NCBI GenBank assembly: GCA_026770025.1 | Contig: JAMXDE010000022.1 | Coordinates: forward strand, 620,001 to 684,000 | Reading direction: 5' to 3' | DNA: 64,000 nt | Source of the DNA: Craspedostauros australis | Taxonomy: Eukaryota; Bacillariophyta; Bacillariophyceae; Mastogloiales; Achnanthaceae | Shown: positions 1 through 64,000 of the stretch, one piece after another | Layout of the letters: every line of letters starts with the position of its first letter | Numbering within the stretch: the stretch's first letter is position 1 | The notes under the pieces: model-generated | Database searches by the model: none | What the model was told of the DNA's origin: nothing | The model's input: the letters and a program-made list of their open reading frames with translations, nothing else | Program-made: the position numbers and the translations under genes

Positions 1-1644
1 CGCATCCATCCGCGAAGGTGACGTAGGTCGGCTCGTAGAGGCGAAAGCCGAAGTACAGCAATCGACCTTCCACGGTGACCCCGCGAAAGCGGAGAACGCT
101 GTTGATCATCGGTGTTCCCCAGAGCATGGGATACAGCGACCAAATATGGACTGAGTAAGTGAACGATTGGTAGACCATGTACAGCGGCAAGCACCATGGC
201 GTCGTTCGCTCATTGCTTCCCGCGAACGTCATCAATATGTGGACACGCAAGAGCATGGTCCACACGATGGTCTGGATGATGACCGATAACACTACCAGTG
301 GGACTGCCTCGAATGATGTCTGTGGCTTGACGACATTCATCCATAGCTCAAAGGCTGGGATGAAGCTGATTGCCGCAACGAGCAGCGTGACAGCGTACAG
401 CAATGTGCTTGCCACAATGATCCCGGTCAGTTTCAAATCTGATCTGCTCTCGTTGCGCGGATCGGGCTTTGGATAAATGACGCTCTCCGTGATGTGTGTC
501 TGCGGCGAGACCAAAGCGTTGCGGACTGTCACACCCGGCGCGCAGGTCGTCAGCATCCCGATGCTGCTGTCCTCGATCGTGACTCTCTTGTATTCGTCGT
601 TTTCCTCGATGTGGAAGGTGACGACGGATACGAACGATCGTCGGATGGTGATGAGGTCGACTCCGGACGGATCGAAGCTGTCCCTGAAGATCTTTGATCG
701 CAGATCGATGTCCAATCCATGAGCCATGTGGATCAGGTTCCAAATGATCGAATTGGTGGTCAGTCCGTCGAGCATCATGCATGCTCGGTCGAAGTGATAA
801 TCGCATGCCCAGTCTGCAAATTCACTCCAGATACCGGTCCTCGCTTGGCCCGGTCTCTTCTTGCCGATCATCACCCACTTGAGTATGATGCTGGATATCA
901 CTAGCAGCACTGATGACAGACCAATGGATACAACCCAATATTGCAGTTTGGAGTATCTCCAGTCTCGGAGGTCATCGCGGACCAAGATATCGGAAATGAG
1001 GAAGCAGCAGAAGGTCATGTACAGCTCGACGAGCAGCCATGCTATCTTCATGCTACCCAGGATGATCCATCTGGTATCGTTGTCGTTCGGCGTTACGCTT
1101 CCGGCAATGTCTGCAGTTGTGCTCGCATCTGCTTGTTGCGGATCGTCGATGTCATTGTCGCTGCCATTGTCACCGTCGTCGCTGCCGTCAATGATAATGC
1201 TGTTGCGGCTACGTGACGCTGCCGTGCTTTCGACATATCCAGGATTTCCTCGGATAACGGTGTTGGGCGGTGCTTGGGCACCCTCCACCAGCACAGAAAC
1301 GTGCTGCACGTAGCAGTTGGAACCGACCTTGACGCCTGGGCTGAGAATGCCCTTGATCGTCGCATTCGATCCCACCTGGATCTTGCGGAACCGCAAGCTG
1401 GGCCCTTCTTCGTCTTTCCATGGTCCAAACATTCGACAACGGATCGGTTTGCTCACCAAGGCATTGGCGTCAACCTTCGCCAGATCGAACTCCCGAATGA
1501 AGGAATCGATGTTGCAGGACCGGTGGACATCTGCACCCATGAAGAAGCAGAACGCTGTCATCAATGGTGTGCCCGCGATGAAGCGTCCGACGAAGCTTTC
1601 CCACATATCCACGAGTCGGTCCACGAACCACCATCGAAGATAGT
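1..1644 (-). pseudogene. Paralog A, C-terminal part (Pls-like membrane/hexapeptide region), severed from its start
   Basis: This is the 3' half of the first of three FAAL-ACP-Pls-like paralogs. The minus frame is open from the insertion site to the window edge and aligns without frameshift to B (23835-25472) and C. It is 6 bp longer than B because of a two-codon difference that it shares with C. It covers the part after the second membrane segment: two hexapeptide-type (left-handed beta-helix) stretches and several hydrophobic segments. The last 82 codons or so lie outside the window. Retroelement E1 separates it from its 5' half at 8365-11136, so a normal transcript cannot join them unless the 6.7-kb element is spliced out. 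That no other lesion is visible suggests recent inactivation, or an insertion present on only one haplotype. Confidence 0.85.
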
Positions 1645-2170
1645 TATTAGCACAACGCTTTATTCACCTGATTCGTTTTCTGATTAGTCTGTCCTTGTAT
1701 GTGCTGAAACGATGCTTTCCTCAGACACATGATTTTCGACATGAGGGACACACTAGGGAACATCAGAGCTTCGGTCTGGCCACCACCCGGCAAACATGTG
1801 ATACCCAATCCGATCTGATATACTTCCCAACTAAACCTGAAATGACAACACACTCGACGACCTCAAGCATCATCAATGGAATGTGGAATCGACAGAGCCA
1901 TGGAACGGTGATGAATGACGTCGACACAGAAGACATCATCGCCACATCATGGGTCATCTCCACATCAGAACAAGATCGCAGAGGTGCAATGACTGAGAGC
2001 TGACCTTGAAGACAGGAACATGAGATACAACTCGATGAAGATAACATAGAACCAGAAGTCACTCAACCCAAACAGTGTCTTCACTCACCAGCTCGTCACC
2101 CTCGTCCTGAAAGACTTGATCTCTCTTGAAGGACTCGTGTGATTTCGCTGTGTACAACTACGTGATAACA
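1645..2170 (+). repeat. E1 5' LTR
   Basis: Starts TATTAGCAC and ends GTGATAACA; the 5' end is TA rather than the canonical TG. It is 526 bp and matches the right LTR except at 1711 (G against A) and 1772 (C against T). It should carry the element promoter and polyadenylation signals, which I could not place. Confidence 0.93.
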
Positions 2171-2320
2171 GATTAACAGTCGCACGCACTACGTCCTGAC
2201 CTGACTGCGTGAAAACACCTCCACCCCACCGAGCTGATCCCATCAGCAACGAACCAACTGCATCACGTGACGACGTGAAGCAGGAACCGAACAACAACAA
2301 GAGCCTCCCAAGGCAGCGCA

Positions 2321-2420
2321 AACGAACACACCGAGCACAGCGTATCCGCTTCTCCGTGACGAACCGAACAAACGAACACACCGAGCACAGCGTATCCGCT
2401 TCTCTGTGACGAACCGAACA
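2321..2420 (+). repeat. Two 50-bp tandem repeats in the E1 leader
   Basis: The segment starting AACGAACACACCGAGC repeats with a 50-bp period and one visible substitution. The second copy ends two bases before the gag-pol ATG at 2423, so the repeat forms the last part of the untranslated leader. Confidence 0.9.
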
Positions 2421-2422
2421 AG

Positions 2423-5400
2423 ATGACAGAACCCACCGACCCCATCACCATCCTGAACCACGTCCTCAAGGCCGTGGGTATCTCCGACGACTCCGACCAT
2501 CGCCGCATTATCATCGACGCAGCGGTGGAGAACGTTGACGACCTCACCTTCCTCACCAAGGAAGACCTCGACGGTCTTCATCGCGACATCACTCCCACCT
2601 CGGGAGACCCATACTCATGCCGATTGACTGTGTTGCACATTCGCAAGATCCTCGCACTCCCAATGTGGTATGACGCGCAAGCTGGCGACGGCGACTCCGT
2701 CTGGCTTGACCTGAACGCTGCGAGGCTCCAGACCTTCATGAGAGCTGAACTCAAGAAGCGTGTGGATGCCTCCATGCCGACACCCGAACCCACCATGTCA
2801 TCCATGGTGACACCACCACCACCTCCTGAACCTGTCTCTGACGGAGCCGCTGCCTTCGACAAGGGCATCAAGCGGAACCTCAGCGACTATCCGATCCTGA
2901 AGAGCGATGACCAGTTCATGGTCTTCGACAGACGTCTCCGAGCCACCGCTGCAGCGCACGGTGTGAAGAACGTCGTAGACCCCAAGTACCTCCCGACCCA
3001 AGACGAGTCTGAGCTGTTCGACAAACAGCGCACCTTCCTCTTCTACGTCTTGACCCACTGCCTCAGGACCACGAAGAGCCGCAACTGTCTCCAAGCATAC
3101 ACCGATGACGAGAACGGTCATGGGGTGTATACCATGCTCCGTGAAGAGTATGCAACCGGAGTAGCTGCAGCCAACAAGGCCCAGCTGATCCAAGAGGAGA
3201 TCCGAAACCTCAAGCTGAACCACTCCTGGAACGGCAGCCGCGAAGCCTTCGTGAACAGCTGGCTCAGCAAGATCAACGACCTCGAGGAGATCCAGGATGC
3301 TCCTGTCTCTGAGGACTGGAAGCTCCAGTGGCTCAAGGAGGCCATCACCCCTGACGCCGATCTCTTCCGTTCCCTTGACGACGCCGATGCTCTCCAGAGC
3401 AACTTGGCATTGGCGACAGGAAAGACCAACTTCAGGTTGGACTTCGATGCCTTCCTTGGCGTTGTTCGCAGATCCGCACAGCGCAACGATCTCCGCGTCC
3501 CACGCAACAAGACCAAGCGTAGGGTCAACAACACAAGCAAGGACGCAAGCAACAACGAGAACAAGACCAACCAATCCAAGAACAAGAGCACGAACAAGCG
3601 AATCCCAGACAACGAATGGAAGCAAATGACATGGGATCAGAAGAAGGCCCACATGCAATCCAAGGGTACTTGGGACCCCAAGTACACCAGGGATACATCG
3701 AACAGGCAGGCCAACAAGACATCCGCCACTGGCAATGGGGGTGGTGGGCAAGCCAAGTCCGCCTCGACCTCCGGCAGCGCCGGTTCTGACGAACTCCCTG
3801 GCGATGCCATCAAGCGCATGCTGGCCAATGCCACGACCAACACCAACACTTCTGACGAAGTCATCATCCAGGGCAAGGTCTACCGTGCTGTTCAGGCCAC
3901 AGTCCTGCAATACAGCTTCAACAAGACCGATGTTGCGAAGTCCGGTTCCCTGATCGACAGCGGTGCGAATGGAGGATTGGCAGGCGATGATGTGACTATC
4001 ATCAGCCGTACCAACCATACCGCCGACATCAGCGGAATTGGAGACACCGCAATCGTCAACCTGGACATCGGAACGGTCGCTGGACTCGTCATGTCCACCG
4101 AGGGACCTATCATCGCGAAGTTCCACCAATACGCCCTCTATGGAAAGGGCAAGACGATTCACTCGACGAATCAGCTCGGTGCCTTCGGTCTCGATGTCAA
4201 CGAGCGTCCTCGCGAACTCCCTGGAGGGAGACAGACAATCATCGTGCCTGATGGGCATGTGATCCCTCTCTCCATCCGACAGGGCCTGTCCTACATGGAC
4301 ATGAGGCCTCCCACACGCAAGGAGATCGACACGTACCCACACGTGGACTTCACCGCCGACGAAGAGTGGGACCCATCCACTCTCGACCACGAATTCACTT
4401 TGCTGGACGGGATCTCCGATGGTGCCCCAGACGACGGCGTCCAGTCACCAGACTCCATCGAAGTGTTCACCAGTGAGACAGGTGCCCCAAACCAGGGCGC
4501 TATCACTCGTGTGAAGCCGACGATCGACTGTGAGGCCCTCCGTCCGTACTTCGGATGGATCCCGGCCAGAAGAGTCCAAGACACTCTCAAGTGCACGTCC
4601 CAATGGTACCGCACCTCCGAGCGGTTCACCATGAGAAAGCACTTCAAGACCAGATTCCCTGCCGCGAACGTGGACAGGCTCCACGAGACCGTTGCCATGG
4701 ACACATTGTTCTCTGACACACCTGCACACGACGATGGTGTGCCAGGCCATGGTGGCAGCACGATGATGCAAGTATACGTGGCCGTGGATTCTCGCTTCAC
4801 CGCAGGATTCCCCATGACATCGGAGAAGCAAGTCGCTTCCACTCTCCAAGACTTCATCCGACGTCACGGAGCTCCTGACCTCCTGATGTCCGACAACGCA
4901 AAATCCGAGATCGGATTCAAGGTGCAAGACATCCTCCGGCAGTACTCCATCGCTGACCATCAGAGCGAGCCGGAGCACCAACACCAGAACGCCGCAGAGA
5001 GGCGTATCCAAGACATCAAGCGCATGACGAACGGCATCATGGACAGGACGGGCACACCTGCTCGTTTCTGGCTCATATGCACCATGTATGTCATTGTGCT
5101 CTTCAACCACTTGGCTCAGCGCACGGCAGGTAACGTCACGCCGATGCAGGCAGCCTACGGACACCGTCCCGATGTGAGCAAGTTCCTTGCCTACCGCTGG
5201 TGGCAGCTGGTGTACTACCGCGTGGAGAAACCTGGCTTTCCCAGCCAGTCCAAGGAGCGAAAGGGGAGGTGGGCCGGACCCTGCCTCCACAAAGGTGACG
5301 AACTCACCTTCTGGGTGTTGGACGATGACACCCAACAGCTCCTTCCTCGATCCTCGGTCCGTGCAGCCGACGAGCACGGCTCCCGCAACCTGCGTGTCGA

Positions 5401-7813
5401 CTTTCCCCTGGCCGACGTTGGGGAGGAAGACGGCTCGGACACGAACCCACCTGATGATGGGGAGCTTGACGACGACGTCCCAGTGCCTGATGGAATGCAA
5501 CCAGTTGTCCATTCCCTCGGAGACGCCGTTCTTTTCGCTTCTGCGGAGTCCGATCCTGGAACGACGGGCATGGCAAGAGTCTCCATCCCTCGATTCACAC
5601 CAGAGGATCTCATCGGCAAGACCTTCCTGTACGACCGCGACGGACAGAGAGTCAAGGCCGAAGTCATCCAACGTGTCAACGATGCAGATGCAGCGAACCA
5701 TCAGCGAATCAAGATGTTGCTCGCCTTCGACGATGGAGCCACCAACGAGCTCATCTCCTACGTCCAGCTGTCCGACATCATCGAACAGCAGCTCGAACAC
5801 AACGAAGACGACGAAGACGGAGTATGGGGATTCCAAGGCATCATCGGACACGAAGGACCACTCGCTCCGAACGCCAAGACCTACAAAGGGTCCCGATACA
5901 ATGTCATTGTACAATGGGATGACGGATCAACAACATCCGAACCACTCTCCACCATGTTGCAAGATGATCCTGTATCATGTGCAGCATACGGCCGAAAGAA
6001 CGGATTGCTCGATCAGCCTGGATGGAAACGGCTGAAGAAGCTCTCTGACCGACAGGCTCGAATGGAGCGCAAGACCTCCATCAACAAGGCCAAGAAGCAC
6101 ACCAACGCACCCATCTACCAGTTCGGTGTTCAGGTACCACGCAACCACCAAGAAGCCGTACGCCTCGACAAACGCAACGGCAACACGCTCTGGGCGGATG
6201 CAGAACGTACCGAGATGGAACAGCTCTTCGGATATGAGACATTCCGATCGCTCGGCAAGACCAAGACCATTCCAGACGGATACCAACAGATCCGGCTGCA
6301 ATGGGTCTATGCCGTCAAGCATGACCTCCGACACCGAGCACGATGTGTGGCAGGAGGCCACCTGACGGATCCATGCAAGGACTCCTCCTACGCCGGAGTT
6401 GTCAGCTTGCAGTCACTCCGAATCGCCCTACTCGCTGGCGAACTGAACGGACTCAAGACCATGGTCGGCGATATCGGCAACGCCTACCTGGAGGCATACA
6501 CGAAGGAGAAGATCTGCTTCGTAGCCGGCGACGAGTTCGGGGAGCACGCAGGCCACATGCTCACGATTGTCAAGGCGCTCTACGGCCTCCGGACATCCGG
6601 AGCTCGCTTCCACGAAGCGCTGGCAGATACCCTCCGAGACATGGGCTTCCAGCAGTGCAGGTCTGACCCCGATGTATGGATGCGTGATGCAGGTCCGCAC
6701 TGGGAATACGTTTGCGTATACGTGGACGATCTCATGGCGGTCATGTCTGACCCACGCTCCTTCTTTGACACTCTCACTTCGCAGTATGGCTACAAGCTCA
6801 AAGGTGTCGGCCCCATCTCCTACCATCTAGGAGCAGACTTCGGAAGAGACAGCGACGGCACAATGAAAATCAGCGCGCGTTCCTACATCAAACGCATGCT
6901 CACGAACTACGAACAGATGTTCGACGGACCACCCAACAAGACCAGCTGCCCCATGGACAAGGACGACAGTCCTGAGCTCGATACGACACCAGAGCTCGGG
7001 GAGATCGATCGAACCAAGTACATGTCGTTGATCGGAGCACTCCAATGGTGTGTGTCTCTGGGAAGGATCGACATACATGTGGCGGTCATGACTCTCTCCC
7101 GTTTCCGTGCATCACCAAGAGCAGGACACATGGACAGAGTGAAACGCATCTACGGGTACCTTCGTAAATACCCAGACGCCTCCATCCGCTTCCGAACCGG
7201 AATCCCCAACCATGAAGAACACTACGACATCCCGCAGCACGAATGGATGTACTCTGTGTACGGACCCAACCAAGAGGAGCTGCCAGCGGATGCACCAACA
7301 GCCAAAGGCAAACCCGTACGTACCACGACTTTCGTTGATGCGAATCTCATGCACTGCAAGGTGACTGGGAAATCAGCAACCGGTATCGTGCATCTCATAA
7401 ACCAAACACCCATCGAATGGTTCTCGAAGCGACAGTCTACCGTGGAGACGGCCACCTACGGATCAGAATTCGTGGCAGCACGGTTGGCAACAGAACAGAT
7501 CCTATCCATCCGCCTGATGCTGTGCGAAATGGGAATACCTGTGGACGGCCCAAGCTGGCTCTTTGGTGACAACCAGAGCGTAGTCACATCCTCCACCATC
7601 CCAACCAGTGTACTATCCAAGAGACACAACGCACTGGCCTACCACCGAGTCCGATCGGCCATCGCCGCTGGGACGATGTACTTCATCAAGATCAAGGGAA
7701 ACCAGAACATTGCCGACATCCTCACGAAGTTCCTTCCACGGTCGGTTTTCTGGGACCTCATCCAACCACTGTTGTTCTGGAAGGGCAACACCGATCCCAA
7801 CCACAACAAGTGA
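2423..7813 (+). CDS. E1 Gag-Pol polyprotein (Ty1/copia), 1,796 aa
   Basis: A single uninterrupted frame encodes Gag, protease, integrase, reverse transcriptase and RNase H in copia order. Visible landmarks are the protease active site LIDSGAN (Asp about 512); an integrase triad Asp 760, Asp 824, Glu 859 with the classical 35-residue D-to-E spacing; an RT with the KHDLRHRARCVAGG fingers region, GDIGNAYLEA, and the catalytic YVDD near 1433; and an RNase H ending in ADILTKFLP. Gag has no CCHC zinc knuckle; a Lys/Asn-rich basic stretch (about 360-450) may bind RNA instead. The integrase N-terminal HHCC motif is not obvious. Start choice: the first ATG after the tandem leader, with the frame open from it. 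Gag and Pol are fused without a frameshift, as is usual for copia elements. Confidence 0.95.
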   Translation: MTEPTDPITILNHVLKAVGISDDSDHRRIIIDAAVENVDDLTFLTKEDLDGLHRDITPTSGDPYSCRLTVLHIRKILALPMWYDAQAGDGDSVWLDLNAARLQTFMRAELKKRVDASMPTPEPTMSSMVTPPPPPEPVSDGAAAFDKGIKRNLSDYPILKSDDQFMVFDRRLRATAAAHGVKNVVDPKYLPTQDESELFDKQRTFLFYVLTHCLRTTKSRNCLQAYTDDENGHGVYTMLREEYATGVAAANKAQLIQEEIRNLKLNHSWNGSREAFVNSWLSKINDLEEIQDAPVSEDWKLQWLKEAITPDADLFRSLDDADALQSNLALATGKTNFRLDFDAFLGVVRRSAQRNDLRVPRNKTKRRVNNTSKDASNNENKTNQSKNKSTNKRIPDNEWKQMTWDQKKAHMQSKGTWDPKYTRDTSNRQANKTSATGNGGGGQAKSASTSGSAGSDELPGDAIKRMLANATTNTNTSDEVIIQGKVYRAVQATVLQYSFNKTDVAKSGSLIDSGANGGLAGDDVTIISRTNHTADISGIGDTAIVNLDIGTVAGLVMSTEGPIIAKFHQYALYGKGKTIHSTNQLGAFGLDVNERPRELPGGRQTIIVPDGHVIPLSIRQGLSYMDMRPPTRKEIDTYPHVDFTADEEWDPSTLDHEFTLLDGISDGAPDDGVQSPDSIEVFTSETGAPNQGAITRVKPTIDCEALRPYFGWIPARRVQDTLKCTSQWYRTSERFTMRKHFKTRFPAANVDRLHETVAMDTLFSDTPAHDDGVPGHGGSTMMQVYVAVDSRFTAGFPMTSEKQVASTLQDFIRRHGAPDLLMSDNAKSEIGFKVQDILRQYSIADHQSEPEHQHQNAAERRIQDIKRMTNGIMDRTGTPARFWLICTMYVIVLFNHLAQRTAGNVTPMQAAYGHRPDVSKFLAYRWWQLVYYRVEKPGFPSQSKERKGRWAGPCLHKGDELTFWVLDDDTQQLLPRSSVRAADEHGSRNLRVDFPLADVGEEDGSDTNPPDDGELDDDVPVPDGMQPVVHSLGDAVLFASAESDPGTTGMARVSIPRFTPEDLIGKTFLYDRDGQRVKAEVIQRVNDADAANHQRIKMLLAFDDGATNELISYVQLSDIIEQQLEHNEDDEDGVWGFQGIIGHEGPLAPNAKTYKGSRYNVIVQWDDGSTTSEPLSTMLQDDPVSCAAYGRKNGLLDQPGWKRLKKLSDRQARMERKTSINKAKKHTNAPIYQFGVQVPRNHQEAVRLDKRNGNTLWADAERTEMEQLFGYETFRSLGKTKTIPDGYQQIRLQWVYAVKHDLRHRARCVAGGHLTDPCKDSSYAGVVSLQSLRIALLAGELNGLKTMVGDIGNAYLEAYTKEKICFVAGDEFGEHAGHMLTIVKALYGLRTSGARFHEALADTLRDMGFQQCRSDPDVWMRDAGPHWEYVCVYVDDLMAVMSDPRSFFDTLTSQYGYKLKGVGPISYHLGADFGRDSDGTMKISARSYIKRMLTNYEQMFDGPPNKTSCPMDKDDSPELDTTPELGEIDRTKYMSLIGALQWCVSLGRIDIHVAVMTLSRFRASPRAGHMDRVKRIYGYLRKYPDASIRFRTGIPNHEEHYDIPQHEWMYSVYGPNQEELPADAPTAKGKPVRTTTFVDANLMHCKVTGKSATGIVHLINQTPIEWFSKRQSTVETATYGSEFVAARLATEQILSIRLMLCEMGIPVDGPSWLFGDNQSVVTSSTIPTSVLSKRHNALAYHRVRSAIAAGTMYFIKIKGNQNIADILTKFLPRSVFWDLIQPLLFWKGNTDPNHNK

Positions 7814-7838
7814 CTGCGAAAAGATACGTTTCGGGGAG

Positions 7839-8364
7839 TATTAGCACAACGCTTTATTCACCTGATTCGTTTTCTGATTAGTCTGTCCTTGTATGTGCTG
7901 AAACAATGCTTTCCTCAGACACATGATTTTCGACATGAGGGACACACTAGGGAACATCAGAGCTTTGGTCTGGCCACCACCCGGCAAACATGTGATACCC
8001 AATCCGATCTGATATACTTCCCAACTAAACCTGAAATGACAACACACTCGACGACCTCAAGCATCATCAATGGAATGTGGAATCGACAGAGCCATGGAAC
8101 GGTGATGAATGACGTCGACACAGAAGACATCATCGCCACATCATGGGTCATCTCCACATCAGAACAAGATCGCAGAGGTGCAATGACTGAGAGCTGACCT
8201 TGAAGACAGGAACATGAGATACAACTCGATGAAGATAACATAGAACCAGAAGTCACTCAACCCAAACAGTGTCTTCACTCACCAGCTCGTCACCCTCGTC
8301 CTGAAAGACTTGATCTCTCTTGAAGGACTCGTGTGATTTCGCTGTGTACAACTACGTGATAACA
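7839..8364 (+). repeat. E1 3' LTR
   Basis: 526 bp, same termini as the left LTR, directly after the purine run GGGGAG. The reading frame of paralog A continues a short way into it from the right before stopping. Confidence 0.93.
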
Positions 8365-11136
8365 ATAGTAGGAGTACGCGAGGTTGGTGTATCCCTCTTG
8401 GTACCTGCCAATGATGATCCACTTCGACAGGATGACCTCCAGCGTGAGCGTGAACAGCCAGAATGGGACGACCAGCGGGTAGCACATCCAGATGAAAGGC
8501 GACGAATCGATGAAGAAGACAACGCGGGTGCGATTGTCGTTGGCCAGGACTTTGCCGATTTCATAGGCTGGGATGATGGGCAAAGCGAACATGAAGAGGA
8601 TGATGAGCACGCCGATGACCTGGATGACGGTGGATGTTGTTTGGGGGAACCGTTTCTCATTGTGCATGGTGGTAAGCTTGTTAAGCGCCGGGAGACGCGT
8701 TGGGAGCGGTTCTCCATGCGATGTCTCGAGGAATGTTTTGAGATCCATGAGCGTTGGAAACATCTCGAAGCAATTTGAAGGGAGGGTGGTGCTGTACCGT
8801 TTTGACAGTGATTGCCGGAGCTCCAGTTCCGCCATGGATGACAATCCAACATCCTCCCACGTTTCATCTCCCTTGACTTGCGATCCCGTTGCGTTCGCGA
8901 TGATCTCGTTGAAGGTCTTACTTTGGAGGTCGTCGTCGTGGTCTGCGTTCCTCGTCAATATCGTTGCTGCTGTTGACGACTTGGCATCACCATCCAGTGC
9001 AACTTGGGCGGTTGAATTTGGGTTTGCGCTGAAGTTCAAGATCATTTTCTGGTCTCCGTCATGCAAACGTTGTCGGTTGCGGCGTCTCTGGATCTTCCCG
9101 CTTGTTGTTTTGGAGATGGTGCGTTCTTTGACGGCTGCGACTGTTGCCGGTGTCAACCCGATGTGTTCGATCACGGCCTTTCTGATCTCCTGACAGACTG
9201 TTGCGGCATCGTCTGCGTGATTGGCTCGGATCTCAAATACGATCTCGAGCTGTCCATCGTTGCCTGAATCGTCGGACGAGAAGGCAGCGACGCAGCCTGG
9301 ACGGACAGCGGATGATGCCTCTTCAACAGCGTGCTCGATATCTTGCGGGTAGTAGTTGACACCGTTGACGATGATGATGTCCTTCTTGCGGCCGCAGATG
9401 TAGAGGTAGTCATCTTGGTAGAAACCGTAGTCACCTGTGCGCAAGTACATCTTGCTGCCAGCATCGGATGATGCATCGCCTTGGAGTGTAGCTTGGAAGG
9501 TTTCGGCGGTGAGCTGCTGGGCTTGGTTATAGTACCCGGCTGCGACAGAGGCCCCGGCGATCCAGATCTCTCCTGTGACGTTGTCTGGACGTTGGACGCA
9601 GGTGTCCGGGTCCACGATGATGATATCGATGGAGCTGTGCAGATTGCTGCGTTCGGCGATAGCCACAAACGGGTGGAGATCTTCACCTTCGCGGATGGTT
9701 GAGAGATAAAAGTCGTGATTGTAGCAGGTGCCAACGACGTTCTCAGCTAGTCCGTACGCCACGAGGAACCAATCCTTGCGCAGGCCGTATGGGCAGAATG
9801 CGTCGGCGAACTCCTTTTTCGTGTCAAGTCGGATTGGCTCTGCGGCATTCTGGAGATGAAGGACACTTGAGAGGTCCAGATTGGGGATGGAATTAGCCTT
9901 TCTGTTGGCTTGTTTGTTGGCTTCGTTGAATTTGCGGACGACCAGACGATACGCAAAGTCAGGGGCGGCACTGAAATGGCACTTGTGCTGGGACATGAGG
10001 TCCACCCAGAGCAACGGGTTGCGGATGAATGTGACAGGGGATATCATGTGGACTCGGGAATTCGATGCCAGTGGCACAATCACCATTTGAATGAGGCCCA
10101 TGTCATGGTACTGAGGCAACCATGAAAAGGTGGTAAATCGCCCCAGGATTTGCATCTCGTTTGCACCTTTTTCAAAGCATGTGAGGAAACTGCTGTGAAA
10201 TAGTTCAATGTTGGCTCTCAGGGCGGCATGCGTCACCATGACGCCCTTGGGATTGCCTGTGCTTCCAGATGTGTACTGGAGGAACGCCAGATCCGATCCT
10301 GCGATGTTGGGTTCATCGAATGAAGGCGGCGGCGATGATGAACGGCCAGAGATGAGGCTGGAAAGGAAGCCTTTCTTGGCTTGCTTGTTCTTGCCGTTGG
10401 TCTTGTCCGTGATGAAGCCATCATGGCGAATGATGCGATCGGTGACTTGGTACTTCACCCCGCTTGGCCACATGGAGCGGCTCCTGGATGTTGGGTTGGC
10501 GCGATCGGCGGCTCGAAGGAGATTGATGGATGTTTGGGTGAGGATGAGTGCTGGAGCGCAATCCTCGATCACCTTGTTCATCTTGGTGAGCGACTTGACA
10601 AGCGGAGGTCCGGGAGGGTAGACCAACACGGCTGTTACTCCTGCACGAAGACATCCCAAGAAGACAGCGAAGAAGTGCAGACCGAAGTCGTAGCAGAGAA
10701 CGACGCGATCGCCTTTCTTGACGTCCCACTTGTTGCGGAGGAGATGGGCGCATTGGCCGGCTTCATCCCAAAGCTGCTGGAAGGTGTAGTTGTTGATTGC
10801 CTTTCCCTTGTCGTTGTACCAAGTGGAAAAGACGATGTCGGACTTGAGCTCGACGACGAACTTGAGATGGTCGAGGAAGGATTTGTTTTGGATGGATTTG
10901 TGGATGACATCATGCTCGCTGATGACAGCAGGGCTGCTGATGCCGTCGGACGAAGCCAATGTCGTTGATGCCTGCGACGGAGGCAATGATTGTGGCTTGA
11001 TGATGCCGGCTTCGACATCATCTGTGATGTCTGGCAGAGGAGAGTGCTCGTCATTGCTGCTGGATTTGTTGGATGCAGTTGTTGCGACATCGCCGGTATT
11101 GTCTTCGGCTGTTTGGTTACGGTCGTCGTCGCGCAT
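8365..11136 (-). pseudogene. Paralog A, N-terminal part: FAAL-like adenylation domain, acyl carrier domain, first membrane segments
   Basis: The frame runs unbroken from ATG 11136 (start MRDDD, shared by all three paralogs) to the E1 junction, about 924 codons. It shows the adenylate-forming signature TSGSTGNPKG, the RTGDYG and GRKKDIIIVNG motifs, the lysine-bearing SKTTSGK, then a carrier domain around GLSSMAELE, then two hydrophobic segments. After the junction it reads about 25 foreign residues from the E1 LTR and stops. If expressed, it would give an adenylation-carrier protein lacking the C-terminal membrane/hexapeptide half. The substrate-binding part (about 9180-10210) is clearly more diverged from B and C than the flanking parts. 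An in-frame upstream ATG (MKKQSK) exists here and in C but is out of frame in B, so I prefer MRDDD. Confidence 0.88.
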
Positions 11137-11410
11137 GATGGAGAGAGGGAAGGTGGGTATGTGAACGGATAGTCGTACTTGATTATGCGAGATGGATTTG
11201 CTCTGTTTCTTCATTTTGTGACCATCCCTGCGAGTTTGTTGTTGTTGTCCCTGTTGGTTGGTTATCACTGACAGTTGACACAGTTTCCGATCAAGGCGGA
11301 AACGAGTTGGTCATGTTGGCTCCGGGGCATTTGTCCCTCGAGTCCCTGTGAAGAACATCCCGAAAAGACCGTCATCGGCAACACGAGATTCATACGGAGC
11401 ATTATGACTT
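11137..11410 (-). promoter_or_regulatory. Conserved 5' flank of paralog A (putative promoter/5' UTR)
   Basis: Close copies of this stretch lie upstream of B (28288-28570) and C (54607-54880), including the blocks GACCGTCATCGGCAACACGA and AACATCCCGAAAAGACCG. Conservation outside the coding frame fits a duplicated promoter and leader, but the duplication alone could explain it. No TATA box is convincing. Confidence 0.4.
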
Positions 11411-11625
11411 CCACATTCAGTTTCCCCTCCTACTGGTCCCCACCACGGTTCGTGCCGGTTCTCGGAAAACGAAACTTCGCAGAACCGCGTCGTGACTGAA
11501 TAGAGAGATAAAGTTGGAATTCAATGAGGGACGGACTGATTCGGATTTTTTGGTGTCCCACCCTGGTGCTCGAAATTCAACTTGGCGCGAAATTGTCCGA
11601 CTCCGACGATCACAACGCCCACTTT
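11411..11625. other. Upstream flank of A shared with B, no gene
   Basis: This stretch aligns with 28571-28785 upstream of paralog B and ends exactly at the solo LTR insertion. I see no coding frame in it. Confidence 0.5.
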
Positions 11626-12547
11626 TGTCAGGAATCGGGTGTTGTGAACCACCGAATTGCCGCACCTCCCAAGAGCGCGGAGTTGATCATTGTGTAATGC
11701 TAAATTACCGCACCTCCCAACAGGTCAAGAGTCAGGAGTCGAATGTCATGAAATGCTACATTACCGCAACGCCCACCTGTGGATCTTTGTGACAGAAAAT
11801 GTGAGCTACACGCGTCTTGTGGTGAAGAACGCCACGTGCCGAATGCGAACCATGCCTGACGTTCATGACTCCAATGCAGGAATGCGAATCACACGTGTAT
11901 GTCGCAGGGGGCGGGGATGTTGGAATCGTGACCAACATCACGACACAAGCGACTACGGCCCCCATGTCGCAACCAATGAAAAAGAGTACTGGAGGAAGGC
12001 CAACATCACGAAGTGTGAGATGGCCTGTGAACGAACCTGAGATGAGGAACATCCAGGAAGCCGGCAAAGTGATCGGCGAAGAAAACATCAGAAACGACCG
12101 GAGAAGATCGGAGATGATCGGAGATGTGGAATGATGAGGAGCTGAGAGAGACCCCACCCAGGGTGCTCCTGTGACGAGTGGGAAATCGTGATCTGATCGA
12201 ATGAACTGATCTGTGTGATGCCTACGACTCGGCGATGTCTACGCTAACGAAACTATTGGTAGAGGGCAGGAGATGGAATGTCTGAGATGCATGATGAGAT
12301 GCATGATGAGATGAACCAGTACTGCAAGATGAGATGTACATGGAGTACAAGCTGCATGACATGATGAAACAGGAGGACAGCACTGCATGAGCAAGGGCAA
12401 GACTGTGTGCTACTGTGGATTATGTATGCTTTGGCAAATGGAATTGAAAGTGATGAAGATGTTGTACTCACAGTTCCAACAATGCAATAGCAGGAATAGG
12501 TAACCAGAGACTACTACTAGAGACTGGGGTACCCCGGATTTCCAACA
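11626..12547 (+). repeat. Solo LTR of the E2 family in the upstream flank of A
   Basis: Begins TGTCAGGAATCGGG and ends GGATTTCCAACA, matching the E2 LTR termini in opposite orientation to E2. It is 922 bp and diverged from the 828-bp E2 LTRs. The 6-bp direct repeat CACTTT stands on both sides (11620-11625, 12548-12553). The homologous flank of B at about 28771-28786 lacks the insertion. A solo LTR forms by recombination between the two LTRs of a full element. Confidence 0.9.
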
Positions 12548-12993
12548 CACTTTCTCCTCCTCCTTTCCATTCACAAACCATTGCCCGACTCTATTGAGAG
12601 GACAATTGTAATAGATCCCAAACATTATGGCTTATCACTTGTTAGCTGTTGTTGGCTGTAGAGGCTTGATTGACAAGCAGTCCGAACGTGAGTCTTCTGT
12701 TCTACAAGTAGTCAATTGAGAATACTGGTAGATGGTGAAGAAACGTGCGGATTATGAGTGTTATTGCTATTGATCTTCTCCATGGGGTGGATCTCCAACG
12801 TTGCCCTAAAGGATCTGTTGTATGGGTCGCGTAGCTTGAGTACTGCGGATGGACGCTGGCATGTGTTCCGTGGGTTGTCATCCTTGCCGTGTTGGCTTGT
12901 ATTCGTGCGTTGGTGCTTTGGCGATGTGATGGGATCAATGACTTGGTTATCGGAACCCTTCAACATGTCTGACACGGGTCGCCAAAGATAAAG

Positions 12994-14368
12994 TGTTGGA
13001 AGGCTACGCGCACGGAGAATCGGTAGTAGTCACACTCTTTGTCGAAAGTGTTTCTGTTACTGTTACTGTTGTTGCTATTGTTTGTTGATGAGCGAGCGTG
13101 GGGAATGAGATGATCAAGATGCTCTCTTGATCCATCTCTTCCTTGCTCTCATTGCTTGGTGCAATCCTCTTGCACCTCCATGCACATTGCTCTCATGTTG
13201 CTCGTTGATGTTGACTTGATCATCAACGTTGTCGTCTCTCTCTCGTTGTCTCGTCTGTCGAGATGTACATGTGAGTATATGTCGAGATGTACGAGTATAT
13301 GTGCATCGTTCACCCGCTATTCTCTCATACGCACTTGGACGGTATAACTACATTCGTGTCGATAGTATACTGTGATTCGTCAGAATTACAGGGTAAATGG
13401 AACACACGAAAAGGGGCAAGATTTCTGGAGGAAATTTGCAAATGACGATTTCTGAGAGAATTGGAAGATCGTCCGTCCATCCATCAATGGTACCAAGAGA
13501 ATCTCGAGGTACCTCCCAACTAAACCTCAGATGACGATATCATCTGACAGACTACTGCATCACCAATGGAACATGACATCTGGAGAGCAGAAGGACGCCT
13601 ACTGACGTCAACAGGATGTCATCATGTCACCACGTCGACATCTGTCTCCAAGTCAGAGCAGGAGGCGAAGATCTGATGACCGAAGGGCATCAGCATCATG
13701 GATACAGAAGGTGAACTTCAAATGGCGAGTACTCATGGAGTAGGAGCCAGTACTGAATGAACGGAGTGTCGAATACGGAGTACGTATCGAACACGGAGTA
13801 TCGTGTGCGACGAGCACACGATGTTGAGAGAGAGAGAGAGAGAGAGAATACAGAGAGAAGCGAGAGAGCATCTCGCGTACCGACTCATAGTCGGAGACTG
13901 AATCTACGAAACAGATTGAAGCGCCGAGAGCATCGGGCAAGAGAACGGGCGTACACCGAGAGCATCGGAGTAGCCAAGTAATGAAATAGCAAACGAACGA
14001 CTATCAACCAATACCATCTTCCACGATCGTAGGTTACCGTGAGCGGAACTTGCCAACACTCGTCGTTGTTCCGTTCTCGGGTTTTGTTGAATCTGATGAT
14101 TGATCGAATCTGATGGAATATTTAAAACATATTTCATTCCTGTAGACCTGGTAGGTAAGGTCTTGATGTGACGTCACGTGTGGTGGATACTGTGGTATCC
14201 GCTGGTATCGCGGTATCCTGGCGTCGTAGTATCGCAGTGTCTTCGTGGTACAGCGATGGTATCGCTGTGACGTCATAGTTTTGTGTCGTGATTTCGCCAC
14301 CAAATAATCTAGATGGCGGCAAGCAAGTGTGACTGATGCATACACATCCGAGTACACACATTCCGACA
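12994..14368 (+). repeat. LTR of a 565-bp family ('LTR567') with LTR-S nested inside
   Basis: Starts TGTTGGAAGGCT and ends CATTCCGACA. After removal of the nested LTR-S and one 6-bp duplication, 566 bp remain, matching the intact copy at 35109-35673. I find no matching target duplication at the outer ends. The orientation relative to an element is unknown because no internal region is attached. Confidence 0.75.
13256..14058 (+). repeat. Solo LTR-S copy 1, 6-bp target duplication CTCGTC
   Basis: Begins TGTCGAGATGTACATG and ends TTGCCAACA (803 bp). CTCGTC is duplicated at 13250-13255 and 14059-14064; the empty site with a single CTCGTC is at 35364-35369 in the other LTR567 copy. A GA microsatellite lies inside near 13828-13848. 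Confidence 0.93.
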
Positions 14369-14501
14369 ATCTACTTCAACGATCTGGATCAGTTCCCAAA
14401 TGTGGGTTCGGATGAGCTCGGCAAACGATCGAATGGACTGCTGTCGACTCGAATGGTTCGCAGTGTCCTCCACCAAGGTAGATACTAGTTTAGCTCTATT
14501 A

Positions 14502-14910
14502 CCACGAGGGCGACATCTGTCTCTTCCTCCATGCCGTCGGTCGCCACGTTTTGCGGCCTCGGCTTCTCGCATCACTGCTTTCAACTTGAAGCAGTCGAGG
14601 ATCTTGTGCCCCTTCTTACCGCAGTACTTGCAGTTTCCGTTGAACTTGTTCTTGACAGGAGTGTCGCCTTTCTTGTTGTTCTTCTTCAAGGCCTTGCCGT
14701 TTTTGTTCTTTGGGGGAGAGGGGCAGCCCGCCTTCTTGTGTCCATAGGCACCGCAGTTGCGGCAGTACCCTTTGAAACTGCCGGTGGCAGTGAGAGCCAT
14801 TTCCTCTTTGGTGTCGCTCTCACGGCAGTTACTGCCTTGCTTGATGTGACGTGCGTCGTAGGTGGCACTCACTGCTTCACGGATGTCCTCGATTGCCATC
14901 ATGTCTTCGA
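14502..14910 (-). pseudogene. E3 Gag, C-terminal fragment with two zinc knuckles
   Basis: The minus frame encodes two CCHC knuckles, CRNCGAYGHKKAGC and CKYCGKKGHKILDC, closely related to those of E2. It is the continuation of the N-terminal Gag at 21702-22359: deleting LTR-S, E2 and one copy of CTTCGA joins the two in frame. Downstream it runs straight into unit U without any protease, integrase or reverse transcriptase, so E3 here is a Gag-only relic. Confidence 0.85.
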
Positions 14911-14934
14911 TGCCGAGATGTACATGTGAGTATA

Positions 14935-15762
14935 TGTTGGAAATCCGGGGTGGTGTGATAGTAGAGAACTAATCGTTTGTTAGAATCTACTTCTCTGAAC
15001 TGTGAGCTCTTCATTGCTCTCAATTGCAAAGTCCAATCTCCTCCTGAGATTGCCATGGGTCCCTCTGTTGGCCTAGCAGGCATCCATCTTGCATTCATCG
15101 CAAATTCATCATGGACATGCATGCACCACCGAGTACCCCATATTCGTGCACATTAGCACGTTGTCCACCGCTGATAGTTTCGATGCCTTAGACATCACCG
15201 AGTCGTAGGCATGACACAGATCGGCTCATTCGATCAGATCACGATCTCTCATCCGTTGCGGGAACGCCTTGGTTGGGAGCTCGTTCAGCTCCTTGATCAT
15301 CAGACATCTCCGATCATCTCCGATCAACTCTGGTCGACTCCGATCGTTTCTGATTGTTTCTTCGCCGATCACTTCACCGGCTTCCTGGATGTTCCTCATA
15401 CCAGGTTCGTTCACAGGCCGTCTCACACTTCGTGATGTCGGCCTTCCTCCAGTACTCTTTTCTCATTGGTTGCGACATGGGGGCCGTAGTCGCTCGTATC
15501 GTGATGTTGGTCACGATTCCAACATCCCCGCCCCCTGCGACATACACGTGTGATTCGCATTCCTGCATTGGAGTCATGAACGTCAGGCATGGTTCGCATT
15601 CGGCACGTGGCGTTCTCCACTGCGAGTTACGTGCAGCTCACATTTTTCTGTGTCACGATGATCAAAAGTGGGAGTTGCGGTAATGTAGAATATCCCGACG
15701 TTCGGCTCCTTACCCTTGGGAGGTGCGGCAATATGGTGTTTCAGAACACCCGATTCCTGACA
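14935..15762 (-). repeat. E2 3' LTR
   Basis: In element orientation it starts TGTCAGGAATCGGG and ends GGATTTCCAACA; 828 bp. Confidence 0.93.
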
Positions 15763-15800
15763 CCCTTCCATTGCCGCTCCAACCATATCATCCACCATGT

Positions 15801-18800
15801 TCAGTCCAATGCTGATCTGGGCTGAATGATGATTCTCCCCTTGTGCCGATCGTAGATCTCCTTCTTAGTGTTCTTCGTGAATCCGTCGGAGATGTTATCT
15901 TCCGACTTCACGAATCGAGCTCTCGCCTCCTTGTTAGCAATCAGCTCTCTGATGAAGTGGTTGCGTATATCGATGTGCCTCGTTCTCGCTGATGTCGATG
16001 GATTGGTGGCGATGAAGATCGCCCCCACGTTGTCGACCATCACATCTGCAGGTCTCTCCATCTTCAACCCGATGTCCTCCATCAGTTGAGTCAAAAAGCG
16101 GATCTCCTTTCCAGCTTCTGACAGTGCGACATACTCGGCCTCGGTCGAGCTCAGTGTCACGCTGCGTTGCGCCTTCGATCTCCAGATGATAGGCACTCCT
16201 TGCAGCAGGACCAGATGCCCTCCAACGCTGATGCGGTTGTCCTTGTCTCCAGCGAACTCGCTGTCGGTGTACACCACGATCTTCCATGCGTTGTTGTTCA
16301 ACGGCTTGGGCTCCATCCTCAATCCGTACTCTCTCGTGTCCGATACGAACTTCATCACTCTCAGCATCTCCTTGTATGCTGCGGCCGTTGGTCCATCCAA
16401 CACCTTCGTGAGCTCTCGGACTGCATTCGCGATGTCTGGTCTCGAATGCTTCACCAGGTATAGCAGCATGCCCACTCCACTGCGGTATCTGCTGTGTCGG
16501 TCCTTGTCGACCTTGGGTGCTTCACTGTTCCTCTGGATCCCTTGGCCTGGTGTGCCTGGGGTTCCGTATCGTTGAAGCTTCGTCACGTCGCTCTTGAACG
16601 TATCCGTGATGTTCTTGATGATGTGTGGCTGGTTCACCCAGCAGTTGGTTTCGCTCTCGTTGAATTCGATCCGGCAACTCAAGTAGTCTTCGAGTCCATC
16701 CTCGATCTTGATTCCGAATCGTTCTCGCTTGATGTCTTGTACCAGGCGCTTCAGTTCGAGGGTGCTTCCGATGCACAGGCAATCATCAACGTACGTCCCG
16801 ATGAGGACGAGGTTCCCTTCCCGATTCCGAATTAGCAGGCATGGATCCACCTTGCTCTGCCGGAAGCCAAGCTTGATCAGGATGTCCACAAGCTTCTTAT
16901 TCCATTGCCTTGCGCTCTGAACCAACCCGTAGATGGTCTTCTTCAGCAGCAGGCATTCGTCCGGTTCATGCTCCATTCCCTTGGGGCATTGCATGTAGAT
17001 CTCTTCCTCGAGATCTCCATGCAGGAAGGCTGTTTCGAAGTTTGGGGCGAAGCCTGCTCTTAATAGTAGGGCCTCTGCGCTGTAGTTCTCTCCGGCATTG
17101 TCACACCTGACATTCTTCACTGTCACTTGTTGATTGCCTGATAGCCACTTCAACAAGGATAGTAGTTTGGGACCGACTTCGCTCTTTTCTTTAACGAAGT
17201 AGCTCCAGCAGTAGTCGCTGTAGTCATCGATGACCAGCAACCAGTACTTTCCGTGTCCGAAGCTCGTTGCTTGGACGCTTGAAGTATCCATGAAGATTCG
17301 TTCTCCAACCTTCTTCGCCCGTAGTTGGAGAGTTTTGGTCAGGCGTTTTTGCTTCGCCTTTCCGATTGCGCAGTCCTCGCATGGATTGAGAGTCCCAGTG
17401 ACATTCCATCCATATTGTCTCGCCGTCCTGGAGATCGTGTAAGAGTCAACGTGGTCTAGCATTTTATGGATCTTATTCACATCCATGGGCTTCTTTGTAT
17501 CAAGCCCGACATTCGCCACTTCTTCACTCTTGGGGGCAGGCACCATGTTCACACCGAGCACGAATCCGCTGTGAGTTGCCATGATCCGATCGAATCGGAT
17601 GCGCTGCCCATTCTTATCCAACGCGATGATCACGCCTTTGTTACTGATGTTGAATCCATTATGGAGCGCCTTGCCAATGCTCAACAGGTTGACCCAGAGC
17701 TTAGGCACGTAACGCACTCCCTTCAGGATGATGATGGCGCTCTTGCCGTCCTTCTGCATCACTCGCATGCGTAGATCACCGACCTTGGTGGCACGGAGGA
17801 ATTTTCCGCTTCCCACCTTCACAGAGAAATTTGAGAGGCGCACATTAGTCATGCCCTCATCATTATTAGTCAAGTGGCAGGATGCGCCGGTATCCCCCAA
17901 CCATGTGTTAGCTTCATGTTGGTCTGGTGCAACCAGCTCGCGGTTGCTCTCACTTGACTCGTGATCTTCGATCACCATGGCCATTTCGTGTCCGAACCTA
18001 GCTTGTTCGAAGTGTTCCATCAGCTCGAATTTGTATTCCGGGCTTCCTGCCATTGGTCTGACCTTTGGGAGTTCCGGGCACTCCAAGCCGTCTCTTACTT
18101 CGGTGTCGTCCCAGCCTCTCATCCATGAGACGCGTTGGGTACACAAGCGGCTCATCCTCAAAATGAGGTGCTTGGGGAGTAGTGGTAGTCCTTTCTCTTC
18201 GAGCAGTTCGTTGATGACCACGATCTTGAGCGATATGTCGTATGCTCCTTCGAACCCAATTTGGGTGAGCACGTAGTAGAGCTCTCGGGTTCCCAAGCAG
18301 TAGGCTCTCTCCCGAATGGATTCCCTCCTCACGTCGTAGCACAAGATGGCGCCGTTGATTCGCACCTGCACGGCTTCCAAGACGTTGGAGAGAGAGATCC
18401 TCACGGCGTCCTCCACTGAGTCGAATCGGCTCAGGATCGCACGACGGCGAATCCTTTCCGGTTCGGTGGTCGTCGGGATCTTTCTGAACGCCCATGGGGC
18501 CCGGATCTTGAACACGTTGAATTCGGTGCACTCCATGCACCACGAATACATCGCTCCACGCGCGAGGCAGATTGGACACCATGCATCCATCCTGCTGCGT
18601 TCACACACGCGGTCGATTTCGTCACGTAGGAAGTAGTCAATGGCGCTGCTCATGCGAGTGCCGGTTGCTTCCTCTTCTTGCGCTGGTGGCGCATTGTTGA
18701 CATCGACCCCTGGCATTGCGACTTCAGTGACCCCGATGCTCTCGTCTGATTCGAGCAGGTCGTCGTTCATGAGGTCACGGATGCCTTCGTTGATTGGCGA

Positions 18801-20006
18801 TTCGACTCTCTCGGTCGAAGGAAACGACTCCATGATTTCGAAGAGATCCTCTTCGAGTCCATCCTCGAGTTCGATCTCATCAAGATCGTCGATCTCAATG
18901 AAATCACCGTCTGCGATGACGAGTGCCATATCGTCCATCGCGTCGTCGCCATCCATCGCCATATTGGCGCTCTCGGCTTCCTTCATTGCTGCCTTCAGCT
19001 TGAAGCATTGGATGATCTTGTGCCCTGCCTTTCCACAGTAGTTGCACTTGCCGTCGAATCCGCCTTTCTTGGATCCGCTCTTGGCATCGGCGTGGTTGCC
19101 CTTCTTCTTGGACCCACCGCCTTTCTTGTTGTTGCCTCCCTTGGCTGGCGCACGACAGTCCGCCTTCTTGTGCCCGTAGGCACCGCAGTTGTGACAGTTT
19201 CCCTTGAACTGTCCAGCTCCGAACAGAGCGAGCTCCTCGTTGCTGCTGTTGCCCGCGCGCTTATAACCATATTTGAGATGGTGGCGGTCGTAGGTAAGGC
19301 TCACAGCTTCGCGGATGTCGCCCACGGTCATCTCTCGTTCCTTTCCGTGGAACTTGAGTTCGAGCAGCTTCACGTCCATCTCGTACTCGCGGCAGAGTGC
19401 GTTGAGCACGAGCATGTTGAACTGCTCCGCATCGATGATCACCTCCTGGTCGATCAGTCGGTTGCGAAGGACCTCCATGTCCGTCAAGAAGAGATCCGCA
19501 TTCTCTCCCTTCTTCAATCGCATCGCATTGAGCTCCGCCAGCAACTTTGCCTTCATAGGCGCAGTGCGCTGCTCGTAGATGCGTCCGAGGGCCACCCAAG
19601 CTGCGTGAGGATCTCCTCCTCCATTCAGCATGCCCTCGCATCCCCACACCGCCTCGAAGGCGATCTTGCCTTCCTTCGAATCATGGTTTATTGCCATGGT
19701 CAGTTCCTCGAAGGCGAAGCTTGCCATTGCTGCCTTGTACTCCGCTAGATCCGCAGCGCTTGGTTTGGTACCAGACTTGGTACTCGCCTTGAGTTTGGCG
19801 CCTGGATCAGGCTTGATGGTTGCGACCAGGGACTCGGCTGCGGCGGAGGGAGCAGTCACCTTCACATCGGAGTAGGGCTTCAAGAGCATGTTGCGATAAC
19901 CACGACGGTTAGCGCGACAGAGGAACTTGGCGTGCCAGAACTTCCAGTTCTCCTTTTTACCGTCGAAGTAGACGATACGGTCGGACTTGGTCTCGTAGGT
20001 ACTCAT
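15801..20006 (-). pseudogene. E2 Gag-Pol with an integrase-RT deletion fusion and an extra domain, about 1,401 aa
   Basis: Start chosen at ATG 20006 (MSTYETKSDR); the frame upstream is open but lacks an ATG. In order: a Gag resembling E3; knuckles CHNCGAYGHKKADC and CNYCGKAGHKIIQC; an acidic segment (about 18810-18960); an unrecognised region with CPIC and CMEC pairs (18528-18578); protease LGDTGAS (Asp codon 17892-17894); integrase zinc region ending CEDCAIGKAKQ; integrase first Asp in FMDTSS and second Asp in VRCDNAGEN. Then the frame passes straight to the RT segment FETAFLHGDLEEEIYM, with no catalytic Glu of integrase and no RT fingers. The RT keeps YVDD (about 16783-16794), and RNase H is complete with STEAEYVALSEA. 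The frame is fully open but integrase and RT cannot work as they stand. Confidence 0.9.
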
Positions 20007-20049
20007 GATGATGATGATGAAGGTGGATGATGGCTTGTTGGTGCGGGGT

Positions 20050-20084
20050 GAAACGTAGGATTTCAATCGTAACGTTTCGAAACG
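20050..20084 (-). promoter_or_regulatory. E2 leader next to the 5' LTR with a 12-bp palindrome (candidate primer binding site)
   Basis: 35 bases directly after the 5' LTR, identical to 22405-22439 of E3, although the elements differ elsewhere. It contains the perfect palindrome CGTTTCGAAACG at 20073-20084. The position is that of the primer binding site, but no tRNA CCA-end match (TGG) is seen, so priming by an internal tRNA fragment is possible. Confidence 0.5.
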
Positions 20085-20912
20085 TGTTGGAAATCCGGGG
20101 TGGTGTGATAGTAGAGAACTAATCGTTTGTTAGAATCTACTTCTCTGAACTGTGAGCTCTTCATTGCTCTCAATTGCAAAGTCCAATCTCCTCCTGAGAT
20201 TGCCATGGGTCCCTCTGTTGGCCTAGCAGGCATCCATCTTGCATTCATCGCAAATTCATCATGGACATGCATGCACCACCGAGTACCCCATATTCGTGCA
20301 CATTAGCACGTTGTCCACCGCTGATAGTTTCGATGCCTTAGACATCACCGAGTCGTAGGCATGACACAGATCGGCTCATTCGATCAGATCACGATCTCTC
20401 ATCCGTTGCGGGAACGCCTTGGTTGGGAGCTCGTTCAGCTCCTTGATCATCAGACATCTCCGATCATCTCCGATCAACTCTGGTCGACTCCGATCGTTTC
20501 TGATTGTTTCTTCGCCGATCACTTCACCGGCTTCCTGGATGTTCCTCATACCAGGTTCGTTCACAGGCCGTCTCACACTTCGTGATGTCGGCCTTCCTCC
20601 AGTACTCTTTTCTCATTGGTTGCGACATGGGGGCCGTAGTCGCTCGTATCGTGATGTTGGTCACGATTCCAACATCCCCGCCCCCTGTGACATACACGTG
20701 TGATTCGCATTCCTGCATTGGAGTCATGAACGTCAGGCATGGTTCGCATTCGGCACGTGGCGTTCTCCACTGCGAGTTACGTGCAGCTCACATTTTTCTG
20801 TGTCACGATGATCAAAAGTGGGAGTTGCGGTAATGTAGAATATCCCGACGTTCGGCTCCTTACCCTTGGGAGGTGCGGCAATATGGTGTTTCAGAACACC
20901 CGATTCCTGACA
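20085..20912 (-). repeat. E2 5' LTR
   Basis: 828 bp, essentially identical to 14935-15762. Confidence 0.93.
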
Positions 20913-21701
20913 AGTATATGTCGAGATGTACGTGTATATGTGCATCGTTCACCCGCTATTCTCTCATACGCACTTGGACGGTACAACTACATTCGTGTAT
21001 ATAGTATGCTGTGATTCGTCACAATTAAAGTGGAAATGGAACACGGAAATGAGCAGAATTTCTGGAGGAAATTTGCAATCGACAATTTCTGAGAGAATTA
21101 GAAACATCGTCCGTCCATCCATCAATGGAGACGTATGGTACCAAGAGAATCTCGAGGTACCTCCCAACTAAACCTCAGATGACGATATCATCTGACAGAC
21201 TGCTGCATCACCAATGGAACGTGACATCTGGAGAGCAGAAGGACGCCTACTGACGTCAACAGGATGTCATCGTGTCACCACGTCGACATCTGTCTCCAGG
21301 TCAGAGAAGAGTTGAAGATCCGATGACCGAACGACATCGAGATCATGGATATGAGAGGTGAAGTTCAAATGGTAAGTACTCATGGAGTAGGAGCCAGTAG
21401 TGAACGAACGAAGTATCGAATGCGGAGTGCGCATCGAACACGGAGTATCGCGTAGCACGAGCACACGATATTGAGAGAGAGAGAATACAGAGAGGAGCGA
21501 GAGAGTATCTCGCATACCGACTCATAGTCGGAGACCGAATCTACGCAACAGATTGAAGCACTGAGAGCATCGGGAAAGAGAACGGGCGTACACCGAGAGG
21601 ATCGGAGTAGCCAAGTAATGAAATAGCAAACGAACGACTATCAACCAACACCATCTTCCACGATCGTAGACTTCCAATCACGGAACTTGCCAACACTTCG
21701 A

Positions 21702-22359
21702 TGCCGGTGAACTTGAGCCCGATGAGCTTCACATCCATCTCATAGTCCCTTGCGAGGGCATTGAGAACGAGCATGTGGTACTGCATCATGTTCAAGTCGA
21801 TCCCGGCGTGGGAGAGGCGTCTGCGAAACACTTCCATCTCGGTGAGGAACGTGTCCGGGTGTTCTCCCTTCTTCATGCGCATCCTGTTGAGCTGCGCCAA
21901 CAACTTTGCCTTCATAGGCGCAGTGCGCTGCTCGTAGATACGCTCAAGAGCCTTCCATGCCTTACGTGGGTCTCCTCCCTCGTAAGCGCTGCTCTTGCAT
22001 CCCAACACAGCCATGAAGGCAACATTGCCTTTGGTGGTCTCATGGCTGATAGCCATGGTCAGTGCTTCAAACGTGTACTTCGCCAACGCCTTCTTGTACT
22101 CAGCCTCCTCTTTGAGAGTCATGTCACTCGGCTTCTTGTCTTTGGCCTCCTTCTTCTTGCCTTCCACGAGGAGGGCAGCAGAGGAGGGGACAAACGGTTC
22201 TTCCTTCACAATCACGTCACCCATGTCCTTGAGATACAAGTCCCCGTAGCCCTTGCGGTTGGCGCGGGCCAGGAACTTCGCACTCCAAGCTTTCCAGCTG
22301 GACCGCTTGCTGTCGAACATGATCATGTAACAATCAGTCTTACCTAGGAAGGATGTCAT
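21702..22359 (-). pseudogene. E3 Gag, N-terminal part
   Basis: Starts at ATG 22359 (MTSFLGKTDCYM) and runs open to the LTR-S insertion. It resembles E2 Gag, for example RIYEQRTAPMKAKLLA and the Leu-rich region before the knuckles. Together with 14502-14910 it forms a continuous Gag. No frameshift or stop is seen in it apart from the insertion. Confidence 0.88.
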
Positions 22360-22439
22360 GGTGATGATGGTGATAGGATGTTTGTTGCTGTGCTGATGAT
22401 GGTAGAAACGTAGGATTTCAATCGTAACGTTTCGAAACG

Positions 22440-23206
22440 TGTTGGAAATCTGGGGTTATTGTTAGTACTGTAATCTAATCCGCTGTTAGAAACTGTACCG
22501 TTTTAGAACTGTGAGCACAATCTCACTTTCTCTTCCGATTTCATCTTCATGGTAGGCATCTGTCACGGTGGCGACACGGGGCATCCTGTTGTCTCTTAGG
22601 TGCTTCCCCCTTCATTCATCATGCTCTGTTCTTGCTTCCTTGTCTTGGCATTGATGTTGCTTGTCTCTGCATCGTCGTAGCTGTCTACGCTTGCATGGTA
22701 GGGATCTGCAGTCTTGAGCACTTGCCTATCTCATGTCTCCGTTGTTGATCTCATGACACCGTCGCCTCATGGTCGATGTCACCTTTGGTGATGTTCCAAA
22801 CCTGCGGATGTTCTGATCATTTCTGATGTTCCAAACCTGTGGATGTTCTTGTCCGCAGGAGGGGCGCGTGCTGTCCTCTGAAGAGGGTGCGTCACTTGCC
22901 CATGGACTTGCTGTTCTGATCGACGTCGTTGTCTGGATGGTTGCCATGGTTGGCGCGGTATCGGGACCTCCTGATCCGCCATAGGTGTCGTCCTTGCATT
23001 ACTGGAGGACAGGCTATCCTCCTCGCAGTAGTACAGGTGTCAATCATGTCCGTACCCTTAGTCATAGTCATAATGACATGGAATATAAAGGTGTGACAAA
23101 TAGTCTCCGAACATGTGACGAATAGTATTCAAAGCTGTGACGAATAATGTTGGGAGGTGCGGCAATCACGGGTATTCTGACAAAGCCGTACCCTCGATTC
23201 CTCACA
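22440..23206 (-). repeat. E3 5' LTR (767 bp)
   Basis: In element orientation it starts TGTGAGGAATCGAGG and ends AGATTTCCAACA, and is followed by the same 35-base leader as E2. A related LTR is at 47080-48496. No partner 3' LTR of E3 is found on the left side of the nest. Confidence 0.8.
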
Positions 23207-23586
23207 GGCAAGCGGCAATCGGCATCATCTTTCCGTCCTGCAAACGAATACAACCACGGGTTCCGCTGCAATGTCAGCACAACGATGGTACTATCAGTAC
23301 GGCATCGTCGGCGGTGGAGAGAACGAGGAACCGCCACAGAGCGTTCATCATTGATGTGCCGCGCAGAACGGATTCGCAAACCCATGTCTGTTGGAAGTAG
23401 CTACGGCATTGGTTGGGGAGAGCAGAGTGCTCTGTGGAGAGAGTTAGTGATTTTACAGTGAATTTCTCACTCTCCATTGCTGCGCCCACTGATCCGACTG
23501 CAATCCTCACATCTCAATCTCCTGACCGAGCAGCTCTCTACTTCTTAACTCCATGGTGAATGATGCCGTGATTGCGTCGTGCGGTC
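23207..23586. other. Downstream flank of paralog B, conserved at 48783-49140
   Basis: About 350 bp match the segment left of paralog C, with short open frames on both strands (for example 23274-23510 minus). Conservation may reflect duplication only. I assign no gene. Confidence 0.5.
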
Positions 23587-26500
23587 TCAAGCTGTATCTG
23601 AATGGACCATCTCCTGGGAGGTTTGCGTTTGTCCTCCACCCAGCGATTGCTCCGAGTTCATGAGGAGATGCTGAGGTCCGTGTTCAACCAGCCTTGCTTT
23701 GTCCGCGGTTGCTGCCGTCTTGGTTGCCATCATGACAGCACAATTTTGGTGCAACACTCCGCTGACATACGACTTCCCCAAAGTCAGTTGGGAGAATACG
23801 CCGCAGTGACCAGTGATCCAACATTCATCGACGACGCATCCATCCGTGAAGGTGACGTAGGTCGGCTCGAAGAGGCGGAAGCCGAAGTAGAGCAAGCGAC
23901 CTCCAACGTTGACCCCACGAAAGCGGAGAACGCTGTTGATCATCGGTGTTCCCGAGAGGATGGGATACAGCGACCATACATGGACTGAGTAAGCGAACGA
24001 TTGGTAGACCATGTACAGCGGCAAGCACCATGGCGTCGTTCGCTCATTGCTTCCCGCGAACGTCATCAATATGTGGACACGCAAGAGCATGGTCCACACG
24101 ATGGTCTGGATGATGACCGATAGCACCACCAGTGGGACCGCCTCGAATGATGACTGCGGCTTGACGACATTCATCCATAGCTCAAAGGCTGGGATGAAGC
24201 TGATTGCCGCAACGAGCAACATGACAGCGTACAGCAATGTGCTCGCCACCATGATCCCGGTCAGTTTCGAGTCTGATACTCTCTTGTTGCGCGGATCGGG
24301 CTTTGGATAAATGACGCTCTCCGTGATGTGTGTCTGCGGCGAGACCAAAGCGTTGCGGACTGTCACACCCGGCGCGCAGGTCGTCAGCATCCCGATGCTG
24401 CTGTCCTCAATCGTGACTCTCCTGTATTCGCCGTTTTCCTCGATGTGGAAGGTGACGACGGATACGAACGATCGTCGGATGGTGATGAGGTCGACTCCGG
24501 ACGGATCGAAGCTGTCCCTGAAGATCTTTGATCGCAGATCGATGTCCAATCCATGAGCCATGTGGATCAGGTTCCAAATGATCGAATTGGTGGTCAGTCC
24601 GTCGAGCATCATGCATGCTCGGTCGAAGTGATAATCGCATGCCCAGTCTGCAAATTCACTCCAGATACCGGTCCTCGCTTGGCCCGGTCTCTTCTTGCCG
24701 ATCATCACCCACTTGAGTATGATGCTGGATATCACTAGCAGCACTGATGACAGACCAATGGATACAACCCAATATTGCAGTTTGGAGTATCTCCAGTCTC
24801 GGAGGTCATCGCGGACCAAGATATCGGAAATGAGGAAGCAGCAGAAGGTCATGTACAGCTCGACGAGCAGCCATGCTATCTTCATGCTACCCAGGATGGC
24901 CCATCTGGTATCGTTGTCGTTCGGCGTTACGCTTCCGGCAATGTCTGCAGCTGTGCTCTCATCTGCTTGTTGCGGATCGTCGATGTCATTGTCATTGTCG
25001 CCATCGTCGCTGTCGTCAGCGCTGATACTGATGCTGCTACGTGACGCTGCCGTGCTTTCGACATATCCAGGATTGCCCCGGATACCGGTGTTGGGCGGTG
25101 CTTGGGCACCCTCCACCAGCACAGAAACGTGCTGCACGTAGCAGTTGGAACCGACCTTGACGCCTGGACTGATAATGCCCTTGATCGTCGCATTCGATCC
25201 CACCTGGATCTTGCGGAACCGCAAGCTGGGCCCTTCTTCGTCTTTCCATGGTCCAAACATTCGACAACGGATCGGTTTGCTCACCAAGGCATTGGCGTCA
25301 ACCTTCGCCAGATCGAACTCCCGAATGAAGGAATCGATGTTGCAGGACCGGTGGACATCTGCACCCATGAAGAAGCAGAACGCTGTCATCAATGGTGTGC
25401 CCGCGATGAAGCGTCCGACGAAGCTTTCCCACATATCCACGAGTCGGTCCACGAACCACCATCGAAGATAGTAGGAGTACGCGAGGTTGGTGTATCCCTC
25501 TTGGTACCTGCCAATGATGATCCACTTCGACAGGATGACCTCCAGCGTGAGCGTGAACAGCCAGAATGGGACGACCAGCGGGTAGCACATCCAGATGAAA
25601 GGCGACGAATCGATGAAGAAGACAACGCGGGTGCGATTGTCGTTGGCCAGGACTTTGCCGATTTCATAGGCTGGGATGATGGGCAAAGCGAACATGAAGA
25701 GGATGATGAGCACGCCGATGACCTGGATGACGGTGGATGTTGTTTGGGGGAACCGTTTCTCATTGTGCATGGTGGTAAGCTTGTTAAGCGCCGGGAGACG
25801 CGTTGGGAGCGGTTCTCCATGCGATGTCTCGAGGAATGTTTTGAGATCCATGAGCGTTGGAAACATCTCGAAGCAATTTGAAGGGAGGGTGGTGCTGTAC
25901 CGTTTTGACAGTGATTGCCGGAGCTCCAGTTCTGCCATGGATGACAATCCAACATCCTCCCACGTTTCATCTCCCTTGACTTGCGATCCCGTTGCGTTCG
26001 CGATGATCTCGTTGAAGGTCTTACTTTGGAGGTCGTCGTCGTGGTCTGCGTTCCTCGTCAATATCGTTGCTGCTGTTGACGACTTGGCACCGCCATCCTG
26101 CGCTATTTGGGAGGTTGGATTTGGGTTTGCGATGAAGTTCAAGATCATTTTCTGGCCTCCGTCATGCAAACGTTGTCGGTTGCGGCGTCTCTGGATCTTC
26201 CCGCTTGTTGTTTTGGAGATGGTGCGTTCTTTGACGGCTGCGACTGTTGCCGGTGTCAACCCGATGTGTTCGATCACGTCCTTTCTGACCTCCCGACACA
26301 CCGATGCTGCATCATCCGCACGGCTCGCTCGAATCTCAAATACGATCTCGAGCTGTCCGTCGTTGCCTGAATCATCAGATGAGAATGCCGCGACACATCC
26401 TGGACGGACGGCAGATGAGGCCTCTTCAACAGCATGCTCGATATCTTGCGGGTAGTAGTTGACACCATTGACGATGATGATGTCCTTCTTGCGTCCGCAA

Positions 26501-28287
26501 ATGAAGAGATGATCATCTTGGAAGAATCCGTAGTCTCCCGTTCGCAAGTACGTCTTGGTTGAAGGGCGGCCTCCATTGCTGTCACTGTCAGCGGTGTTCT
26601 CGCCATTGCCATTGCCATCGGATGGAGGATCTTGCAGCTTCGCATGAAATTCGTCGGCGGTGAGCTGGGCTTGATTGTAGTACCCGGCTGCGACAGAGGC
26701 CCCGGCGATCCAGATCTCTCCCGTGACGTTGTCTGGACGTTGGACGCGGGTGTCCGGGTCCACGATGATGATATCAATCGAGTGGTGTAGAGTATTGCGG
26801 TGTGCAATTGCCACAGATGGATGCAGATCTTCACCTTCGCGGATGGTAGAAACATGAAATCCATGCTTGAAACTCACGCCAACCACATTCTCTGCAAGAC
26901 CATACCCAGCCACAAACCATTCCTTGCGCAGGCCGTATGGGCAGAATGCGTCAGAGAAGTGCTTTTCTGTGTCCAGCCGTGTTGGTTCGGCCGCGTTTTG
27001 CAGATGATACACGTTGGATAGGTCGAGGTTCGGGATGGGATGACCTTTTCCAGTCTGCTTGCTCTTGGCCTCGTTGAACTTGCGTGTTGCAAGACGGTAC
27101 GCAAAGTCTGGCGCAGCACTCACGTGGCACTTGTGCTGGGACATGAGATCAATCCAGAGCAACGGGTTGCTGATAAATGAGACGGGCGACATCATATGGA
27201 GACGGAAGGCACTGGCCAAAGGTTTAATGCCCAACTGGATCAGACCCATGTCGTGGTACTGCGGTAGCCATGAGCATGCTGTGATCCGCTTTGGTGTTTT
27301 GCGTCTATCACTCAGATCATTTTCAAAGCAATCCAGCCAACCACCATGGAGAAGTTCGATGTTAGCTCTCAGTGCGGCATGCGTCACCATGACGCCCTTG
27401 GGATTGCCTGTGCTTCCAGATGTGTACTGGAGGAACGCCAGATCCGATCCTGCGATGTTGGGTTCATCGAATGAAGGCGGCGGCGATGATGAATGGCCAG
27501 AGATGAGGCTGGAAAGGAAGCCTTTCTTGGCTTGCTTGTTCTTGCCGTTGGTCTTGTCCGTGATGAAGCCATCATGGCAAATGATGCGATCGGTGACTTG
27601 GTACTTCACCCCGCTTGGCCACATGGAGCGGCTCCTGGATGTTGGGTTGGCGCGATCGGCGGCTCGAAGGAGATTGATGGATGTTTGGGTGAGGATGAGT
27701 GCTGGCGAGCAATCCTCGATCACCTTGTTCATCTTGGTGAGCGACTTGACGAGCGGCGGTCCAGGAGGATAGACCAGCACGGCAGTCACGCCTGCACGAA
27801 GACATCCCAAGAAGACAGCGAAGAAGTGCAGACCGAAGTCGTAGCAGAGAACGACGCGATCGCCTTTCTTGACGTCCCACTTGTTGCGGAGGAGATGGGC
27901 GCATTGGCCGGCTTCATCCCAAAGCTGCTGGAAGGTGTAGTTGTTGATTGCCTTTCCCTTGTCGTTGTACCAAGTGGAAAAGACGGTGTCGGACTTGAGC
28001 TCGACGACGAACTTGAGATGGTCGAGGAAGGATTTGTTTTGGATGGATTTGTGGATGACATCATGCTCGCTGATGACAGCAGGGCTGCTGATGCCGTCGG
28101 ACGAAGCCAATGTCGTTGATGCCTGCGACGGAGGCAATGATTGTGGCTTGATGATGCCGGCTTCGACATCATCTGTGATGTCTGGCAGAGGAGAGTGCTC
28201 ATCATTGCCGCTGGGTGTATCGGATGCGGTTGTTGCGACATCGCCAGAACTGTCTTCGGTCGTTTGATCATGGTCGTCGTCGCGCAT
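23587..28287 (-). CDS. Paralog B: FAAL-like adenylation / acyl carrier / Pls-like membrane protein, 1,566 aa
   Basis: Intact. Residues 80-700 are an adenylate-forming enzyme: TSGSTGNPKG at 289-298, SWLPQYHDMGLI near 339-350, RTGDYG at 582, CGRKKDIIIVNGVNYYPQDIE near 597-617 (a fatty acyl-AMP ligase-type signature), SKTTSGK at 691. Residues 755-820 are an acyl carrier domain with phosphopantetheine Ser near 783 in GLSSMAELE (Ser replaces the usual Asp before it). Residues 850-1450 hold about seven hydrophobic segments, with hexapeptide-like strands near 1022-1072 and 1290-1325. The likely role is to activate a fatty or other carboxylic acid as its adenylate, load it on the built-in carrier, and hand it over at a membrane, comparable with bacterial Pls/PosA proteins that end in such a region. 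No condensation or thioesterase domain is present. The substrate is unknown. Start ATG 28287 is shared by A and C. Confidence 0.88.
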   Translation of the reverse strand: MRDDDHDQTTEDSSGDVATTASDTPSGNDEHSPLPDITDDVEAGIIKPQSLPPSQASTTLASSDGISSPAVISEHDVIHKSIQNKSFLDHLKFVVELKSDTVFSTWYNDKGKAINNYTFQQLWDEAGQCAHLLRNKWDVKKGDRVVLCYDFGLHFFAVFLGCLRAGVTAVLVYPPGPPLVKSLTKMNKVIEDCSPALILTQTSINLLRAADRANPTSRSRSMWPSGVKYQVTDRIICHDGFITDKTNGKNKQAKKGFLSSLISGHSSSPPPSFDEPNIAGSDLAFLQYTSGSTGNPKGVMVTHAALRANIELLHGGWLDCFENDLSDRRKTPKRITACSWLPQYHDMGLIQLGIKPLASAFRLHMMSPVSFISNPLLWIDLMSQHKCHVSAAPDFAYRLATRKFNEAKSKQTGKGHPIPNLDLSNVYHLQNAAEPTRLDTEKHFSDAFCPYGLRKEWFVAGYGLAENVVGVSFKHGFHVSTIREGEDLHPSVAIAHRNTLHHSIDIIIVDPDTRVQRPDNVTGEIWIAGASVAAGYYNQAQLTADEFHAKLQDPPSDGNGNGENTADSDSNGGRPSTKTYLRTGDYGFFQDDHLFICGRKKDIIIVNGVNYYPQDIEHAVEEASSAVRPGCVAAFSSDDSGNDGQLEIVFEIRASRADDAASVCREVRKDVIEHIGLTPATVAAVKERTISKTTSGKIQRRRNRQRLHDGGQKMILNFIANPNPTSQIAQDGGAKSSTAATILTRNADHDDDLQSKTFNEIIANATGSQVKGDETWEDVGLSSMAELELRQSLSKRYSTTLPSNCFEMFPTLMDLKTFLETSHGEPLPTRLPALNKLTTMHNEKRFPQTTSTVIQVIGVLIILFMFALPIIPAYEIGKVLANDNRTRVVFFIDSSPFIWMCYPLVVPFWLFTLTLEVILSKWIIIGRYQEGYTNLAYSYYLRWWFVDRLVDMWESFVGRFIAGTPLMTAFCFFMGADVHRSCNIDSFIREFDLAKVDANALVSKPIRCRMFGPWKDEEGPSLRFRKIQVGSNATIKGIISPGVKVGSNCYVQHVSVLVEGAQAPPNTGIRGNPGYVESTAASRSSISISADDSDDGDNDNDIDDPQQADESTAADIAGSVTPNDNDTRWAILGSMKIAWLLVELYMTFCCFLISDILVRDDLRDWRYSKLQYWVVSIGLSSVLLVISSIILKWVMIGKKRPGQARTGIWSEFADWACDYHFDRACMMLDGLTTNSIIWNLIHMAHGLDIDLRSKIFRDSFDPSGVDLITIRRSFVSVVTFHIEENGEYRRVTIEDSSIGMLTTCAPGVTVRNALVSPQTHITESVIYPKPDPRNKRVSDSKLTGIMVASTLLYAVMLLVAAISFIPAFELWMNVVKPQSSFEAVPLVVLSVIIQTIVWTMLLRVHILMTFAGSNERTTPWCLPLYMVYQSFAYSVHVWSLYPILSGTPMINSVLRFRGVNVGGRLLYFGFRLFEPTYVTFTDGCVVDECWITGHCGVFSQLTLGKSYVSGVLHQNCAVMMATKTAATADKARLVEHGPQHLLMNSEQSLGGGQTQTSQEMVHSDTA

Positions 28288-28570
28288 GATGGAGGGAGAG
28301 AAGGTGGGTATGTGAACAGATAGTCGTATAATATTAGATTATGCGAGATGGATTTGCTCTGTTTCTTCATTTTGTGACCATCCACTGCGATTCCATTGTT
28401 GTTTGTCCCTGTTGGTTGGTTATCACTGACAGTTGACACAGTTTCCGATCAAGACGGAAACGAGTTGGTCAACTCGGCTCAAGAGCATTTGTCCCTCACG
28501 TCCTGCCAAGAACATCCCGAAAAGACCGTCATCGGCAACACGAGATTCATACGGAGCATTATGACTATCG
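28288..28570 (-). promoter_or_regulatory. Conserved 5' flank of paralog B
   Basis: Nearly the same as 11137-11410, and similar to 54607-54880. It contains an out-of-frame upstream ATG (MKKQSK) that is in frame in A and C. Putative leader/promoter. Confidence 0.4.
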
Positions 28571-29648
28571 CATCCAGTTTCTCAGCCACCAGCCCCTGTG
28601 AAGGCCCACATTGAGTTTCGAGCAGCGAAACTGCACAGGACTGCCGCGCAACCGAATAGAGGGATATAGCCGCAATCAAATGAGTGACGGACTGATTCCG
28701 AATTTATGGAGTCCCACCCCAATGCTCGAAAATCAGCGTGCGCGAAATCGTCCGACTCCGACGATCACAACACCCTTTTTCTCCTCTTCCTCTTTTTCAT
28801 TCACGAACCATTGCCTGACCCTATTGAGAGGACAATTGTATGAGTGATGCACACACACATCAACATGCATGCCGACTATTTGGTGCTGCGATTGTGTTGT
28901 CCCCTTTGTGTTGCTACTCAACAAGTAAGCCATTATACTCTTAAAGAGTTTCACGTAGGAAATGTACATATGTGGTCTGTCTGTCTGTCTGTCCATCTAG
29001 AGAGTCAGAGGTAGCCTTCTGGCTTGATGACATGTGTTGTTTGTCCACAATATTTGTTTTTGCCGCTACTCCGTGTTCGTGTTTGATTCATAAGTCTGTG
29101 TCGTTTGCATCATACGCTTGTGTGGTGGTCAGCATTTGCTTCGTGCTTGGCAGACAGCCACGACAACAAGTTCGGACAGACGAGCGACTCCAAACAATGG
29201 CCACGAAAGAGCGACTCAGACATATCGTCGTTAATTCTTCAATGCATCCGTGACAAAGACTCGGGAACAAAGAGAAACGTCTTTGATGTTGACTGACAGA
29301 ACTCTGTATGCAATGTTGTGTTTCTTGTTTCTGATTGGTTAATAGAGGGGTTCGAGTGGCTATTTTTTGGCATGGCCGGCGACCCCAGCCAATCAAATGT
29401 CTTAGACTTTATCACTGCTACGAGCAAGCCATCCCATTGAAGGGTGAATTGAGGGGAGATTGAGTCAATTTTCCCGAGCTTTGTTGCGCTTGGGGTTCTC
29501 ATTTGGAACCATGTGACGCAGACGATCTGTTCCCTGTCCGATCGATTCTCGTTGTGAACGCTGGCAGAGGCGGTGGGATTGCGTGGTTGGTTTCGCACGA
29601 GGAATTGTGGAACTTTGACACTTTCTCAGAAATCACGTATTGAACAAA
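28571..29648. other. Intergenic region between B and the piggyBac element
   Basis: 28571-28840 aligns with the upstream flank of A. Beyond that I see no gene, only a short TCTG microsatellite (28976-28992). Short open frames around 29088-29598 lack recognisable features. Confidence 0.5.
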
Positions 29649-29652
29649 TTAA

Positions 29653-29815
29653 GACCCACGTCAGCCAATGACCGTACGACCACGGCAGGATTCTGAAAAA
29701 ATGGGCTCCTATGGAGACTAAAATTTAACCATATATACTTTAACACATTGGTAATAAGGATCAGGTGCTAGACAGTGAGTCCAGCCTTTGGTTATAAACT
29801 TATGATGGCGTCAGC
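29653..29815 (+). repeat. piggyBac left terminal inverted repeat
   Basis: The first 38 bases match the right end without visible change, then similarity falls with small differences until about 29815. Confidence 0.88.
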
Positions 29816-31423
29816 CTAGCGTTTTAGAGGCAAAACGTGATGCAAGCGGCCAGAATTCGCTTTTTTGGAGCTCCTGTCACGACACGTGGCACCCATTTCT
29901 ATCTGATTTTCGCTTTCTTTGTGTTTTGCTTGGTGGGAAGCTCGATTTGGAACAAAATGACGTGCTCATTTCGACGTTACGGGCGTTAGTTCGAGTCGAA
30001 ACTGTGATGACGTGTTTCTTCTTGTCGTTAAGTGCATGGCAACGTCGCATGTTCCATGTTGAGTGAAATCGTCAAGCCCACGAGTGGTTGGACAGACTTT
30101 TCATTTGATATCTTCGTCCCACCTGGTTCAGATCGATGCTGATTCTCACGGTTTTCTGGGTCGCAGAAGCGTGTGCTCGCCAATCCGTTTCGAATGTGCA
30201 TTTGGGACGCTCGTCGTGCGATAAAAAATGAAATCAACTGTATTTGCGTTTTGCAACACGTGTCGCCACAGAACACGGCAGAGAGTCCGTCGTTGCTCAT
30301 GTGATCCTTTTGTGCTGGTTCGATTCTCGCTTTGTTTTCCGTTCTGCACTGCGCGTTTTTGTTGAGTGACCTTGTGTCATGCTCCTCTACATCCATTACA
30401 ATATCATGTGCACTGCATACTCTACGCACATCCTACTATTCTACTCTGCATGATGTTGCTTTTCTGCATAATCGATCTGGGTTGTTTGCCAACTGCTATC
30501 TTTGCTATTCTAACATGACGTGCACAATCACCTCCATCACTGAATGGGAAAGAGTAGTCTTTCGCATCTTTGTTTTCGTGTTGTTTGTGTGTCGGAATGT
30601 GCATAGGTGTATGTGCATTACTCACCTATTGTTCTCTTGTACTCTCTGTGCAAACGGCGCTAACATTCGTGTCATCAATGAAGCGTGATTGAGTGAATCA
30701 CATCACGAATTTACGCGCGCCAATGTGTTCACCATTTCAGAAGGCAATGGGTGAACAACATTATCTGAAAGCATCAGATATTTGGTCTGTCCATCCATTC
30801 CACAGAAACAAGTGACATCAAGTCCAGGTCGAAATATTTCACAACTATCCCTTCATGACCTAGGGGATTACTTCGATCCAATATATATTTCATTCTCACC
30901 CCATTCCGTTTTTGACCGCAACTTTTACATGTACCCCTCCACTTTTCTTGTACCAACGGAATCCTTGGGAGTTGGCGCTTCTTCTTATCTTCCTGAATCA
31001 GGGGTCTTCTTACTGCGGTCGGGTCGCCATCGTCCTCCGAAGTACTCGTGAATCATTGTTTCGGCGACGGGACTGATGGGAAAACTCATCAGCTAGGCCA
31101 TCATCGCTGATTTTCGTGACACATCAATGATTTCTCGGTGCTCACATCTCTCAACTCGATCGCCGTTTTCGCATGCATCACTTGGCATGCGTGTTCATAC
31201 AGCTCCATGGATGCCTCCCAGCACATTGCTTCGCTGATGATCTCCGTGGCCCATCGCTCATGGATCATTCTTCGTTGTGCGCAATCTCTTTGATTGTTTC
31301 TTCTCACCGTCGAAGAGATCATCGCGATTGGTGATCACAAAATTGCAATCGCAATTCCAACCATTCCACATCATCGATCGCCCATCACAACACAAGCACA
31401 GCCGATCTCATGCACCCGCAGCC
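29816..31423. other. 5' non-coding part of the piggyBac element
   Basis: No gene recognised. Small open frames at 30028-30688 on both strands have no family features. The transposase promoter should lie here. Confidence 0.45.
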
Positions 31424-31799
31424 ATGCCTGCATCATTTCTGGCTTCTCCCACATCCAAGCGTGCCAAAGTATCCAAGCCTTCTTCCAATGGCGCGGCAAG
31501 CTACAATTGCGCCAAACCCTTCGTGGTATTCCTCAACAGCAATCGGAGAAACTCCCTTCATGCTACCAATGGAGTGATGGGAGACCGTTCTGCAGGAGCA
31601 CCAATCGCAAGCAGCAAGGGAGTATGCAATGGCAACAGTGCCTGCATCAGTGTGGCTGGTACCACCACTGCCAGCAGCACTGCAAGCATACTCGAAAGCA
31701 ACAGGCGCAGCAGTCGCATTATCGAGCGCCTCAAACGCAAACTTGCATTGAGGTGCGGAAGAAAAAACGAGAGGAGTGGCCCGATTGCAACCAACAACA

Positions 31800-31920
31800 G
31801 CAATGATGGCATGGCCAGCAATGATGGCACGGCCAGCAACAATGGCATGGCCAGCAATGATGGCACGGCCAGCAACAATGGCACAGCCAGAAATGATGGC
31901 ACGGCCAGCAACAATGGAGC
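31800..31920 (+). repeat. 15-bp coding minisatellite in the transposase
   Basis: About eight units of the type GGCACGGCCAGCAAC encode alternating ASNDGT / ASNNGM repeats in the disordered N-terminal region. Confidence 0.85.
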
Positions 31921-33234
31921 AATGGATGCAGACTGCACCACTTCAACTGGTGTTGCCGTGGCTCCTGATGGATCAACTGCTGTGGATGGCACAGCCATTC
32001 CTGTGCATGGAGCCGACAACAATGTTGCCTATGCACCACTCCCCATCAGTTCCCACAAGCCACTCTTCCGGTCAGTTGGAGGTTTCAACCCATCAGTTGA
32101 TACCATCCTGGAAGTTTACTTCTCACGGCAACTCATCAAGTCCATGCAAGTCCACACCAACAACCATATCTTCAACAGTGGATCAACAGCCAGCTTCATT
32201 TCAGTGAAGGAGATCTACCTCTTCCTTGCAATCTACTACTACATGGGAGTCTTCAAGGCACCAGCCAAGCGGGATTATTGGCGTGCCCCGTCCATTGGTG
32301 TACCATCCCACCTGCTCACAAAGTACATGACACGAGCAAGATATGAAGTTGTGTGGAACCACATTCACTTCTCAGCTGTGAGGAATGCAGTTGCTTCTGA
32401 TACAACCAATGCCACTGACTCGGAAGAAGAGGATATCAGTGACAGCGAAGACGATCTCATCCAGAGTCGATATGAATCTCTCATGAGTGCAACGGCCAGC
32501 AGCTGCTCTCCCTCAAGTCGGTCTGCAACTTTGAGCTGCTCCACATGCACAGGCAGCAACCAAACCCTGTACATGCAGCCCCACATTCTTCCTACACTGA
32601 TTGTTGACAGCAACAGAAGCTGGTATCACAAGATCCAACCACTGCTTGACCACATCAACCAGGTGTCAAAGAGTATCTGCATCAAGCCAGGCTTTGCCTG
32701 TGCAATCAATGAAATGATGGTGAGATTCAAGGGCAGGTCCAGGCAGACCACTCCGATGAAGCAGAAACCCATCAAAGAGGGGTACAAATTCTATGCTCTG
32801 TGCTGCTCGAAGACTGGATTTGGATATCATGTACTGCCTGCAGGACGTCTGGACACAACAACAAAAATCAACAACACTGTGGAGGAGCTCATGAAAACAT
32901 TGGACCCAACAAATCACCATGTTGTTGCAATGGACAACCTCTTCACAACCAAGACAGTCATGGCGAAGTCAAGAGAGATGGGCATCAGAGTTGTTGGCAC
33001 TGCAAGGAGGAGGAATGGATTCCCCAGCACAGAGGTGAAGGAGGTTGAGGACATGTGCTTCAACTCACTCTATGTCTGGATTGAGAACAATCAGTACGTG
33101 GTGGCCAGGTGGATTGACAACAATGTGGTGTTGATGGTAAGTACGGTGCGCCATGGGAACGAGTTGGTCCTTTGCAATCGCCACAAGCCAAGAAAGAACA
33201 ATGTGAATGCAGGGTACTTGGAGATGGTCTGGGG

Positions 33235-34031
33235 TGTTGGCAAGTTCCGCTCACGGTAACCTACGATCGTGGAAGATGGTGTTGGTTGATAGTCGTTCGT
33301 TTGCTATTTCATTACTTGGCTACTCCGATGCTCTCGGTGTACGCCCGTTCTCTTGCCCGATGCTCTCGGCGCTTCAATCTGTTTCGTAGATTCAATCTCC
33401 GACTATGAGTCGGTATGCGAGATGCTCTCTCGCTCCTCTCTGTATTCTCTCTCTTTCTCTCTCTCTCAACATCGTGTGCTCGTGCCACACGATACTCCGT
33501 GTTCGATACGTACTCCGCATTCGACACTCTGTTCGTTCAGTACTGGTTCCTACTCCATGAGTACTTACCATTTGAAGTTCACCTTCAGTATCCATGATCT
33601 TCATGGGTCATTGGATCTTCGCCTCCTGCTCTGACTTGGAGACAGATGTCGACGTGGTGACATGATGACATCCTGTTGACGTCAGTAGGCGTCCTTCTGC
33701 TCTCCAGATGTCACGTTCCATTGGTGATGCGGTAGTCTGTCAGATGATATCGTCATCTGAGGTTTAGTTGGGAAGTACCTCGAGATTCTCTTGGTACCAT
33801 TGATGGATGGACGGACGATCTTCCAATTCTCTCAGAAATCGTCATTTGCAAATTTCCTCCAGAAATCTTGCCCCTTTTCGTGTGTTCCGTTTCCCCTGTA
33901 ATTCTGACGAATCACAGCATACTATCGACACGAATGTAGTTATACCGTCCAAGTGCGTATGAGAGAATAACGGGTGAACGATGCACATATACACGTACAT
34001 CTCGACATATACTCACATGTACATCTCGACA
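33235..34031 (-). repeat. Solo LTR-S copy 3 in the transposase; target duplication CTGGGG
   Basis: Reverse orientation: starts TGTTGGCAAG, ends CATCTCGACA (797 bp). CTGGGG is at 33229-33234 and 34032-34037. Confidence 0.93.
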
Positions 34032-34789
34032 CTGGGGGAGCAAGTACTCTGCACACATCCAAATTCCGAACATGATTGATGACTACAATCATTGGATGCT
34101 TGGAGTTGACAAATGCGATCAACTCATCGCATACTATCGCCCTGACTTGAGGGCTCGGAGAGTATGGATGCCCCCCATGTTCCACTTGTTCGACATCATG
34201 CGCGTCAATACTTGGATTGCATTCAATCACCTGGCAAGAGAGCAAGATCGATTGGGGAGCAAGGCATTCATGATCGAGATGATTGAGGCTTTGGTCCGCA
34301 AAGGGAATGAGGCAGACTTGATGGCAACAAGGTCAAGCCGCGAGAGAGTCCCACACACCATTCGAACAAGGAAGCGGATGAGCCCCTGCTCTCCAAATCT
34401 TCCCAGATTGAGGTTGGAGGGGAGATTCGAAGATCACAAGGAGATCATCAGCAAGGACGGAAGCCAGAAGACTTGCAGATACTGTTCTTATCTCAAAGCA
34501 AAAGCAAAGCTCGAAGGCAGGCCAGCACATGAACCAAGCAGAGTCAGAAGGATGTGCAGTGTGTGTGGAATCCATGTCTGTAAGCTGCACTGGAATGTAT
34601 TTCATGGGAAGGATGATGAGAATACAATCAACTCTGACGAAAGTGAACTGACCATTACAGTCTAAAATCCAGTTTAGATACAGGTACAGAACTAGTTTTC
34701 ATACGTAGGGCATGGTAGGAAAAAACCGTAGAAATTTAACACGGAGGCTTTACAATGGATCTGACAGATCCTTTATGGCTGGTCCATTA

Positions 34790-35108
34790 AGGGATACCCA
34801 AAATGACAATACTTTTGCCTCCCATCTACATCATCAACGGAATATGGAATGTGAAGGAGCATGGAACGACAGCTGGCACTGACATGATGGCATGTGTCCC
34901 CACATCAACAGCTGACTCCACATCAGAACAGAATTCAAAGATTCTATTACTGTGGCGTCATGGAGATCATGGATATGTAAAGGAGGAGTTCAAGCAAGAC
35001 ATTGAAAACTCCACATGAAGTAGTAGATCAATATGAGACAGGACAATTGAGTACGTATCGAATACAGAGTATCGCGCAGTGATAACATGGAGAGAGAGAG
35101 AGAGAGAG
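34790..35108 (+). repeat. Degenerate LTR-S-like fragment
   Basis: Order and wording of several blocks (CATCATCAACGGAAT, CACATCAGAACAGAAT, GAGTACGTATCGAATAC, GA microsatellite) follow the middle of LTR-S, but similarity is low and the ends are missing. It abuts LTR567. Confidence 0.5.
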
Positions 35109-35673
35109 TGTTGGAAGGCTCCGCGCATGGAGAATTGGTAGTAGTCACACTCTTTGGCTGTAAGTGTTTCCGTTACTTGTTACTGTTACTGTTATCGATT
35201 GTTGATGAGCGAGCGTGCGGAATGAGATGATCAAGATGCTCTCTTGATCCATCTCTTCCTTGCTCTCATTGTTGGTGCAGTACTCTTGCACCTCCATGCA
35301 CATTGCTCTCCTTGTTGCTCGTTGATGTTGACTTGATTGTTGTGTTGTTGTTTCTCTCTCGTTGTCTCGTCGTTGTTCCATTCTCAGGTTTTGTTGAATC
35401 TGATGATTGATGGAATCTGATGGAATATTTAAAACATATTTCATTCCTGTAGACCTGGTAGGTAAGGCCTTGAGGTGACGTCACATGTGGTGGATACTGT
35501 GGTATCTGCTGGTATCGTGGTATCCTGGCATTGTAGTATTGTAGTATCCTTGTGGTATCATGGTGGTATCGTTGTGACGTCATTAGTTTTGGGTCTTGAT
35601 TCCACCACCAAATATTCTTGATGGCACGCAAGTGTGACTGATGCATACACATCCGAGTACACACATTCCGACA
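35109..35673 (+). repeat. LTR567, intact copy
   Basis: 565 bp, TGTTGGAAGGCT to CATTCCGACA, same family as 12994-14368. It holds the empty site CTCGTC (35364-35369) for LTR-S copy 1. No target duplication visible. Confidence 0.78.
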
Positions 35674-37549
35674 ATGTCATCCATATCGAGGTCAAGCCCA
35701 AGGGTGTCATCGCTCCCGGAAAGGGACACGGTCCATCGGAAACTCGCGCCGAACGGATCACCGATGAAATGGACCCCAGGACTGAATCTGGATCAGAAGG
35801 GACAGTCGTACGCAGGATGGCTGCTCACGCATGCGTGGGGATGTTCGCAAGCTCTCCAAGTGGCAAAGGCATGCGCGCTGCAATCTTGACGCAGTCACGG
35901 GACGGAGCTCGCGTTGCAGGATAGGAAGCACAGCTGGGATGGAAACTGCATCGGGTTGATGTTCCTGAAGGACAAGGTTGTACAGGAGCTGCGGCCCTGG
36001 CAATCGCTCCTGAGCGTTGTAGTGAGCCTTGTCAATGGTGAAATGGGCCGTTGTTTTCACTTGGCCCGTGGATACGTCGTTCTACTCAATGTTGGACGCT
36101 GTAGCAGTGTATCCCAGGAAAACGCCATCACGGGAGTGCCGATGCAGCTTTGCCCTTGGCTGTCCAGGTTTGCGCGCAAACATCCTGGAGCCAAGAGCCC
36201 GTAGGTGTACAAGATCAGGACTCTACCATGGTAGGCCTCATGTGGCGTGTGGCAACTGGCGAGTGCCATAGTTGCTTCTTCAAATACATGGAATGCCATA
36301 CAGCATTGCATGTATTGCGGCGATAGGCCACTTGAGAAGAGAAGCCCGCTGATGATGCTGTGGCATGCGTTAGTGGAGTAGTTTGGTGGATGGCTTCATT
36401 GGTGCGTTCATACCATGACAGTGTCTCATGGTCGTTGACAACGCTGTTGATACCAAACTGCGCAGTGTTCCTCTACTCAACGCACATTGAGCATATGGTC
36501 GATGGCCACAATGGCGTCGTTGTTGGTGACAATGTTGACCTGCGCCCCTGGTTGACTTGCTGTGGTGGACGTAATTGCGTTTGTTTTTCTTATTTCTGTT
36601 GCTAACGGTGTTATTGGGGCGAATGTGTTGGTGCACTCAACACCTCTCGCCAAACGATGTGTTGGATTTGTTTGGTTTTGAAGCTTTGTGAGAACAAACC
36701 ACTGTCTGTCCGTATGTACTTGTGCATACGTCATGATGATGAGACGAAATGATTGGACAACGCAATTTGAGAATGACGTATGACGAATGTCAATGATAAA
36801 AGATGAGAACAATCTGGAAATTTGAAATTTGAAATTGAAACGTTCATATCAATTAGTAGTACAAATTACGTACAATTTTGCCATACATGAAGAAGGACGC
36901 TTTGGGAGTTGCGCGAGCCGATATTCGAAATGATGACTCTCGCTTTGGATTGATGACGACCGGATGGGCTCCGCGATTGCTTCTTCCCCAGCACACCCAC
37001 TTCAATCCAGCAGACTGCATCTCATTGTATGCTTAAAAAATGATCCACTTCAGAGACTGGAGACAGTTTCTTCGACAAGGGTTGGATTGAACCACTGGGA
37101 TCGAACAAATGTGAACAAGGACATTCCCGACAGTCCAACACGGTGATCCACTGGGGTGATAATGCCAACGCCACTCTCCATCATCGCCGTGCTCTTTGAG
37201 TAGGGCATGGACTGGACCACCACTCGTGCATGAGCGGTTATTCCTCCCCCATGCAATATATTGAGCCAACCCACACAAAGATGAGCGTTGGAAGATTAGC
37301 TGAAGCACTTGGAGCAGTTGTGCACGGTGGCTGCTTTGTTTCGCGACGTTGAGTGTGTTGTGAAACTGTGTCGTCTGCCCGTGAGTACGTTTCATTCACG
37401 AATGTTTGGCCCAAAATCGAGTTCGAGAGGGTCTCGGATCCGTGAACCAACCAAAAATGTACCGAATCAGTCTCATTGAAGAAAACTCACAAGACGAGGA
37501 ACAACGCAAAAACGCACTCACAAAGGCCCTATTAGAGGTAGCTTGGCCA
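35674..37549. other. 3' filler of the piggyBac element with broken coding traces
   Basis: 35674-36204 has overlapping plus-strand frames (35634-35924, 35914-36204) that look like one decayed protein with frameshifts, not identified. The rest shows nothing recognisable. Confidence 0.35.
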
Positions 37550-37713
37550 TGTTCATCACCTCATAACTTTATAACCAATGCCCGGACTCACTGTCTAGCA
37601 CCTTTCCCTTATTTCCAATGTGTTAAATTGTACATGGTTGAATTATAGTCTCTATAGGAGCCCATTTTTTCAAAATCCTGCCGTGGTCGTACGGTCATTG
37701 GCTGACGTGGGTC
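37550..37713 (-). repeat. piggyBac right terminal inverted repeat
   Basis: Reverse complement of the left end, followed by TTAA at 37714-37717. Confidence 0.88.
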
Positions 37714-37717
37714 TTAA

Positions 37718-38662
37718 GTGTAATTATTTACATGCAGTATCTCTGTTTGAGTATCTCGAGGTGACAAACTTTATTGTCGTAACAGAACGACGATTCCGAC
37801 CGATACGTTCATGATATCGTTTCGATGGTACTATAGTGTGCTCAGTATTGTTGTCGTTTATTACTAGTATTACCGCAATAGTACCAAGACATACGCAAAA
37901 TTGACAAAATTGTTTTCTACAAAATCCCAACAAAACAAGGACAGAAGTGTTCCTTTGATGTGAACGGCGACACAGCAGTTGGCTGTTGAGATACTTCTGT
38001 CGGCAGTATCCGTTTTGGTATCATGTCGTCGGCTGTGACTTTGTGAACACAGTTGTGAGTGAGATTCTGGGTCTTTGTGTGACACCAGAAAACAACAACA
38101 ACAACAGCAACAACATCGGCATCAAGATCGACAATGGCATCGGTGCTGTCGCCGAGTACACGTACCCACAGGTCTGTGTTAGCTAGCAGGATGAGCTCAC
38201 GCTACAAATGTATGCAATACTTGGCACACCGGTCATATGCAACACATGCGCACATCACAGCAAACCAATAACAAAAATGACAATGCTGATTACAATGGCA
38301 TAAACACGCTGCTGTCGGTCACAGTCACCACTGTGGCCTGCAATATGGGTTGAATTCAGGATTGCAGCTTTGGCAACTTCACTGATGGGGCATCTGCTTT
38401 GGTGGTGGGCATGCCATATTGGCCGCAGCACAGGACCCACCCACCCATCTATTCATCCATGAAGATCATCTATCCTTGTACCAGTTCTGGCGTTGGAATC
38501 CAGGTTGGGATCTTTCCTCTACATTCAATGGGCAGAGATCCTTTGAGAAGCGTATGATTGTTGGCGTTGGAAAGAGTGTTGGAGCAATGTTGTGGTGGCC
38601 TTGCGCAAGCAACAGGAAGCCTTGACACCATTGGACTCCATTCAATCTCAAGCATCCAGCTG
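37718..38662. other. Gene-free stretch
   Basis: No coding frame or repeat family recognised. A short ACA/ACAGCA-rich run is near 38093-38115. Confidence 0.45.
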
Positions 38663-39469
38663 TGTCGAGATGTACATGCGTGTATATGTCAAGATGTACG
38701 TGTATATGTGCATCATTCACCTGTTATTCTCTTATTCATGTACGGACGGTACAACTACATTCGTGTCATTTGTATACTGTGATTTGTCAGAATTACAGTG
38801 GAAATGGAACACACGAAAATGAGCAGATTTTCTGGAGGAAATTTGCAATCAACGATTTCTGAGAGAATCAGGAACATCATCCGTCCATCCATCAATGGAA
38901 ACATATGGTATCGAGCAAAGCTCGATGTACCTCCCAACTAAGCCCCAGATGATGATATCATCTGACAGACCACAGCATCACCAATGGAACGTGACATCTG
39001 GAGGAACAGGAAGACGACAGCTGACATAGACAGGATGTCATTGTGTCACCACGTCAACATCTGTCTCCATGTCAGAAGCAGAAGGTGAAGATTTGATGAC
39101 CGAAGGGCATCAAAATCATGGATACACGAGATGGAGTTCAAGTGGCAAGCACTCGTGGAGTAGAAGTCAGTAGTGAACAAATGGAGTGTCGAATGTGGAG
39201 TATGCATTGAACACGGAGTATCATGTAGCATGAACATGCAACATTGAGAAGAGAGAGAATACGAATAGCAGCGAGAGAGCATCTCGCGTACCAACTCATA
39301 GTCGGAGACCAATCTACGAAACACAGAGACGCGCCAAGAGCATTGGGCAAGAGAACGGAGACACAAAGAGGATCGGAGTGCTCAAGGAATGAAATAGCAA
39401 ACAGAACGACTATCAACCAACACCCGTCTTCCACGATCACAAGGTATCCGTCCATGTAACTTGCCAACA
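38663..39469 (+). repeat. LTR-S copy 4, no target duplication
   Basis: TGTCGAGATGTACATG to TTGCCAACA (807 bp), more diverged than copies 1-3. Flanking hexamers CAGCTG and TGTGTG do not match, pointing to a recombination product or decay. Confidence 0.88.
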
Positions 39470-40313
39470 TGTGTGCTCTGTTCTCTGGATACTCTGGTGT
39501 TGCAGATTTGTAGCTTGTTGGTTGTTGCTGATTGCTGATTGCTTTGCAGTAGGTTTGATGTTCAAAGCTCGATGCCTTGCCTGCTGCTGGTTGCTTTCTC
39601 CTGGATCCTTTCCATGGATTTGTTGTTTGTGGCTGCATGCTCAGCTCTCTTCTGGATATGCTTTTCTGGAATCTCTTGGTTGGGTAAACTGTGGATTCTC
39701 TGGTTGGGTCAAGTGGTGTGCTGGATGCTCCTCCCTCTCTCTCTCTTGTAAATCCTCACTGCCAATTCACTACTGCTTGCCAAATGACATCTGGCAAGGA
39801 TCACTGCTGATGCATTGATAGTTGGTGGTGGCAGAATACTCTGATCGATGCTCAGCCATGTGTGAAGTTGTTGGGTGTGATCAGAAGCTCTCCAGCTGCT
39901 GTCTGGAGCTGCCCACTCATTGTTGATCATTGGCAGATGTTTCAGCTCCTGCCGCATGCTGTGTTCTGATTGGCAAGTTGTTTCAGAATACAGAATGCAG
40001 TCTGCATGTTGGATAATGCTGACAAATTCATTGTACATTGGTGTCTGGCAGATGCTTCGCTGGATGTTTTGCCTGCTGTTTTTACATTGGCAATGTGTGG
40101 TCTGATGAGATGGTGAAGACAGAGCAAAGGAACAATGGATACACCATGCATGCCCACTTCAATTGTTGCAAAGGATGATGGTGTCATTGCTGAAACGATC
40201 AGTGACGTAAGCATAGCATGCCAAGTCCATGACTCAGTGCACCGCACATCTGCGAAAGTCAGGAGGTTCTGCAATGAATGACAACTCTGTTGCTTTGCTA
40301 CAGTGAGGAAATG
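39470..40313. other. Gene-free stretch
   Basis: TTG/CTG-rich sequence without a convincing gene or known repeat ends. Confidence 0.45.
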
Positions 40314-40840
40314 TAATAGAGCCCAAACGTAATGGCTGTTGTCTTGTTGGCTGTTGATAGCTGTGGGCAGAGGCTTGATTGGCAAGCGGTCCGAACGTGA
40401 GTCTTCAGGATCACAAGTAGTCAATTGAGAATACTAATGATGGGTGAAGAAACGTGCAGATTATGAGATTAGTGCTAAAGGTCTTCCCTGCGGGGAGGAT
40501 CTCCTGTGGTGTCCTGAGTGACAGTGTGTATGGGTTGTGTAGCCCAAGTACCGTGGGTCGAGATCCCTTGGCTGAGTTCCGTGAGAGACAATGGGTGATG
40601 ATGTGCGATGCCGGGGCGCTGTTTCCATGTGTCGGCGTTTTGGCGATGGTGGGTGTCAGTGGCTTGGTTATTGGAACCCTTCTGGTTCCTTGACATGGGT
40701 TCCAAAGATCTTCTTCAATGTTCTGGATCTGTCCCCAAACATGGGGGCCGGTGAAGCATTCGTTCGATCTACTGGAATGCTGACAGGTCAGACAATTTGT
40801 AGTCTCTCTCTCTAAGGTGGGTACTAGTTTAGCTCTATTA
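40314..40840 (-). repeat. Unit U copy 2: 527-bp MITE-like element
   Basis: Terminal inverted repeat TAATAGAGC / GCTCTATTA with AAATG on both sides (40309-40313, 40841-40845). It has no transposase frame. The other copy is at 12609-14501. Confidence 0.65.
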
Positions 40841-42545
40841 AAATGTGTGACGGATCCCATCAGGTTGTCCACTACAGCTGGGACAGTCTTTGTTTGGTGT
40901 GATGTGAGACAGGATGGAGCATCCCCCAGGTGTCGATACTATCTATCTCTAGAGGCACATTGGCATGGCATGGCATGGCATGGCAGGGATGGATAGATGG
41001 ATGGGTGTTTGTTGAATGCCAAGTCTGGCATGGCTGAGTATGAGAGGGTGGGAGACTGTTGTGTTGGAGTCTATTTGTTGTTGGGGATTGTTTGTTGGCA
41101 TGGCTTGGGTTCTTGGCGTGACATGCTTCTTCTTCCACTCTCGATCCCACTTTCACATGAGCTACATACTTGCTCTGCGGATGAAGTTGAGTTGAAAGGA
41201 AGGGAGGGAGGAGGTAGTGTCAATTGGCAGTGTTGTCAATGAGTTTCTGAATGAGTTGTGTTGAGAGTTGAGCATGGATTGCCACACAAGAAACCAACGC
41301 TCCTCCTCGTTGCCAACAACGCGAATAGACCACAGATCAAAGTACTCAAGTTTTGGCATTATCGTCCTTATTTTTAACAATGTGCATTGTTTTGACAGAA
41401 AGAAACAAGAAGAGACAAGAATCATGCGATGATTTGCGTACAAGAGATGCAAAAAGAGGGATCTGGACAATCGAATCAATCATTTTGGTTCAGATTGGGC
41501 AAAAATGCGAAAAACCATGTTGGTACCATGAGAAAACAAACAGTTTGACGAAACAGTGTGGGAAACAGGGAAGGAAGAAAGCGAATCGTGACGTCACATG
41601 GGCATTGCAAAGACCTAAATCCCCACGAAAGTGGCTGTCTCCATTGCGTCCAGACAAGTCTCAATAGCGGGGCTCCCCCTGGAATTCCGACAGCCCGGCG
41701 TGTCCCAGTACCCAAGTTCTGGGGCCACTCGAACCCCTCTAATGGATGTCTTGGGGATGTTCAGCTTGTGGATGCTTGACAGCGTGAGGAAAAGGTGTGG
41801 CTTCGCCTTGTTCAGAATCTGCACGAATAGGAACAAACACGTTGGGAAAGTCCGTTGTGAGGGTTCTGCGTGAATCACGGATTTATCGTGCCATTTGTCA
41901 TACTGTGAAATTGCGTAGACAAGGCACTACTGTGTTTATTTCGTGACACAAGGCAACGACTGTGACATCCGCGTCGCTTTCATTGAAGTTGCACCGTCCA
42001 TCGCGCGTTGCAAGCATGGTTGGATCAAGGAGGATTAAGCGTGTGTGGCAAAAACGATGAAGGTTAAATGACGCATCGTTGTTGACACAAGGAATAAAGT
42101 CTGCGGGTAGATTTGCCGAACGACTTTCACCGCGGTGCGACTCCACCTGACACAGAAGAGCAATCCACAACAACCACCAGCGAAGGAAACAGAACGTTGG
42201 GAGAGAGAAACGATCACAGACCAGACACCAAACTCTGTATGCACGCTATCTCGCGAGAAGCCAAGCAACAAGCTTCAACACAGCACAGCACAGCAGACAC
42301 GCTCCCGCGTTTGCTCCACTACACGTTGTGGGCGAATCGAACCAACGCAGACAGGATGCGACACGAAGTAAAGCAGATCAATACAGAGATGGAGCAACAC
42401 AACATGACGAAACGCAACAAAGCACCAACCTCATCCCATCCTCTCACAATTTGATCTCGCAACCAATCAGCTCATAAACTCAAACTTCACGCATCACAAA
42501 GCAAAAGACACAAAACCACATCATCATCATCATCACCGTCCAACC
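40841..42545. other. Intergenic region upstream of the plastid-targeted gene
   Basis: Holds a GGCAT pentanucleotide run (about 40963-40985). No gene is recognised. The last 400 bp before 42546 are A/C-rich on the plus strand and may include the promoter and leader. Confidence 0.45.
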
Positions 42546-43349
42546 ATGATCGCAATCAACTCCACAATCCTCGCATGCGCGCTCGTCGCCGTGATGCACA
42601 CATCGGCAGTCACAGCTTTCGCACCAACCCACGCATTCATCACATCCAAACACCATCAACAGCAGCAGCAACCGCTCGCCGCGGCCTTCGTTCAGACCGC
42701 CACTGTCGCTGCCACTGCCACTGCCACTGCCACTGCCATTGCCACCGATACTAGCAACATCGAAGATGCCGCACAGCAGCAGCTCCAAAAAGCCAAGATG
42801 CTGAGACAGCAAGCAGAGCAGGCCTCCATCGATCTCAAGTCCCAGCGCCTGCAGAAGAAGATGCAGCAGGATCGCTCCACCGACGAGCTCATTGAAACCT
42901 ACTTCTTCGGCATCGATCGATACACGGACAGCTGCTCTCCGGATGATGCTCTTCTCAACCGCCTGCGAGACAGACGCGTGGGAGTCAGCACCCTCCTGCA
43001 GATGGTCGATCGCATCTTCGAACGTGAGATCCTCGCCAACAACAACGACGAGAACATGCTCGATGGATGCATCGAAGCATTGATCGAGCTGCACGAAGTC
43101 TTGGACGAAGAGTTCAACCTGCAGCAGCACTGCACCGCATGCGTCGCACATTCCGTGGAGGAGCATTACGGAGCCGGCAACGTTTCCCACAAGCTCCAGA
43201 ACCGATTCCAGCAGCTGCAACGCCAGACTCAAGTCGAGACCGAAACTGCCGCGACGACCGCCCATACAGCGGGAGCATCTGATCGTCATCACGATATTGC
43301 GCAGACATCAACCGTCTCTGTTCCGGTCACAAGGGCAACACCGTTTTGA
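42546..43349 (+). CDS. Putative plastid-targeted protein of unknown function, 267 aa
   Basis: The N-terminus has a hydrophobic signal peptide (residues about 5-24) ending in VTA|FAPTHAF. A Phe directly after the cleavage site is the diatom ASAFAP-type motif for import across the four plastid membranes. A Gln-rich and an Ala-Thr repeat stretch (37-68) follow, then a likely coiled coil (about 72-108, QQQLQKAKMLRQQAEQA) and a helical, acidic domain (110-200) with a CTAC pair near 196. The Kozak context CAACCATGAT supports the start. It is flanked by gene-poor DNA on both sides. The mature domain matches no family I recognise. Plastid location is inferred from the motif only. Confidence 0.75.
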   Translation: MIAINSTILACALVAVMHTSAVTAFAPTHAFITSKHHQQQQQPLAAAFVQTATVAATATATATAIATDTSNIEDAAQQQLQKAKMLRQQAEQASIDLKSQRLQKKMQQDRSTDELIETYFFGIDRYTDSCSPDDALLNRLRDRRVGVSTLLQMVDRIFEREILANNNDENMLDGCIEALIELHEVLDEEFNLQQHCTACVAHSVEEHYGAGNVSHKLQNRFQQLQRQTQVETETAATTAHTAGASDRHHDIAQTSTVSVPVTRATPF

Positions 43350-44940
43350 ATTCGATCACAGCATCGTTTGCGGTCTCGTTCGGCGAACCAATTTTCCCTT
43401 TCCCCAAACCAGGACGCCGCAAGCACAAGATGCACAGCACCATGTATGGTAGTTGCAGAATAGAAATGTAAATAGAGCTCGACTTGTTGTATAACATGTA
43501 CTCCACTCTGCGCTTTACCACATCACAGCATTTGTTCAAGTGGTCTCAACAGAGAGAACTATAGCAGCTCGTTAAAGAAGAGTACATTGGATGTACGAAC
43601 TGATACACCATACATCTTTTGCGCAACGGTGACATTGGTCGCGTGGGATGACGATGCTGGCCAATACGCTGGCTACCCACCCCTCCTTGTGAGGATTGTC
43701 CACGTCTACGCCAAGTCGACGTTGCTGCCCTTGCTCGCTCGTTGCAAGATCTCCGTTGATGACTGAGAGCACGGCTTTTATCAGGGCTCGGTATGACCGT
43801 GGCAACCTCCCCAGATGACGGCAGCAACCACACGTTGACCTGGCAAAAAATGGAACAGATCATACTCGCAGAGATGAGGGTAGCGAAGCGCATACCCTTA
43901 TGGAATCCGCACCACTCAGATGATTGCCTTGTCCCATTTGATTGTTTGATGCGAAAGAGCTGTTCGTTCATCACGAAATCGAAGCGCTGGCCGCGGGGAA
44001 TCCGGCCTTCCTCGTCTCGGACCTTGATCCAAGTCCCAGATGCCGCATCGTTCAGGCTATCATGCAGCACCTTTCAGACGAGCGCGTCCATTTCGCCAGA
44101 GCGGTTCCAAATCTCAGGTCAATCATCAGCGCAAAGCGCCCCATGTCGGCGCTCCTGGGAGGTTTGTGCTCCCGAGTGCCTTGGGCAACCGACATTCGAA
44201 GCAATGGATCGAAGTACTGTGGGCTCTGCGAGATATGTTCGTTAGGTGTGAAGGATGGGGGTGAAGGACGAAGTGGTCGTCGCAACAGACGACCGCATCT
44301 GCACATTCACAACAAAGGGAAGGATTGGATCTTGTCGCGTTGGCCGAATGTCCGAAGATCTTGACAGTTCGTGTCGGAGCGAAACTCAGCATTGTTCACA
44401 AACGTGCGATGACGGACGCGATATGTGATGCACAATTTATGGACGAGAAATCGGGATGAATCCGCTTTTGATTCATTTGGGCAACTGGAGGTACCGACAA
44501 AACAGAACAGCGGATCCTTTTGAACGTGCGCGTGCCACAAACTGGTGAAACTGGATACGCAGCATCCTCTCACTGTTGATGTTGCTGTTGCTCTTGTTGC
44601 CATCGCTGATCCCCGTGCGCAAACAGTCATACCAACATTCCACTCTCTGCACTGCATACTCTGCACTGCACACTCCGTAACCCACGCTCCGCAGCTATAC
44701 TCGTACAACACGATATTCGAATCCGCTTCTGCTGTTCCTTGTGGGCTTTGCAACACCGTACTACTGTACTCAGCAATATTTTTCACCGCGGTAACGCTGG
44801 TTGTTGCCCTCCAGTGTAAGGTTTGTCGTGTTTCGCAGCCCAGTCTAGAGCAAAATTGCAATCCATCCCAAAAAGTGCTTATGATGCTATATTGCAACAC
44901 TACATCATTTATATTTGAAAAGAAGTGTGCCATGTGAACA
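43350..44940. other. Region with overlapping unassigned frames
   Basis: Frames of 130-210 codons overlap on both strands (43546-44070 minus, 43793-44245 plus, 43942-44364 plus, 44307-44933 minus). None has a domain, a clear start context or a relative in the window, so I cannot say which, if any, is a gene. Confidence 0.3.
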
Positions 44941-44988
44941 ACTCACTGGCGACATATCCGTAAGGATAATTTTATGTGGGCGTTTTCG

Positions 44989-45090
44989 TAAATGTCCTCA
45001 GGAGGACATTTATCGCTTCCTGTCGATTTTTTTCCCACAACTGTCCTGAGGAGGACAGATAAATTATCTGTCCTCTTCAGGACATTTAAT
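44989..45090. repeat. Cluster of palindromes
   Basis: 44989-45012 has 11-base arms TAAATGTCCTC / GAGGACATTTA around AG. Near 45041-45058 is CTGTCCT-GAGG-AGGACAG. 45053-45073 is a 21-base palindrome with arms GGACAGATAA / TTATCTGTCC around one A. Near 45068-45083 is TGTCCT-CTTC-AGGACA. All share the core TGTCCT/AGGACA. Confidence 0.85.
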
Positions 45091-45335
45091 TTTGGCGTTT
45101 GACTGGCTGGAACACGTATCCACGACACAAATTATGAGTGTCACAACAATTCATCGTGTTGTGGCTGGTGTCATTTGCTCCGTTCTTCCGTGTGTGCCTG
45201 TTCCGGGCATTGGTGGACCTCCACTTGCAACATGGTACTTGCTTGTTCTGGTTTTGTCTCCTGCTGCGTCAACACAATCATGTTATTGTTTCTACTGTCC
45301 AACAAGCTTGGTTACGTCTATTTTACAGTCTTTTC

Positions 45336-47079
45336 TCAGCGGATGCGTTTGCGTTTGCTTTTGACTTGTCTTCCACTGTGACTATGTTCCACCACGTTTG
45401 CAAGTCTTTCGTTCATTCGAGCTTCCGCCGCATCTCTTCGCGACGCTGCCAATGCCGATTCCCAATGTATCTCTCTTTCTTTCGGGGTGGCTGTTTTGTT
45501 CAGACCTTTTCTTTTCTTGTTGATTGTTGTGGTTGCTGTATCCGTTCCTTGGTCTTCGTCACTGTTGCCATCATGTTTGTCTGACTCTATGCTCGCAAAC
45601 AATTCGGTGGACTCCGTTCTTGTGACATTGGGAGGATGTTCATCATAGTTGCCGTGGTCTTCCCTGTCGGTGCACTCTGCATTTTGTTGGGAGACGATGA
45701 TTGCGGAATCGCTGTCACTGCCAGTTTCGCTGCTGTTTTGATTGGCTCTATCATCAGTCTTGGGATCCTCCATTTCATCGGTGCTGCTATTTGACGCAAC
45801 ATGTTTGTCTGTGGACTTTGATTTGCTCCCACACTTGTTCCGAGGCTTCGTTTTGCCCTTGCTGCTGCTCCTTCCTAGGTGTCTATCGCTATTGCGATTC
45901 TTGTTCTCGTCCTTGCCTTTGCCTTGCGTCTTCTGTGCCATCATTCTTTTCTTCTCCTCTGCATGCACCAGAGCTTTGGTTAGCCATGTTTTGTCAGGTA
46001 GATGTGCAATCCGATGGCAACAGTTGTGAATCTCCACAGCTTGCTTTCGCTTTGGCACCTTCTTCAACGCTTCCATAGAGGGGATGCCAAATTTCCTGAT
46101 GATCTCCTCGGTCTTTGGGGTGAGATTTGCGCATACAGAAATTCCACAGCCAGCACACAACCACTGGGTGCGAGAGAGGCACACCAAACAAGTGCCTTTG
46201 AACTTCTGACAGTATTTGGGGGTATGCTGCCCCTTCTTCATCCTTTGCATCAGCTCCAGCACTTGCTTGTCTACCGCTGTGCGCGAGCTGTTCATAATTG
46301 ACTGTAGCTTGGATGGACGTTGCGGGGATCCCTCGGGTTGTATGTTGCCATCATCCACTCCAGTGACACCTTCTGGCACCAAGGCCACTGGGTGACACTC
46401 GGTATGCTGGCTATTGTCGTTTTGTGATGATTTAGTCTCTTCATTCAGCAGATCTACCACCTTCTTTGCAAAGCGGCCAATGATGGTTGTCATGGATGTG
46501 TTGAAACTCCATGCATGATTCGCTCGATTGCGGTAGTGCTCGATGGACTCATTAGGTTGGAAGAGGCTGCCATGTTCGTCCTCCTGCTTTGTTGTGTGTT
46601 GGAACATTCGGTGAAGGCCAACAAAGACGGCCTGGAGAAGTCGACCGCTCGCCACAGCATTGGGATTTCCCTGTGGGGGTGGGGCCTCATGTTGGCGAAT
46701 GAGCCGTGTTGTGATGTCTGATCCGCCCTTGAGTCCATTCCACCATGCACAGCCATAGGGTAGAAATGTCTTCACTGGCGGTACAGGAAACTCAATCTGT
46801 TGTTGGCAGCTTTGCCACAACTTGAGATGATGAAAGAGATCATCACTTCGTAGGTGCCATAGAGTTTTGCTGGCTCCTCGGAATTTGTTTGTCTGTGGAT
46901 CGGTATCGAGAAAGTTCGACATGAGATGGCATGACGATCGTTGTATCTCGTTATCGCAGTCTTCTGGATACGCAAACCCCAGCACCAGCCAGAATATGTC
47001 ATCCATAACATTCCCATAGTGTTGAAGCAATGCGTCTGGAAATCTGGTGGCGATACTGCGGATGATTTCACCATGCCTG
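45336..47079 (-). pseudogene. Transposase-like protein, C-terminal part (piggyBac-like?), truncated by an LTR
   Basis: The frame is open from the LTR junction at 47079 to a stop at 45336; no ATG lies near the junction, so the 5' part is missing. The sequence WWNGLKGGSDITTRL resembles the third-Asp region of piggyBac-type transposases (GVD..D), followed by a helical region and a Cys cluster CLVC...CAGCGISVC reminiscent of their zinc-binding tails. A Lys/Ser/Asp-rich disordered tail of about 230 residues ends in KSKRKRIR, possibly a nuclear localisation signal. The family assignment is tentative. The palindrome cluster lies 250 bp past its stop. Confidence 0.5.
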
Positions 47080-48496
47080 TGTTGGAAATCCGGGGTTATA
47101 GTTAGTACTGTATTCTAATCTGCTATTTGAAACTGTACCGTTTTAGAACTGTGAGCACAATCTCACTTTCTCTTCCGATTTCATTTTTCGTAGTAGGCAT
47201 CTGCCGCGGTGGCGACTCGGGGCGTCCTGTTGTTCTTAGGTGCTTCTTTTCCCCATTCATCATGCTCTGTTCTTGCTTCCTTATCTTGGCATCGTTGTTG
47301 CTTGCCTCTGCATCGTCATAGCTGTCTACGCTTGCATGGTAGGAGTCTTCAGTCCTGAGCACTTGCCTATCACATGTTTCCGTTGTTGATCTCATGACAC
47401 CATCGTCCCACGATCGATGTCAACCTTGGCGATGTTCCAAACCTGCTAATGTTCTGATCCTTTCTGATGTTCCAAACTTGCAGTTGTTCTTGTCCGCAGG
47501 AGGGGCGCATGCTGTCCTCTGAAGGGGGTGCGTCACTTGCCCATTGACCTGCTGTTCTGATCGACGTCGTCGTCTCCATGGTTGTTGGAAATCCGGGGTT
47601 AATGTTAGTAAGAACTAATTGGTTGTTAGATCGTACTGTTTTAGAACTGTGAGTTCATTCTCTTCAGCTCCTTTGCCTTTCAATTCACATATAGCATCTC
47701 CTGCAGCAGCATCACATTGTACTGTTGCCTTCATGCATCTTATCTTCATGCTTCTGCGCTTGCATACATGAGATCATATCTGCAGGCATCTTTGTCATGC
47801 ATTTCGCTATGCATATCGTCATTCTACATTCCCTGTGGTACGATTCCACAGTCATGCGTTTCTCTCTTGGTCTCCTGACACCAAACTTTACGATTGGTGT
47901 CATGATTGATGTCATGGTTGATGCTCTTTCTGAGTTGTTCTAGTCCGTGGGTGACACGTGCCTTGATCTCCAGATGGGGTGATCACCAATCTGTCGGTCA
48001 TCATCTTCCTTCACATGATTTCGATATCGTGGCCTTTTCTTGATTCATTGAGGACAGGCTTGTTTGCTTGGTAAGACTGAGGTCATTCCCGTGTGATTCG
48101 TGTCGTGGGTGGAATGGACAATATTCAATGGTGTGACGAATAATATCCAAAGGTGTGACAAATAATGTTGGGAGTTGCGGCAATCATGGGTATCTTCGAC
48201 AGAGTCGTACCCTCGATTCCTGGCACATGGTTGCCATGGTTGGTTTGGTATCGGGACCTCCTGATCCGCCATAGGCGTCGTTCTTACATTACCAGAGGAC
48301 AGACTACCCTCCTCGTGGCAGTACAGGTATCAATCATGTCCGTGTCCTTAGTCATAGTCATAATGACATGGTATTCAAAGATGTGACGAATAGTCTCCGA
48401 ACATGTGACGAATAATATTCAAAGGTGTGGCGAATAATGTTGGGAGGTGCGGCAATCATGGGTATTCCGACAAAGTCGCACCCTCGATTCCTAACA
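47080..48496 (-). repeat. E3-family LTR interrupted by another LTR
   Basis: 47080-47582 plus 48232-48496 (768 bp together) match the E3 LTR (22440-23206). TGTTGGAAATCC at the left, CCTCGATTCCTAACA at the right. Outer flanks show no duplication. It truncates the transposase-like gene on its left. Confidence 0.82.
47583..48225 (-). repeat. Solo LTR nested in the E3-family LTR; target duplication CATGGT
   Basis: 643 bp, TGTTGGAAATCCGGGG to GATTCCTGGCA. CATGGT at 47577-47582 and 48226-48231. It is a related but different LTR subfamily. Confidence 0.82.
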
Positions 48497-49150
48497 CAAG
48501 TTTGCAGCGCAACTGGAGATTGACATGGGTTGACTTTTGACAGACAAGTCGAGCTCATAAAACGGAGAAAGAGGAATCACCAACCTACAAACCCGGGATA
48601 ACAGAACAACTAACTTAGTGAACCAATTGTAGCCCCACCCGGTCTACATGAGTAACAGGATTGAGACCTGTTTCAACAGACGACGACGAATAGCATCAGC
48701 TGCATTTGTGATAGCCGAGGCGGTACTGGCTGTCTCACCAATTGCAAAAGCCCGCACTGTGATACGTAAGCTCGATCCAAGTCGGCAGGCGGCAATCGGC
48801 ATCATCTTTTCGTCCGATAAACGAATGCGACGACGGTTCCGATGCAATGTCAGCACAACGATGGTACTATCAGTACGGCATTGTCGGCGGCGGAGAGAAC
48901 GAGGAACTGCCACAGAGTGTTCATCATTGATGTGGCACAGAGAACGGATTCGCAAAACCATGTCTGTTGGAAGTAGCTATGGCAATGGTTGGGGAGAGCA
49001 GAGTGCCCTGTGGAGAGAGTTAGTGATTTTACAGTGAATTTCTTACTCTCCATTGTTGCGCCCACTGATCAGACTGCAATCCTTGCAGCTTAATCTCCCC
49101 ATCGTGCAGCTCTCTACTTCTTAAACTCCATGGTGAATGATGTCATGATT
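48497..49150. other. Downstream flank of paralog C shared with B
   Basis: 48783-49140 matches 23214-23575 downstream of B. 48497-48782 is unique here. No gene assigned. Confidence 0.5.
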
Positions 49151-49890
49151 GCATTGTGATAGAACACAGACAAGAATGGGTACTTACTTTGAAATTGGGA
49201 GTGATCAGGTCCGTCAAATGAAGTAGAGTGAAGCTGGTAATAATTTTCAGTGTGCTCTGAGTGGTTAATAGTATTAGATGATGTAAGCTGGCCCAATTCA
49301 GAACTGTTGGAGTCTGAATTGTGAGCAGATGAAGATGAAACGATGAAAATGATGCTGAGGCAACATGTGTTGCAACACACAGCAGAGCATGAATTGCAGT
49401 GCATGAAGTGCAGAGCATGAAGGTGTTGTCAAGTTTGCAAGACTGAGGAGGTTCATGGCACCTCCAATACTGATCTTGCTTCTTGGAACAGCAATGATGC
49501 ATGCAACAAATCCAATCATTGCAGAAATGCGATCTTGCCAAATTTGATGGGATTGATGAGCTTGTATCTGAGCCAAGATGCTCAGATACATTCACTCAAC
49601 AAGACAGTAGACATGCCCTGTGAAGGTGGGTTTGCTGGGGATTCAGACATACATGTTCATGTACACATAAGGAGGATGACAGGCAGGGCCTGACATCCAT
49701 GTATTAGCTTGCTACCACCTTCAGACACCAAGACAGGTATCTGAGGGCCGTCGGGATATGCGGGAAATGAGGTCAACAGAGAAAGAGAAAACGGTTCATG
49801 ACTAAAAGTCTCCTGCGTGACCTGATGCATTCTATAGAGAACAAGATTTGACATAGAGTAAGGTGAATATAGACTTTTGATCTGATATGT
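49151..49890. repeat. About 735-bp insertion just past the stop codon of paralog C
   Basis: Relative to B, the contiguous flank is split here: 23575-23587 of B is continuous, whereas C has extra sequence ending about 10 bp before its stop codon complement at 49900. No terminal repeats or coding frame are clear; a solo LTR or small transposon is possible. It places foreign sequence directly in the expected 3' UTR of C. Confidence 0.6.
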
Positions 49891-49899
49891 TATGCGGTC

Positions 49900-52800
49900 T
49901 CAAGCTGTACCTGAATGGACCATCTCCTGGGAGATTTGGGTTTGTCCTCCACCCAGCGATTGCTCCGAGTTCATGAGGAGATGCTGAGGTCCATGCTCAG
50001 CCAACCTTGCTTTGTCCGCGGTTGCTGCCGTCTTGGTTGCCATCATGACAGCACAATTTTGGTGCAACACTCCGCTGACATACGACTGTCCCAAACTCAG
50101 TTGATAGAATACGCCGCTGTGACCAGTGATCGAACATTCATCGACGACACATCCATCTGCGAAGGTGACGTAGGTTGGCTCGTAGAGGCGGAAGCCGAAG
50201 TAGAGCAAGCGACCTTCCAAGGTGACCCCACGAAAGCGGAGAACGCTGTTGATCATCGGTGTTCCCCAGAGCATGGGATACAGCGACCAAATATGGACCG
50301 AGTAAGTAAACGATTGGTACACCATGTACAGCGGCAAGCACCATGGCGTCGTTCGCTCATTGCTTCCAGCGAATGTGATCAAAGAGTGCACACGCAAGAG
50401 CATGGTCCATACGATGGTCTGGATGATGACCGATAGCACCACCAGTGGGACCGCCTTGAATGATGTCTGTGGCTTGACGACATTCATCCATAGCTCAAAG
50501 GCTGGGATGAAGCTGATTGCCGCAACGAGAAGCGTGACAGCGTCCAGCAATGTGCTCGCCACCAAAATCCCGGTCAGTTTCAAAGTTGATTGGCGCTTGT
50601 TGCGCGGATCGGGCTTTGGATGGATGACGCTCTCCGTGATGTGTGTCTGCGGCGAGACCAAAGCGTTGCGGACTGTCACCCCTGGCGCGCAGGTGGTCAG
50701 CATCCCGATGCTGCTGTCCTCGATCGCTACTCTCCTGTATTCGTCGTTTTCCTCGATGTGGAAGGTGACGATGGATATGAATGATCGCCGGACGGTGACG
50801 AGGTCGACGTCGGATGGATGGAAGCTGTCGCTGAAGACCTTTGATCGCAGATCGATGTCCATTCCATGAGCTATGTGGACCAGGTTCCAAATGATCGAAT
50901 TGGTGGTCAGTCCGTCGAGCATCAAACATGCTCGGTCGAAGTGATAATCGCATGCCCAGTCTGCGAATTTACTCCAGATACCGGTCCTTGCTTGGCCCGG
51001 TCTCTTCTTGCCGATCATGACCCACTTGAGTATGATGCTGGATATCACTAGCAGGACTGATGACAGACCAATGGATACAACCCAATATTGCAGTTTGGAG
51101 TATCTCCAGTCTCGGAGGTCATCGCGGACCAAGATATCGGAAATGAGGAAGCAGCAGAAGGTCATGTACAGCTCGACGAGCAGCCATGCTATCTTCATGC
51201 TACCCAGGATGATCCATCTGGTATCGTTGTCGTTCGGCGTTACGCTTCCGGCAATGTCTGCAGCTGTGCTCGCATCTGCTTGTTGCGGATCGTCGATGTC
51301 ATTGTCGCTGCCATTGTCACCGTCGTCGCTGCCGTCAATGATAATGCTGTTGCGGCTACGTGACGCTGCCGTGCTTTCGACATATCCAGGATTTCCTCGG
51401 ATAACGGTGTTGGGCGGTGCTTGGGCACCCTCCACCAGCACAGAAACGTGCTGCACGTAGCAGTTGGAACCGACCTTGACACCTGGACTGAGAATGCCCT
51501 TGATCGTCGCATTCGATCCCACCTGGATCTTGCGGAACCGCAAGCTGGGCCCTTCTTCGTCTTTCCATGGTCCAAACATTCGACAACGGATCGGTTTGCT
51601 CACCAAGGCATTGGCATCGACTTTCGCCAGATCGAACTCCCGAATGAAGGAATCGATGTTGCAGGACCGGTGGACATCTGCACCCATGAAGAAGCAGAAC
51701 GCTGTCATCAATGGTGTGCCCGCGATGAAGCGCCCGACGAAGCTTTCCCACATATCCACGAGTCGGTCCACGAACCACCATCGAAGATAGTAGGAGTACG
51801 CGAGGTTGGTGTATCCTTCTTGGTACCTGCCAATGACGATCCACTTCGACAGGATGACCTCCAGCGTGAGCATGATCATCCAGAATGGGATGACCAGCGG
51901 GTAGCACATCCAGATGAAAGGCGACGAATCGATGAAGAAGACAACGCGGGTGCGATTGTCGTTGGCCAGGACTTTGCCGATTTCATAGGCTGGGATGATG
52001 GGCAAAGCGAACATGAAGAGGATGATGAGCACGCCAATGACCTGGATGGTGGTGGATGTTGATTGGGAGAGCCGTTTCTCGTTGCGCATGGCAGTAAGCT
52101 TGTTAAGCGCCGGGAGACGCGTTGGGAGCGGTTCTCCATGCGATGTCTCGAGGAATGTTTCGAGATCCATGAGCGTTGGAAACATCTCGAAGCAATTTGA
52201 AGGGAGGGTGGTGCTGTACCGTTTTGACAGTGATTGCCGGAGCTCCAGTTCCGCCATGGATGACAATCCAACGTCCTCCCACGTTTCATCTCCCTTGACT
52301 TGCGATCCCGTTGCGTTCGTGATGATCTCATGGAAAGTCTTACTTTGGAGGTCGTCGTCTTGGTCTGCGTTCCTCGCTGACATGGTTTCGGTTGGCGATG
52401 TCTTGGCATCGCCATCCTGTGCAACTTGGGCGGTTGGATTTGGGTTTGCGCTGAAGCTGAATATTGCTTTCTGGTCTCCATCGTGCAGACGTTGTCGGTT
52501 GCGGCGTCTCTGGATCTTCCCGCTTGTTGTTTTGGAGATGGTGCGTTCCTTGACGGCTGCGATTGCTGCTGGTGTCAATCCGATGTGCTCCATCACGGCC
52601 TTTCTGATCTCCTGACAGATTGTTGCAGCATCGTCTGTATGGTTGGATCGGATCTCAAAGACGATCTCGAGCTGTCCATCGTTGCCTGAATCATCAGATG
52701 AGAATGCCGCGACACATCCTGGACGGACGGCAGATGAGGCCTCTTCAACAGCATGCTCGATATCTTGCGGGTAGTAGTTCACACCATTGACGATGATGAT

Positions 52801-54606
52801 GTCCTTCTTGCGTCCGCAAATGAAGAGATGATCATCTTGGAAGAATCCGTAGTCTCCCGTTCGCAAGTACGTCTTGGTCGAAGGGCGGCCTCCATTGCTG
52901 TCACCGTCAGCGGCGTTCTCGCCATTGCCATCGCCATCGGATGGAGGATCTTGCAGCTTCGCATGAAATTCGTCAGCGGTGAGCTGGGCTTGATTGTAGT
53001 ACCCGGCTGCGACAGAGGCCCCGGCGATCCAGATCTCTCCAGTGGTATTTTCTGGACGTTTCACGCAGGTGTCCGGGTCCACAATGATGATGTCAATCGA
53101 TTGGTGTAGAGTATTGCGGTGTGCAATTGCCACAGATGGATGCAGATCTTCACCTTCGCGGATGGTAGAAACATGAAATCCATGCTTGAAACTCACGCCA
53201 ACCACATTCTCTGCAAGACCATACCCAGCCACAAACCATTCCTCGCGCAGGCCGTATGGGCAGAATGCGTCAGAGAAGTGCTTTTCTGTGTCCAGCCGTG
53301 TTGGTTCGGCCGCGTTTTGCAGATGATACACGTTGGATAGGTCGAGGTTCGGGATGGGATGACCTTTTCCAGTCTGCTTGCTCTTGGCCTCGTTGAACTT
53401 GCGTGTTGCAAGGCGGTACGCAAAGTCTGGCGCAGCACTCATGTGGCACTTGTGCCGCGAGATCAGATCAATCCACAGCAGCGGGTTGCTGATAAATGAG
53501 ACGGGCGACAGCATATGGAGACGGAAGGCACCGGACAAAGGCGCAATGCCCATCTGGATCAGACCCATGTCATGGTACTGCGGTAGCCATGAGCATGCCG
53601 TGATTCTCTTTGGTATTTTGCCTCTATCACCCACGTCATTTTCAAAGCAATCCAGCCAACCACCATGGAGAAGTTCGATGTTAGCCCTCAGTGCGGCATG
53701 CGTCACCATCACACCCTTGGGGTTGCCGGTGCTTCCAGATGTGTACTGGAGGAACGCCAGATCCGATCCTGCGATGTTGGGTTCATCGAATGAAGGCGGC
53801 GGTGATGATGAACGGCCAGAGATGAGGCTGGAAAGGAAGCCTTTCTTGGCTTGCTTGTTCTTGCCGTTGGTCTTGTCCGTGATGAAGCCATCACGGCGAA
53901 CTATGCGATCTGTGACTTGGTACTTCACCCCGCTTGGCCACATGGAGCGGCTCTTGGATGTTGGGTTGGCGCGATCGGCGGCTCGAAGGAGATTGATGGA
54001 TGTTTGGGTGAGGATGAGTGCTGGAGCGCAATCCTCGATCACCTTGTTCATCTTGGTGAGCGACTTGACGAGCGGCGGTCCAGGAGGATAGACCAGCACG
54101 GCAGTCACGCCTGCACGAAGACATCCCAAGAAGACAGCGAAGAAGTGCAGACCGAAGTCGTAGCAGAGAACGACACGGTCGCCTTTGTTGACGTCCCACT
54201 TGTTGCGGAGGAGATGGGCGCATTGGCCGGCTTCATCCCAAAGCTGCTGGAAGGTGTAGTTGTTGATTGCCTTTCCCTTGTCGTTGTACCAAGTGGAAAA
54301 GACGATGTCGGACTTGAGCTCGACGACGAACTTGAGATGGTCGAGGAAGGATTTGTTTTGGATGGATTTGTGGATGACATCATGCTCGCTGATGACAGCA
54401 GGGCTGCTGATGCCGTCGGACGAAGCCAATGTCGTTGATGCCTGCGACGGAGGCAATGATTGTGGCTTGATGATGCCGGCTTCGACATCATCTGTGATGT
54501 CTGGCAGAGGAGAGTGCTCATCATTGCCTCTGGGTGTATCGGATGCGGTTGTTGCGACATCGCCAGAACTGTCTTCGGTCGTTTGATCATGGTCGTCGTC
54601 GCGCAT
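49900..54606 (-). CDS. Paralog C: FAAL-like adenylation / acyl carrier / Pls-like membrane protein, 1,568 aa
   Basis: Intact. Same domain order as B: TSGSTGNPKG, RTGDYG, GRKKDIIIVNG, SKTTSGK, carrier GLSSMAELE, two membrane segments, hexapeptide stretch, further membrane segments and a second hexapeptide-like stretch before the C-terminus. It resembles B in the substrate region (for example DPPSDG-rich loop before RTGDYG) but shares with A a Ser/Asp-rich linker after the first hexapeptide stretch. The frame is open upstream of ATG 54606 through an in-frame ATG (MKKQSK) that is not conserved in frame in B, so 54606 is preferred. Its own 5' flank is conserved; its 3' flank has an insertion. Confidence 0.88.
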   Translation of the reverse strand: MRDDDHDQTTEDSSGDVATTASDTPRGNDEHSPLPDITDDVEAGIIKPQSLPPSQASTTLASSDGISSPAVISEHDVIHKSIQNKSFLDHLKFVVELKSDIVFSTWYNDKGKAINNYTFQQLWDEAGQCAHLLRNKWDVNKGDRVVLCYDFGLHFFAVFLGCLRAGVTAVLVYPPGPPLVKSLTKMNKVIEDCAPALILTQTSINLLRAADRANPTSKSRSMWPSGVKYQVTDRIVRRDGFITDKTNGKNKQAKKGFLSSLISGRSSSPPPSFDEPNIAGSDLAFLQYTSGSTGNPKGVMVTHAALRANIELLHGGWLDCFENDVGDRGKIPKRITACSWLPQYHDMGLIQMGIAPLSGAFRLHMLSPVSFISNPLLWIDLISRHKCHMSAAPDFAYRLATRKFNEAKSKQTGKGHPIPNLDLSNVYHLQNAAEPTRLDTEKHFSDAFCPYGLREEWFVAGYGLAENVVGVSFKHGFHVSTIREGEDLHPSVAIAHRNTLHQSIDIIIVDPDTCVKRPENTTGEIWIAGASVAAGYYNQAQLTADEFHAKLQDPPSDGDGNGENAADGDSNGGRPSTKTYLRTGDYGFFQDDHLFICGRKKDIIIVNGVNYYPQDIEHAVEEASSAVRPGCVAAFSSDDSGNDGQLEIVFEIRSNHTDDAATICQEIRKAVMEHIGLTPAAIAAVKERTISKTTSGKIQRRRNRQRLHDGDQKAIFSFSANPNPTAQVAQDGDAKTSPTETMSARNADQDDDLQSKTFHEIITNATGSQVKGDETWEDVGLSSMAELELRQSLSKRYSTTLPSNCFEMFPTLMDLETFLETSHGEPLPTRLPALNKLTAMRNEKRLSQSTSTTIQVIGVLIILFMFALPIIPAYEIGKVLANDNRTRVVFFIDSSPFIWMCYPLVIPFWMIMLTLEVILSKWIVIGRYQEGYTNLAYSYYLRWWFVDRLVDMWESFVGRFIAGTPLMTAFCFFMGADVHRSCNIDSFIREFDLAKVDANALVSKPIRCRMFGPWKDEEGPSLRFRKIQVGSNATIKGILSPGVKVGSNCYVQHVSVLVEGAQAPPNTVIRGNPGYVESTAASRSRNSIIIDGSDDGDNGSDNDIDDPQQADASTAADIAGSVTPNDNDTRWIILGSMKIAWLLVELYMTFCCFLISDILVRDDLRDWRYSKLQYWVVSIGLSSVLLVISSIILKWVMIGKKRPGQARTGIWSKFADWACDYHFDRACLMLDGLTTNSIIWNLVHIAHGMDIDLRSKVFSDSFHPSDVDLVTVRRSFISIVTFHIEENDEYRRVAIEDSSIGMLTTCAPGVTVRNALVSPQTHITESVIHPKPDPRNKRQSTLKLTGILVASTLLDAVTLLVAAISFIPAFELWMNVVKPQTSFKAVPLVVLSVIIQTIVWTMLLRVHSLITFAGSNERTTPWCLPLYMVYQSFTYSVHIWSLYPMLWGTPMINSVLRFRGVTLEGRLLYFGFRLYEPTYVTFADGCVVDECSITGHSGVFYQLSLGQSYVSGVLHQNCAVMMATKTAATADKARLAEHGPQHLLMNSEQSLGGGQTQISQEMVHSGTA

Positions 54607-54880
54607 GATGGAGGGAGAGAAGGTGGGTATGTGAACGAATAGTCGTGTACTGGTATTATGCGAGATGAATTTGCTCTGTTTCTTCATTTTGTGGCCATCC
54701 ACTGCGATTCCGTTGTTGTTTGTTCCTGTTGGTTCGTCATCACCCACAGTTGATACAGTTTCCGATCAAGACAGAAACGAGTTGGTCATGTTGGCGCAAG
54801 AGCATTTGTCCCTCGAGTCCCTGTGAAGAACATCCCGAAAAGACCGTCATAGGCAACACGAGACTGTTTCGGAGCATTTT
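54607..54880 (-). promoter_or_regulatory. Conserved 5' flank of paralog C
   Basis: Similar to the upstream flanks of A and B up to about 54880, after which similarity ends. Putative promoter and leader. Confidence 0.4.
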
Positions 54881-55606
54881 GGAACAACCGGCAAAATGGG
54901 TCGGATTAGTCAAGTGTTGATGCGACTGACTCACCCAATCAAAAATTGTCGCAAACAGGGATACGTGTGAAACGGTTAAAACGGGGTTAACGTGCGAACA
55001 CGGGCATCGCCCAACCACGTGAGAACAGTGTATGCTCTGACGATCCTACACGACCCTATAACCCTTATAATCTGAATCCTTTGGGTTTCCAACCCTCTAT
55101 GACAATGCATGTGTGTGTTAACTTGGTTTATCATTACGCATCCGCTCACGCGGGCCATGCGCAAGCACGCGGGGACCGCCTGAAGAGGCGATGACAATAC
55201 TGGGACCCCGCTCCGAGGGTGGACCGCCGTGAGCCGGCACAGCTTGAAATCTTGTTGCATCCCCTTTGACAATGATGTTCTGGTGCATTTTGGCCGGCGC
55301 CAGAGGGATGCACTCCCACTGTTCGCTTTGGCGTGGTGTGGATGGCAAGACAAGGTGGACGCACCGACCGCAGGCCATGCGGAACCCCTACTGAGACACG
55401 CGCTCGCAATGAGCGAAAAGATCGTGTGCCTCGTCGCCACATCCGTGCTTTTCACCGTGGGTCGAAACATCGACACACACACGCTGCAAAACTCACACGA
55501 CGAAACACGCCCTGTCCCAGCTGAGATTTCTGTCACAACTCTACGTCTTGCTTTCTTCTTACTCTCTGCGTTCAACAGCCACACTCTGACCAAGACCGAA
55601 GCCAAC
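54881..55606. other. Leader region of the E4 relic, LTR not delimited
   Basis: No gene. It may contain the 5' LTR of E4, but no second copy exists in the window to define its ends. Confidence 0.4.
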
Positions 55607-58600
55607 ATGTTGACCAACAGCGACGAGATTCGCAACTATCTGACCAACACCATGGGCTTTACCAAGGCCGACATTGGCCAAGCACTCAGTGTACAGGGGT
55701 TGAACACCTTCGATGACCTATTGATGTTCTCCGATGACGACCTGCAAACGCCTTTCGACCATATCCGTAAAGGAAGCAGTCTCGTTGCCAATCCAGCCCA
55801 AACGTCGGGAAACCGCTCCACCACACCAGCGCAAATCAAGGATCCCGGCGTCAATTTTTGATGGGTGCACGAACTGAAGCTACGAAAGCTCCGTTATGCA
55901 CGTTTCCACTTCGACCGTATCCAGCGTCCTTTCTCTGCCGCTGAAGCGCCAATGGAGCGCCTCAACGCCCTCTGGTCCCTCTTTGAGGAGGAAGTCCACG
56001 CAAAGGACTTGGCATTGATGGACCTGCCCGAACCCCTCACTCGTGTGGACAACGTCTGCGAGACCCTTGAGGATATCGCCAACTATCTCGAAAACACGCT
56101 TGGTGCAATCGACACTCCACTGTCGTACATCATCCGTGAGAACCCACTCAAACCAGAAGACAGAGTGCCAGCCATCACTACCCCATTTGGCACCCCGTCC
56201 CCCAAGGAGGAGCTGATCGACAGAGCCGCACTCACAGGCCTCAAGCACAAGGTCGACAACGCAGCTGTGTGGCAGGTCATCCGCCACGTGACTCATGGTG
56301 GTCCAGCATGGAACTGGGTGCAAGATAACAAACAATCCAGAGATGGACGTGCCACATTTCTTACACTCCAAGAGTATTTCCGCAGCGACTCATACCAGGT
56401 CCGAACTAAGACAACCGCAACCGGCATCATCAACAACACCTTCTATGATGGCAAGTCACGCAACTTCACATTTGAAATGTACACCCAACGCTTGAACTCT
56501 GCCTTCGAAGACATGGCTGCATGTGGTGAACTGCTTGTAGAGGATGCCAAAGTCCGGCATCTGATGCATGGCATTTGTGTGCCACACTTGACCACCGTGT
56601 GTGACGCTATCATGCTAAACGAAAGCATCCGTACCAGCTTCCCTGCCACCGTGAATGCACTCAGCGAAGTGATCGGCCAAAAACAGGCATCGACTCCCAC
56701 GCGTCAAATCTTGTCCATGGGATGCAACAACAACAGCAGCGGCCGGAACAGCCATCACCGAGCCAACAAACCAGGACGTGGAGGCCAAGGACGGACCAAA
56801 CAGTACAATCCCAACATGGTCAGCACTGACCAACATTGTCTCCCCAAGGAATGGGCAGCCATGTCATCCGCCCAAAAGGCACGCGCGTTGGAACTGCGCG
56901 GTGCACGTGACAAGCGTCGAGGTGTGATGTCTGTTGGTCGGGGCAGTCCGCCCAAACGTCCCTGTGAGGATACGGATGGCCACTACGGACCTCCTACCCC
57001 ACCAAACCAGAACAACAACTCTGGTACAAACCAAACGGCTGGTATTGGTTCCATGATGTCTTGCTGCAACCAAAACAACTGCTCCTGATCGCGGCATGGT
57101 GGGAACCGGCAGATCACATCTGTCAGTCATTCCCCATCATCTGACACACTGTGAGCAGAGCTTGACTCGCATGCTGACACATGTTGCTTTGGCGACACAG
57201 CGTATATTGTGCACACCACGAATCAGACTGTGACTGTGACCCCATTTCTTGACTCACTTGGGAACATCGATAACGTGCCAATTGTCATGGCAGCGATAGC
57301 ATATGATGATCCCGTTACATACCAAACATTTGTTCTCTTCTTTCCGCAATCAATCTACTTTCCTCGTCTTGAGCACCCGTTATTGTGCCCGAACCAGATG
57401 CGAGCAGCTGGTGTTGTTATTAATGATGTTCCATTACTCATGATCCATGAGGATGAACGGAAACCGGAGGATCACTCAGTGATCTCCTCCTGTAACAACC
57501 TCCATATCCCGCTCCGACTACGTGGTACCATATCGTACTTCCACACACGAAAACCGACATGACAAGAAGTCCAGTCCGATCACAACTGTGTCCACATCAT
57601 GATGACACAGGAGTCTACCTGGGATCCAGGGTGCTGGTCGTCAGGGGACGACGAGGACGCCATCAGAACAACCGTCCCGTCAATGCCGCCGCCCGTGTCG
57701 CCAACAATCATACGAGACATTAAGGCAGTCAGCGGCACTCAGTCCTCCAATCGAAAGGGGACGATCACGCCGGAGGCACTGGCGCGACGTTGGCGCCTTG
57801 GCGTTGACGCAGCCACTCGAACGCCACAGGCCACAACACACATGGCTGTGCGCGACTTCCGCAATTCGACAGGCACGCGGCGACTCAATCCGTATGCCAT
57901 GCAACTGCGCTATCGTCGCCTGAACACACAAGTGTATGCCGACACAATGCACGCGAAAACCAAATCGATCCGTGGCAACAAATGTGCGATGATATATTGC
58001 ACACCATTCCACTGGGTTCGTGTGTATCCGATGACGGAACGCAAGAACGCACACCTCACCCTCGACGAAATGTTTCGCGACCACGGCATTTCTCACACAA
58101 TCATCCCCGATAACGCGAAAGAGCTCGTGGCTGGCGAGTTCCGCCGCAAACTACACAAGGCGCAAGTGTCCATCCGCCCGATCGAGGCGTACATACACAA
58201 CCAAAACCGTGTGGAGGCAACCATCCGCGAACTGCGTCGTCATTATCATTGCTTGATGACCTCAACCAACACGCCCGAATATCTGTGGGATTACTGCTTT
58301 GAATACTGTGCGGAGATCCGAAGCCACACAGCGCTATCTGTGTACGACTTGCATGGAGAAACACCCGCCACGATCCTATCAGGCGACACAGCCGACATCT
58401 CACACATTGCCAAATTTGCGTGGTTTGACTTTGTCTGGTATATCAACATACAAGATGCCTCCATGAACCTGAAGCAACTTGGACGCTATCTGGGGCCAAG
58501 CCGTTCTGTCGGTGAGGCCATGTGCTCGTACATACTCACCGCTAATGGCATTGTTGTCTCCAAATCCTCTGTCTTGCCTCTTTCACACGATGATACGAAC

Positions 58601-59142
58601 GATGACGTCCTACAACAGAAACAAACCGACTTCATGTCTAACTGAGCACTAAATGGAACAAACGCATGGAAGGCATGGTGCCCGAAGACGACGGCGACGA
58701 CGTTGACGACACCGCCGCCGACATCGCCTATCTACAGAACACAGAACCACTGGAGTCCGTCATCGAACCCAAAGACGTATCCAGCAAGGTGTACGATCGC
58801 TACATAATGGCCAAGGTCGTCCTGCCGACGGGGGGCGAGATGCGATATGGCACTTTGAAACGGAGGAAACGCGATGCAGATGGCAACCTCATCGGCCATT
58901 CGCATGACAATCCGATGCTGGACACATCGCGCTACGAAGTCGAATTCCTCGACGGGCATCAGGAAGCATTAAGTGCAAACCAAATCGCAGAAAACATCTA
59001 TGCTCGTGTCGACGACGACGGTTATGAGACCGTCCTCATGGACGAAATCATTGACCACAAACGCTTACCCTCAGTCTCTTTTGCTTCTCCCAAAACGAAA
59101 TCCACAAAAGGCTGGAAACTGTGCATACGATGGAAAGACGGA
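55607..59142 (+). pseudogene. E4: CoDi-like copia Gag, protease and integrase relic
   Basis: Gag starts at ATG 55607 (MLTNSDEIRN). One frame continues to 58645 but is broken by TGA at 55859, 57086, 57152, 57560 and 58643. It contains a protease site ELDSHADTCC right after the third TGA, PLLCPNQMRAAGV and SYFHTRKPT, then integrase with Asp (codon 57941), Asp (58109) and Glu (58214) with 35-residue spacing. The next part (58666-59142), with the GGEMRYGTLKRRKRDADG and IRWKDG motifs preceding RT in such elements, is in another frame. RT and RNase H are absent: LTR-S begins at 59143. Confidence 0.85.
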
Positions 59143-59936
59143 TGTTGGCAAGTTCCATGATTGGAAGCCTACGATCATGGAAGACGGTATTGTTGATAGT
59201 CGTTCTGTTTGCTATTTCATTACTTGGCTACTCCGATCCTCTCAGCGTACGCCCATTCTCTTGCCCGATGCTCTTGGCGCTTCAATCTGTTTTGTAGATT
59301 CAGTCTCTGACTATGAGTCGGTGTGCGAGATGCTCTCTCGCTGCTCCTTGTATTCTCTCTCTCTCAATATTGTGTGCTCGTGCTACACGATACTCCATGT
59401 TCGATGCGTACTCCGCATTCAACACTTCTTTCATTCACTACTGGTTCCTACTCCATGAGTACTTAACATTTGAACTTCACCTTCTGTATCCATGATCTTG
59501 ATGCCCTTCGGTCATCGGATCTTTGCCTCCTGCTCTGACTTGGAGACAGATGTCGACGTGGTGACATGTTGACATCCTGTCGACGTCAGTAGGCGTCCTT
59601 CTACTCTCCAGATGTCATGTTCCATTGGTGATGCAGTGGTCTGTCAGATGATATCGTCATCTGAGGTTTAGTTGGGAAGTACCTCGAGATTCTCTTGGTA
59701 CCATTGATGGATAGACGGACGATGTTTCTAATTGTCTCAGAAATCGTCGATTGCAAATTTCCTCCAGAAATTCTGCTCATTTTCGTGTGTTCCATTTCCT
59801 CTGTAATTCTGACGAATCACAGCATACTATCGACACGAATGTAGTTGTACCGTCCAAGTGCGTATGAGAGAAAAACGGGTGAACGATGCACATATACACG
59901 TACATCTCGACATATACTCACATGTACATCTCGACA
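59143..59936 (-). repeat. LTR-S copy 5, no target duplication
   Basis: Reverse orientation, TGTTGGCAAG to CATCTCGACA (794 bp). The flanks GACGGA and AAAGTT do not match. It joins the E4 relic to the coding start of an unrelated gene, which suggests recombination between two LTR-S copies with loss of what lay between. Confidence 0.88.
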
Positions 59937-60175
59937 AAAGTTGGAACAAGGTTGCTGTCCACTGGAAGCATCGGCTTCACCTCGATCGTGTGAACGATGT
60001 CGGTTGGCTTCTGCGATCCAGCAGACAGCTTGTCGGGCAACAGCTGCTCACGAGTAGGTGCCAAGTTGCCATCCAAATCAAAAGGAGAACCGAGAGGGTC
60101 AACACAGGAATGAGGCTTCTTACGAGGAGACTGGTTTTGACCCTTGATTGAGGCTTTGGCGGCGGTGGAGGACAT
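59937..60175 (-). pseudogene. N-terminal 80 codons of an unidentified gene, cut off by LTR-S
   Basis: Starts at ATG 60175 (MSSTAAKASIKGQNQSP) with a favourable GACC-like context and runs open into the LTR, where it reads a short nonsense tail. The segment is Pro/Lys/Asp-rich, without a domain I recognise. It may be a real host gene whose remainder was deleted, or a Gag start of another element. Confidence 0.5.
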
Positions 60176-60198
60176 GGTGTTGATGGTAGCAGAGTAGC

Positions 60199-60266
60199 TT
60201 GATTGATCGATTGATTGATCGATTGATTGATCGATTGATTGATCGATTGATTGATCGATTGATTGA
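60199..60266. repeat. 12-bp minisatellite
   Basis: Unit GATTGATTGATC repeated between five and six times with almost no change, 25 to 90 bp upstream of the ATG at 60175, so in the presumed leader of that gene. Confidence 0.92.
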
Positions 60267-61869
60267 TGAATTGCACTGTAGAACGATGAATGAAAGTGAG
60301 TGGAGGAAGGGAGCCCGAAGGAGGTGTTGGATGAAGCAGCAAAAACAACAACTGCCAATGTCATTTGTACTCTCACTCCTCCCAATACGACCGCAGCACA
60401 ACAGATACAATAAGCATTGCATCGGCGGAGGCACCTTTGGAATGAAGCAAAAATGTGACGGTTTTTTGTGTCTGCGTGGCGACGATGTGTGCGTGCGCAT
60501 GTGGTGACGATGTGTGTGATGTCCACAAACGGGAAATGTCAATCGATTCTGGAGCCGCTAACGTTGTTTAAGACCCACTCGAGTGACCGAAGGTGCAGTC
60601 GTGCCTGATAGTGACTTAAAATATAACAAAATAAGTACATATTCGGAATCTACGTAAAATTCTGTCGAGGGGTATTTAATTAAAAAATCGGGAGAGTTGT
60701 GGATCAAAAGTTATAGACCTTGCAATAGTTTTGGTCTTCGGCCGTTGTAGATCTTCCTTAGACTTCGCTGAGTATCGCCAAAACTCGCTGATGATGTCAC
60801 ACCTGTTCCTATTTTGAATTATTTGTCGCTTGCAATCTGGTTCTGACACGATTCACAATTTCCCACGTCACATTTTCCTTCAATGTTTCCGCACTTTCGA
60901 CTGTTTGTTTTGCCGCATGTGGATGCAAATCATCGTGGGTTTGCTCCAAATTCTCGTCTTCCTTGGCTTTGCACCGTCCAAATTCTTCTTCGTCACAACC
61001 AGAATCATGCAGCGTTGGTTGCGCACTGGCGCTCGCAGTCATACTTACCATTGTGCACTCCATCGTTTCAGCGGTTTTTGACTTCTTTTCTTGTTCTTTT
61101 TTGAACTTGAGATAGTCCGTGATGAGGTATGCTTTTACTCTCAGTGGTGATACGTGTAGTTGAGCGTACCAGTCTGTTTTCACCCGTTCCATCGCCATCA
61201 GTTGTCAGTGTGCGTCGTACTCCGACATTCTGTTCCTTGAGTCATGGCAAGCAAGTACGCAGATTTTGTTCAGCTCTGCCAACACATAGTCAGGATAGGT
61301 TCAAACGATCGAGTCTTCTTTGCAACGCAACCCGGTGTTGCAGCAGGAGGAAGATCCATAGCAGCAGTTGTATCCTTCCCCATCGCGTCATGATCAGCAG
61401 TTTCCATGAGGTTGTTGCAGAGGGCTGTTTTGAATACATTCGCTCCACTCTGTTTCCCACTCTTCTGGGCTTTACGCCTCATCTTTGCCTTTTTGTATCC
61501 ACTGGTACTGGTTGGGGTGACTACTTGTGGTCTTCCTTCACCGTCGCGCCAAGTTCGTGCACAACGGAGCACTCCCAAGCCTCTTCCTCCACCAAATTTG
61601 GCATCAGTGACATTCGAAGCTTCAATTAACCAAGCTTTCTCATCCTCGTATTGAATCTCGTGAGTGTTGGGAACACCAAGCATGTTTGCGGACCATGGAG
61701 CTCTTGGGCTTGTACAGTGAGTCAGCCACTTGCCCTTCAATAGGGAAGCGTCAACCAGCAACATCGTGGTGCCTTTGATGTCTCCAAATTGCAGGGCTTT
61801 CAAGATGATCGCCATCCCTTCCATTGCTATCGCCATCACCTGTTGCCTTGTCACCATTGCCATCCCTGC
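60267..61869. other. Region with two unassigned minus-strand frames
   Basis: Frames 60809-61198 and 61270-61869 (minus; the latter continues into the E5 LTR) could be pieces of one decayed protein. The second contains KGKWLTHCTSPRAPW and a GGGRGLGVLR block. No family is recognised. Confidence 0.3.
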
Positions 61870-62034
61870 TGTCAAAGTGCACAAGAAACTACTGAAGACG
61901 TATTGGCCCGTTGTTGTGTGCCCTGGTCGGAGCTCTTGTTCTTTTATTGTGAGTTGTCCGAAGACAATCCCCCAACCAGTATTTTGACTATTTTTAGTAG
62001 TAGAGAGGTAAAAGGTACAGAGAAAGCTGTCACA
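61870..62034 (-). repeat. Putative short 3' LTR of E5 (165 bp)
   Basis: In element orientation it begins TGTGACAGC right after the purine run AAGGGG (62035-62040), contains AATAAA, and ends TTTGACA. The partner LTR is outside the window, so the limits are inferred from TG...CA and the polypurine tract. Confidence 0.5.
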
Positions 62035-62044
62035 CCCCTTGATC

Positions 62045-64000
62045 TCAAGGTGGACCCCCGTAGAACAGGGTTGTGGCAAGAAGTGTTAGTGTTGGCCTCA
62101 CCAATGCTTTGGTGAGCATGTCAGCAAAGTTCTGAGCCGATGGGACGTGGACTGGAACCAGTGTCCCAGCTCCCACAGCCTCATGGACTCAGTGAAATGA
62201 TATTGCCACATGCTTCTTTTGCAATAGGCTGTCTGCAATCGTCGTTTTCGAGATCACCACATTGTTGTCGCAGAATGTGACCGTCAGTGATTGGACGTGG
62301 ACTCCCAGCAATCGGAGTGCGTATCGGAGTGTGTATCGGAGTGCAATGATTTCTTCCGTCACTGATCGCATCGCGTTGAATTCTGCTCCGTATGTAGACG
62401 TTGTGACTGATGTCTGCCACTTGCTCGAGAAGTACACAGGCGTCCTGCCGAGGAAAAGGATGATCCCAGTGTTTGATTGGCATGTGACAAGATCGTGCGC
62501 ATGGTCAGCATCGACAAATGCATACATTGGCAGCTCTGGATAGATTGGCTTTGGTGACCGGTCGTTGACGTCCTCCTGTGTCTCAGGGTATTCTTCCTTC
62601 ATTTGCGCCACCAATTCTGGGTTGGACGGTGTCGAGTTGAAGTTGTGGAATATCATGGGTCTGGAGTCGATTTGTGTTCTGAGTGTGGACATACTCTTGA
62701 GATAGCCCCAAATCTTGAGTGCTCTTGCTAGATGTCTTTTCCATGGTGATGCAGTGAATTGAGAGAGTGAAGAAGTTGCAAAGGTGACGTGGAAACGTCC
62801 AAGTTGAATGACCCAGTTCAGCATGCCGATGAGATGCTGGAACTGTTGATGTTCGTTTGGTGTGAGTAGTTTGGAGTCATCCGTTTCTGGATGGTCCTTG
62901 TCCCACATGGGAACATGCTGGTCATGGAGTGTTCCATGCTGCCGTTCGATGTTATCCATCGCATTTGCAATGTATTTGTCACATCCAATGCTCCATTTTT
63001 CTTTCACATTCCTGGAATCGTCGTTTCCCAGATAGTAGTTGGGTGGTCCAATGTCTTTGATGGCGTAGACTTGCTGGATGACTTTCATGTATTGGTCTGG
63101 TTCTTTCGCCACGATCTTGAAGTCATTGACATGCATGCATATGTAGTCATACCCAGTGTCATTCCTCCACTTGATCCATACGTCCTGGTCATGCTGTGAT
63201 GGAGAGAACCCCATGGATGAGAGTGCATTTACAAAGTGAGCATGGAAGCTTTGTGTGCTCGATCGGATTCCATACAACACCTTCCTGAGTACGATTGTCT
63301 GACCCTCTCTGAAATCGAACTCTGTTCCTGCCCTTGCGTACATCTTCTTGTTGATGTAGGCATTGACGAATGCATTCCCCATGTTGCCGCAGAGTTGCTT
63401 CAGCTTGTTTGCGTCCATGATGACATCGAGTATCTGTACACTGGTTGATTTGATTGTGGACGAGTATACTCTGATATTGTCAACAAGTTTGATGAGGTGA
63501 CTGCTGGCCACCAGCCGCCCCTTGCGCCGCAGATCCTGTTTCACAGCGAAGATGAGCCAGAGCTTGGTGCTCTGGTAGTACGATGAAGGTTGGTGAGTGG
63601 ATGGATGGAATTCAAAGCAATCAAGGTCAATCAGAGCATCGATCTCTTTCTTTGCTGCGTCCTTCCACAATGTGTTGCCATTGGCTTCGTCAAGTTGGAG
63701 TGCGTGCCGTATGTTGCGTGGCACTTCTACACCGTATTGGAATACTGTAGCGAATAAGTCCTTTTTCGGCTTCTTCTTTCCTGGTTGTATGCGCCTCAGG
63801 ATGGCGATGCTGTGGTTGTTGTCGACTGTGAAGATGTGCGTGCGCTCGATTCGTCGCATGCGTCTGCGTATCGCTCGAACAGCGTGCTTTGCCCGTCTTA
63901 GTATTGTCGTTGACTGTCGATTGTGTCTGTCGTGCCGTTTTGGCTCGTTGGTGATGATATATCGCGCCACGAGCTCGGGATGGTCTGCCCTCAGGACGTT
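62045..64000 (-). pseudogene. E5: copia reverse transcriptase / RNase H relic, partial
   Basis: The frame enters from the right window edge and is open to a TGA at 62189-62191, after which it continues in frame (VHEAVGAGT..., ADMLTKAL) to a stop at 62045. It aligns with the E1 RT (VFQYGVEVPRN, GNTLWKDA, ALYGIRS-like VLYGIRSS) and RNase H (FVDADHAHD, STYGAEFNAMR). Two catalytic Asp positions are Asn: CGNMGNAF instead of GDIGNAY, and MHVNDF instead of YVDD. The reverse transcriptase is therefore inactive although nearly the whole frame is open. Confidence 0.88.

Follow-up and report, generated by a model that had tools for sequence, protein, structure and literature searches.

A diatom gene family joining a FAAL-type domain and a carrier to a Pls/PosA-like terminal membrane region

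The locus

The window, i.e., the whole stretch of 64,000 nucleotides analyzed here, is C20:620001-684000 of the Craspedostauros australis genome (assembly of 74.8 Mb in 90 contigs). It contains three copies of a gene in which a fatty acyl-AMP ligase (FAAL)-type domain, a carrier domain and a membrane region similar to the terminal domain of Pls/PosA synthetases are fused in this order. Two fusion genes, copies 2 and 3, are intact, and copy 1 is interrupted. The features, in window coordinates, are as follows:

1..1644, minus strand: 3' part of copy 1, the C-terminal half from just past the first membrane pair, running on left of the window
1645..8364, plus strand: Copia-type LTR retrotransposon inside copy 1 (LTRs 1645-2170 and 7839-8364)
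8365..11136, minus strand: 5' part of copy 1, truncated at the insertion and comprising the FAAL, the carrier and the first of the membrane segments
23587-28287, minus strand: copy 2, intact, single-exon, 1566 aa
26128..28050, minus strand: copy 2 FAAL-type domain, residues ~80-720 (PF00501, E 7e-55)
25834..26007, minus strand: copy 2 carrier domain, residues 761-818 (PF00550, 22.9 bits when searched alone)
23590..25797, minus strand: copy 2 Pls/PosA-like terminal region, residues 831-1566 (736 residues)
49900-54606, minus strand: copy 3, intact, single-exon (ATG at 54606, stop at 49900)

A preceding reading of the sequence alone (the sequence-only reading) had described a tandem family of three same-strand paralogues. 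All three copies do lie on the minus strand, and the description holds, the family being larger than it stated; the arrangement is tandem only in a loose sense, as the copies are 12-22 kb apart in DNA rich in transposable elements. A fourth family copy is located outside the window, at C20:600548-605251. Copies 2 and 3 are 94.3% identical across 4991 bp and their downstream homology continues in pieces, which we read as a segmental duplication later broken by insertions.

The 5' part of copy 1 shares 87.8% identity with copy 2 and 86.7% with copy 3; it gives an AMP-binding match and a PP-binding match below cut-off in Pfam, and its reading frame departs from the family sequence at the edge of the inserted element. 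The 3' part is 96.5% identical to copy 2, with its continuation seen at C20:619813-621642. The Copia element is a young insertion: its 526-bp LTRs are 99.62% identical, and an internal frame (2423-7813) matches RVT_2 (PF07727, E 2e-22). When aligned to copy 2, the flanks of copy 1 overlap by 5 bp, which is read as the target duplication.

Other mobile sequences are present in the window. A second young LTR element (14935-20912, with 828-bp LTRs 99.9% identical) encloses a 1421-aa minus-strand frame that is probably gag-pol-like. A repeat of about 800 bp occurs five times in both orientations (13256-14059, 20913-21695, 33234-34031, 38663-39470 and 59140-59936; 80-96% identical), and positions 31277-33259 contain a DDE_Tnp_1_7 (PF13843, E 3e-33) transposase frame, presumably of the PiggyBac type. 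Elsewhere in the assembly, contigs C83 (79,752 bp) and C90 (133,148 bp) are AT-rich, with 26% GC in the first 7 kb; C83 starts with a 92-aa frame tandemly repeated every 772 bp, and no frame of 120 aa was detected in two 10-kb stretches of C90. Contig C89 (66,255 bp) appears to be mitochondrial, judging by its tRNAs, group II intron and organelle-type frames.

The N-terminal half: FAAL-type and carrier domains

Among the NCBIfam models scored against the N-terminal half, FAAL-type models rank first, in agreement with the FAAL-like domain claimed earlier. PRK05850 scored 287 bits in both intact copies; in copy 1 it reached 299 bits, and PRK05691, a long PKS/NRPS model, 301 bits. Copy 2 further gave 270 bits with the FadD32 model, 247 with PRK07768, which is named a CoA ligase, 123 with the amino-acid adenylation model TIGR01733 and 114 with the CoA ligase model PRK06187, and none of these FAAL, CoA-ligase and adenylation models reached its curated cut-off. 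Across the three window copies, TIGR01733 remained at 121-127 bits against a cut-off of 317. In Pfam, besides AMP-binding, the model of the DIP2-like C-terminal subdomain, AMP-dom_DIP2-like (PF23024), was matched above cut-off (E 9e-9 to 1e-7).

The top PDB chains for this half were 7r7g/7r7f/7r7e and 3kxw, which we take to be FAAL domains, and the next ones are labelled acyl-CoA synthase or FadD32. Aligned to 7r7g, copies 2 and 3 carry YTSGSTGNPKG, presumably the P-loop, HDMGLI and LRTGD, assumed to be catalytic, and SGKIQRR, which we take to hold the C-terminal Lys. The segment after YGLAEN, where the FAAL-specific insertion presumably sits, is shorter than its 7r7g counterpart in the sequence alignment. 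By its profile and motif matches, the adenylation domain is classified as a FAAL. An ordinary, unrelated CoA ligase, the case that the sequence-only reading had named against itself, was rejected on the NCBIfam scores, in which FAAL-type models lead and PRK06187 reaches 114 bits, despite the 247 bits of PRK07768.

The proposed carrier domain was recovered when the segments were searched alone: five of the seven tested passed PF00550 (22.7-25.4 bits, cut-off 20.8), and those of family copies L001 and L002 fell below it (17.3 and 14.5 bits). Inside the whole proteins, the PF00550 score was below cut-off in all three window copies (17.2-17.9 bits; 17.2 in copy 2). GLSS is present in all seven copies, and VGLSSM of copy 2 is the putative phosphopantetheine serine motif. 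Neither a condensation nor a thioesterase domain was matched in profile searches of the window copies, as the sequence-only reading had stated.

The genome has two matches to PF01648 (PPTase family), one of which (C12:564399-564659) lies about 9 kb from the family member at C12:551152-555546; in Sphingomonas (locus L036), the gene immediately after that for Pls encodes a PPTase. Locus L007 (C18:982000-987500) encodes a FAAL 53% identical to copy 2 that has neither carrier nor C-terminal half; tblastn of copy 2 aligns there over residues 86-752 only, and L007 is possibly a free-standing relative of the fusion FAAL. Another AMP-binding match (L006, on C1) was set aside as no relative of the family, probably being an NRPS-like adenylation-carrier-reductase.

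The C-terminal region

In the terminal region, three membrane pairs alternate with three regions aligned to left-handed beta-helices, and a conserved histidine, His1494, lies in the third of these. Its similarity to Pls/PosA, suspected from the sequence, was borne out by hhalign: the alignment of seven diatom with 24 bacterial domains had a probability of 99.9 and E 3.9e-35 and extended over 557 columns as far as residue 664 of 736, and a local run gave E 1.4e-48 over 633 columns (3-735 of 736 on 1-728 of 728). The suggested search against TIGR02353 did return matches, at 76.1 and 70.2 bits, which are far under the equivalog cut-off of 423.1 bits and do not support membership at that level. 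Pairwise tblastn to bacterial relatives covered 19-26% of the query, in the first repeat only.

The multi-pass character of this region was recovered by hydropathy as six segments in three pairs, with matching helices in the AF2 model. The copy 2 peaks past the carrier are at 853-871, 888-926 (merged), 1140-1158, 1173-1191, 1347-1365 and 1384-1402; the simple scan also peaks at 145-173 within the FAAL domain and gives extra weaker peaks in copies L001 and L005. As for the hexapeptide strands noted earlier, the AF2 model predicts at least one clear hexapeptide acyltransferase fold, the second and third repeats being poorly modelled.

Similarity between the repeats is nearly gone in the diatom family (hhalign D1-D2 E 0.06, D1-D3 E 0.0025, D2-D3 E 0.77) as compared with E 1e-35 to 1e-57 in bacteria, and the diatom third repeat is closer to bacterial repeat 1 (E 3e-7) than to bacterial repeat 3 (E 1.4e-3). 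The motif QTHLFEDR of the third repeat, a criterion of our own drawn from alignment A4 and not a published one, is invariant in all 16 bacterial sequences of that alignment; the diatom copies retain only His1494 and Phe1498 (copy 2 numbering). All 23 rows of alignment A3 and all seven paralogues have a histidine at the position of His1494; the R3-R3 alignment that places it is modest (probability 69%, E 4.4e-5). By analogy with hexapeptide acyltransferases, this residue may act as the acyl-transfer base.

The best solved-structure matches of the bacterial terminal-domain profile were gamma-carbonic-anhydrase-type chains, not acyltransferases; against PDB sequences, the bacterial domain gave partial matches only among the best 60 of 110, and the diatom third-repeat profile gave no match at E<=10. 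A search of viral contigs with the diatom C-terminal alignment yielded 159 pattern matches and no relatives.

Bacterial relatives and known systems

The bacterial comparison set consists of 27 genome loci picked by two exact peptide patterns, and is a biased sample. Alignment A2 holds 20 of these loci and four of seven plasmid loci, A3 holds 21 of the 27, and A4 comprises 16 sequences; L029, L031, L032, L034 and L035 had no frame at threshold, L030, L040 and L042 were short, and L013 and L036 are omitted from A2. The N-terminal domains of all 20 classified relatives (18 of the 27 genome loci and two plasmid loci) passed TIGR01733 with 330-451 bits, and no FAAL model was matched among them at E<=1e-60. 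Searched against loci L009-L042, the diatom FAAL domain matched no frame at E<=1e-3 (database size 1e8), and its best score at plain database size was 61.6 bits. Plasmid FAAL-type proteins, among the matches listed, scored 251-286 bits.

The fusion of a FAAL to a Pls domain was not found in the 27 bacterial genome loci. None of the 688 matching plasmid records had one place covering 80% of copy 2; plasmid matches extend over about residues 29-847 at 27-33% identity, and among the best 20 of the 688 none continues past residue 847. The FAAL-type protein H23 is followed by a polyketide synthase gene, and the Rhizobium record of H26 has no listed 300-aa frame over the FAAL match.

Hexapeptide acyltransferases, such as maltose/galactoside O-acetyltransferases and LpxA/LpxD, are soluble homotrimers that use acyl-CoA or free acyl-ACP; in the diatom protein, by contrast, three regions aligned to left-handed beta-helices belong to a single membrane chain that also bears the donor carrier. 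DIP2, the known eukaryotic FAAL-like proteins, resemble the diatom proteins in being eukaryotic and FAAL-like and in the PF23024 match, and we know of no DIP2 with a carrier and a Pls-like domain. According to the available part of PMC11837247, DIP2 contains two FAAL-like domains, and bacterial FAAL-ACP didomains that feed other enzymes are known. FAALs load carriers instead of CoA (PMC8460268, available part). The diatom proteins share with these didomains and with FAAL-PKS/NRPS loading modules (HapA and NocH in PMC11837247 are examples from the two groups) the fusion of a FAAL to its own carrier; in those bacterial proteins it delivers to a PKS or NRPS, whereas the diatom carrier precedes a membrane acyltransferase-like domain in the same chain.

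The closest parallel in overall order (adenylation, carrier, homologous terminal membrane domain) is provided by Pls/PosA, i.e., the epsilon-poly-L-lysine and delta-poly-L-ornithine synthetases, together with fungal Epls. In the accessible sections of PMC10522769 and PMC7179176, the Pls/PosA C-terminal domain is about 730 residues long and contains six paired membrane segments together with three left-handed beta-helices predicted by modelling; the same portion of the PosA paper (PMC10522769) states that the terminal domain is required for polymerization and has no experimental structure. In Pls, the products of this domain are isopeptide homopolymers. The diatom proteins differ in carrying a FAAL in place of the amino-acid adenylation domain, in the divergence of repeats 2 and 3, in the reduction of QTHLFEDR to His and Phe with scores far under the family cut-off, and in the presence of at least 34 paralogues in one genome. 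No description of a FAAL-carrier-Pls-like fusion was found in the literature searched, in which subscription papers are thinly covered. The separate systems, FAAL-ACP didomains, FAAL-PKS/NRPS and Pls, have been described (PMC11837247, PMC10522769), and, as far as this literature goes, the FAAL-Pls fusion is apparently new.

Copy number and selection

The genome encodes at least 34 full-length members of the fusion family. With copy 2 as the query, 30 of 64 candidates were scored and gave 30 matches on 17 contigs (61-100% identical, frames of 1473-1626 aa), in 27 of which the aligned stretch is stop-free, with one TAA in each of the other three. A second query, the C-terminal half of L004, which diverges most among the fetched copies, gave 50 matches with 45 of 45 candidates scored; it adds four complete C-terminal matches (C63:222076, C25:211605, C1:140838 and C49:5256; frames of 1513-1575 aa), which are counted as full-length from this match and the frame size, as well as about six broken or fragmentary places, copy 1 among them. 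The control families PF00709 and PF01268 each occupy one locus, in two pieces; the assembly is thus not two stacked haplotypes, and an uncollapsed second haplotype was ruled out as the source of the copy number.

Evolutionary analyses used seven of the at least 34 copies. In all 21 pairs, dN/dS was 0.13-0.30 for the FAAL and 0.21-0.39 for the C-terminal half. The family is under purifying selection in both halves, and such values in every pair argue that the architecture is not a chance product; together with the mostly stop-free copies, they rule out a pseudogene family.

Mosaic evolution of the paralogues

The two halves have discordant histories. L001 and L002 differ by a dS of 0.06 in the FAAL and 1.05 in the C-terminal half, and L003 and copy 2 show the opposite pattern (0.60 and 0.15). 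In trees of the middle FAAL part, L003 groups with L001 and L002 (support 100, seven copies); in those of the C-terminal half, copies 2, 3 and L003 separate from the remainder (support 100, seven copies). The flanks show 92% identity between L002 and L004 upstream and 91% between L003 and copy 2 downstream. Copy 1 is L003-like across the stretch matching copy 2 residues ~305-643, which takes in the part from the P-loop to the C-terminal subdomain, and copy-2-like on either side with few short exceptions (runs under 4 sites were omitted from the scan). From these discordances, the paralogues are read as mosaics that have exchanged FAAL cores and C-terminal halves. Such a number of mosaic paralogues suggests an enzyme set differing in chain length or acceptor.

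Proposed mechanism and alternatives

We hypothesize that each protein is a self-loading, membrane-integral acyltransferase, a reading we hold about as readily as we doubt it. The self-loading acyl carrier acting at a membrane, envisaged in the sequence-only reading, gains support from the predicted presence of a FAAL, a carrier and a hexapeptide-acyltransferase-like membrane domain in one chain; with the carrier in the same chain and such a domain behind it, loading in cis followed by transfer at the membrane is the simplest reading. The cytosolic FAAL would use ATP to convert a free fatty acid to fatty acyl-AMP, and would then load the acyl group, without CoA, onto the phosphopantetheine arm of the carrier next to it. 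The C-terminal part, in which a left-handed beta-helix would follow each of the three membrane-helix pairs, would correspond to a hexapeptide-acyltransferase trimer in one chain and would move the acyl group at the membrane onto an amine or hydroxyl acceptor, with His1494 (copy 2) of the third beta-helix region as the presumed general base. As an ordinary fatty acid has no second amine, the product per fatty acid would be one amide or ester, and not a polymer as in Pls. Activation and loading would follow from family membership; homology, the predicted fold and one conserved residue point to the transfer step. Several observations weigh against this reading: the FAAL-type and TIGR02353 scores lie under the curated cut-offs, PRK07768 also reaches 247 bits in copy 2, QTHLFEDR is reduced to His and Phe, repeats 2 and 3 are strongly diverged and poorly modelled, the alignment behind His1494 is modest, and the bacterial profile finds its best solved-structure matches in gamma-carbonic-anhydrase-type chains.

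The chief rival is a C-terminal region that is a non-catalytic membrane anchor or scaffold, the FAAL-carrier part handing acyl-ACP to a separate PKS, ketosynthase or acyltransferase, as known bacterial FAAL-ACP didomains feed other enzymes (PMC11837247, available part). An anchor would fit the missing E, D and R of the third-repeat motif seen in bacteria and the near absence of similarity between the repeats, so strong in bacteria (E 1e-35 to 1e-57); however, purifying selection acts on the C-terminal half (dN/dS 0.21-0.39), the aligned histidine is kept in seven of seven paralogues, and the whole length is retained where a bare anchor would need far less. We regard this alternative as possible and the less probable of the two.

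It is rather unlikely that the proteins are Pls-like polymerases, in which the FAAL would load a bifunctional hydroxy- or amino-fatty acid and the terminal domain would join such units into an oligoester or oligoamide at the membrane. The presence of a FAAL instead of an amino-acid domain would suit this, as would the homology to a domain required for polymerization in Pls (accessible part of PMC10522769), but the bifunctional substrate is a supposition only and the bacterial motif around the histidine is altered.

An ordinary Pls-type synthetase of amino-acid homopolymers with a diverged adenylation domain would share the C-terminal homology to Pls/PosA, but is very improbable and was rejected on adenylation scores, which favor FAAL-type models (~287-301 bits) over TIGR01733 (121-127 bits, cut-off 317, against 330-451 in 20 of 20 bacterial relatives). 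Hardly any credence is given to a repeat family that lacks a selected function and was amplified as a passenger of mobile or unstable DNA: the high copy number (at least 34 full-length, plus several fragments) in a genome rich in transposable elements, and the LTR element interrupting copy 1, would be expected of it, but dN/dS is 0.13-0.39 over both halves in 21 of 21 pairs of seven copies, the aligned stretch is stop-free in 27 of the 30 copies scored, and the two control families occur at one locus each.

Silicon transporters and significance of the family

The silicon transporter family PF03842 gave 88 matches in the genome. From 57 of these rows (31 smaller pieces were omitted), 56 loci were delimited, 33 of them with a match of >=1.4 kb, and in-frame stops are present in four of the 33; examples are found at C2:977655-1028778 and on C9, C24 and C61. 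No control genome passed the cut-off for PF03842. The available part of PMC10328945 reports 3-8 silicon transporter genes per diatom and 1-2 in Parmales, with genomes of 31-44 Mb; relative to these 3-8, the transporters are largely expanded in the same genome as the fusion family.

At three of 30 places, a family member has a silicon transporter as a neighbor at a distance of 1.1-2.4 kb, where 0.26 such places would be expected within 3 kb (nominal P 0.002). The pairs of fusion member and transporter are:

C9:2024068-2032517
C9:2433084-2441534
C11:710408-717688

The two C9 pairs are nearly equally spaced and probably represent one duplicated arrangement, so that the evidence from transporter proximity is thin. 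A family fragment at C11:855311 also adjoins a transporter at C11:852576.

A broader and doubtful proposal is that these proteins are eukaryotic self-loading membrane fatty-acyl transferases or polymerases, built from a FAAL-carrier and a Pls scaffold, co-amplified with silicon transporters and diversified by exchange of acyl-pocket and acceptor cassettes, which would make acylated amines or polyesters, possibly at the silica-forming membrane. If the fatty-acid donor version is true, the Pls terminal domain would be a general carrier-linked acyltransferase and not only an amino-acid polymerase, and the diatom proteins would offer for assay a eukaryotic FAAL to which both the carrier and the acceptor domain are tethered. 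Together, the large number of members, their mosaic evolution and the expansion of silicon transporters provide a testable lead for diatom lipid or wall chemistry.
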